Positions 1 to 37,699 are shown, counted from the stretch's first letter. The stretch: 37,699 nt of DNA from a virus (IMGVR_UViG_3300034375_010637:1-37699), one strand, 5' to 3'. Notes: a model not told the origin generated them from the sequence alone. Numbers and translations are program-made.

Positions 1-189
1 GCATGCTTTCTTCCATTGATTATTTTGTTTATAGTCATGAAACTCGCGGTTTGGGTGGAAGCCGTAAACTCAGAGCAGGATTATGTCAGAAAAGAACCTT
101 CAAGAAAACGAGGACCCTATTTGGCAGATGCGTATGCAGATGTTGACGAGGATGAGGAAGAATATGGAGATAGGACAGATTATAGATGA
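1..189 (+). CDS. Possible 3' end of a small membrane protein (partial, cut by window edge)
   Basis: This frame is open from the first base to a TGA at 187-189. It encodes a hydrophobic stretch (FLPLIILFIVMKLAVWV) followed by a charged, acidic tail with the run DVDEDEEEYGD. That is the same layout, a membrane segment then an acidic tail, as the tiny gene at 295-426, which is the main argument that it is real. A competing frame is open from 3 to 146 and gives a basic peptide without recognisable features. The reading frame is therefore uncertain, and the 107-base overlap with a start at 83 for the next gene would be large. No function can be assigned. Confidence 0.3.
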   Translation, partial: ACFLPLIILFIVMKLAVWVEAVNSEQDYVRKEPSRKRGPYLADAYADVDEDEEEYGDRTDYR

Positions 190-298
190 AGCCCTCTTTA
201 GATACTACTCCGACAAAGGAGAATCAGTTCCTAATTGGAGGATTCAAAAAGACCCCGATTGGTGGGTGGAATATCTTAAAGAACTAAAAGACCAATGA
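83..298 (+). CDS. Small hypothetical phage protein (71 aa)
   Basis: The product is a soluble, charged 71-residue protein with no signal peptide or membrane segment. Its C-terminal half is rich in Trp and acidic residues (NWRIQKDPDWWVEYLKEL). The start at 83 follows a weak Shine-Dalgarno-like AGAGCAGG. A start at 164, preceded by GAGGAAG, would give a 44-residue protein beginning MEIGQII and would reduce the overlap with the preceding frame, so the start is uncertain. The stop codon overlaps the next ATG (ATGA at 295-298), which suggests translational coupling in an early operon leading into zwf. I do not recognise the family. Confidence 0.55.
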   Translation: MSEKNLQENEDPIWQMRMQMLTRMRKNMEIGQIIDEALFRYYSDKGESVPNWRIQKDPDWWVEYLKELKDQ

Positions 299-426
299 TT
301 TTTGCAGATGTCTTACTTTGGGCAGCACTACCTTTTGTATGTGCCACCATCTATTTCGGGGTACGAAAGGGTGAAAATGATTACTACGACTCAGAAGACT
401 ACGATGGAAATGGCACAGCCCACTGA
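295..426 (+). CDS. Tiny single-pass membrane protein (43 aa)
   Basis: This short gene starts at an ATG that overlaps the stop of the preceding gene (ATGA) and ends 22 bases into the zwf coding region. It encodes about 20 hydrophobic residues (IFADVLLWAALPFVCATIYF), then a short basic turn (VRKG) and an acidic tail (ENDYYDSEDYDGNG). The order hydrophobic, basic, acidic predicts an inner-membrane peptide with its tail in the cytoplasm. Phages often carry such peptides in early operons, but their targets are mostly unknown. The tight overlaps on both sides support it being translated. No specific function is claimed. Confidence 0.6.
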   Translation: MIFADVLLWAALPFVCATIYFGVRKGENDYYDSEDYDGNGTAH

Positions 427-1753
427 AATTCTCACCCACCAAATAGTGATTTTTGGTGCAACAGGAGATTTATGTCGTAGGAAACTAATTCCTTCGCTTT
501 TTAAGCTACATGAGAAAAAATTACTACCATCTAATCTTGTAATTGTTGGAACTTCTCGCAGAGAGATCTCAAAAGAAACCTGGCTATACTCTCTAGGGGA
601 GTATCCAGAGGATTTTATACATAGATTAGACTGGATTCCTACAGATTTAGGATCTCAAGAGAGTCTTAGTAAACTTCCAGAAGCGGACGACTCTACATAT
701 TTTTTATCAGTACCCCCAGAAAGATATGAAAATGCTATCATCAATCTCAAAGGAGCGGGACTCCTCGACGACCCAGAGCTCTCGCGGGTGGTTATCGAAA
801 AACCCTTTGGACACGATTATAAATCTGCTGATCATCTACAGTCTGTGGTGGAGCAACATTTACGCGAAAAACAGGTTTATCGCATCGACCATTATCTTGG
901 CAAAGATACTGTTAACAATATTCTTGCTACAAGGTTTAGCAATATTCTTCTTGAGCCACTCTGGAATAGACAATACATAGAAGAGATTCAAATCTTTGCA
1001 ACAGAGATCATTGGTTGTGAAGGTAGAGCGCAATATTACGAGACTGCTGGTCAAGTTCGTGATATGCTACAAAACCATATCTTGCAGGTTCTAGCATTAG
1101 TTGCTATGGAGCCACCATGCAAAATGGATGCTAAAGAAATCAGACGCGAAAAGACAAAAGTTCTTGCTGCTACACGAATATCAGAAAATATTATTCTTGG
1201 ACAATATGATGGCTACCGTAACGAAGAGGGTGTTGATCCTAACAGTGGTACTCCTACCTATTTTGCTGGTAGTTTATTCGTCGATAACTGGCGTTGGGAG
1301 GGAGTTCCTTTTAATGTAATGACCGGCAAAAAAATGCCGTATGGTTGTGTTGAAGTAGTCATTAAGCTAAAAGCTCCACCCTTAAAACTATATGAAGGAG
1401 AAGTTAACGACCGTATTGTCATGCGTCTTCAGCCTAATCCTCATCTTGATATTAGGATGGACATTAAATCTCCTGGGCTTAATGACGACCTTGAACTGGC
1501 TACACTCACATACGCTTATCCACACGACAGATCAGTAGATGGTTATGAAAAGCTTCTTTACGACGCAATTAACGGAGATCAGTCTCACTTTGTTCATGCT
1601 GATGAAGTCATGGAATCATGGCGGATTGTTGATGACCTTCTCTGTACTGGTGACAATTGTCCCATTCGTACTACTCCTTATCTCTATATGCCTGGGATCT
1701 GGGGACCGTACCATAAAACCGAAAGAATAACTAAATGGGATTATCCTGCATGA
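404..1753 (+). CDS. zwf: Glucose-6-phosphate dehydrogenase
   Basis: This enzyme oxidises glucose-6-phosphate to 6-phosphogluconolactone with NADP+, the first step of the oxidative pentose phosphate pathway. The N-terminal Rossmann fold shows the dinucleotide-binding GATGDL at residues 18-23. Further on are EKPFGHD (132-138) and the substrate-binding, catalytic RIDHYLGK (160-167) with the active-site His. The chosen start at 404 (MEMAQPTEIL) places GATGDL at the usual distance from the N terminus; an ATG at 410 is also possible. At 449 residues it is somewhat shorter than typical bacterial enzymes of about 490. Cyanophages use zwf as an auxiliary metabolic gene, thought to supply NADPH and ribose-5-phosphate for nucleotide synthesis. 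It ends in an ATGA overlap with the next gene. Confidence 0.96.
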   Translation: MEMAQPTEILTHQIVIFGATGDLCRRKLIPSLFKLHEKKLLPSNLVIVGTSRREISKETWLYSLGEYPEDFIHRLDWIPTDLGSQESLSKLPEADDSTYFLSVPPERYENAIINLKGAGLLDDPELSRVVIEKPFGHDYKSADHLQSVVEQHLREKQVYRIDHYLGKDTVNNILATRFSNILLEPLWNRQYIEEIQIFATEIIGCEGRAQYYETAGQVRDMLQNHILQVLALVAMEPPCKMDAKEIRREKTKVLAATRISENIILGQYDGYRNEEGVDPNSGTPTYFAGSLFVDNWRWEGVPFNVMTGKKMPYGCVEVVIKLKAPPLKLYEGEVNDRIVMRLQPNPHLDIRMDIKSPGLNDDLELATLTYAYPHDRSVDGYEKLLYDAINGDQSHFVHADEVMESWRIVDDLLCTGDNCPIRTTPYLYMPGIWGPYHKTERITKWDYPA

Positions 1754-1875
1754 GTGATATAAACGACCCAGTCTGGAGCGTAATTATAATGATAGCCATA
1801 GGGTTAGCTGGTACGGGGTACGTTATTTACTACATACTAAAGCTAGCTACGGAAGAAATGAACAAAGAGGATTGA
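1750..1875 (+). CDS. Tiny single-pass membrane protein (41 aa)
   Basis: The ATG overlaps the zwf stop codon (ATGA at 1750-1753). The product has a short polar N terminus (MSDINDPVW), a hydrophobic segment of about 22 residues (VIIMIAIGLAGTGYVIYYIL) and a charged C-terminal tail (KLATEEMNKED). This is a classic small single-pass membrane protein. Its 3' end overlaps the -35 element of the downstream promoter (TTGACA at 1872-1877), so the zwf operon appears to end here. It resembles the peptide at 295-426 in design but not clearly in sequence. Function unknown. Confidence 0.6.
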   Translation: MSDINDPVWSVIIMIAIGLAGTGYVIYYILKLATEEMNKED

Positions 1876-1900
1876 CATAACAAAATTTATAGTCTAAAAT
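1872..1900 (+). promoter_or_regulatory. Sigma70-type early promoter
   Basis: TTGACA (1872-1877) is followed by a 17-base spacer and TAAAAT (1895-1900), an almost consensus host sigma70 promoter. It lies 24 bases before the ATG at 1924, so the leader would be short, and no clear Shine-Dalgarno is visible. It probably drives the 1924-3073 unit. Confidence 0.75.
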
Positions 1901-1923
1901 TATATAGTATAAGCTATAGTGCT

Positions 1924-2439
1924 ATGAATGTATTTGTACTGGATAAGGATCCGGTAAAAGCAGCACAATATCATTGCGATAAGCATGTTAACAAGATGAT
2001 TGTTGAGCATCTTCAAATGATGAGTATTGTTGCCGTAGTTAATGACCTAGATCCTGCAAAACGAACTAACGGAGAATTTTACAAAACTAGGATGTTCAGG
2101 AAGCATCCTTGTACTCTTTGGATGGGAGAATCTTTTGGAAACTGGGCGTTTACCTATCATTTGACAGAGGCTCTTTGCTCCGAGTTTGAAAAACGGTTTG
2201 GACATCACCACGGAGGAAAAGAAAGCCTAAAATCTTTGCTTAAAACCCGCATTGCCCTTTCTAAAAAGCTACCTCATGATATGACTGAGTTCGCTCAAGC
2301 TATGCCAGATGAGTGTAAAGTAGAGGGGGATGCAGTGGCAGCCTACAGAAAGTATTACAACATGCATAAACATGACTTTGCCACATGGAAAACCCAAACC
2401 CCATATTGGTGGGCACCTGTTATTACCAAGGAAGAATAG
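1924..2439 (+). CDS. Conserved phage/bacterial hypothetical protein (171 aa)
   Basis: I recognise this as a conserved family that recurs in phage and some bacterial genomes but has no function I can name. Hallmarks are the N-terminal VLDKDPVKAAQYHCDKHVNK, the central HPCTLWMGESFGNW, and the C-terminal AQAMPDECKVEGDAVAAYRK followed by FATWK and YWW. The many conserved His, Cys, Asp and Trp residues look like an enzyme or a metal-binding protein, but this is inference. It is the first gene behind a sigma70-type promoter, so early expression is expected. Its 3' end overlaps the metallophosphoesterase reading frame, suggesting coupling. Confidence 0.8.
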   Translation: MNVFVLDKDPVKAAQYHCDKHVNKMIVEHLQMMSIVAVVNDLDPAKRTNGEFYKTRMFRKHPCTLWMGESFGNWAFTYHLTEALCSEFEKRFGHHHGGKESLKSLLKTRIALSKKLPHDMTEFAQAMPDECKVEGDAVAAYRKYYNMHKHDFATWKTQTPYWWAPVITKEE

Positions 2440-3073
2440 TTATTGCGTAGTCGGAGATCTCCATGGCCGCATAGAAACTCTTGAAAAGATTGTTGGCAAA
2501 GCTCCAGATCTCCATTATGTACTCATAGGAGATAGCATACACCATAAGCCTTTCTTTAAAAGGACAAAGAAAACTTCTCCTGTAAGAATTTTAGAGTATG
2601 TAAAACATATGTGCGAAGAAGGGAAAATGACCCTTTTGCTAGGAAATAATGAAAACTACATATTAGAAAACCTAGTTACTCTAGAGGATAAAATAATTAA
2701 AAAGGAAACCAGATACACTCTTAAATGCTTAAGAGAACTTGATTTTGATACAAGATTAAGCATTATTTCTTGGTTAGCTCGGTGTCCTCTTACTGCAACA
2801 ATCAAATCAAATAAAAAAACCTACAGACTAGGCCACGGGCTTTACTATGACAAGGTAACAAAATTAAACCGTGAAAAAATACTTTCTGGCCCCGGTTACC
2901 CATGGTGGAAAAACTCGCTCGAAGAGTTTTGTCCTAATAAAAAAGAAATCTATATCCACGGCCACTATGGCTATCCTTACGTACGCAAAAACTTACGCAT
3001 CATTGATGCAACTAACTTTGAAGGCGTTGGCCTTTATTACGTAGACCGAGAGGAGTTCCTGATCCACTATTGA
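2372..3073 (+). CDS. Calcineurin-like metallophosphoesterase
   Basis: The protein shows the metallophosphoesterase signature: GDLHG (residues 28-32 from this start), GDSI (53-56), GNNE (91-94), GHG (154-156) and HGHYG (196-200). These supply the usual two-metal ligands (Asp, His, Asp, Asn, His, His). The family includes phage lambda Ser/Thr phosphatase and diadenosine tetraphosphatases, so the substrate cannot be told from sequence. The usual GNHE is GNNE here, replacing the His that normally acts as general acid. The start is uncertain: 2372 overlaps the upstream gene by 68 bases. The conserved domain begins only at about 2438, and no better ATG lies in frame there. The 3' end overlaps the next promoter. 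Confidence 0.8.
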   Translation: MTLPHGKPKPHIGGHLLLPRKNSYCVVGDLHGRIETLEKIVGKAPDLHYVLIGDSIHHKPFFKRTKKTSPVRILEYVKHMCEEGKMTLLLGNNENYILENLVTLEDKIIKKETRYTLKCLRELDFDTRLSIISWLARCPLTATIKSNKKTYRLGHGLYYDKVTKLNREKILSGPGYPWWKNSLEEFCPNKKEIYIHGHYGYPYVRKNLRIIDATNFEGVGLYYVDREEFLIHY

Positions 3074-3098
3074 CAGGATCGGCTTCTTGGTCTATAAT
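3070..3098 (+). promoter_or_regulatory. Perfect-consensus sigma70 promoter for the DNA polymerase gene
   Basis: TTGACA (3070-3075), exactly 17 bases, then TATAAT (3093-3098): both hexamers and the spacing match the sigma70 consensus completely. The ATG of the polymerase is at 3119, so the transcript leader would be about 14 bases with no Shine-Dalgarno. Confidence 0.88.
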
Positions 3099-3118
3099 AG
3101 TAAAAACTGCTCTTGTTT

Positions 3119-5803
3119 ATGTCCAAACTTAATGTCCTGGGTTATGCCACTCTGTCAGATGGGATGAACCGCCAGGTGTTCGGAGATTGCGAGACATCTC
3201 CTGTAAAACCTGAAACTATTAAAAGCATCAAAGCTTCGATGGAAAACTTCGGAGTTACGTTCCCTATTGAGAACCCTAAAGGTTTCTTTATGGACGACTT
3301 CAAACTTCCAGAGCTTAAGGGAAAGAATATTAAAGAACATTTTGAGAATATCTCTAAGGACCTTGTATCAGACCAAATCAAAGTCATGAAGGACTTTGCA
3401 TATTCCGAGCTACCTAAAAAGCCTAGCACCCAGTATATCGTTAACACGCCGGGTTGGACCAAATATACGCCCACCAAAGATGGGTTTGACATTACCCACC
3501 CTGAAGTAATCGAAGAAGATATCGCCGTATTTGACTGTGAGACTTTTGTTAAAGGTTCTGACTTCTCTCACCCTATCCTTGCCTCTGCAGTTACAGACAC
3601 TGCTTACTACATCTGGATGCATGAGTGCTATGTAGATCCTTCGATTGAGTATTACACCACTCTAGTTCCGGTCGGTGATAACAAAGTATTCATTGCTCAC
3701 AACGTAGCTTATGACCGAGCTCGTTGCGCAGAATCGTATGACATTACCAAGAAGAACTATTGGTTTGATACTATGTCAGCCCATATTAATGTCTCTGGAT
3801 TGGCTTCAGGGCAGAGATGGTGGTATGTGCAAAAAACTGCCAAGAAATCGAGCTTTAAGGCCGATCCTATCTGGGCTGATAAGGGGTCTTTGAACGGATT
3901 GGTAGACTGCTATAACTTCCATTGTCAACCTATGATCCCTTTGCAACCAGAGGATAAGAAGATTCGAGATGTCTTCGTTGTAAGTGAGACCATGGAACAA
4001 ATCTGTGAACTCCGCGACGATCTAACTCAGTATGCTCTTAAAGACGCAAAGATTACTCAAGAGCTATATTCTATTCTCATTCTTAAATACCTTCAAAACA
4101 ATCCGTCGCTGACAACTCTACTCGGTCACTTCGGTATCTCTTCTGCTTTCCTTCCCGTTGTCGATGATTGGAAAGAATGGTTTGAAGGTTGTGAAAAAAT
4201 CTGGAGCGAATCAATTTCTCGACAAGAAGAGATTCTTGGCCAGATGGCTCAAGAGATCTATGATGCTTGGAATCAAGGAGAGATCGATGTAGACTCGGAT
4301 CCTTGGTTGTCTCAGATGGACTGGGAGTGTAACTTCAAACTTACTAAAGCTGGAAAACCCTCCTCTAAGTGGTATGGAATTCCTAAATGGTTGAGAAGCG
4401 TGTCTGAGATTCAAAAGACCGAAGAAGGAAACAAGCTTGTTATCGGTGGTATCTCTACTAAGAACCGTTTGTCTCACTTCCTTCTCCGACTCAAGTGGGA
4501 TGACACCCCTATGACTTACTTTACAGAGAAAGGATGGTGTTTCCTTGACAAAGACATGGGCGAGTTCATTCGAGTTCCCCACCCTAAGGGCGAAGGTGAA
4601 AACGTCGGAGGTGTGCTCTCTAAGGATTATGCCGATGACTTTGAAACTGGAATACTTAGTTCTGACCTTCCTCAGGCTAAAGAACTGATCAAACTTGCAA
4701 TCAACGTATCTTACTGGACCTCGGTTCGTAGCCGAGTTCGTGAACAATATGTCTCTAAAGTCAACAATCCTCTTGGTAAAGAATTCAATCTTATTGTCCC
4801 AGCAACGGTTCCTCACAATACTTCTACTAATCGTGCTGGAGAAAATCTCTGGCTCACGGTCCCTGATCCAAAGTATGACAAAATTGGATCCGAGATCAAA
4901 ACCCGAGTACAAGCTCCTGATGGCTGGGTTTTTGTTGAATCAGATTTTGATGCCCAAGAGGCTGTTGTTGCTTCCATCTTTGCTGATTCCTATCACAAAG
5001 TGGCTGGGTCAACTCAGTTCTCCCATGCTATCCTTGCAGGATCGAAAGACAACGGAACAGACATGCACTCAATGACCGCGAAAGCAATTGGGATCTCCCG
5101 AGCTGTTGCTAAGGGATGTAATTATGGTATGCTTTATGGCTGCGGAGCCAAGACTCTTGCAAACACTATCCGAAAGGGTAATAAGTCTATCTCCATGAAA
5201 CAAGCAGTTGACATGGGTAAGAAGCTTATTGAGATCAAGAAAGGCCGCAAAGCATATCGAGGTATGAGGGAACTTATCGGTGGATCTGACTCATATGCCT
5301 ATAATGAGATGGCAAAGATTGCTTGTGAGAAGACTCCTATTAATCCCTTAAGCGGAACCAAGATGTCCACCGCATTTCGTCCCAGCTCGGTTGGCGATGA
5401 CTTCTGGACCATGAGGAATAACTGGTGTATTCAATCAACCGGAAGTGCTATGCTTCATGCTTTCATGGCCGCGATGGAATGGCTTATCAAAGACCATGGA
5501 CTCAATGCAAAATTTAATATGTCTGTACATGACAGTATTCTGTATATGTGTCCAAAGGAAGAAGCAGAGAAAGTTGCTGCTTTGTTCCAAGTAGCTCATG
5601 CCTGGTGCTGGGCTTGGCTCCGTTATAACTACGGAATCTATGAACTTCCTGTTGCTAACGCATGGCTCTCTTCCATTGAGATTGACCACATCTTCCGCAA
5701 AGCTGCAGACGCAAGCACAAATACAGTATCTCAACAGAAAAAAGAAAATGACGGACACTCAGTTACAATCAAAGACCTCATCCCCGTCTTTGAAAACCTT
5801 TGA
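3119..5803 (+). CDS. Family A DNA polymerase, mitochondrial pol gamma-like
   Basis: This is the replicative DNA polymerase, with a 3'-5' proofreading exonuclease and a polymerase domain. Exonuclease motifs are VFDCET (D139, E141), AHNVAYDRA and QYALKDAK. Polymerase motif A is ESDFDAQE (D609, D611), motif B is SRAVAKGCNYG (R661, K665, Y669), and motif C is MSVHDS (D805). The order and wording follow mitochondrial pol gamma rather than T7 or Pol I. Examples are DTMSAHINVSGLASGQRWW in the exonuclease, DPWLSQMDW in the spacer, GSEIKTRVQAP before motif A and LPVANAWLSSIEIDHIFRK at the C terminus, each with a counterpart in animal pol gamma as I recall it. Motif C reads HDS instead of the usual HDE. 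The start is ATG 3119 (894 aa). It overlaps the next gene by 56 bases. Confidence 0.95.
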   Translation: MSKLNVLGYATLSDGMNRQVFGDCETSPVKPETIKSIKASMENFGVTFPIENPKGFFMDDFKLPELKGKNIKEHFENISKDLVSDQIKVMKDFAYSELPKKPSTQYIVNTPGWTKYTPTKDGFDITHPEVIEEDIAVFDCETFVKGSDFSHPILASAVTDTAYYIWMHECYVDPSIEYYTTLVPVGDNKVFIAHNVAYDRARCAESYDITKKNYWFDTMSAHINVSGLASGQRWWYVQKTAKKSSFKADPIWADKGSLNGLVDCYNFHCQPMIPLQPEDKKIRDVFVVSETMEQICELRDDLTQYALKDAKITQELYSILILKYLQNNPSLTTLLGHFGISSAFLPVVDDWKEWFEGCEKIWSESISRQEEILGQMAQEIYDAWNQGEIDVDSDPWLSQMDWECNFKLTKAGKPSSKWYGIPKWLRSVSEIQKTEEGNKLVIGGISTKNRLSHFLLRLKWDDTPMTYFTEKGWCFLDKDMGEFIRVPHPKGEGENVGGVLSKDYADDFETGILSSDLPQAKELIKLAINVSYWTSVRSRVREQYVSKVNNPLGKEFNLIVPATVPHNTSTNRAGENLWLTVPDPKYDKIGSEIKTRVQAPDGWVFVESDFDAQEAVVASIFADSYHKVAGSTQFSHAILAGSKDNGTDMHSMTAKAIGISRAVAKGCNYGMLYGCGAKTLANTIRKGNKSISMKQAVDMGKKLIEIKKGRKAYRGMRELIGGSDSYAYNEMAKIACEKTPINPLSGTKMSTAFRPSSVGDDFWTMRNNWCIQSTGSAMLHAFMAAMEWLIKDHGLNAKFNMSVHDSILYMCPKEEAEKVAALFQVAHAWCWAWLRYNYGIYELPVANAWLSSIEIDHIFRKAADASTNTVSQQKKENDGHSVTIKDLIPVFENL

Positions 5804-6065
5804 TGAAATAAATCAATACTTCCAAACCAAGTACGGGCTGTCTCTCTTTATGCAAGAGGAGCCCTATTTGATGGACGGTAAGAAACCTCAGTATTGGGTG
5901 GGGATAAATAGCACAGAGGTGGCGTTGTTAAAAGCCAACGGTGATTTTACAACAAAGTATCCTAAAAAGGCAAACATGACAAAAAACGCAGGGCATCGGT
6001 GCATTACACTCAATACTCTGCGCAATAATATCCAGAAAGGAAAAATGCTATTTATGAGGGCTTAA
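5748..6065 (+). CDS. Small hypothetical protein (105 aa) downstream of DNA polymerase
   Basis: The gene begins at an ATG inside the polymerase 3' end, preceded by a purine-rich AAAAAAGAAA, and continues 262 bases beyond it. The N terminus is low-complexity (TQLQSKTSSPSLK). The remainder is a compact basic domain with FDEINQYFQTKYGLSLF and a basic C terminus (NMTKNAGHRCITLNTLRNN). It ends convergently with the minus-strand gene, and the two coding regions overlap by 14 bases (6052-6065). The position suggests co-transcription with the polymerase. The N-terminal overlap is translated in two frames if this start is correct. Family not recognised. Confidence 0.6.
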   Translation: MTDTQLQSKTSSPSLKTFDEINQYFQTKYGLSLFMQEEPYLMDGKKPQYWVGINSTEVALLKANGDFTTKYPKKANMTKNAGHRCITLNTLRNNIQKGKMLFMRA

Positions 6066-6996
6066 GATACTCATTATCTGGCTTAAAAGTAATATCAACT
6101 TGTTTTGCAGATGTTTGTGGATCTTGATTAGGAACAGTTCCAGCTTGGTTTCTCCATAATCCAAAATTAATGTTAAGCTTGAACCAAGGCGGATAATCTC
6201 CTTCTTTAGTTTTATCACATTTCCAAACTTTTTGAAGCCCACCTTCAATAACTTTGGTGTTATCTATTACTTCTTCTCCATCAGAGTTAACACTAATTGC
6301 TTCGTTAGGAGTAAATTTATAAGTTGCCGAGCCATCCTCTGCAAGCCCGCAGGTTAGTTTTAGTCTATCACCAAACCTTCTCTCACAACCTTTTAAATCC
6401 TCAACAATATAGCTTTCTGTAGCTTCAGGGCTAATAATTCTAGACCATACCGCAAGCCCCGTATTTATCCCATTTTGAGTTTGTAAACATTTTCTTGTTG
6501 GCAAGAAATCCTCAATAGAGATAGGATCGAATGCTGCACAAGGTTGAGTATAGAACCTTCCGTCTGCAACAGAAACCATTACGGTATAATTTTGTTCATA
6601 AATAAACTGAGAAGAGTCTGTTACTTGAACAAATCTTTCACTATCTAGCTCAAATCCTGTAGCAAATTCTAAACCAGGTATCTCAGGAACCCATCCAGTT
6701 ACTGCGTCAGCAATAAGATCTAACATGGGTAGGGCAAAACTATGCCCCTCTCTTTGAACTTGTTTTTGAACCAGAGTTACTGAATACGTCATTCGTCTAG
6801 TTCTTACAGTGGGAATATAGGCTCCTCCGCCAGATTCGTTAGTTGTTGAACCAGAGACAAAACTAACTATAATCATAGTTTGCTCTGCAACTCTACCTGA
6901 TTGATCCAGCTCTTCTGCAAGACGTAAAACTACAGCGCTCTGTCCTATTGCAGAGTGAACTCTAGAGTATAGCTGGTTTTCAATTTCTAAAAGCAT
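6052..6996 (-). CDS. Mu gp37-like head-tail protein (DUF1834-type)
   Basis: The N-terminal region (MLLEIENQLYSRVHSAIG, then AEELDQSGRVAEQTMIIVSFVSGS, then TRRMTYSVTLVQKQVQREGHSFALPMLD) matches the Mu gp37/DUF1834 pattern: an N-terminal helix, a central strand with a conserved Arg-Arg, then a region ending in a GW motif (VTGWVP). Mu gp37 is a structural protein encoded between the capsid and sheath genes and is thought to act at the head-tail junction or tail end. The protein is 314 residues, about twice the Mu protein, and the C-terminal half has no recognised domain. It is the last gene of a three-gene minus-strand unit with the gp36-like gene. Confidence 0.7.
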   Translation of the reverse strand: MLLEIENQLYSRVHSAIGQSAVVLRLAEELDQSGRVAEQTMIIVSFVSGSTTNESGGGAYIPTVRTRRMTYSVTLVQKQVQREGHSFALPMLDLIADAVTGWVPEIPGLEFATGFELDSERFVQVTDSSQFIYEQNYTVMVSVADGRFYTQPCAAFDPISIEDFLPTRKCLQTQNGINTGLAVWSRIISPEATESYIVEDLKGCERRFGDRLKLTCGLAEDGSATYKFTPNEAISVNSDGEEVIDNTKVIEGGLQKVWKCDKTKEGDYPPWFKLNINFGLWRNQAGTVPNQDPQTSAKQVDITFKPDNEYLKPS

Positions 6997-7325
6997 TAAA
7001 ACTCGCCGCCTGAAAGAAAATCAACTAAGACCCATTTGCCGGTAGTATCGTTGTAAACAAGGACGTCTCCCTTCTTTACATTACGAGTAAATTCTACGTC
7101 TGATAAGTCTTGTAGTTTTCTTGTAGACTCTAAACTAACAATGTATTGTCTGAGTTTATCAGCACTTTCTTTATAAGAAGTACCATCTGGAAAAACTGCA
7201 GCTAAAGACTGAGTTTTATATCCGTAGCAGTTGCTGCTATTATTTACAATCTGAAACTGACCTGGTGAATATGTTGTATTAGAACTGCACGTACAAGTAC
7301 TATTACCGCAAGTTTTGCAAAACAT
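6996..7325 (-). CDS. Small virion-type protein with N-terminal Cys cluster (109 aa)
   Basis: The N terminus is a compact Cys cluster (MFCKTCGNSTCTC) that could hold a zinc ion. The C terminus carries a motif often seen in phage fibre and virion proteins, LSDVEFTRNVKKGDVLVYND followed by TTGKWV. The middle is Ser/Tyr/Asn-rich. The start codon overlaps the upstream stop by one base (TAATG), and the 3' end joins the gp37-like gene by the same kind of overlap, so all three are probably translated from one mRNA. I infer a structural role from context and the C-terminal motif. The combination with a Cys cluster is not one I recognise. Confidence 0.6.
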   Translation of the reverse strand: MFCKTCGNSTCTCSSNTTYSPGQFQIVNNSSNCYGYKTQSLAAVFPDGTSYKESADKLRQYIVSLESTRKLQDLSDVEFTRNVKKGDVLVYNDTTGKWVLVDFLSGGEF

Positions 7326-8122
7326 TAGAAAGTATCTCCTGTATTTAATCCGCCATAATTATCAAATTCGCCATTTGCCGATTCTGTTTCGTTATCCGCA
7401 ACTAGTGCATCTCCGCAATCGGCCTCAGCTGCATCTTCTGTATTTATAAAGCTAGATAGGCTTCTTGTGCTTTCTAAAGCATCAAATACCTGGTTAACTT
7501 TATATGTACTATCTCCGAGCATGTTATCAATTCCTTGAGTCTCAAGATTAAGTCCTTCTTGGCCCACTGTATTTCTAACAAAGGCTTCTCTGTTGGGGGC
7601 AAGCCAGCGCCGGTCATTGCTACCTTCACGAAGTACCCACTTATTAAGAGAAGGTTCAGTAAAGCTTCTGCCTCTCTGATAGGAGCTCTTAGTCATAGAA
7701 CAACTAGATCTCCAGAAGCGATAAGCCTCTTCCCACTTAAGTCCGGTACTCGGGCTACCCTTAGCCGCCCATAGTTCTAATTGCTGCAAAGCTTTTTCTG
7801 CCGCTTCCTGAACTTGTGTACGAGGTCTTAATACATCAAGATAATATCTAGCAATTGTGGCCTGAGTTCTTCTATAAGAGCCCGCAATTAAAATCTTACC
7901 CTGAGGTGGTGCGCTATCAATGTAATTATTAATTAGCTGACCAGCATCATTTAGAGCTAGTTGGATCTTAGTTACATCTATACCGTTTCCGGTTGGATCT
8001 TCAATATTAGAAAGCTCTACGGCTTCTTGAAATCCAAAAACAGATATAAAATAATCTACTGTAGCTGGGGTACAATTATTTGCGACTCCGTATATGTCTC
8101 TAGGCGGTTGAGGACCTGGCAT
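7325..8122 (-). CDS. Mu gp36-like head-completion protein (DUF1320-type)
   Basis: Residues about 25-125 have the gp36/DUF1320 layout: ALNDAGQLINNYIDSAPPQG, a basic segment, then an IARYYLDVLRPRTQVQEA helix and LQQLELWAAKGS. In Mu-like phages this protein follows the major capsid gene and helps to complete the head-tail connector. The order here (capsid, endonuclease, gp36-like, gp37-like) is the same once the endonuclease is ignored. At 265 residues it is longer than Mu gp36. The extra C-terminal part, rich in Asn and acidic residues, is unrecognised. The late-type motif at 8147-8154 lies 24 bases upstream. Confidence 0.7.
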   Translation of the reverse strand: MPGPQPPRDIYGVANNCTPATVDYFISVFGFQEAVELSNIEDPTGNGIDVTKIQLALNDAGQLINNYIDSAPPQGKILIAGSYRRTQATIARYYLDVLRPRTQVQEAAEKALQQLELWAAKGSPSTGLKWEEAYRFWRSSCSMTKSSYQRGRSFTEPSLNKWVLREGSNDRRWLAPNREAFVRNTVGQEGLNLETQGIDNMLGDSTYKVNQVFDALESTRSLSSFINTEDAAEADCGDALVADNETESANGEFDNYGGLNTGDTF

Positions 8123-8143
8123 AAACTTATATCTTTCTTCCTT

Positions 8144-8812
8144 TTACTTTAAACAAAAAGGGCTGGGGAGAGGATTGCACCAGCTCAGGTATTTCTCATC
8201 GGTGGAGGGATTCCAGCCACTTCTAAATTTTTTATGTATTCCTATCAAGTTTGAAAGAGTAAATTTGCCGTTAGTTAATTTTTCTAGTTTTCTTGCCCCA
8301 GGCCTATTGTTATTATTCCAAAGTTCAAATAACTCTTTTGCTTCTTTCCAAACCGCTCTATTGCCCTTTCCATTTCGATTTTCCCATGGAGCAGTGCCGA
8401 ACATTCCATTTCTACTTCCTTTAAGTCCCCTGCCGTGCATAGGGTTATTTTTTCCGCTTAATCTCTTTTTCATTAAATCTTTCCACGCTTGAGTTTGATT
8501 AGGATTATATTCTCCAGTTGCAAACCCTACAGCTTGGGGGTTTTGGTTATATAACCAGTCTTGCCCCCAGTACGTCTTAATTATTTTATCCTCTATGCTC
8601 CTGTCTTTACAGTCTGCTTCGTGTTCTGATATCTTTAGCCAAAAGAACCTATCTGGCCTCTTAGACAAAGCACTATAAAAGTGTCCTCTAGCTTTCTTCT
8701 TTGAGTAGTAGATATGCTGTTTTATTCTTTTCTCTAGTGGCTGAAAAGTGCTTCCAAAATAGCACTTCCCATTATCTCTATCATGGGCCATGTAAATTAT
8801 CAATTTAGCCAT
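8144..8812 (-). CDS. GIY-YIG homing endonuclease with NUMOD3-like motifs
   Basis: The N-terminal GIY-YIG nuclease domain shows IIY (residues 5-7), YFG (18-20), the catalytic Arg around R29 in LEKRIKQH, and the metal-binding Glu around E74 in SIEDKIIKTYWG. After it come NUMOD3-like repeats, SGKNNPMHG (119-127) and KGSRNGMFG (131-139), and a C-terminal helix-turn-helix-like segment (KLEKLTNGKFTLSNLIGIHK). This is the usual design of phage homing endonucleases, which cut a cognate allele and spread by repair. It sits between the capsid gene and the gp36-like gene. Its last codons (CLK and stop) contain the late motif of the downstream unit. Likely expressed from its own late motif at 8838-8845. 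Confidence 0.88.
   Translation of the reverse strand: MAKLIIYMAHDRDNGKCYFGSTFQPLEKRIKQHIYYSKKKARGHFYSALSKRPDRFFWLKISEHEADCKDRSIEDKIIKTYWGQDWLYNQNPQAVGFATGEYNPNQTQAWKDLMKKRLSGKNNPMHGRGLKGSRNGMFGTAPWENRNGKGNRAVWKEAKELFELWNNNNRPGARKLEKLTNGKFTLSNLIGIHKKFRSGWNPSTDEKYLSWCNPLPSPFCLK
8147..8154 (-). promoter_or_regulatory. Putative late promoter motif GTTTAAAG
   Basis: Minus-strand GTTTAAAG lies 24 bases upstream of the gp36-like start. It is embedded in the last codons of the homing endonuclease (TGT TTA AAG TAA). It is preceded by a T5 run and a weak hairpin (GCTGG/CCAGC) that could act as a terminator for the endonuclease transcript. Confidence 0.6.
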
Positions 8813-8837
8813 GTTAATTGAATGCTGTGTTTATAAT

Positions 8838-8845
8838 CTTTAAAC
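8838..8845 (-). promoter_or_regulatory. Putative late promoter motif GTTTAAAG
   Basis: Minus-strand GTTTAAAG lies 25 bases upstream of the endonuclease ATG and directly after the T-run of the capsid-gene terminator. This forms a compact terminator-then-promoter unit. Confidence 0.6.
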
Positions 8846-8873
8846 AAAAAAAGGGCTAGTCCGAAGACTAGCC
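8846..8873 (-). terminator. Rho-independent terminator after the major capsid gene
   Basis: On the minus strand an 8-bp perfect stem (GGCTAGTC / GACTAGCC) closes a TTCG loop and is followed by C and T7. The loop is closed by a C-G pair, giving the extra-stable cUUCGg tetraloop in RNA. It lies 26 bases after the capsid stop codon. Confidence 0.92.
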
Positions 8874-8898
8874 ACTTTGTTAGGTTGTAGATAATATA

Positions 8899-9882
8899 TC
8901 AAGCAACACAGTTAGTGAGGATAGCGCCAGCGCCAACCTTACCATTTTGTCCCATACCGACGAGCTCGAAGGAACGCTCAACAAGGATGTCGCCCGTAAA
9001 TACTCTCCTCTCAATATTAAAACGCTCAGGAGTGGCGATAGGATAACCAGCAAGGGTGTAGGTGTATCCAAAGGCAGGGTTACCGTAGTTAGCATCCATT
9101 GCAGGAGAAAAACCATCGGTTGCACCAGAAGGCTGGTAGAAGAGAACGGCTACGTTGTTGTAGATGTTCTCAAGAGCACCAGTAGACTGGTTAAGCTTGA
9201 GACGACGTGCAACACGAATCTCGTCAAGACCGAAAATGTTGGCAAGAGTTGCCTCATTGACGAGTACTCCACGCTGCATGAAGTCTCTGATTCTCTTGTT
9301 ACGCTTGAGAGCGTTGAAAGAGTCAGGGCTGATAACCATCTTGTTAGGATAGGTACCGATCTGAGCGCGAACAGCTTCCTTAGCTTCATCGATTAGAACT
9401 TCGATGTCAGAGGTGGCCTGGTTGAACTGGTCAGCACCACTAGCGCGAGTAGCAAGGTCGAAGACACAGGAAGTTTCATATACGGTGGAGTCTGTGACGG
9501 CACCAGCAACGGTTACTTCCCAGGACTGCATGAGACGATTTGCAGCGTCCTTAGCAGCATATTGACGAAGGTCAATCTGAGCGGATCCATTCTTGGCTTC
9601 AGCAGCTACTTCCTCAGCAATTTCCCAGCTGATCGCTTCCTGACGGAGAGCGAACGAGCGTGTTCCGAACTCATTCTGGATCTTTTGGATATTAGTTCCA
9701 GGAGCACGGAGGAAGGACTGAGCAGCAAATGCTTCCTTACCAAAAACGAGTGTGCGACCAGCGCGAGTATTCATAGATACCGCGGGACCAAAAAATGTAG
9801 CTACGCCTTCAGCATTCTTGTAACCTTGGGCGAGTTGCGTAAGAATAGGGTCAATTACGCGTACCTGATCTAGATTCATCAT
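8899..9882 (-). CDS. Major capsid protein (HK97-fold type)
   Basis: The protein is about 327 residues and forms the icosahedral shell. Features typical of HK97-fold capsid proteins are an N-terminal extended arm (GPAVSMNTRAGRTLVFGKEAF), a helix-rich P-domain (AAKDAANRLMQSWEVTVAGA; IDEAKEAVRAQIGTYPNKMVISPDSFNALKRN), the IFGLDEIRVARRLKL segment, and a closing strand (RRVFTGDILVERSFELVG). The position after protease/scaffold and decoration genes, and before a strong terminator, fits the main virion protein. The start at 9882 has a good Shine-Dalgarno (AAAGGAG) 10 bases upstream; a second ATG follows immediately at 9879. No N-terminal propeptide is obvious. Bases look more GC-rich than in the neighbouring orphan genes. 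Confidence 0.88.
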   Translation of the reverse strand: MMNLDQVRVIDPILTQLAQGYKNAEGVATFFGPAVSMNTRAGRTLVFGKEAFAAQSFLRAPGTNIQKIQNEFGTRSFALRQEAISWEIAEEVAAEAKNGSAQIDLRQYAAKDAANRLMQSWEVTVAGAVTDSTVYETSCVFDLATRASGADQFNQATSDIEVLIDEAKEAVRAQIGTYPNKMVISPDSFNALKRNKRIRDFMQRGVLVNEATLANIFGLDEIRVARRLKLNQSTGALENIYNNVAVLFYQPSGATDGFSPAMDANYGNPAFGYTYTLAGYPIATPERFNIERRVFTGDILVERSFELVGMGQNGKVGAGAILTNCVA

Positions 9883-9904
9883 GATTAATATTCTCCTTTA
9901 GTTA

Positions 9905-10405
9905 TCAAGAAGCGCCTTCAGAACCAAGCTTGACTCTGATATACTGACCAGCGGTTGTGCTAGTAGAAGTATCAAGAGCGCGGCCAAGGATGAAGTTAGT
10001 ACCAGCACCACCAGAAGCAATGGCCTCACCGGAATCGGAAGCATATACAGGATCGTCAACAGTGAACGCAGTAGAGGTTGCGTCAACTTCAACGATTGCA
10101 ATGCCTTCAGTTACGATGGAGAGAAGACCCTGATAGAGGAATACTCCAGGCTTAGAAGGGGTAGTGGAAGGATTGAGTTGACCTTCATATACGACATTGG
10201 AGCCGTCGTCAACTTGATAGCCCTTGGCGGTGAGTTGTCCAGCACCAGGAGCATCATAAATAGAAACGCCAGCGGCGAAATCGCCGTCATTAGCGGGGTA
10301 TGCACCAGCACGAGTTACGAAACGGTGAGCAGCGATTGTATTGCTGGTCGACACGGTTTCGACATACTGGTGGTCAAAAGACATGTAACGTGGGTCAGTT
10401 GCCAT
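9905..10405 (-). CDS. Head decoration protein (DUF2190-like)
   Basis: The 166-residue product is a small, mostly beta, Gly/Ala-rich protein. Its C-terminal half (FTVDDPVYASDSGEAIASGG, then FILGRALDTSTSTTAGQYIRVKL) resembles the DUF2190 capsid decoration family, which binds the outer capsid surface and stabilises it. It lies directly between the protease/scaffold gene and the capsid gene, the usual place for a decoration protein. The start has AAGG about 9 bases upstream. It is co-transcribed with the sheath-to-capsid unit. Alternative: another small capsid-associated stabilising protein with no DUF2190 relationship. Confidence 0.7.
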   Translation of the reverse strand: MATDPRYMSFDHQYVETVSTSNTIAAHRFVTRAGAYPANDGDFAAGVSIYDAPGAGQLTAKGYQVDDGSNVVYEGQLNPSTTPSKPGVFLYQGLLSIVTEGIAIVEVDATSTAFTVDDPVYASDSGEAIASGGAGTNFILGRALDTSTSTTAGQYIRVKLGSEGAS

Positions 10406-10416
10406 TAGTATTTACC

Positions 10417-11712
10417 TTAGTTGTTGTTAATAACAAACTTAACAGCTGTTAAGTAATCGCATTCATTCTCTTCGGCGTAAGATAACGCATCAGCATGAAT
10501 GTTTGCGGTGTTTGGATCGTAAACGTATCCAGAAGCATTAGGCTCAACCGACTTCGATTGCTTAGGAGCAGAAGCTGGTGTTGCAAATTCTTCAAATGAA
10601 ACCATGGAAGGTAGCGACTCAAGTACTCCGCGCATGAAGTCAAACTGAGAGGCCTTTCCGGTTTCTGAGAAATTCACAGAGTTCTTATAATTAAGAGTCT
10701 CCATGAAGCGAACAAGGTCACCTTTAGGTACAACTTGTTCTGTGAGCTTTCCAGACTCATAAAGTCCTTCAGCAAACGAAGAAATCTCTTTCTCGCGAGC
10801 AAGCTTTCTTTGCTTATTAAGCTCTTCCTCGAGTTCGGCTACACGAGCGTTGAGGGTGTCAATGCTCTGATCTCCAATGGCTGCTTCGCCATGATCTAGA
10901 GATTCGGTAGCCAGAGGTGCAGCTTCTTCAGTGTGGTCAGCAGTCTTTTTCTTCTCTTCTTTAACCTCTTTGGCCATATCAAATTTCTCTTCTTCTTCTT
11001 CCTCTTCCTTTTCTTTTTCTTCTTCAGCGTTATCAACTACTTCTTCAGAGTGATCCGCTTCCTCTTCCTTCTTCTCTTCCTCTTCTTTTTCTTCCATTTT
11101 ATCTTCGGCATTATCAACTACTTCTTCAGCGTGATCTGCCTCTTCCTTTTTCTCTTCCTCCTCTTCCTCTTTCTTTTCCCCTTCCGCTTCAGCGTAGGAC
11201 ATGTTGTTCTCCATCATGGAGGTAGCTTGTTTTTTGAGAGCCAATGCTTGGAAGAGCTCGTCTTCCTCGTATTCGGCGGCTAGAGAGGCAATTTTCTTGT
11301 CGTTATCTTCCATTTCACCAGAGATATCTTCTTCGCCCTCCTCACCAGCAGGCTCTTCGCCTCCTTCTTCTTCAACAGGTGCTTCTTCTTCGCTAGAAGC
11401 TTCAGGGGCTTCTTCGCCACCTTCTTCCTCTAGACCCATATCATCGCTCTCTTCCTCTAGACCCATATCATCGCTCTCTTCCTCACCAGAGGCCTCAGGG
11501 GCCATCTCTTCTTTCTCTTCCTCGTCGTCTGCGTACTCCATCTGGTAGTCAGCAGGAGCTCCGGTTTCACTAACCTGGTTACCGGAGTCGTCATAAACTG
11601 TAGGCTTTCCGCCACCAATGTTGATATTGACGGTCATCGAACCCTCGGCATGATCAACATTCTGATCTACCGAGACCTCTTTGACTTTGTCAGAAATTTT
11701 CTTCTTAGTCAT
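10417..11712 (-). CDS. Proposed nested scaffold protein, in-frame within the protease gene
   Basis: An in-frame ATG at 11712 (MTKKKISDKVKEV) lies 26 bases downstream of an internal GTTTAAAG motif in the sense orientation (11739-11746). That spacing equals the one seen before known structural gene starts in this window. The product would be about 431 residues, containing only the acidic scaffold region, coiled coil and C-terminal segment, without the protease. By analogy with Mu gpZ, this is the form expected to be needed in excess. No Shine-Dalgarno is visible at 11712, as at several other late starts here. Another internal start at 11637 (after GAGGG) is possible. This is inference; the full-length fusion alone is the conservative reading. 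Confidence 0.35.
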   Translation of the reverse strand: MTKKKISDKVKEVSVDQNVDHAEGSMTVNINIGGGKPTVYDDSGNQVSETGAPADYQMEYADDEEEKEEMAPEASGEEESDDMGLEEESDDMGLEEEGGEEAPEASSEEEAPVEEEGGEEPAGEEGEEDISGEMEDNDKKIASLAAEYEEDELFQALALKKQATSMMENNMSYAEAEGEKKEEEEEEKKEEADHAEEVVDNAEDKMEEKEEEEKKEEEADHSEEVVDNAEEEKEKEEEEEEEKFDMAKEVKEEKKKTADHTEEAAPLATESLDHGEAAIGDQSIDTLNARVAELEEELNKQRKLAREKEISSFAEGLYESGKLTEQVVPKGDLVRFMETLNYKNSVNFSETGKASQFDFMRGVLESLPSMVSFEEFATPASAPKQSKSVEPNASGYVYDPNTANIHADALSYAEENECDYLTAVKFVINNN

Positions 11713-12264
11713 AGTAGAGTTGTTTGTTTCTAGGGCTTCTTTAAACGAAATAACGGTTTTGCCCGATTGAGGCACTAAATCAATGATTTTTTCGTCGTTA
11801 GCTTCACCTTCAGAAAAAGCAGATAAGCCTTTTACAGCAGGAATAGATACTAATCCAAGGTGGCGGAGTGCCAATTTGCCGGGGTGGGGGTTAGTTTCCG
11901 CCTCGGGTAAGTAGAAGGAGCTACTTACTTTTTTAAACACTCCGTCCTTAATTAGTTGTTCTGCCTTAGGGGTAAGTTCGACTTTACCCCAAAGCTTTTT
12001 ACCCTTTCTCCAAAGATTTTTTACCCAGCCTAATGCGGGGGTAGAATCAGTTTGATCATGGCCGATAATCAGAGGAGCTTCATGCTGCTCTGGAGAATAA
12101 GTTCCGACAACTTGATCTAAATCCTCCTCAGTAAACATCATCTTCTGCCCAGTGGAGCTGATCTGAGGACCAGCCTTGAACATCTCGATGTGCACAACCT
12201 TCTTAGGTTGTTGAGAAGATAGAGGTTCGTTTGAATTTAAAACTAATTCTTTATTATCGGTCAT
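10417..12264 (-). CDS. Mu gpI-like prohead protease fused to acidic scaffold
   Basis: Residues 1-150 match the Mu gpI protease family: APLIIGHDQTDSTPALGWVK with the candidate catalytic H69, then VFKKVSSSFYLPEAE with the candidate Ser at 114-116, and KLALRHLGLVSIPAVKG. The family processes scaffold and capsid proteins during head maturation. After a linker, residues about 250-460 are an extremely acidic Glu/Lys-rich low-complexity region. Within it are two copies of EEADHxEEVVDNAE and a duplicated EESDDMGLE. A coiled coil (VAELEEELNKQRKLAREKEI) and a conserved C-terminal segment follow. This scaffold part probably guides capsid assembly. In Mu the protease gene contains a separately expressed scaffold (gpZ); a similar nested product is proposed here at 11712. 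Confidence 0.85.
   Translation of the reverse strand: MTDNKELVLNSNEPLSSQQPKKVVHIEMFKAGPQISSTGQKMMFTEEDLDQVVGTYSPEQHEAPLIIGHDQTDSTPALGWVKNLWRKGKKLWGKVELTPKAEQLIKDGVFKKVSSSFYLPEAETNPHPGKLALRHLGLVSIPAVKGLSAFSEGEANDEKIIDLVPQSGKTVISFKEALETNNSTMTKKKISDKVKEVSVDQNVDHAEGSMTVNINIGGGKPTVYDDSGNQVSETGAPADYQMEYADDEEEKEEMAPEASGEEESDDMGLEEESDDMGLEEEGGEEAPEASSEEEAPVEEEGGEEPAGEEGEEDISGEMEDNDKKIASLAAEYEEDELFQALALKKQATSMMENNMSYAEAEGEKKEEEEEEKKEEADHAEEVVDNAEDKMEEKEEEEKKEEEADHSEEVVDNAEEEKEKEEEEEEEKFDMAKEVKEEKKKTADHTEEAAPLATESLDHGEAAIGDQSIDTLNARVAELEEELNKQRKLAREKEISSFAEGLYESGKLTEQVVPKGDLVRFMETLNYKNSVNFSETGKASQFDFMRGVLESLPSMVSFEEFATPASAPKQSKSVEPNASGYVYDPNTANIHADALSYAEENECDYLTAVKFVINNN
11425..11478. repeat. 27-bp tandem duplication in the scaffold region
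   Basis: Two identical 27-base units, 11425-11451 and 11452-11478, encode the 9-residue acidic repeat EESDDMGLE in frame. Recent slippage or unequal recombination in low-complexity DNA is the likely cause. Confidence 0.85.
11739..11746 (-). promoter_or_regulatory. Internal GTTTAAAG motif inside the protease/scaffold gene
   Basis: A sense-oriented exact copy of the late motif falls within codons for SFKEAL, 26 bases before the in-frame ATG at 11712. It could drive a separate scaffold mRNA, but one or two such 8-mers are expected by chance. Confidence 0.4.
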
Positions 12265-12269
12265 CAGGA

Positions 12270-15200
12270 TCAGATGGTTGTGTTATTGAGTAGATAATCA
12301 AATCTATCAACGTTTCTAGAGAAGGTATCCTGTACCTGAGCAACCTGACCAGCAGGTGTTCTAACTACAGTAACAACTAGACGCTCAAGAGTTGGCGATG
12401 TGGCCACATAAGCATCGAGTCTTAAAGTTCCATTTTCTAGGTCGGTTAAAGCGTTGTTTGCATCAGAGCAAACTACGAGATAAGCCTGTTCTGGTCTTGC
12501 ACCGAATAGAGCACCTTGACGATAGAGTTGACCCATCACCTGAGAGGCAATAGACTTGGCTCTGGAGTAAAGTGTTCCTGCAGAGTCGATCTGCTCGAAG
12601 AGGATATCGTCGAAGCTTCTCGATAAGACGTCAATAAGAACATTAAGGATTGCTCTGGTATTAACGAACTTAAAGAGCTGGTTGGAGCTCATTGTTCTTG
12701 CACCCCAAGCTACGATTCCTCTGTTAGGTAGGCTTCTAATTGGATTGAGGCCTAGAGGATAAGTAACTTCTTGCTGTTGAGCAGTGATATCGAAGCGAAG
12801 GTCGGTTGCGCCTCTTAGGGGATATCTTGCACCAGCAGGAGCTTGTTGGAATCCTTCGTTGTTGTATCTAGAACATGCAATACCGGCAATGTAAGAACTT
12901 GGAGGTACGAAACGACCGGCAAGGTTCTTGATGTAAGGAGCATAGTATGCGGCGTGACCGAAAGGTACACCAGCTGTTCTCTTGATATAGGCTAGTTCAT
13001 CTTGAACTTCGCTAAGGCTCTCTTCATCGGCTCCGCAGTCAATTAGAGCAATGTGCTGAGTACCAGAGATACCTTCGGTCTCTCCAAGCTTACCTTCAGC
13101 GGCTCTTAGAAGCGATTGAGTTACCTTAACTCTTTCTTCTCTAGCGCCACTCTTTGTCAATCCACCAACTTGAGATTTAAAGCTTCCGTATGCTTCAGGA
13201 GCAAAAAGGAAACCAGGCTGGTATAGACCAGATCCCATACCTTGCTCAATAGCATAAACGAAGTCCTGTGCTCTCGACTTAGCACTAAGCTTATAGTTAG
13301 CAAAGTCTGGGGCCTCTTCCAATGAGCCAATTCTCGCGATGTTAGTGTCCTTAATACCATAGCGGTTAAGTCCAGCAACAACAGGAGAAGGAATTCCGTT
13401 CTTGGAGGTGATCTTAAGTCTTAGGATGTAATCATGACGATAGAAACCATTAGCAGCAGAGCTGTCTAGGCTTACGGTTGTCGAAGATACAGTGAATGTA
13501 GGAGCGCTAGTAACAACAAATTGGTCGTCACGAGTAACAGCAGAAGCAACTTCAAAGCGATATCCGTTGATAACAACAGGATCCCCTTCATTGAGTTCTT
13601 CAGTGAACTTAGTAGCAACAGTGCGTAACTTGTAAGTTGCGCCAGTAAACGTTGTTGCTGCTGGGTTCTTAACAAGCATTGTAGTAGCATTATATACTTC
13701 TACTACTTCATAAGTTGCGCTATTAACTAAAATTCTAGTTCCAGGAGCCGCGATGGCTTGGAAATTAGTTCCGCTACCAGTAAGAACACCGACTGCCGTA
13801 AGGTCAGTAATATTACCGGCCACTTCATCAGAAACTGTACCCTGAATTGTTGTAGCACCAGAGGTAACTTCAACCGTTCCTGTAAGCTGTCTTCCGTCGT
13901 TGGAAGGTCTTAGAGCAGGGGTACCGGCTGTTGCTGGAGAAGTGCTGATAGCTAGTCCGTTGTTAGGGGCAAAGTTATTAGCTCCTAAGCCAGAATAGTC
14001 AACGGCAATAGATTCAACCTTATAGAACTCGTTGATATTCTTTTCTTCAAGAATCTCGTTAATAGAATCTCTTACGCTATTAGTAAGTTCAGAAGGATTA
14101 GCTCCGTTGGCAATAATGGCTCTGTTCTCGCCAGCAATATTTAGATAGAATACCTGAACTGTATCAGGAAGATATCCAGATCTTGTGATGTTGCTTCCTA
14201 CGCTAGTAGCAGATCCGTTAGGAACAGTTGCGCTAACAGCAAAAGCGGTACCAGAAGCATCCCACTGATAGTACTGAGATCCGATGTCAGGAAGGGCATT
14301 GTGGCCAAGCTTACCAACTCTTTCGTCAGTAGAAACGGCTACATACACATCATCAGGGATTACAGAAGCGCTAGCATAGACTTTTTGGTCAACAAGGAAA
14401 TCCTCAAGAGCCTGAGCAACTACACCTTGTACATCAGAATCTGTAACAGGGGCCGAATCAGCAACAGAACCACCAACAATATCCTTAGTTACGTTATAGA
14501 CAAGTCTACGTACTCTTACAACTATAGTTGCATTAGAGCCAGTAAAGTCAAGAATTGCCGCGGTATTTTGAGCGGGATCTTGAAGCTTAATTCTGTTATT
14601 AGCAGCATCAACTGTGTGAACTTTATAGACTGTGTTATAAGCAACATTACCAACACCGGCAATGTCTCCAGTTCCTACATAGTTACCAGCTCCAGGGTCA
14701 ATACCCTCAAATACAATTAAGTCACCTGCAGCAACGGCGTCAGTTCCAACGTCAAGAGCATCAATATCAACAAGGTTTACCCAACCTTCATTAGTACCGG
14801 CGCCTTGGTTATGCTGGAAAGAAGCTGTTCCGTTAGTATTAGTAGAAACAGAAGCGGCTTCGATAAAGTTACCTAATGCTCCACCAGATACATACTTAAT
14901 AGGTTCGTTAGTAGCTACGTCTCTAGAAGTACAGCGAAGAGCCAACTCTTTGATGGGAACATAAAAGTTAATGGTACCAGCATCAGTTGGTGTTGCATAA
15001 GCAGTATCAGAGATCTGATAAGCTTTAAAAGTGTCGATTTCAGGAAGAGATCTTACGTCTTTAGAATAAATTCTAAATGTTGCTTCTTTAGCCTCTTCTT
15101 CATCTTGCTCGATTCTGAAATAAGTTCCAAAATCGGGGTCGTTGTTCTTTAAATATCCAACAATATCAAAAGCGTTATCATTAGCATCAAGAGCAGTTGT

Positions 15201-15683
15201 AGTAATAACTCTGATTTCTACACCATCAGAATCGTTGATTCCGAGGGAAGTATCGCCAAAATATCTTCCGCCAATTTTCAAGGAGAAGAGATTCCAGCCT
15301 GCGCCTTTGGTTACAACAACCTTAGTCTCAGGAGTTGGAGTTACGCGGGTATAGTATAGAATACCATTTACACCGACGTTTTCAAAAAATGCACCTACTG
15401 AATCATAAGAAATCATCGAGTTAGGATTATTAGCGGCGGTTGGAATGCCACCAATCTTATCGGTGAAGTCTGCTAGGGAGCCAATTTGTGTTGGCTTATA
15501 CGGTTGAAGTGCAGAGTACTCATCAATGGGGGTATCATCATACGGATCTGTAGGTGTAGATCCGAAGATATAGCCAATAGCATGAGATGCTAAAGGCTGG
15601 GGTAATCCACCAGTTGAAGACTGAGTAACAAACACTCCAGGGCGCTTAATAGCACCTACGTTGATGTTTACAGGATTAGCCAT
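12270..15683 (-). CDS. Tail sheath protein, unusually long (1137 aa)
   Basis: This is the contractile sheath subunit. The N terminus is typical: GAIKRPGVFVTQSSTGGLPQ, SHAIGYIFGSTP, VGAFFENVGVNGILYYTRVT. The C-terminal polymerising domain is also typical: GIVAWGARTMSSNQLFKFVN, TRAILNVLIDVLSRSFDDIL, QVMGQLYRQGALFG, VVCSDANNALTDLENGTLRL and LERLVVTVVRTPAG. Between them sits a long, mostly beta, Thr/Val/Ala/Gly-rich region of about 600 residues. It must include inserted, probably surface-exposed, domains, because Mu, P2 and T4 sheaths have roughly 400-660 residues. The late motif at 15723-15730 heads this unit, and protease/scaffold follows after 5 bases. Identity is firm; the nature of the insert is open. 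Confidence 0.93.
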   Translation of the reverse strand: MANPVNINVGAIKRPGVFVTQSSTGGLPQPLASHAIGYIFGSTPTDPYDDTPIDEYSALQPYKPTQIGSLADFTDKIGGIPTAANNPNSMISYDSVGAFFENVGVNGILYYTRVTPTPETKVVVTKGAGWNLFSLKIGGRYFGDTSLGINDSDGVEIRVITTTALDANDNAFDIVGYLKNNDPDFGTYFRIEQDEEEAKEATFRIYSKDVRSLPEIDTFKAYQISDTAYATPTDAGTINFYVPIKELALRCTSRDVATNEPIKYVSGGALGNFIEAASVSTNTNGTASFQHNQGAGTNEGWVNLVDIDALDVGTDAVAAGDLIVFEGIDPGAGNYVGTGDIAGVGNVAYNTVYKVHTVDAANNRIKLQDPAQNTAAILDFTGSNATIVVRVRRLVYNVTKDIVGGSVADSAPVTDSDVQGVVAQALEDFLVDQKVYASASVIPDDVYVAVSTDERVGKLGHNALPDIGSQYYQWDASGTAFAVSATVPNGSATSVGSNITRSGYLPDTVQVFYLNIAGENRAIIANGANPSELTNSVRDSINEILEEKNINEFYKVESIAVDYSGLGANNFAPNNGLAISTSPATAGTPALRPSNDGRQLTGTVEVTSGATTIQGTVSDEVAGNITDLTAVGVLTGSGTNFQAIAAPGTRILVNSATYEVVEVYNATTMLVKNPAATTFTGATYKLRTVATKFTEELNEGDPVVINGYRFEVASAVTRDDQFVVTSAPTFTVSSTTVSLDSSAANGFYRHDYILRLKITSKNGIPSPVVAGLNRYGIKDTNIARIGSLEEAPDFANYKLSAKSRAQDFVYAIEQGMGSGLYQPGFLFAPEAYGSFKSQVGGLTKSGAREERVKVTQSLLRAAEGKLGETEGISGTQHIALIDCGADEESLSEVQDELAYIKRTAGVPFGHAAYYAPYIKNLAGRFVPPSSYIAGIACSRYNNEGFQQAPAGARYPLRGATDLRFDITAQQQEVTYPLGLNPIRSLPNRGIVAWGARTMSSNQLFKFVNTRAILNVLIDVLSRSFDDILFEQIDSAGTLYSRAKSIASQVMGQLYRQGALFGARPEQAYLVVCSDANNALTDLENGTLRLDAYVATSPTLERLVVTVVRTPAGQVAQVQDTFSRNVDRFDYLLNNTTI

Positions 15684-15722
15684 AAATTAAATCTTTACAA
15701 AGTAAGAGGCCTTTCAGAAAGC

Positions 15723-15730
15723 CTTTAAAC
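15723..15730 (-). promoter_or_regulatory. Putative late promoter motif GTTTAAAG
   Basis: Minus-strand GTTTAAAG, preceded by GTGTTT, lies 39 bases upstream of the sheath ATG. This is the longest spacing of the set. The intervening leader holds an imperfect AAAGGCTTTCTGAAAGGCCT palindrome. Confidence 0.6.
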
Positions 15731-15749
15731 AAACACCCATTTATAAGCT

Positions 15750-15992
15750 TTAATCTTCCTCGGCACTCTTGTACAAATCGAAGAGATTATTCATAAGCCA
15801 ATCTGGACAACTCTCACTACCACAACTTTGAAACTCTAAGATTTTTAGAGACTTTCTCATTATTTTATTAAAATCTGAATCGGTGACATAGTACGAGCAG
15901 ACTTGGACAAATTCTTTTAGCCTCTCTCTGTCCTTTTGGGTTGTTATAGAGCAAAGTATAAAAATAAGTTTTAGTCTTAAAACGTCTGTCAT
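15750..15992 (-). CDS. Small hypothetical protein (80 aa) between chaperone-like genes and sheath
   Basis: The product is a small helical protein (VLRLKLIFILCSITTQKDRE, RLKEFVQVCSYYVTDSDFNK, IMRKSLKILEF) with several Cys residues and an acidic C terminus (KSAEED). Its ATG overlaps the upstream stop as ATGA, so it is translationally coupled to the 15989-16426 gene. A role in tail assembly is inferred only from its place immediately upstream of the sheath unit. No family recognised. Confidence 0.65.
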   Translation of the reverse strand: MTDVLRLKLIFILCSITTQKDRERLKEFVQVCSYYVTDSDFNKIMRKSLKILEFQSCGSESCPDWLMNNLFDLYKSAEED

Positions 15993-16426
15993 TTATCCTG
16001 TGGTGGTTTCTTTAATTGCTCAATAGCATTTTGATGGACCTGAATCATGGCCATAACCTTTGTCATAGGTTGATTTTCAAAGAACTCCAAAGCCACAAAA
16101 GAATTATTTTGCAAAGCATAACAGACTTCCAACCATTTCACCTTTGGTATATAGTTACATAAAATATTCTCAGATACTGCTTTGAATACTCGTAAGATAT
16201 CTCTTTTAGTAAGTTTATTTATCTGTATTGACGTTACGCTTATCCTCTCTAATATAGAGATAGCGTCTTTTAGTTCAAGACCACCTTCTTTTTCTTCTCC
16301 TAAAATTCTTTCTAAGAACTCTAGGTCTTTTCCTGTTATGTCTCTAAATTGAATTTTTCTTTTTCTTTTGTCATACAGAGTAATAATATAGTTATACTCT
16401 CTTACAACTTTAAGATCTTCATTCAT
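15989..16426 (-). CDS. Probable tail-assembly protein (145 aa)
   Basis: The protein starts with a beta-rich segment (VREYNYIITLYDKRKRKIQF, then RDITGKDLEFLERIL) and continues as mostly alpha-helix (LKDAISILERISVTSIQINK; VFKAVSENILCNYIP; VCYALQNNSF). The C terminus is a Gln/Lys-rich helix. This combination resembles small phage tail or baseplate assembly factors, but I cannot name a family. Its start lies inside the preceding gene (8-base overlap, ATGAATGA). No slippery heptamer is visible at the overlap, so coupling or reinitiation is more likely than a programmed frameshift. It sits upstream of the sheath gene in the same direction. Confidence 0.6.
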   Translation of the reverse strand: MNEDLKVVREYNYIITLYDKRKRKIQFRDITGKDLEFLERILGEEKEGGLELKDAISILERISVTSIQINKLTKRDILRVFKAVSENILCNYIPKVKWLEVCYALQNNSFVALEFFENQPMTKVMAMIQVHQNAIEQLKKPPQDK

Positions 16427-16763
16427 CAGATCCTAATAGGAGGCTTAAAGATTCACCTATTTTCTTTAGTTGCTTAGCGGTTAGACGCTTAGCATCTCGC
16501 AACGAAAGTTTTTTACCGCCGTCTTGAGGGCAGTGAAGAATGCAAATAGTTTGCAACGTGGCTTCGATTTCTGTAATTTTTTCGTTTTCAGAAATTTCTG
16601 CGATTTTAATTAGGTCCTCAGCACAAGGCTCTTTAAGATACAAGAAGTTACCTGGAGTGATTTCTACAGGTAAAATCTCTGGATCACCAAAATCAAAACC
16701 GTCGCTCACTTCTATTACACTACCGGACTCAGAACCCGGTCTACTCATTTTTGCAGAAGGCAT
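16419..16763 (-). CDS. Probable tail assembly chaperone (114 aa)
   Basis: The region from residue 30 onward (EITPGNFLYLKEPCAEDLIK followed by IAEISEN) has the pattern of phage tail assembly chaperones of the Mu gp41/P2 E group: a short strand with 'xLxEPxxxDL' and then helices. The later part (KLSLRDAKRLTAKQLKKIGE) fits the helical C-terminal domain. Such chaperones bind the tape measure before tail polymerisation, and many are extended by frameshift. Here the second gene simply overlaps by 8 bases. The first about 25 residues are Ser/Gly-rich and unstructured. The late motif at 16789-16796 lies 25 bases upstream. The assignment rests on pattern and neighbourhood. Confidence 0.5.
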   Translation of the reverse strand: MPSAKMSRPGSESGSVIEVSDGFDFGDPEILPVEITPGNFLYLKEPCAEDLIKIAEISENEKITEIEATLQTICILHCPQDGGKKLSLRDAKRLTAKQLKKIGESLSLLLGSDE

Positions 16764-16788
16764 GGATAATTGTGTTATACGTAACTTT

Positions 16789-16796
16789 CTTTAAAC
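16789..16796 (-). promoter_or_regulatory. Putative late promoter motif GTTTAAAG (leftward)
   Basis: Minus-strand GTTTAAAG lies 25 bases upstream of the chaperone-like gene start. It is back-to-back with the rightward copy at 16814-16821, separated by 17 bases. Confidence 0.6.
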
Positions 16797-16813
16797 CCTA
16801 ATTTGCTTTTTTT

Positions 16814-16821
16814 GTTTAAAG
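16814..16821 (+). promoter_or_regulatory. Putative late promoter motif GTTTAAAG (rightward)
   Basis: GTTTAAAG, preceded by T7, lies 22 bases upstream of the ATG at 16844. An AAAGGAAA Shine-Dalgarno-like stretch follows before the start. Confidence 0.6.
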
Positions 16822-16843
16822 AGCCAATAGAATAAAGGAAACA

Positions 16844-17242
16844 ATGGCAATTGATGCTTCAAAAGCTCCATTTGATTCTTGGAAGGAATCAAACCCTTCT
16901 AGAGACTATAGAGATAAAACTACACAAAATTTTGACTACGTAAAAAGGGCCTTAGCTCAAGAGAAAAATTTACGGTCTTCTTACAGAGTTAATCCAGGTC
17001 CAAGCAGAAATACCCGAGCAACTATGGCAAATAATTCAGAACAAAATCCTCACGTGTATGGCTCCGAAGACATGTGGGGTTGGCAGCAATGGGCAGAAAA
17101 AGCTAGTAAAAAAAGTTCTACGTTAGCTCCAGGACTTTATGAGGCTGGGTATAGCCAAGATGCGCCAGGAACTTTATATCCAGGACCGTCTAGAGTACAA
17201 GGATGGGCTGGATGCTCTAGTTGTAAAAGGAGAAAACTATGA
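16844..17242 (+). CDS. Hypothetical late protein (132 aa)
   Basis: The product is polar, with Arg/Asn/Ser-rich disorder in its first two thirds. It has a Pro/Gly/Tyr-rich segment (PGLYEAGYSQDAPGTLYPGP) and ends with a Cys pair and basic tail (GCSSCKRRKL). No domain is recognised. The motif upstream and a good Shine-Dalgarno (AAAGGAAA, about 5 bases from ATG) suggest strong late expression, so a virion or assembly role is plausible. The stop overlaps the next start (ATGA). The CxxC plus basic tail could bind metal or nucleic acid, but this is speculative. Confidence 0.7.
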   Translation: MAIDASKAPFDSWKESNPSRDYRDKTTQNFDYVKRALAQEKNLRSSYRVNPGPSRNTRATMANNSEQNPHVYGSEDMWGWQQWAEKASKKSSTLAPGLYEAGYSQDAPGTLYPGPSRVQGWAGCSSCKRRKL

Positions 17243-17511
17243 CCACTAGAAGAACAAGAAAAACACCGGCCGCTAAAGCGGAAGAACCAACTCAAGAAGA
17301 ATACAAAATTCCTCAAGAGGAGTTAGAAAACTTTTTTAAAGACCCTGAGCCTACGGAAGAAGAGCCTAAAGAAATTCCCACCAAGAGAGTTCGTCCAGCC
17401 CGCTCCAACATGGTTTTCATAGGAGAAGAGGACATGAGAGATTTTGAAGCTTATAAAAAGTTCTTAAAAGAGGAACAAGGTATTAAAGATATTAGACATA
17501 AAAAAATATAG
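17239..17511 (+). CDS. Hypothetical acidic/basic disordered protein (90 aa)
   Basis: The N terminus is basic (MTTRRTRKTPAAKAE). A Glu/Pro-rich acidic stretch follows (EEPTQEEYKIPQEELENFF; EPTEEEPKEIP), then a basic segment (TKRVRPARSN) and a charged C-terminal helix (DFEAYKKFLKEEQG). It is probably largely disordered. It is coupled to the preceding gene by an ATGA overlap. The promoter for dCMP deaminase begins within its last codons. Family and function not recognised. Confidence 0.65.
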   Translation: MTTRRTRKTPAAKAEEPTQEEYKIPQEELENFFKDPEPTEEEPKEIPTKRVRPARSNMVFIGEEDMRDFEAYKKFLKEEQGIKDIRHKKI

Positions 17512-17521
17512 ATGGTATAAT
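17493..17521 (+). promoter_or_regulatory. Sigma70-type promoter for dCMP deaminase
   Basis: TAGACA (17493-17498), a 17-base spacer and a perfect TATAAT (17516-17521) lie just upstream of the ATG at 17541. An AGAAG Shine-Dalgarno-like stretch is at about 17525. The -35 matches the consensus in five of six bases. Confidence 0.7.
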
Positions 17522-17540
17522 AAGTAGAAGAACCTATTTT

Positions 17541-17948
17541 ATGAAATCTGAGATTAAAGAAGCTTACATGAAAACTGCTGAGTTATTTTCTCAAGTTTCA
17601 AATTGTAAAAGAATGAAAGTAGGGGCAATTGTAGTCAAGAACGGAAGTATCTTGGCTCATGGGTGGAACGGGACACCGTCAGGATTTCACACTAATTGTT
17701 GCGAGCTAGAAGATGGTAGTACAAATCCTTTTGTCCTCCATGCAGAACAAAACGCTCTAGTCAAAATGGCTAAATCTTCAGAATCTATAGATGGATCCGA
17801 ATTGTTTTGCACTCACAGCCCATGTCCAGATTGCTCGAAAATGATTGCTCAAGCGGGAGTAAAAAAAGTTTACTACCGTAATGAGTACCGAATTACAGAT
17901 GGCATTGATGTTCTCCAGCAACTCGGTGTAAAAGTTGAAAAAATGTAA
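17541..17948 (+). CDS. Deoxycytidylate (dCMP) deaminase
   Basis: This zinc enzyme converts dCMP to dUMP, feeding dTTP synthesis during phage replication. The 135 residues contain the full signature. There is the substrate loop KRMKVGAIVVKNGSILAHG with NGTPSGFHTNCCE, then HAEQNAL with zinc ligand H67 and proton-shuttling E69. PCPDC supplies zinc ligands C95 and C98. The length is close to the compact family members. It is an early-function gene placed between late-type genes, and it has its own sigma70-like promoter. It ends with a TAATG overlap into the next gene. Confidence 0.94.
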   Translation: MKSEIKEAYMKTAELFSQVSNCKRMKVGAIVVKNGSILAHGWNGTPSGFHTNCCELEDGSTNPFVLHAEQNALVKMAKSSESIDGSELFCTHSPCPDCSKMIAQAGVKKVYYRNEYRITDGIDVLQQLGVKVEKM

Positions 17949-18292
17949 TGTTTGAAGAACCAGAAGCTCGCAAAAAAATTAAAAACATTTTTAAAAATAT
18001 TTCTTATATGGAGGAGGATTTAATACCTCTGTTTAAAAAAGCACTTGAAGAAAACGAACCCATTGGTCTTTATGTTGCGACAGAAGATCAGACAGACTTA
18101 TCGTGGGTGTTCGGACCTGAAGAAGTTGGCCGAATGATGGGAGGGAAAGATTCGTTAAAAGATATAACAGATCAATTGCTCCCTACAGAAAAAGACAAAC
18201 AAGAAGGTATTGTTCTTGCTATATTAAAAAAAGTTGGGCCAATTTACGCGATCCGACTAGAAAAAGCAGTACTAACAGAGGCTTTTTTATAA
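17948..18292 (+). CDS. Hypothetical protein (114 aa) downstream of dCMP deaminase
   Basis: The protein is small, soluble and charged: a Lys-rich N terminus (EPEARKKIKNIFKNISYMEE), a strand region (PIGLYVATEDQTDLSWVFGP) and a C-terminal pair of predicted strands or helices (EGIVLAILKKVGPIYAIRLE). Its ATG overlaps the deaminase stop (TAATG), so it shares that mRNA. It ends two bases before the convergent minus-strand gene, leaving no room for a separate terminator. Not recognised. Confidence 0.65.
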   Translation: MFEEPEARKKIKNIFKNISYMEEDLIPLFKKALEENEPIGLYVATEDQTDLSWVFGPEEVGRMMGGKDSLKDITDQLLPTEKDKQEGIVLAILKKVGPIYAIRLEKAVLTEAFL

Positions 18293-18294
18293 GC

Positions 18295-19263
18295 TTACTT
18301 GGGATTTAAAATATCGATAACGTCGTTTAATTTTACAATAAGTTTTTGAACCTCATCTGCTAGCGTTTCAAACTTAATACTATCTGTGGTGCCAAGGTCG
18401 GTATCTACAATAGTTAATTGTCTTACCTCTAATATAATATTTCCGCCGTTGCCAGTACTAGACCCGGCAATAGTAATTTTATCTCCTAATTTAAAATCCG
18501 TTCCGCCATTATCTATAACAACAGAGCTAACTACGCCACTTGAGACTGTTACTGTTACATTTAGACCATTACCTCCAGAAGTACTAGCAGTTAATCCAGT
18601 TATTGCGTAAGTTCCGTCAATTTTTTCTTCTTCTGAGTTTTCAACTTTGAATTTTATTGTTTCAACAGGGCCATCTGGACTAAATTGTGCTTTACTAAAA
18701 AGACCAAAGCTATTAATAATATCTCTTAGAGCTCCAAGATTAGAAGTATCTTGATTTAAAGAAGCTTCCAAAGAATCTACCCTTGCATCTAGAGTTTGTC
18801 CTCCTGTATTTGAACCTACAATTGTTCTTACTTGATCAAGGTTATCTTCAAAGACACTAAGTCTAGTTTCTACTCCAGCCTCACTTGTTCTCTGAGATTC
18901 TTCCAACAACAAGAATGCATTTTCTAAGTTAGAGATAGAAGATGTTGCAGCATCTGACAAAGCTGCTTGTGCAGAGGCAACGGCCGTTGAAAAAATCTTT
19001 AAGTCTCTTATACTAGCATAAGTTCTGTCTGCATATCTTACGTTTACGACTCCTTCTTCAGTAGTAGGGTCAACTGATTCCACAATAGCAATACCTAACT
19101 TAAGCCCACTCTTTGTTCCTGAGCCATCTTCCACAAAAAGGCTTGCATTAGATAATAGTCCATCTTGAGAAAGAACTTCTCCTGTGCTTGTAAGTTCTTG
19201 TCTGGAGACGTTTAATAGACCTCCAGCATAGTCTTCAATAAATCTAGATCGAAGGTCTGCCAT
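18295..19263 (-). CDS. Virion structural protein, cyanophage type, with coiled coil and beta domain
   Basis: The N-terminal segments SRFIEDYAGGLLNVSRQEL, SLFVEDGSGTKSGLKLGIAI and EEGVVNVRYADRTYASIRDL are familiar to me from structural proteins of T4-like cyanophages. A helical, coiled-coil-like region follows (about residues 95-190; SISNLENAFLLLEESQRTSE; ARVDSLEASLNQ). After it comes a beta domain with VVSSVVIDNGGTDFKLGDKI, a repeat seen in phage fibre proteins, and a final helix. It probably belongs to the baseplate or a fibre. It overlaps the LRR gene by 20 bases and is last in its unit. The exact position in the virion is unknown. Confidence 0.7.
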   Translation of the reverse strand: MADLRSRFIEDYAGGLLNVSRQELTSTGEVLSQDGLLSNASLFVEDGSGTKSGLKLGIAIVESVDPTTEEGVVNVRYADRTYASIRDLKIFSTAVASAQAALSDAATSSISNLENAFLLLEESQRTSEAGVETRLSVFEDNLDQVRTIVGSNTGGQTLDARVDSLEASLNQDTSNLGALRDIINSFGLFSKAQFSPDGPVETIKFKVENSEEEKIDGTYAITGLTASTSGGNGLNVTVTVSSGVVSSVVIDNGGTDFKLGDKITIAGSSTGNGGNIILEVRQLTIVDTDLGTTDSIKFETLADEVQKLIVKLNDVIDILNPK

Positions 19264-20065
19264 AATATTGAGAAATTTCGGTGTCTTTTATATTCTTAGG
19301 GAAGAATGCGTACATTTGAATTGGGATTACGCTCGTAGGAGGAGGGTTGTCCCATAAAACTAGCCAATTATTTGAAACTAATAACCTAATTTTAGAGGCA
19401 ATTTTTCTGTTACCCCAATTTATCTCGTTACCAGTTAAGTCTAGCAGAGTAGAAAACTTTTTTCTAAATGGAGGCAAAATGCCTGGGATTATATTGCCAG
19501 ACTCTGTTTTTGTTGGAGTAAAAGAACACAGGATATTTTGTAAATTAGCCTCTGTTAACCTACAGTTCTTTAAACTCAATACTTTTATATTCTTAGACAA
19601 ACCTAAATTAACGACTTCTAGTTGAGAGCAATTTGTTAAATCAAGTACTCCTAGGGCTGGGGCTTCTGTAATAGTCACTGACTTTAAATTTTCATTTCCT
19701 TCCAAATTGAGTTCTCTCAAGTATTGCCTAGCTTCATTTATATTAACGTATACCAAGCTATTTCTTTGCAAGTTAATACATTCGATCCTTGGATCAATGC
19801 TTACATCAGCTTCAGAGTCTATCCATAGATCATCCCAGGTAATAAGACCTTGGTTAGTTACTTTTAGTTCCTTTAAAGTTTTATAGTTAAAAGAGTCTAT
19901 AAAAATTTCTCCAGACGTACTTTTTTCTTTGTATATTTTAGCTTCGTCATTTGAGAAAATATTTGCATTTTCAAACGTAACGTAGTTAAAGCTATTAGAT
20001 TGTTTTTTACTAAAAGGCAGTAGAGTTTGATTTTCTTCTAGTAAAAAATTAGAGTAAATTTTCAT
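19244..20065 (-). CDS. Leucine-rich-repeat protein, probable virion component
   Basis: Residues about 60-240 form irregular leucine-rich repeats: LKELKVTNQGLITW, RIECINLQRNSL, YLRELNLEGNENLKSVTITE, ALGVLDLTNCSQLEVVNLGL, NIKVLSLKNCRL, TLLDLTGNEINWGN. These show the LxxLxLxxN/C pattern of ligand-binding solenoids. The N terminus (KIYSNFLLEENQTLLPFSKK) has no signal peptide. The protein is embedded between the 1290-residue orphan (ATGA overlap) and a structural protein, so a tail-tip or baseplate adhesin role is inferred. LRR proteins are uncommon in phage tails; no closer relative is recognised. Confidence 0.7.
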   Translation of the reverse strand: MKIYSNFLLEENQTLLPFSKKQSNSFNYVTFENANIFSNDEAKIYKEKSTSGEIFIDSFNYKTLKELKVTNQGLITWDDLWIDSEADVSIDPRIECINLQRNSLVYVNINEARQYLRELNLEGNENLKSVTITEAPALGVLDLTNCSQLEVVNLGLSKNIKVLSLKNCRLTEANLQNILCSFTPTKTESGNIIPGILPPFRKKFSTLLDLTGNEINWGNRKIASKIRLLVSNNWLVLWDNPPPTSVIPIQMYAFFPKNIKDTEISQYYGRPSI

Positions 20066-23000
20066 TTTAATGATCCTCCAGAGAGAGTTTTAGGACAGAA
20101 CTTTAAAAATTTAGTATTACTCTGTCTATTAAATTTTTTGCACTTAATTAAATTCATACACGCTTGGTAAGAATAAGGGTCCTCTAGCAACGAACATTTA
20201 AATGGCTCGTCTTTTTCAAATTTTGCTTTTATAGCTTCTATTAATCCAAATTTGCTATTATAATAAGAAGAATATAGGGCTTCTAAAGAAGAACCGTCCT
20301 TTTTAAATATTATAGGCTCAGAGAATAGTGTATTAATAAGGGGATCTCCATTTGACGAAGGAACAATAGATTCTCCTGGAAGTATGCTAAAGTAGGAAGG
20401 AACATTTTGAGTTAAAAATACCTCTTTGGGTTTATTTGTTTCTTCTGAACCTAAAGGTCTATCAATCTTAATACTACTATTTTCTAAGGTAGTTAGATTG
20501 TTAGAACTATCTCTTTGTGAGTATATAGCCTTATTAGAAGGAGCTCCGCATTGATTTTCTTTACCAGAAAAAGTTTCTTCACATTTTTTTCCACCAAATT
20601 TTTTACAAGATTCTATACTATTAAATTCAGAAACCAACCCCTTTGCAACAAGATTATCCTCTTCGATCTGAATAAGTTCTTCTCTTAATTTTGGGATTTC
20701 ATATGCTTTAGGTACTACATTAAGCTCTTTAAGGTTATCTACCTTATCATTATTTTTATTAGTTGGAACATTAACATATTCTTTTTTCGTAGATTCTTTA
20801 GAAAACCCGGTTATGATCTTTGTGTCTTCAATTAACCCTATAAATTTATTTAATTTTTCAGAATCTGATAGCCCTTTAGATGCTGCTGGAGCAATAAAAG
20901 AATAATTAACGGATATTTCTGTAGAAAGAATTTTAGCTTGCTCTGGCGTTATAGAGTTTTCTAGAGGAATAGACTCTGGAACGGGAGAATTACCTATGCC
21001 TGGAGAACCTATTATCTTTGCCTCAGAGTTTATAGACGGAGATCCTAGACTAGATAAATCACCTCCTTCAGGTGCTAATCCCGCTATAATATTTGAAATT
21101 TCTTCTATTTTATTATTTGATGTAGAAATAATATTTTCAAAGGGATATATGTTTTTGCTATTTTGAGATAAAGTGAACTCAAGAGAGTTTGCAAAATTAT
21201 CGAGTACTAAAGACATTAAAGAAGAAAGACTCTTAATAACTAAGAACAACTCAGAAAATATAGAGCTCTTAATCAAAAAGTTCGGTACTTGATACGAATT
21301 ATTATAATAGCTTAGCTTATGCAACAATCCACTTACATAAGCAAAATTAACTATTTTTGTAAATTGCCCACCAGAGTATCCGTCCATTAACTGTCCGTAG
21401 TCAGAATGGAAAGCGCCTCCTCCAAAAATATTAAATAACTCTTCTGAAGTAAGAAAAACGCTCTTATCGTATAGATTTTGTAATATATTAGTTGGTACGT
21501 CTCCTATTTCATAGTTGATCATATGCGTAAACTTTTGGAGTTCTATAGGTGCAAGTTCATTAGCCGTAGGATAATCTATGTTATAAGCTTCTTCGCTAAG
21601 TCCTTGACTAGTTCCAAAAATTAAAGAGTTTACAACAGGCTTTAAAAGAGAGATGCTATCCTTATCTTTTAATAGATTTACATCTTTATTATTAAGAAGA
21701 TAAGAAATAGATTCAAAAAGATCTAGTTGATTTTGAGAAAGAAACTTTTTAAATGCTTCTATTTGATTTTTGTCTATTGCAAATGTTAAATTTAATAGTA
21801 ACCCTACTAATTTACCAAATCTTTGCTCGTTATACACTACTACGTCGCTTCTATCTTTAAGCGAAATGGCTAACAGTTTTTCTAATCCGTTAGAGTCTCT
21901 AGAATAGAGATATTCTAAATAGGCATTAATAGCAGCCTCTCCTCCAAACTCATATAGTAATTGAGAAAGCTCGTATCCTCTTAAAAAAGAAATTTGATCT
22001 CTTGAGTCACTAATAGGAGCAAATTTTTCTATTAAATCTTGGAAAGACTCGACAGATAAAAACTCATTAATTTCGTTTTCTTGAAAATTAAGTGATCTAA
22101 GTTGATCTACAAGAGTACTTCTTTCTTTGTTAGAAAGTTTAAAAGATATGTCTCCTACAAAAGTACCAGCTTGGTACCCTAAAGATTCTATATCAGATAA
22201 AATTTGATCTAAATTATTTTGAACAGCTCTTCCCCACTGAAGTAAATCTTTCATTGCACTACCTGCAAAAATAGGATCTACAATGACATCTGTCATTTTT
22301 TTGTAAGAGTTATATAAATATCTTACACCGCCATTAAATCCAGGTAGTATTTCTGCATCAGGGTACTGAGTATTTAAAACAGGAGTAGATATAAATATGT
22401 CAGATAGCTCTTGCAAATGTATTTTCATAGAGCCCCACCCTTCATATCCTGGAATCAACCCATCTTCATTTATAGAGTTGTTTACGCCTTCTAGGGTATC
22501 TGCAAGTTGATCAGATATAACAACCATTCTTTCTAGGCCATAGAGAATAAGGTCTACATTAGTTTTTTCAGAATACGGATTAACTGTGATTCCTTTATAT
22601 CTATCTTTGAGCCCATAATAATATTTTGCTGCTATGGGATTATAAGTTAGTTCGTAGGTTTTATCTCCCGTGGTAACAACTTGTCCTGCTATAACATTAC
22701 CAACTTCTGGCTCTCTTTTTAAAGCATAAGGCACATAGTCAGATCCTGCATTTACAACTTCTGGAGGGAGCTTAATGTTTTGATTAAAAGATTTTAACGA
22801 TCTAAATCCTTCTAAAAAGGAAAGTCCTGCAATTTCATTTTGAACAAGACCATAGTTATATAGCACATTAAAATCTCCAAATAAAGGAGAACCTCCTAAA
22901 TCAGAAAAACCAGAAACTATACTTTTTCCAAAAATACAAGCAAAGAAATATTCATCAAATTTTGCTGCGTAGTTAACGTTTCCTATAGCGGATCCTTGTG

Positions 23001-23934
23001 ATCCTGCCATATAGCTCAAACTGCCTCTTAGAGATAAAAGATTTCTTACGAACTGTTTTCCTTTACCTCCTAACGTAAGAGATAAGTCTTTTTCATCGTA
23101 TTTTAAACCTGTGTCTTTTTGAGTGACACTAGAATCTGAAATGATAGGGTTTACATCTTTTGCGTTGGCAAGAGCTGAAGAAACATAACTCTCTACATTT
23201 TTTCTAATTTTTTCGTTAATTTTGTTTGATTTATTTAAAAACTTTGATGAAAATTTTCTCCATTCAGAAGAATCAAATTGTCCTGTAGGCTTTGATACAT
23301 TATCATTGAGTAAGTATAACTCATCATTATATATAGTTAGCCTTTGATAGTATCTAGAGTCAACTTTATATAGTTCTTGTTGTTCTTCCCAAAACGCATC
23401 TTTTGTAATTAGGCTAAATATTTTTCTAGATACAGGATCATAATTGTTTTTACTGTATCTTTGCTTGTTAACTCCTATCGACGGCGCATATTCAGAGATT
23501 AGTTGTACAAGCCTTTCTCCTGTAGACTCTTTTAAAAATGTATCTCTTTCTGTAGCAGACTTTCTTAGCTTAAAGCAATAAGAGCTAATTCTTTGATTTA
23601 ATTGCTCGTTATTTCCTATTGAAGATATAAATCCTAAAATCTGGCCTTCAATTAAATCGATAAGAGTCGCAAATAAAAGATAGTTAAGATCTACTTTTAC
23701 AAAAAGAAGTAGTATCTTTTGATATAGGGGCAGAACTTCTGTAGGTTTTTCTTCTTGGATTCTTGTTACAACTACTTGAAATAAGTCTAAGAACCCGTCA
23801 TATTGATCTTTTCTTATGGTATCAACTTGGTACTTACCAAAGCTAGCTTCGTATTGTTTGAAAGCGGCCTCTACCAGATCTGGCATGTTATACAAAACAA
23901 AAGGAAGCTGTCTTTTTGACTTATCTGTTAGCAT
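20062..23934 (-). CDS. Large orphan structural protein (1290 aa)
   Basis: This is the second longest product in the window and I recognise no domain in it. The first half is mixed helix-rich (VVTRIQEEKPTEVLPLYQKI, LATLIDLIEGQILGFISS). The second half contains long Ser/Asn/Leu-rich stretches and a Cys-bearing C terminus (CKKFGGKKCEETF; YQACMNLIKCKKF). It is conspicuously AT-rich. A late motif lies 19 bases upstream, and LRR and cyanophage-type structural genes follow in overlap, so a tail or baseplate protein is likely. A tape measure would be helical throughout with hydrophobic segments; this does not fit well, but no other tape measure candidate is in the window. Confidence 0.7.
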   Translation of the reverse strand: MLTDKSKRQLPFVLYNMPDLVEAAFKQYEASFGKYQVDTIRKDQYDGFLDLFQVVVTRIQEEKPTEVLPLYQKILLLFVKVDLNYLLFATLIDLIEGQILGFISSIGNNEQLNQRISSYCFKLRKSATERDTFLKESTGERLVQLISEYAPSIGVNKQRYSKNNYDPVSRKIFSLITKDAFWEEQQELYKVDSRYYQRLTIYNDELYLLNDNVSKPTGQFDSSEWRKFSSKFLNKSNKINEKIRKNVESYVSSALANAKDVNPIISDSSVTQKDTGLKYDEKDLSLTLGGKGKQFVRNLLSLRGSLSYMAGSQGSAIGNVNYAAKFDEYFFACIFGKSIVSGFSDLGGSPLFGDFNVLYNYGLVQNEIAGLSFLEGFRSLKSFNQNIKLPPEVVNAGSDYVPYALKREPEVGNVIAGQVVTTGDKTYELTYNPIAAKYYYGLKDRYKGITVNPYSEKTNVDLILYGLERMVVISDQLADTLEGVNNSINEDGLIPGYEGWGSMKIHLQELSDIFISTPVLNTQYPDAEILPGFNGGVRYLYNSYKKMTDVIVDPIFAGSAMKDLLQWGRAVQNNLDQILSDIESLGYQAGTFVGDISFKLSNKERSTLVDQLRSLNFQENEINEFLSVESFQDLIEKFAPISDSRDQISFLRGYELSQLLYEFGGEAAINAYLEYLYSRDSNGLEKLLAISLKDRSDVVVYNEQRFGKLVGLLLNLTFAIDKNQIEAFKKFLSQNQLDLFESISYLLNNKDVNLLKDKDSISLLKPVVNSLIFGTSQGLSEEAYNIDYPTANELAPIELQKFTHMINYEIGDVPTNILQNLYDKSVFLTSEELFNIFGGGAFHSDYGQLMDGYSGGQFTKIVNFAYVSGLLHKLSYYNNSYQVPNFLIKSSIFSELFLVIKSLSSLMSLVLDNFANSLEFTLSQNSKNIYPFENIISTSNNKIEEISNIIAGLAPEGGDLSSLGSPSINSEAKIIGSPGIGNSPVPESIPLENSITPEQAKILSTEISVNYSFIAPAASKGLSDSEKLNKFIGLIEDTKIITGFSKESTKKEYVNVPTNKNNDKVDNLKELNVVPKAYEIPKLREELIQIEEDNLVAKGLVSEFNSIESCKKFGGKKCEETFSGKENQCGAPSNKAIYSQRDSSNNLTTLENSSIKIDRPLGSEETNKPKEVFLTQNVPSYFSILPGESIVPSSNGDPLINTLFSEPIIFKKDGSSLEALYSSYYNSKFGLIEAIKAKFEKDEPFKCSLLEDPYSYQACMNLIKCKKFNRQSNTKFLKFCPKTLSGGSLK

Positions 23935-23953
23935 CGCTAGGCTTTTTTTTAAA

Positions 23954-23961
23954 CTTTAAAC
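23954..23961 (-). promoter_or_regulatory. Putative late promoter motif GTTTAAAG (leftward)
   Basis: Minus-strand GTTTAAAG lies 19 bases upstream of the 1290-residue orphan. It forms one arm of a perfect inverted repeat with the copy at 23967-23974, separated by five bases. Confidence 0.6.
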
Positions 23962-23966
23962 TTTGA

Positions 23967-23974
23967 GTTTAAAG
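23967..23974 (+). promoter_or_regulatory. Putative late promoter motif GTTTAAAG (rightward)
   Basis: GTTTAAAG lies 21 bases upstream of the ATG at 23996, back-to-back with the leftward copy. The upstream reach of each promoter must overlap the other's motif. Confidence 0.6.
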
Positions 23975-23995
23975 CTTTACAGCAAAATTCTAAAC

Positions 23996-24466
23996 ATGTC
24001 CGACAAAGTTTCTGTAGTAATTATCAAGGCAAAGTCTGTAGATGCAACTACAGACATTAATAAAATGACGGTACATTTAGAGCAAATTTTGACAGAGAAA
24101 CAGAAAGTAGATGTTAAGACTAGGCAGTCTGTAACAGAAGCAACGTTAAAGGGTTCCGACTTTATTATCTTTGCAGGATGGGATAGCATGTCTATTTCTC
24201 AATTATTCTCGACAATTAGCTTTCTTGAGAAAGAAGATGAGTCCGCAAAAGAGAAACTAATTTTCTTATTTGATGAGCCAGGCGCTAGTTGTTGGGATAG
24301 CCTTAATAGACTTTTGACAGAAGGCATGGACCTTGGAAGAATTGATAGTAAAATATTTAAAAAAATTGTCGATTGCTGGAGCTATCGTGATATAATGAGC
24401 TATATAGATGTAAAACTACGCAAACTAGACGTTAATGCAACTTCAGGAGATCTTAACGCTGTGTAA
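23996..24466 (+). CDS. Hypothetical Rossmann-like protein (156 aa)
   Basis: I chose the ATG at 23996 (MSDKVSVVIIKAK), not an upstream TTG inside the promoter motif. The protein has alternating strands and helices: VSVVIIKAK, GSDFIIFAGWDSMSISQLFS, EKLIFLFDEPGASCWDSLNR, KIFKKIVDCWSYRDIMSYID. The hydrophobic strand plus 'FAG' loop and late 'F-D-EPG' segment loosely recall LOG/SLOG-type nucleotide-binding folds, but the key PGGxGTxxE motif is not present. Treat that as a hint only. It is the first gene of the rightward unit leading to the portal. Its 3' end overlaps the next gene by 32 bases if that gene starts at 24435. Confidence 0.6.
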   Translation: MSDKVSVVIIKAKSVDATTDINKMTVHLEQILTEKQKVDVKTRQSVTEATLKGSDFIIFAGWDSMSISQLFSTISFLEKEDESAKEKLIFLFDEPGASCWDSLNRLLTEGMDLGRIDSKIFKKIVDCWSYRDIMSYIDVKLRKLDVNATSGDLNAV

Positions 24467-25400
24467 TATTTCGGAGCCAGCTCTGGATAAAGTTCTTGCG
24501 CATGATCGCTGGAAAATAGAACAACAGCTTGCTCACGAAAAGTGGATTGCAGAACTTAACGCAAGTGTAAGAGGATCTAATAAACCAAAAATAATTACTT
24601 CTCAAAACCTTTCAGAAGACGATGTTCTTGTTAACGAGCTAACAGGTTATGGAGAACTCGATAATACGCATATCGGTAAACTATCTAAGACTCCTATCTG
24701 GGCCGCTTCAGAAAACAAAGCAATGGATGTTTTCTATGAGTGGAAGAAGGCAATTATAGATATTGATGATCTTCCTAAAAAGGATATTTCCGACTCTAGA
24801 ATTAAAAAACTCCTGACCACCTTCCTCTGGTCAAACTCTCTTGCGCAAAGATATGCTTTTTGGCCAGAAGGAAAAGATATGCATTACACTGACACGGCTA
24901 AAAGAGAGATAAAACAAAAACTTCAGTCTTATGCAAACGTTACTATTGTTCGTGGATATGACGCTTTTAAAAAATTCTGGAGAGAAATAAATGCAGATAC
25001 AGATGTAGAATTTAACTCGTCTTTTATTGGGTCTATTCTAGATAACGCGTACGAAGAAACGTTAAAGAAAGAGAAGCAAGAGAAAAAAGATGACTTGTTT
25101 AAATCGCCCTTGTTCCACGAAATGTCTCAGAAGTTTCCTGAAATTTGTCTCAAAGAACTCAAAACTCAAATGGTTGCAAAAAGAGGAGACTTTATATCCG
25201 CCATCCTTGCAATCGAACTTAAAAACTTTTCAAAAAACATCCCAGAAGAGTATAAAGAACTATATACTCAAGAAACTTGGGAAAATAGTTATTTTAAATA
25301 TGTAAGAAAATACGACGAAACTTGGCGTAAAACTTACAAAGATTTCTATCTCACTATTCGCAAAGAACACGAAAAATGGAAAAAGGAATTAACATCTTAA
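24435..25400 (+). CDS. Hypothetical protein (321 aa) upstream of portal
   Basis: The product is highly charged, aromatic-rich and mostly helical, with no recognised domain. Notable segments are AHDRWKIEQQLAHEKWIAEL, TFLWSNSLAQRYAFWPEGKD and a Trp/Tyr/Lys-rich C terminus (YVRKYDETWRKTYKDFYL). The ATG at 24435 lies inside the preceding gene and lacks a Shine-Dalgarno. A later, non-ATG start is possible, since AGGAG occurs at about 24445. Being upstream of the portal it might be a head or packaging factor, but it shows no terminase Walker motif and no MuF-like signature. Unknown. Confidence 0.65.
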   Translation: MQLQEILTLCNISEPALDKVLAHDRWKIEQQLAHEKWIAELNASVRGSNKPKIITSQNLSEDDVLVNELTGYGELDNTHIGKLSKTPIWAASENKAMDVFYEWKKAIIDIDDLPKKDISDSRIKKLLTTFLWSNSLAQRYAFWPEGKDMHYTDTAKREIKQKLQSYANVTIVRGYDAFKKFWREINADTDVEFNSSFIGSILDNAYEETLKKEKQEKKDDLFKSPLFHEMSQKFPEICLKELKTQMVAKRGDFISAILAIELKNFSKNIPEEYKELYTQETWENSYFKYVRKYDETWRKTYKDFYLTIRKEHEKWKKELTS

Positions 25401-25570
25401 CCACTGGACAAACTGTAACCGTAGAGGGAGCAGAAGAACTAATTGCAGAATGGGACGAAGGCAAGCTAACTAGAGAAGAGTTAGTAGAAAAACTTATGAA
25501 TCTAGAAACAGTGCTTACAGACGTAACCAAGGTAAATGAAGAAGGTCAGTTTAAAGAAACTAAAGAATAA
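25376..25570 (+). CDS. Small acidic protein (64 aa) upstream of portal
   Basis: The ATG lies 25 bases inside the preceding gene. The protein is acidic, with a short beta start (GINILTTGQTVTVEGAEELI) and two predicted helices (EWDEGKLTREELVEKLMNLE). The late motif for the portal gene is embedded near its 3' end, at codons for FKE. Small acidic proteins next to portals can be assembly factors, but nothing specific is seen. Family not recognised. Confidence 0.6.
   Translation: MEKGINILTTGQTVTVEGAEELIAEWDEGKLTREELVEKLMNLETVLTDVTKVNEEGQFKETKE
25549..25556 (+). promoter_or_regulatory. Putative late promoter motif GTTTAAAG for portal
   Basis: GTTTAAAG lies 30 bases upstream of the portal ATG and within the final codons of the 64-residue gene. 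It is followed by AT-rich AATAATGTG. No Shine-Dalgarno precedes the portal start. Confidence 0.6.
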
Positions 25571-25586
25571 TGTGTAAAAATACCAA

Positions 25587-27458
25587 ATGACCTCTGAAAA
25601 TCCCCAAAGACACATCAAATCTGGGTTTTTCGACCGGTATTTTTCCCTAGGCGTGTCTCAAGGAAACTTAGCAGGGTATAAGTCTGATCCGTACTCTTAT
25701 AACGGAGCACCTTATCTTCACAGCGGAGTAATCCTACCAAGAAGAGACGACATCCTCTTAGAGGAAGGTGGTGGTGGCCCTAGAGCCATTGAGAAATACA
25801 TGAGGCTATTTAACGATAGCCAGATTCTCGCCGCTTGGGAAAAACTTATTGGTGAAATTGTACAGAGACCGTGGGAAGTCTATCCCGCCTCTAATTCCGA
25901 CGAGGATGAGGAGGTTGCCGAGTTTGTAAGACAAGTTATCAATAGAATTGGTACAAACACCAGACAGTCTTATGGTAAAGAGTCCTTAGTTGCAAGTAAC
26001 GCAGGATTTGATACTTTTGTCAGAGGAATGTGCGAGTCGATTGTGCTTGGCATGTCTGTTAGTGAAATTTGCTGGATGAGACAAGGCAAATATATAGTGC
26101 CCTCCGAGCTAAAAATAAGAGACCCCAGAAGGTTCTTGTTCAAGTTAAACGAGGACGGTACAGTAAGCCCAAGGCTTATTACAAAATTCTCTCCTGTAGA
26201 TGGAATGGGAATTCCTTTAAGAGCTCTTGTTTTACACAGACATTGGGCTTATAGTAATTTCAATGATGTCCATGGCTCTGGGCTGGGACGCCAGTTATAT
26301 CCTCTAGTAGAGTTTAGAAGAACCCTTCTTAATTTCTGGTTGCAGTACGCCGATAAGCATACTACTCCTACCGCCGTTGGTAAATTTAGCTTAGGAACTC
26401 CAGAGGAAGAAGTTCAGGCCTTATTTACCGCACTACAACGTCTTGGTCAAGAAACAGCTGTTGTTCTACCAGACGAGATGGATATTCAGTGGTTGGAGAG
26501 TAATGGTCGTCCAGAGCTTTATAATCAACTTATTAGCTATATAGATCAGCAAATTAGTTTTGTAATTAACGGAGAGACAACTGTTGGCCAGGAAACAGGA
26601 AATGTTGGCTCATTTGCTCGCGATCAAATCGCCGACTCTGTGCGTATGCGTAAGGCAAAGGCCTTTTCTGAAGAGCTCGATGAAACAATCAACTCTACAT
26701 TGGTCCGATGGATCGTAGAACTTAACTACCCTGGCAAGAATCCCCCGCGACTTGTACGTAACTTTGAAGATCTCAAGCAACGTGAAGATCCTGTACGTAT
26801 TGTTCAAGTTCTTTCTCAGCTAGGAGCACTTGGATATGCAATAGACGATATTGATTGGCTCAGAGACCATCTTAACATTCCTTCGCTGGTCAAGCAGGAA
26901 ATGCCTGAAGGCGGAATGACGGGAGGAGGGTTAATGCCTCCTGCAGAGGGAGAAGGCGAAGAAGAAGCTCCTATGGCCGAGGACATGGACTTTGGCACTG
27001 ACCTTATGAAGCTATTTGACTTTGATGAAGGGTCTTTAAAGGAGCGAATTTCTGAGACCATCTCTTCTAACTTTAAAGGTAGCATTGATGACGTAGGTTT
27101 CCAAAGAATCGTTTCAGATGCTACAGGAAATGAGATGACGATCTCTAAGCTCGATATTGACGAGTATACTTCTCCTGGTGAGATTATTTACGTAGTCGAC
27201 AGACTATTTGAGGAAATCAGAAATGTACGTCGGCAGCCTCCAGAGTCTCTAGAATCTAAGAGTTTGTATATGAATGAGCTTCAGAGACTGAAAGCATCTC
27301 TGGAACAAGAAGGTTTTACAGAAGAAGATTCTATCTCGCTTGTAAATCTATATAACAATGTATTTAGATTAAATAGATATGTTGTGCATAGAGAGGCGGT
27401 TACTTTAGACCCAGAATCTAAAGGATATTGGCGCTGGTTCGATCCTTATTTTCAATAG
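25587..27458 (+). CDS. Portal protein, Mu gp29-like (DUF935)
   Basis: The portal forms the dodecameric ring through which DNA enters the head and to which the tail attaches. The Mu gp29/DUF935 pattern is clear over residues about 50-420: MRLFNDSQILAAWEKLIGEI, RPWEVYPA, FDTFVRGMCESIVLGMSVSE, WKxxxG-type QGKYIVPSELKIRDPRRFLF, LHRHWAYSNFNDVHGSGLGR, FRRTLLNFWLQYADKHTTPT, and INGETTVGQETGNVGSFARD. After residue 440 there is an acidic Gly/Glu-rich linker, then a helical C-terminal domain of about 150 residues (residues 470-623) that is not part of the standard family. It is on the opposite strand from the other Mu-like head genes. No MuF or terminase gene is seen near it. Confidence 0.9.
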   Translation: MTSENPQRHIKSGFFDRYFSLGVSQGNLAGYKSDPYSYNGAPYLHSGVILPRRDDILLEEGGGGPRAIEKYMRLFNDSQILAAWEKLIGEIVQRPWEVYPASNSDEDEEVAEFVRQVINRIGTNTRQSYGKESLVASNAGFDTFVRGMCESIVLGMSVSEICWMRQGKYIVPSELKIRDPRRFLFKLNEDGTVSPRLITKFSPVDGMGIPLRALVLHRHWAYSNFNDVHGSGLGRQLYPLVEFRRTLLNFWLQYADKHTTPTAVGKFSLGTPEEEVQALFTALQRLGQETAVVLPDEMDIQWLESNGRPELYNQLISYIDQQISFVINGETTVGQETGNVGSFARDQIADSVRMRKAKAFSEELDETINSTLVRWIVELNYPGKNPPRLVRNFEDLKQREDPVRIVQVLSQLGALGYAIDDIDWLRDHLNIPSLVKQEMPEGGMTGGGLMPPAEGEGEEEAPMAEDMDFGTDLMKLFDFDEGSLKERISETISSNFKGSIDDVGFQRIVSDATGNEMTISKLDIDEYTSPGEIIYVVDRLFEEIRNVRRQPPESLESKSLYMNELQRLKASLEQEGFTEEDSISLVNLYNNVFRLNRYVVHREAVTLDPESKGYWRWFDPYFQ

Positions 27459-27466
27459 TTTACCTA

Positions 27467-27474
27467 GTTTAAAT
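27467..27474 (+). promoter_or_regulatory. Variant late motif GTTTAAAT upstream of tail tube
   Basis: GTTTAAAT differs from the late motif only in the last base. It lies 34 bases upstream of the ATG at 27509, in the short gap after the portal gene. This is plausible as a weaker member of the set. Confidence 0.4.
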
Positions 27475-27508
27475 AGTTATTAGAAATATTGCATATATTC
27501 TAATTGCT

Positions 27509-27937
27509 ATGCTATCTTATAAGCCAATTACCCAAGCCCAGTACTGGATTCAGGCTTCTCCTTTCCAGCACTATTTCACAACTTTCTCTGGAATTAGAGA
27601 CACATCTGCCACTACTCAGTATGCGGATGGCGTAAGAGGCCGTATCTTCCAGCTTAAGGGTCCTCGTACTCTTGCAGAAGTTACCCTAACAGTACCTTTT
27701 GACCCTGAGAAGCACGCTGATATCGTCGACTTCTGGAAGACCTATGATTGCTCTTTCATTACTCTAACTGTTACTCCTGTTAGTTGTGGTGAAGATCCTT
27801 CTCCTCTAGGAAATAGAACTATTACTGTTCCCGACGCCCAAATCACTTCGCTTAACTTTGGTCAGGCCGACAGATCTTCTACAAATGTCTCTACACTAGA
27901 GCTTACATTTGTAATGGACACATTCACTTATAACTGA
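27509..27937 (+). CDS. Probable tail tube protein (142 aa)
   Basis: This compact all-beta protein has the size of a contractile-tail tube subunit (T4 gp19 is about 160 residues). Typical elements are an N-terminal strand pair (AQYWIQASPFQHYFTTFSGI), a variable loop (QYADGVRGRIFQLKG), strands such as TLAEVTLTVPFDPEKHADIV, and a closing strand (STLELTFVMDTFTYN). It follows the portal and precedes another virion protein. The sheath is on the other strand. I infer tube from fold pattern, size and context, without a decisive motif. Another small tail protein, such as a completion protein, remains possible. Confidence 0.6.
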   Translation: MLSYKPITQAQYWIQASPFQHYFTTFSGIRDTSATTQYADGVRGRIFQLKGPRTLAEVTLTVPFDPEKHADIVDFWKTYDCSFITLTVTPVSCGEDPSPLGNRTITVPDAQITSLNFGQADRSSTNVSTLELTFVMDTFTYN

Positions 27938-27946
27938 TATATTATA

Positions 27947-27971
27947 GGAGGGTTGAGGTATGTCAACCTCC
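27947..27971 (+). promoter_or_regulatory. Candidate translational-operator hairpin over the start of the next gene
   Basis: GGAGG-G-TTGA (27947-27956) can pair with TCAACCTCC (27963-27971): 9 base pairs with one bulged G and a six-base loop. The Shine-Dalgarno GGAGG is in the stem and the ATG (27960-27962) is in the loop. Folded, it would block ribosome binding. Confidence 0.5.
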
Positions 27972-29102
27972 AATTTATTTTTTAAAGGCTGTTTTTCTGA
28001 ACTAACGAACGAACAAAAAGCCTCCTTAGAAAATATACTTGAGGAAGATAAGTCTTGCTCGCGCAAAGTGAATCTTAAAGATAAGTCTTGCTCGCGCGAA
28101 GTGAATACTTGCGGTATGACTGTTGAAGAGCTATTCGACAAGTATGCGTTGTACGATCCGCAGAGGGGATTGTATCGCTCTTGGGGCAATATAATTTTTC
28201 CTTGGGACATTGATGCATCTGTTAGATCTAATTTAAATTATTCGCTCACAGACGATAAGTGGAAAGTAGCTAAATACGCTGCTTTATACGCTTATTTTGA
28301 AGGAGATAGAGTTCTTTATATTGAAGACGATGGGTATAAAGTTTGCCTATATGAGGCTAACCAAGATATCATAGCAATTGCTGGCCCGCTTGATAGAACT
28401 AAGTGGGATATGATTTGTTGTATTGAGTTATCAGAGCCATTTGGCTTACCTACTCTAGAAGAGCTAGAGGAAAGGTGCAACTACTATAATTTAGAATTTT
28501 TCTGGAAAAAATGGAAGAACTATTCCGGTAAGTGGGAAGATAACTTTTTTGAACAAACAATTAATACCTGTAATACTACTGGAGTTTCAACCGCAGAGTT
28601 TATTGAAAGGCTAAAAGAAAGAGAGTCGGAGTATGAATGTGCTAGTGATAAGAACTCTGATAGATGGCTAGAAGCAAGAGTTAGAAAAGGAAACTTCTAT
28701 GAAAGAGGGGATTGCGTTTTAGTCAAAGGTGTATGTAAAGACACAATTTGTGTATTTTTAGCACATACAGATATGCCTGCTACTGATGCAATTTACGAAA
28801 AGCATAAAAACTTTTTAAACAGTCCTTGGGAAAATTACTTCCTAAGACTTTATTGCTTGCAAACCGGAAGAAACAAATGCCTAGAGTATCAAAGAAAAAA
28901 TAACCTTTCTAATTATGAGGTGGTAGAGATTGGATCCCAGGGACATTTTGTAGAAAAACCAATTCCTTACAGCTTGGATCCGCCAGTACCTACTTTAGAC
29001 AAACAAACTGAACAAAAATTAAATCCAACTGTTCTTACCCCACGCGAAATTTTAGATCTAGATACAGAGAATTATCCGTATACAACGGAATGCGATACAT
29101 AA
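27960..29102 (+). CDS. Cys-rich virion-associated protein (380 aa), function unknown
   Basis: The product has many cysteines for a phage protein, and an N-terminal 11-residue tandem repeat (DKSCSRKVNLK / DKSCSREVNTC). Two segments (YAYFEGDRVLYIEDDGYKVC; GNFYERGDCVLVKGVCKD) share a 'Y-GD-V' pattern reminiscent of small carbohydrate-binding modules that are common in phage tail proteins. The C terminus is Pro/Thr-rich. It sits between the probable tube gene and the large fibre/baseplate gene, so a tail role is likely. The start is firm: ATG 27960 with GGAGG 8 bases upstream, although both are in a hairpin. Not matched to a named family. Confidence 0.65.
   Translation: MSTSNLFFKGCFSELTNEQKASLENILEEDKSCSRKVNLKDKSCSREVNTCGMTVEELFDKYALYDPQRGLYRSWGNIIFPWDIDASVRSNLNYSLTDDKWKVAKYAALYAYFEGDRVLYIEDDGYKVCLYEANQDIIAIAGPLDRTKWDMICCIELSEPFGLPTLEELEERCNYYNLEFFWKKWKNYSGKWEDNFFEQTINTCNTTGVSTAEFIERLKERESEYECASDKNSDRWLEARVRKGNFYERGDCVLVKGVCKDTICVFLAHTDMPATDAIYEKHKNFLNSPWENYFLRLYCLQTGRNKCLEYQRKNNLSNYEVVEIGSQGHFVEKPIPYSLDPPVPTLDKQTEQKLNPTVLTPREILDLDTENYPYTTECDT
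28047..28112. repeat. 33-bp tandem duplication
   Basis: Two adjacent 33-base units (28047-28079 and 28080-28112) are nearly identical over the first 27 bases and duplicate 11 residues in frame. Each unit contains a GCTCGCGC core. Confidence 0.85.
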
Positions 29103-29107
29103 ATAAA

Positions 29108-29115
29108 GTTTAAAG
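29108..29115 (+). promoter_or_regulatory. Putative late promoter motif GTTTAAAG
   Basis: GTTTAAAG lies 24 bases upstream of the GTG start at 29140 and is followed by AT-rich ATAATAGAG. It is in the short gap after the Cys-rich gene. Confidence 0.6.
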
Positions 29116-29139
29116 AAAAGATAATAGAGAAAGTATTCA

Positions 29140-32100
29140 GTGGCTAATCTTTACGGTAAAAATTGCAACCCTGATATATTAAATCCTGAACAGGAAAGAA
29201 AAGTATATGTTGATACAGTTACAACTCTAAAAAGAGATCATATTTTTATTGGAAATGAATCGGCGGAAGCAATTCAAGCACTTCTTGATCCTCTTTTCTT
29301 TGAGTTAATACCGAGATCGTGTAATTCTCCAAAGCTTTCTTTAAAAAAGATTGATCATGGGGAACTTAATGGGCTCAATAATGATGACCATGAGCAATAT
29401 GTTCATATCTCTATCGATAGGGAGATTTCAGCTAATCACACTTTCACAGGTAATTTAATTTTTGGCGGCCAATCTTATTTCACGGCCGGAATTAGAGACG
29501 TTGAGGGCTATTTAGGAGATAATCTTGAGGTTTTATCATCCGGCGGCGGAGGTAGGCCAATTTGGAAAAGTCCTAATGATCTTAGGATAGATCATAATTT
29601 TTTAATTAATCTAGATTCTGATGATCATTTGCAATATGTTCATGTATCCGAAAATAGGGAGATTAGTGCCGATCATCTCTTTACTGGTGATATAGATGTA
29701 TCAGGTAGTATAGAAGTTTCAGGGATTCTTAAGGATTCTGGGGGAAACTCTCCAACAAAAGGCCAAATACCTATTGCTGATGATACCGGTAGGTTCCAAT
29801 GGAGAACGCCTGTAATTGAAAATGTATATTGGGTTGCGAAAGATGGCGACGATGCAAATGATGGCTTAACTCCTCAGTCTGCCAAGGCATCTATTAAATC
29901 CGCCGTAAGGGCATCTTACTCTGGGGATTTAGGTAAAGTTTTAGACGCGGCAGAATCGATCTTTGCAAACAAAGCTTTAATAAAAGACGAAACAATTAAT
30001 GAGTTATATACAAGAAATTTCGCTCTTCCTAACTTAACAATTTACGATCAAAAAGCGCGCGAAGTATATAAAATTTTATTATCAAACAGAGTTAGTGTGA
30101 TTGCCGAAGCAATCGGCGAAGTATCCGCGTTGTTTCCTGGAAGCGTTAGTGATATCAACGGAAAATGTACAAGAGACTCTAAGCTTCTTATACTCTCAAT
30201 TGCAAGAGATTTGTTCTATGGAGGATTTTCAAATAGTTACGAATTTACCTCGGCTTATTTTAATGTAAACGGAGACTTTATCTCTTCTATTTTTTCTCCA
30301 GCACCAGAAAAGTCACTAACAGTACAGATTTTTAATGCAATAAAAGACAAACTAAAAGCACTAATTCCAGGCCCAGAGTTTTCTCATTTTAGAACAAGGA
30401 TAGATAGACTGTTTGGATACGTAGGCGACTCTATCCAAAATGAGTCGCTTTCGTTCTTTCCAACAGTAAAAGAACAAGAAGATTTAAAAGAGGCCATATA
30501 TTACAATCTCCGTAACTTAGTAGATGATGTATGGGCCAATATGCTCTCAATTTATGATGAAGAAATATTGTCACCTACAGAAGAAAAGTGCAAGAGAGAC
30601 ATTGAACTTATTGCAATTGCAATTGCAGAAGATATAGGAAACTGGGGAACCTCAAGAATATCTGAAGCTACTCAGTTTTATATCGACGGAACAACTATAT
30701 TCGATCCAGATATAGAAAGAATTGCTTCGATTTTTGCTTATGATAATCTCAGAAGCCGCATTAGAAACTTAACTTCTAATAATCCTATAAAAGCTAAAGT
30801 AGATAGTCTCTTCTCTATTCTTACAAATGCACTAAATAATCTTGCAACTGCGTCTATTGGCGATGTAGATGAAGGCACGCAAATAAATAAATCTGCAAAA
30901 CTTTGTAATAGAGACCTGGGATATTTTATTGACGCCGTCGCTTCTGATATGAAAAACGGAGGCAATGTATTCTCTATAGAATTTGCAGAAAAGTATTACG
31001 AAGGAAACACTCTGATTCACATCTCTGGACAACTAGAAGATACCATTTGGGCGTTTAATCGTGCCAGAGAGCTGATGATACTTGCAATGAAGAACTGGAG
31101 GGTAAACCCTGCAGGAGACTTGTATCAAACAGAATACACCATTAAGAAGATATTTATAGACAACTCTATTGTTTTTGATGAGTGGCCGGCATGTGCTAAT
31201 GCAGAAACTGCAATTAATAACTACTATCAGATAATTGAGTTTATTTTAGAAAACGGCCCTAATGCAACTGCAAAAAATGCTCAGAGGCTGATTTATGAAA
31301 GTATTGGAAAAGGTGACGACCCCACTTCGATTATTAACTCTGTATGGAATGATACAATCGCAGAGTATCCGTTAGTAGAATTTACTGAAGGAAAATGCAA
31401 GAGAGATCTTAATCTTGTAATAGAGGCAATTGCAAAAGACATATATAGCGAGGGTAACTCTAACACCATAGCCGCAACAAGGTCATATTTTCCAACATCG
31501 GGTAATCCCATTGAAACGCAAATCGAAGAGTCAATATTTGCCTATAACACAGCAAGAGATTATATAAATAATAATCTTTTAATCGGAATTGAATATGCCT
31601 CTGTTAGAGCACAAGTGACAACTCTTATTAACATTCTAACAACGGCACTTGATAATAATTCTCTTGAGTTTCTTCCAGAAGAAGATATAGGTAATTGGAC
31701 TCTTCAACAACCCTCCTTTAAAACAACAATCTTTGTAAACTCTGGCGTTTATAACGAGGAAAATCCAATCGACCTACCTCCTAATACAGTGGTAACAGGA
31801 AATAGCCTCAGAGGTATTACTGTAAATGCAGTTAATAGAACTCTTGATTTATTCCATGTAAATAACGCATGCGGATTGTCATTTATGACTTTCTCTAATC
31901 ACCTTGCGCCAAGCTACGCTGTTTCTTTTGCAAAGAAGAATGGTCAGGGGACAGCGGGAATTATTTCACGAAGCCCGTACGTTCAGCAATGCACCTCTAT
32001 CACAACAACCGGCGGCGGAATGCTTGTGGATGGCGCAATCACTGAAGGAGTTAAGTCAATGGTTCTCGACTCCTACACACAATATAATCAAGGTGGCCCA

Positions 32101-33027
32101 GGTGTTAAGATCATAAATAATGGATACGCTCAGCTAGTTTCTTTATTTACAATTTCTTGCTCTACGGGCATTGAATGCGCAACTGGAGGACAATGCGATC
32201 TTACTAATTCCAACTCTTCGTTTGGTGACTATGGCCTCGTTGCTGATGGCCTTGGAGAAAAGGAAATAGTTGCAAAGGTTTTAGACAATGTAGAAACCGG
32301 ATCTTTAACTTTCCGTGTTGAAATACCTGAAACACTAAGACCGTATAATGGCCAAGCAGGGTACTTTGGCGCTCCTTTCTTTACAATTCAGGATATTAAG
32401 ATTATTGACCCAGGATCTGGTTATGAAGCTCCTCCTAATATTACAATTTCTCTTCCTGAAGGACCCAATCCGATCCCAGCTAGAGCAAGAGTAGCTATTG
32501 AAAACGGATCGTTGTCTGAAGTTACTCTTGTAAAGAGCGGAACTTCTTATGTATCTACACCGAGTATACAAGTCAGTTATCCAACGTTACCTGGCGGCAC
32601 GTTACCAACACTAGAGGTAGTTATGGCTCCTCTACTGTACACCGTGGTTTCCTCCTCAGAAGTAGAGTCGGATAACTCAACGACTGTTACGTTAGTTACA
32701 CCTACTTTGTATCCCATAGCAAAAGGATCTTCTTTTGTTCTCTCTAGACAGTCTAAAGTTCTTGCATCTGGGCACTCTTTTGAGTACATCGGAGCAGGTC
32801 CTAATATCCAAGCTGCTCTTCCGATCAACAACGGAACATTTATCCAGCAGCAAGAAATAGAAGAAAGAAATGGTGGATCCGTAATATTTACATCTACCGA
32901 TCAATCTGGAAACTTTAGAATCGGGGACGGAGTTATTATTGATCAAACCTCCGGCACCATTGGAGGTATCTCCTTCTCAAGAGGATTATTTGCTCAAATT
33001 ACCCCACTCATCCTTGCTCTTCAATAA
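29140..33027 (+). CDS. Large fibre/baseplate structural protein (1295 aa)
   Basis: The start is GTG. The N-terminal 200 residues hold two copies of a fibre module, ending NNDDHEQYVHISIDREISAN and DSDDHLQYVHVSENREISAD, both followed by HxFTGxI. Residues about 230-850 contain at least four helical repeats with the signature C-x-RD then I/V-A-x-A-x-D near the start and Y-x-x-A-R/L-x-x-I later (for example GKCTRDSKLLILSIARDL; EEKCKRDIELIAIAIAEDI; AKLCNRDLGYFIDAVASDM; GKCKRDLNLVIEAIAKDI). A beta-helix-like part follows (IFVNSGVYNEENPIDLPPNT to about residue 1050), then 'GSGY' beta repeats and a C-terminal domain (SGNFRIGDGVIIDQTSGTIG). Similar arrangements occur in large structural proteins of T4-like cyanophages. 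The virion location is inferred. Confidence 0.85.
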   Translation: MANLYGKNCNPDILNPEQERKVYVDTVTTLKRDHIFIGNESAEAIQALLDPLFFELIPRSCNSPKLSLKKIDHGELNGLNNDDHEQYVHISIDREISANHTFTGNLIFGGQSYFTAGIRDVEGYLGDNLEVLSSGGGGRPIWKSPNDLRIDHNFLINLDSDDHLQYVHVSENREISADHLFTGDIDVSGSIEVSGILKDSGGNSPTKGQIPIADDTGRFQWRTPVIENVYWVAKDGDDANDGLTPQSAKASIKSAVRASYSGDLGKVLDAAESIFANKALIKDETINELYTRNFALPNLTIYDQKAREVYKILLSNRVSVIAEAIGEVSALFPGSVSDINGKCTRDSKLLILSIARDLFYGGFSNSYEFTSAYFNVNGDFISSIFSPAPEKSLTVQIFNAIKDKLKALIPGPEFSHFRTRIDRLFGYVGDSIQNESLSFFPTVKEQEDLKEAIYYNLRNLVDDVWANMLSIYDEEILSPTEEKCKRDIELIAIAIAEDIGNWGTSRISEATQFYIDGTTIFDPDIERIASIFAYDNLRSRIRNLTSNNPIKAKVDSLFSILTNALNNLATASIGDVDEGTQINKSAKLCNRDLGYFIDAVASDMKNGGNVFSIEFAEKYYEGNTLIHISGQLEDTIWAFNRARELMILAMKNWRVNPAGDLYQTEYTIKKIFIDNSIVFDEWPACANAETAINNYYQIIEFILENGPNATAKNAQRLIYESIGKGDDPTSIINSVWNDTIAEYPLVEFTEGKCKRDLNLVIEAIAKDIYSEGNSNTIAATRSYFPTSGNPIETQIEESIFAYNTARDYINNNLLIGIEYASVRAQVTTLINILTTALDNNSLEFLPEEDIGNWTLQQPSFKTTIFVNSGVYNEENPIDLPPNTVVTGNSLRGITVNAVNRTLDLFHVNNACGLSFMTFSNHLAPSYAVSFAKKNGQGTAGIISRSPYVQQCTSITTTGGGMLVDGAITEGVKSMVLDSYTQYNQGGPGVKIINNGYAQLVSLFTISCSTGIECATGGQCDLTNSNSSFGDYGLVADGLGEKEIVAKVLDNVETGSLTFRVEIPETLRPYNGQAGYFGAPFFTIQDIKIIDPGSGYEAPPNITISLPEGPNPIPARARVAIENGSLSEVTLVKSGTSYVSTPSIQVSYPTLPGGTLPTLEVVMAPLLYTVVSSSEVESDNSTTVTLVTPTLYPIAKGSSFVLSRQSKVLASGHSFEYIGAGPNIQAALPINNGTFIQQQEIEERNGGSVIFTSTDQSGNFRIGDGVIIDQTSGTIGGISFSRGLFAQITPLILALQ

Positions 33028-33039
33028 TTTTTAATCGCC

Positions 33040-33384
33040 ATGGCTTCTATCGCACCTCTTAATGAATTTAAGTCGTTACAATACGACGTAACTACAACCC
33101 CTACAATTATATACACCACGCCAATTGCTGTTTCTACAATTGTGCTAAAAGTGCAAGTTTCCAATGTCTCTGGAGATTCAGATAATGTTACAAGAGTAAC
33201 GCTATCTCTTGTTAGAGATAGTAAACGAACTAGGATTATTTCTGGAGGTCCTGTGCTTGCAAATGATTTTTCTATTCTATCCGATGGAAAATTAGTCCTT
33301 CAGGAGGGGGATTCTTTAGAGGCTGAAGCCGATGCCGATGCCGTTCTTGAAATGATTGTGAGTTACTTGGAGACCTCTGCGTAA
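33040..33384 (+). CDS. Small beta-sandwich virion protein, cyanophage type (114 aa)
   Basis: The protein follows a pattern I know from cyanophage structural regions: IAPLNEFKSLQYDVTTTPTI, IYTTPIAVSTIVLKVQVSNV, VTLSLVRDSKRTRIISGGPV and SDGKLVLQEGDSLEAEADAD. It is predicted to be an all-beta fibre-associated or baseplate protein. It lies 12 bases after the 1295-residue gene and one base before the collagen-like fibre gene, so the three are very likely co-transcribed and co-assembled. The exact role is unknown. Confidence 0.75.
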   Translation: MASIAPLNEFKSLQYDVTTTPTIIYTTPIAVSTIVLKVQVSNVSGDSDNVTRVTLSLVRDSKRTRIISGGPVLANDFSILSDGKLVLQEGDSLEAEADADAVLEMIVSYLETSA

Positions 33385-33385
33385 T

Positions 33386-35668
33386 ATGGCTACCCAAAAT
33401 AGATCTTTTTCTAATAGAGTACGTACATCGAGTCAAGAGCAACTTGACAATCAACGTAATGAATATTTAAATTTATCTAATGCAGAACCAAATTTAGGTT
33501 CTCCAGAAGATATTAGCGATCCTTTAAACCAACCTAACCCCACCCTAGACCATTTTTTAGTATCAAGAGAAGACGGGGTGAGGGTATGGACTCAAAGGCC
33601 AGCCGGAATAAAAATTGACGGTAATATATCAGATATTATTAATAGATACAACACGGCACCTAATGCGGTTCCTGGCATTGGCGATTTAGAGCTAGGTGAA
33701 TTAGAAATTAATACTTCCGATGGTAAGATCTTTATCAAGATAATCGCCGATGGCATAGAAAGTATTAAAGAAATTCAGTCTGGAGTTCAAGGTCCTCAAG
33801 GACCCCAAGGTACTAAGGGTATTCAAGGCGAAAGACAAACTGCAATCCCGGTCTCTATAGTCGGTGCGGTTGATGATGTAAACGGTACGTATAATGAGGG
33901 CGCTGGTGGCCCAAATGATCCACAAGGCTTGCTTAATTTTGAATTTCAGACTCCGAGCCTAGGAGACGGGGTGTTTGATATTGCCACGTCTGATCTCTGG
34001 GTCTGGGTAGGTAGCGAGTGGTTGAATGTTGGATTGCTTAGAGGCCCAGATGGTCCGCAGGGCGTCCAAGGCCCTCAGGGTCCAAAAGGCCCGATTGGTA
34101 TTCAAGGTTTCGATGGTCCGCGAGGCATCATAGGCCCGAGAGGAGAGCAAGGTATTCAAGGCTTCAGAGGCAATCAAGGTATCCAGGGCTTGATTGGTAG
34201 GTCTCTTAGGATCTTAGGAAGTGTGCAATCTACTTCTGAAATTCCTGGCTTCCCTAACACGGCTGCGGCAGGTGTGGAAGAGGGCGATGCCTATACTGTA
34301 AGAGATGACCGTAATATTTATATATGGAATGGCTTAGAGTGGTTTAATGGAGGCCAGATTCTTATCCAAGGCACCCAAGGCACCCAAGGCTTCTTCGGTC
34401 CGCAAGGTTCTCAGGGCATCCAAGGATACCCGTTAGATATCATCCAAACTTATAGCAATTTACCTTTTCCAATTAGCGATCCAAACTTCTTAGCCACAGA
34501 GTTCCCAGACGCTAATCCTTTTTCGGGTGTTGTGGATACAACAACTGGGCAAGGAGTTCTTTGGCAAAAGAAGGAAAATGGAATCTGGAGCCAAATTGGC
34601 ATAATCAGCGTACAAGGCCCGCAAGGTCCGCAGGGACTACAAGGACCGCAAGGAAACCAGGGTATTCAAGGTGTGCAAGGACCCCAGGGACCTCAAGGTA
34701 TTGCGTTTAGAATCCAGGACACATACGACGATCCAACAGGCTCCGCTCCATTAACTAGTCTTCTATTAAGATCGGAGTATTCAGACGCAGAATACCTCGA
34801 TGCGGTTATCGACGTATCTACCGGCGACGGTGTGCTTTGGGTCAATACATTAGACGCTGCATTAAATCCTGTTTGGGAACAGATAGGTAAAATTAGTAAG
34901 AAGGGCGATGACTTCCGTCTCTATATCGACGCCAGCCCCCCGTCTTTCCCTCCTGCAAAGATAGGCGATGCCTGGCTAGATACAACGACCGGAATTAAAT
35001 ATACGCTCATAGACGAAGATGGCGACGACAACGCCCAATGGGTAGAGCTTCCGGCCGCCGTTCAAGGCCCTCAAGGCACCCAGGGCATCCAAGGGTTCAG
35101 GGGATATTCTCTACAAGTTATAGGGAACTATAACGATCCGTCAGTTGCGTTAAATAGTACGTATCTTGAGACGAATTATCTGACGGCCGATCCCTACAGC
35201 GGAGTCGTAGATATTTCTTCTGGGCAGGGGGTGTTGTGGCAAAAGAATCCCAGCGGTTCGTGGATTGAGAGAGGCGTAATAAGTGTCCAAGGCATTCAAG
35301 GGCCTCATGGGCCTCAGGGGCAAACTTCTGAGTCGACAATAGGCAATAGCACGCTGATTCAAATAAACGCCCAGACCACCGATCTCTATTCTCATATAGC
35401 AGATTTTACAATAGCCACGGCGGACATAAAAATAAATAATTTAACATCGGGTTATGAGATGAAGTTGTATTTGAAGAATACGAGCGCATCTCAGGCAATA
35501 ACACTAACAATTAGCGCGTCAGCAACCGACACAGGGCACAGCGCTATTGACCTCGCAGGAGGAGGGGTAAATGATGGTGAGGTGGAGCTTATCTCAGGAG
35601 GGACGGGTGTGGCGGTCGTTTGGGTGGCCAATGTTGCAGGGAATATCGTAGGAGGAGTGGTAGCATGA
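33386..35668 (+). CDS. Collagen-like tail fibre protein (760 aa)
   Basis: Six stretches of Gly-X-Y triplets rich in GPQ and GIQ (for example GPQGPQGTKGIQG) form trimeric collagen-like stalks. Between them are 70-90 residue globular modules of one family. These begin with a short hydrophobic strand (SLRILGSVQS; PLDIIQTYSN; AFRIQDTYDD; YSLQVIGNYN) and end with a repeated 'SGVVDxxxGQGVLWQK...W...G.ISVQG' pattern. The C-terminal 100 residues form a beta domain (TSGYEMKLYLKNTSASQAIT). The N terminus (residues 1-135) probably attaches to the tail. The layout is a segmented fibre with multiple bead-like domains. The stop overlaps the next start (ATGA), and GGAGGAG precedes that start. Confidence 0.88.
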   Translation: MATQNRSFSNRVRTSSQEQLDNQRNEYLNLSNAEPNLGSPEDISDPLNQPNPTLDHFLVSREDGVRVWTQRPAGIKIDGNISDIINRYNTAPNAVPGIGDLELGELEINTSDGKIFIKIIADGIESIKEIQSGVQGPQGPQGTKGIQGERQTAIPVSIVGAVDDVNGTYNEGAGGPNDPQGLLNFEFQTPSLGDGVFDIATSDLWVWVGSEWLNVGLLRGPDGPQGVQGPQGPKGPIGIQGFDGPRGIIGPRGEQGIQGFRGNQGIQGLIGRSLRILGSVQSTSEIPGFPNTAAAGVEEGDAYTVRDDRNIYIWNGLEWFNGGQILIQGTQGTQGFFGPQGSQGIQGYPLDIIQTYSNLPFPISDPNFLATEFPDANPFSGVVDTTTGQGVLWQKKENGIWSQIGIISVQGPQGPQGLQGPQGNQGIQGVQGPQGPQGIAFRIQDTYDDPTGSAPLTSLLLRSEYSDAEYLDAVIDVSTGDGVLWVNTLDAALNPVWEQIGKISKKGDDFRLYIDASPPSFPPAKIGDAWLDTTTGIKYTLIDEDGDDNAQWVELPAAVQGPQGTQGIQGFRGYSLQVIGNYNDPSVALNSTYLETNYLTADPYSGVVDISSGQGVLWQKNPSGSWIERGVISVQGIQGPHGPQGQTSESTIGNSTLIQINAQTTDLYSHIADFTIATADIKINNLTSGYEMKLYLKNTSASQAITLTISASATDTGHSAIDLAGGGVNDGEVELISGGTGVAVVWVANVAGNIVGGVVA

Positions 35669-35802
35669 GCACTAGGGGTTTTTATATTACTCTGAGCATC
35701 AATGGTGGCACCAACGCCTCTAAATCTACCTGGAGCAGTGCTGCTAACACTGCTTACACTAACCTAATAGCCAAAGGCTGGACAATCTCCTACAACGCAT
35801 AA
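35665..35802 (+). CDS. Tiny fibre-associated protein (45 aa)
   Basis: The ATG overlaps the fibre stop (ATGA) and has a strong Shine-Dalgarno (GGAGGAG, 35651-35657). The 45-residue product (TRGFYITLSINGGTNASKST, then AYTNLIAKGWTISYNA) ends in a 'NLIxKGWTI' motif typical of the end of BspA-type leucine-rich-repeat domains in surface proteins. It could be a small capping or accessory protein of the fibre. A short ATG-start gene with such a good ribosome site is unlikely to be noise. Function unknown. Confidence 0.65.
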   Translation: MSTRGFYITLSINGGTNASKSTWSSAANTAYTNLIAKGWTISYNA

Positions 35803-35819
35803 TCCTATCATCGAACTGA

Positions 35820-35827
35820 GTTTAAAG
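35820..35827 (+). promoter_or_regulatory. Putative late promoter motif GTTTAAAG
   Basis: GTTTAAAG followed by AATAATAAATT lies 29 bases upstream of the ATG at 35857, at the start of the last fibre unit in the window. Confidence 0.6.
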
Positions 35828-35856
35828 AATAATAAATTACAGGTTTATAGTTAAAT

Positions 35857-36051
35857 ATGACTTTAACTTTTCCTTCATCTCCATCCACCGGAGACATATA
35901 CAAATTCCAATCTAGGTCCTGGAGGTACAATGGCCGGGCCTGGGAATCAATCAACGCACCAGCAGTATATTTGGTTTCCAACATCGATGGAGGGAGAGTC
36001 GATGAAAACTTCGGAGGGATTAATGGCTACGATGGCGGAGGTGTAGAATAA
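35857..36051 (+). CDS. Small virion protein (64 aa) before the terminal fibre
   Basis: The N terminus contains FPSSPSTGDIYKFQSRSWRY followed by NGRAWES, a motif found in short phage tail proteins and at fibre module ends. The C terminus is Gly/Asp/Asn-rich (GGRVDENFGGINGYDGGGVE). It overlaps the next start by one base (TAATG), so it is coupled to the terminal fibre gene. It may be an adaptor or accessory of that fibre. Confidence 0.7.
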   Translation: MTLTFPSSPSTGDIYKFQSRSWRYNGRAWESINAPAVYLVSNIDGGRVDENFGGINGYDGGGVE

Positions 36052-37658
36052 TGGCCGTACAAATCCAATACAGGCGGGGCGAAGCGGCCGTTTGGACAGC
36101 AATTAACCCCACCTTGGCCCTAGGCGAGCCCGGGTTTGAAACAGATACGGGTAAGATTAAGGTCGGGACGGGGGCTGATGCCTGGAACGATTTAGTCTAT
36201 ACCGCCGCTAATTCGTTTTTAAACGAAGAAGGAGCCCCAGATGCAAGTTTAGGTAAAGTCGGGGACTTATACCTCGATACAACAACCTACCGTCTCTATG
36301 GCCCAAAAACCGCGACCGTAGGCGATGAGTGGGGAACCGATGTGTATCTTACGGGAAATACCGTCAGGACCGGAGTTATTGCCCCAGACGCAAGCATAGG
36401 GCGCGATGGGGACTTTTACATTGACACCGCCGCAAATCAGATCTATGGCCCAAAAACTGCAACCGTGGGCGATGAGTGGGGCTCCCCGACCAACCTCCAA
36501 GTTGTAAACATCGACGATTTGAACGATGTGGATACATCCACCGCCGCACCCCAGGCCGGTGAGGCGTTGGTATGGGATGATTTAAGTAGCGTATGGAAGC
36601 CGGGCCCGGCAGGTGCTGAGGCGTCAGGGTCGGTTGGGCAAATCCAATACAACGACGGCGTATCGCCCACCCCAGGCCTTGCTGCTAGCACCGATCTTAC
36701 CTGGGACGATACCTCAAAACAACTCAGCGTTGGTGGTGATATCAACCTGGACGATGGTGTCATCGGCAGCTTCTCCACCACAGTTCAATCCGTAACGCCA
36801 ACTGCCAACCGCACCATCAGCTTCCCCGATGCCACTGGCACGGTTGCACTTGTTAGCGGTGCTGATGGCACAATTCAATACAACGACGCTGGAACGCTAA
36901 AGGGTAACAGCGACTTTACTGTTGACCTGGATTGGAATGATGCTTCGACAGTTTTCACTGGACTGAAGCTGAATGTAACAAATGGCGCTGGTGGTTTACC
37001 TGAAGGTAATTCTGATAGCAACCTGCTGGATTTGCAGGCGGGTGGGACGAGTAAGTTTACGGTAGCAGCAAATACCAATATATCTTTTACCGAGGGCACC
37101 ACTGCGGACAGGACAGCCATTAACTTACCATCTTATTCTCATATTGCGACAGAAAATGGAAGGTTATGGTTTCAGGACTCGGGTGGCACTAAACGCCAGT
37201 TTTTTGAGCGTGGTTTGGAATTGTGGAATATTGGCTATATGGGAATCTCCCCTTCGGATCCCGTATCATTGAGTGCGGATGTACGTCTTTACCGCGACGC
37301 AGAAGGCATCTTCGCCCAACGCAACAACAACATCGCCCAAACTTACAGGCTTTACAACACCTGGGGAAATAACGGTGCTAATTTTGAGCGTTTAAGTTTT
37401 AACTGGGATACAAACGTATTCAAAATCACATCAGAAGCAGGAGGTACTGGTACTGTTAGAGGTATCCAGCTTGGCTCCGCTGCCACAGAACCAGTCGCAT
37501 TGTTTGGTGCTACACCAGTAGTCCAACCCACTACAGCGGTAAGCTCTGCAACTGTTGCAGGAGGCGGTGGCACCGCGGTTGATGACGCAACCACATTTAA
37601 CGGATATACACTTGCACAGGTTGTGCAAGCTTTGCAAAACCTTGGCATCCTTGCCTAA
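36051..37658 (+). CDS. Terminal tail fibre / receptor-binding protein (535 aa)
   Basis: The N-terminal module (AVQIQYRRGEAAVWTAINPT, LALGEPGFETDTGKIKVGTG, ADAWNDLVYT) is the common 'hyaluronidase-like' attachment motif of phage fibres. Two copies of a 49-residue module follow, each ending YGPKTATVGDEWG. The middle shows repeats of 'GQIQYND' / 'GTIQYND' with TATAGTVAL-type strands. The C-terminal region (RDAEGIFAQRNNNIAQTYRL, YNTWGNNGANFERLSF, WDTNVFKITSEAGGTGTVRG) is a fibre-tip domain widespread in phages and prophages. It ends in a hydrophobic helix (AQVVQALQNLGILA) likely to trimerise. The gene looks more GC-rich than its neighbours, as expected for a horizontally exchanged host-range gene. 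The receptor is unknown. Confidence 0.88.
   Translation: MAVQIQYRRGEAAVWTAINPTLALGEPGFETDTGKIKVGTGADAWNDLVYTAANSFLNEEGAPDASLGKVGDLYLDTTTYRLYGPKTATVGDEWGTDVYLTGNTVRTGVIAPDASIGRDGDFYIDTAANQIYGPKTATVGDEWGSPTNLQVVNIDDLNDVDTSTAAPQAGEALVWDDLSSVWKPGPAGAEASGSVGQIQYNDGVSPTPGLAASTDLTWDDTSKQLSVGGDINLDDGVIGSFSTTVQSVTPTANRTISFPDATGTVALVSGADGTIQYNDAGTLKGNSDFTVDLDWNDASTVFTGLKLNVTNGAGGLPEGNSDSNLLDLQAGGTSKFTVAANTNISFTEGTTADRTAINLPSYSHIATENGRLWFQDSGGTKRQFFERGLELWNIGYMGISPSDPVSLSADVRLYRDAEGIFAQRNNNIAQTYRLYNTWGNNGANFERLSFNWDTNVFKITSEAGGTGTVRGIQLGSAATEPVALFGATPVVQPTTAVSSATVAGGGGTAVDDATTFNGYTLAQVVQALQNLGILA
36297..36482. repeat. Direct repeat of 147-bp period in the fibre gene
   Basis: Two nearly identical segments start at 36297 and 36444, 147 bases (49 codons) apart. 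Each encodes YGPKTATVGDEWG, so they reflect a duplicated fibre module. Confidence 0.8.
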
Positions 37659-37663
37659 CGATC

Positions 37664-37699
37664 ATGGACACTCTTTCTCTTACTCTGACCAACACCCGC
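37664..37699 (+). CDS. Start of a further gene, cut by the window edge
   Basis: An ATG five bases after the fibre stop opens a frame to the window end (MDTLSLTLTNTR). The spacing fits the compact gene order here, but only 12 residues are visible. A fibre-associated gene is possible; nothing more can be said. Confidence 0.4.
   Translation, partial: MDTLSLTLTNTR

Follow-up and report, generated by a model that had tools for sequence, protein, structure and literature searches.

A recurrent upstream octamer, GTTTAAAG, proposed as the late-promoter core of S-TIM5-like cyanophages, and its one-base difference between two clades

Introduction

What directs transcription of the virion genes in a viral DNA record in which a single octamer, GTTTAAAG, recurs upstream of gene after gene? 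The record, IMGVR_UViG_3300034375_010637 (37.7 kb, about 60% AT), was analysed at its full length and is referred to here as the window. An earlier sequence-only reading had proposed the octamer as a new phage late promoter, occupying the place of a -10-like element and perhaps read by a sigma-like factor encoded elsewhere. The phages concerned infect marine Synechococcus, and in the open-access literature we found neither a promoter map for S-TIM5-type phages nor work on S-TIM5 promoters or sigma factors, nor a prior description of GTTTAAAG among the best 20 of 662 papers containing the word (none of these 20 concerns phage by its title), although an earlier mention is possible.

Results

Identity of the window

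Bases 1-20000 of the window share 90.8% identity over 97% of their length with S-TIM5 (NC_019516.2), with S-TIM61 and S-TIM66 matching this stretch as well as S-TIM5 does, while S-TIM54 shows 81% identity over 67%; bases 20001-28755 are 89% identical to S-TIM5, and beyond 28755, where the genes are mostly fibre-like, a near match was not found. S-TIM5 is a cyanophage of the genus Aurunvirus with Synechococcus WH8102 as its host. PHROG matches in the window include tail sheath, major head protein, head maturation protease, head-tail adaptor, portal and fibre/baseplate proteins. These sequence matches identify the window as part of the genome of a phage near cyanophage S-TIM5 (Aurunvirus).

Copies of the octamer in the window

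Thirteen exact copies of GTTTAAAG are present in the window, where shuffling gives an expectation of 2.85; no shuffle reached 13 and the maximum was 8. Ten of the 13 lie 19-39 b before start codons, measured from motif end to start (24, 25, 39, 25, 22, 19, 21, 30, 24 and 29 b in the order below), for which the binomial chance of ten falling in a 21-b band is about 2e-18, the band being post hoc and the gene starts chosen by the analyst. All ten are exact, on the strands and at the coordinates given by the sequence-only reading:

8147..8154, minus strand: GTTTAAAG core before the head-tail adaptor gene 7325-8122; site also present at S-TIM5 41616 and in S-TIM54
8838..8845, minus strand: GTTTAAAG core before the homing-endonuclease ORF 8144-8812, an ORF absent from S-TIM5 and S-TIM54
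15723..15730, minus strand: GTTTAAAG core before the tail sheath gene 12270-15683
16789..16796, minus strand: GTTTAAAG core before ORF 16419-16763, forming a divergent pair with 16814; counterpart at S-TIM5 49544
16814..16821, plus strand: GTTTAAAG core before ORF 16844-17242 (S-TIM5 orthologue annotated virion structural), with TAG at offset 14; counterpart at S-TIM5 49562
23954..23961, minus strand: GTTTAAAG core before ORF 20062-23934 (S-TIM5 orthologue annotated virion structural), forming a divergent pair with 23967; counterpart at S-TIM5 57048
23967..23974, plus strand: GTTTAAAG core before the ORF starting at 23996; counterpart at S-TIM5 57054
25549..25556, plus strand: GTTTAAAG core before the portal gene 25587-27458, within the end of the preceding ORF
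29108..29115, plus strand: GTTTAAAG core before the fibre/baseplate gene 29140-33027, which matches tail fibre PHROGs
35820..35827, plus strand: GTTTAAAG core before ORF 35857-36051 and the tail gene 36051-37658, which matches tail PHROGs

The three remaining copies fall within ORFs; those at 11739 and 19568 had been placed correctly, and the one given as 33532 is actually at 33522-33529. The density of GTTTAAAG in the window is 25 times lower inside genes than outside. As had been noted, the early region 1-6065 holds no copy. The sigma70 promoters ascribed to that region are thinly represented in the window, with a single TATAAT 100 b or less from a start (at 3093), and become clear in the whole S-TIM5 genome. 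T4-type late promoters were likewise absent from gene fronts, as claimed, the six occurrences of TATAAATA in the window all falling outside the 100 b that precede a start.

The homing-endonuclease ORF (window 8144-8845, minus strand) is flanked by two stretches consisting of a hairpin and a T-run, each leading directly into GTTTAAAG (8838 and 8147), so that the insert seems to bring along a terminator and a promoter copy of its own; it also seems to leave the downstream gene its promoter. Within the S-TIM5 clade the sheath leader, from motif to start codon (15684-15722, minus strand), shows strong conservation (CTGAAAGGCCTCTTACTTTGTAAAG); the mid clade has a different sheath leader that is also conserved.

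Genome-wide enrichment and gene class

All upstream 8-mers were ranked without bias in the annotated genomes of S-TIM5 and S-TIM54. The octamer ranked first in both (25 genes, 27-fold in S-TIM5; 27 genes, 29-fold in S-TIM54) and in large related contigs, as would be expected from the earlier proposal. It was 32 times denser outside than inside ORFs in S-TIM5 and 41 times in S-TIM54, and the equal frequency inside genes that would have spoken against a promoter was not seen, the density inside genes being 19-41 times lower across the six genomes tested besides the window. Distances from the first G to the start codon cluster at 26-57 b in S-TIM5. Syn9, a T4-like cyanophage of similar size, has just three copies. 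Enriched variants in the GTTTAAAG-bearing clade (T clade, see below) include GTTTAAGG, GATTAAAG and GTCTAAAG.

When copies 12-120 b upstream of genes were counted by gene class, GTTTAARG stood before annotated structural or packaging genes in 19 of 30 cases in S-TIM5 and 18 of 31 in S-TIM54, whereas the sigma70-like extended -10 word TGNTATAAT did so in one of 20 and one of 19, respectively (Fisher p=3e-5 for S-TIM5 and 2e-4 for S-TIM54). A minority of GTTTAAAG copies stand before non-structural or unknown genes. The octamer thus marks a class of upstream motif that goes with virion genes and is conserved at orthologous sites.

In S-TIM5, TGNTATAAT (e.g. L003:21502, minus strand) precedes about 20 genes, nearly all of them non-structural, including tRNA, nrdA, thyX, topoisomerase and the thioredoxin-sigma operon, upstream of which TGGTATAAT is found; the TGNTATAAT genes are probably of the early or middle class. 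The variant GATTAAAG is enriched 25-fold upstream of mostly non-structural genes (S-TIM5 25201, 26678, 29363, 133205 and 170433, places that are kept in S-TIM54) and is either a weak variant or a separate class. A copy of GTTTAAAG also lies 209 b upstream of psbA at S-TIM5 8047 and S-TIM54 7859, and its presence in both genomes suggests that psbA, too, may be served by a late promoter and a long leader.

Relatives and a one-base clade difference

Scans of IMG/VR with the sigma, sheath and portal proteins gave 186 loci, some on shared contigs, and another 54 came from a second search that used a sigma alignment. Among near and mid relatives the leading upstream 8-mers still included GTTTAAAG, while the leading upstream 8-mer of a sister clade was GTTGAAAG, which ranked first or equal first on two large contigs (in 19 of the 114 upstream regions of one and 25 of the 131 of the other). 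Most loci were of either the GTTTAAAG type or the GTTGAAAG type, hereafter the T and G types after the fourth base. Drift in GC content was rejected as the cause of this difference, contigs of GC 0.53-0.57 keeping GTTTAAAG (first on two large contigs of GC 0.53-0.56) and those of 0.45-0.47 having GTTGAAAG.

The alternation affects orthologous promoter sites shared by both clades. Upstream of the portal gene, GTT[T/G]AAAG was present in 76 of 76 loci, with a fourth base that was never A or C; in the window and many relatives this site overlaps the end of the preceding ORF, and the word is exactly kept. Upstream of the sheath gene, 31 loci had GTTTAAAG and 15 had GTTGAAAG, most of the others having GTTTAAGG in the same place. 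The two clades therefore differ by one base in a coordinated manner at orthologous sites.

Anatomy of the upstream element

In the G clade, 102 sites followed the pattern GTTGAAAGC-N4-(A/G)TAG-(A/G), with TAG at offset 13, and in a stricter set TAG was exactly at offset 13 in 89 of 144 sites (background 2.2). The element is weaker and looser in the T clade, where TAG was at offsets 13, 14 and 15 in 13, 20 and 9 of 152 sites (background 2.5 per offset). Upstream of the G-clade motif the profile was flat, showing no -35-like signal on the assumption of a -10 placement. The median distance from the first G to the start codon was 34-35 b, and near sites showed no Shine-Dalgarno enrichment, a comparison that favoured neither a -10 nor a -35 placement of the motif. 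If TAG marks the start site, the motif would span about -14 to -7, roughly the -10 position, with leaders of about 12-40 b. A -10 element formed by the AT-rich words 13-15 b past the T-clade motif was considered and set aside as weakly supported.

A candidate reader

The reader that the sequence-only reading had supposed to lie elsewhere in the genome has a candidate in the genomes of close relatives. S-TIM5 F417_gp108 (256 aa) carries the annotation RNA polymerase sigma factor; the corresponding S-TIM54 protein is annotated SigF. A sigma gene was found in seven of seven searched records of at least 79 kb, covering both clades, and adjoins the terminase gene in S-TIM5, S-TIM54 and two G-clade contigs. 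The protein matched phrog_351 (4.6e-18), fell short of the SigF model (4.1e-11; 43 bits, cut-off 261) and the SigBFG model (27 bits, cut-off 234), and was just below the cut-off for Sigma70_r2; a profile of 36 homologues matched SigA chains in solved structures as far as region 3. An AlphaFold2 model (mean pLDDT 72) has helices for sigma2, sigma3 and a C-terminal four-helix part, and aligns structurally with sigma70-family chains over residues 1-228, its pTM of 0.34 making the domain placement unreliable. Regions 2 and 3 are thus assigned by profile, and region 4 from the model alone. By sequence comparison gp108 appears to be a diverged sigma-70-family factor. The T4 factor gp55 lacks sigma3 and sigma4-like parts, both of which the gp108 model keeps, so the phage sigma is probably not gp55-like.

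Other routes to late transcription were searched for and rejected. Neither a T7-like RNA polymerase (PF00940 absent in nine records, detected in T7) nor a multisubunit phage RNA polymerase was found. The T4 gp45 route was dismissed because a clamp of the gp45 family (PF09116) was not found in S-TIM5, S-TIM54 or the searched contigs, although it was detected in Syn9; a very diverged clamp is possible. Next to the sigma gene, S-TIM5 gp109 had no family match, and in both clades the sigma gene is followed by a gene that by eye resembles an HNH endonuclease (L200:2141-2827, L201:788-1510, L031:10651-11349).

In the sigma tree, T-type and G-type loci are split on one 100/100 branch, consistent with a single change; the link between sigma and motif is thus one clade split and counts as a single correlated event. 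Other proteins likewise differ between the T and G clades. Twenty sigma positions distinguish the two types; they include C73S, Q75T and H77Q, which lie in the region 2.4 helix beside the residue that aligns with sigma70 Q437. These changes suggest residues that read the changed base, which, with one event and many residues, falls short of proof.

Discussion

Proposed model and its alternatives

We consider it likely that GTTTAAAG is the -10-type late-promoter core of S-TIM5-like cyanophages, read by a phage sigma on host RNA polymerase. Many early and middle genes, including the sigma operon, would be transcribed from host sigma70-like extended -10 promoters (TGNTATAAT), so that synthesis of the sigma would switch transcription to the virion genes at a late stage. 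The phage sigma (F417_gp108) would bind the host core RNA polymerase, and the sigma-bearing polymerase would go to GTTTAAAG sites in Aurunvirus and its relatives, starting transcription 6-7 b past the motif at the conserved TAG, whose first base is 13-14 b after the first G. With somewhat less assurance, we lean towards the view that a late-promoter class has been rewritten at one base (GTTTAAAG/GTTGAAAGC, the latter with a sharper TAG element) over dozens of sites between the two phage lineages, together with changes in the DNA-reading helix of their sigma (e.g. Q75T, H77Q).

Recurrence of an AT-rich octamer through chance or base composition, in a window that is itself AT-rich, has a probability close to nil and is already refuted: the shuffles stayed below 13 copies, the motif was first among upstream 8-mers, only three copies occur in Syn9, GTTTAAAG is retained at GC 0.53-0.57 and the portal site is exactly conserved in all loci. 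It is improbable, to a far lesser degree, that GTTTAAAG instead serves as the -35 element in promoters of SigB/SigF type, with region 4 of the phage sigma described above as its reader and a degenerate -10 some 13-17 b downstream, an arrangement that would still be a phage late promoter. Promoters of B. subtilis SigB have the form GTTTAA-N15(+/-2)-GGGTAT, so that GTTTAA is a -35 word (PMC9847131), the best NCBIfam match of the phage sigma is SigF (below cut-off), and there is a weak -10-like score at offsets 19-32 (z of about 2.4); the phage sigma also keeps its sigma4-like part, yet a -35 was not seen, and the TAG element of the T clade is weak, all of which weighs against the -10 reading. 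However, more than half of the sites have their first G 35 b or less from the start codon, leaving no room for an upstream start site unless the mRNAs are leaderless or the starts misplaced. Motif finding over offsets 17-36 gave only 0.24-0.26 per site (0.10-0.15 when shuffled) versus 1.16 for TAG at offset 13, and a GGGTAT-like word was not found in the profiles or by motif finding. The -10-like placement advanced by the sequence-only reading is therefore the better supported of the two, on the missing -35, the TAG element and the spacing.

Still less probable is a site for a MotA-like phage activator that recruits host sigma70 polymerase, or a signal in the RNA leader. The fairly tight distance to the start codon and the TATAAT-like words near some T-clade sites would suit such a role, but neither clade has a conserved -10 at a set distance, the portal site keeps its DNA word exactly while lying within the end of the preceding ORF, and a sigma gene is present whose tree tracks the motif type.

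Read as a phage-sigma late promoter, GTTTAAAG would provide a sequence handle for sorting early from late genes, would allow start sites to be predicted within a few bases and points to a role for the annotated sigma gene. The T/G split at the same promoters offers natural variants for tests of sigma-promoter co-change and, if the rewriting is real, a natural record of a transcription factor and its entire site set changing together.

Comparison with known systems

Ma-LMM01, a Microcystis phage without gp55, is reported to rely on SigA-like promoters of its host for all its genes and to have no phage-specific motif (PMC5780444); the phages described here resemble it as cyanobacterial myophages without gp55 or gp33. 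T4 late promoters depend on gp55, gp33 and gp45, and the T4 relative Aeh1 has a changed late consensus (PMC2988020). They are similar to the promoters proposed here in having an 8-b -10-type element, no -35 conservation and a phage sigma as reader, and differ in the word itself, in the gp45-family clamp, which was not found here, and in gp55, since the sigma described here keeps sigma3 and sigma4-like parts in its model. Only three (S-TIM5) and one (S-TIM54) copies of the T4-type TATAAATA occur 12-120 b upstream of genes, too few for a T4 consensus system. B. subtilis SigB promoters share the word GTTTAA, and the phage sigma weakly matches SigB/SigF-type models; here, by contrast, a GGGTAT-like partner is missing, and only 13 b separate the second element from the first G. 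The phiEco32 and phage 7-11 sigma factor promoters (phiEco32 consensus TAATGTATA; PMC4331800) are alike in combining a phage-encoded sigma and a motif of about 9 b before structural genes with host promoters for early genes. They differ in sequence, host and phage lineage, the present system having GTTTAAAG/GTTGAAAGC, a TAG about 13 b from the motif start and dozens of copies.
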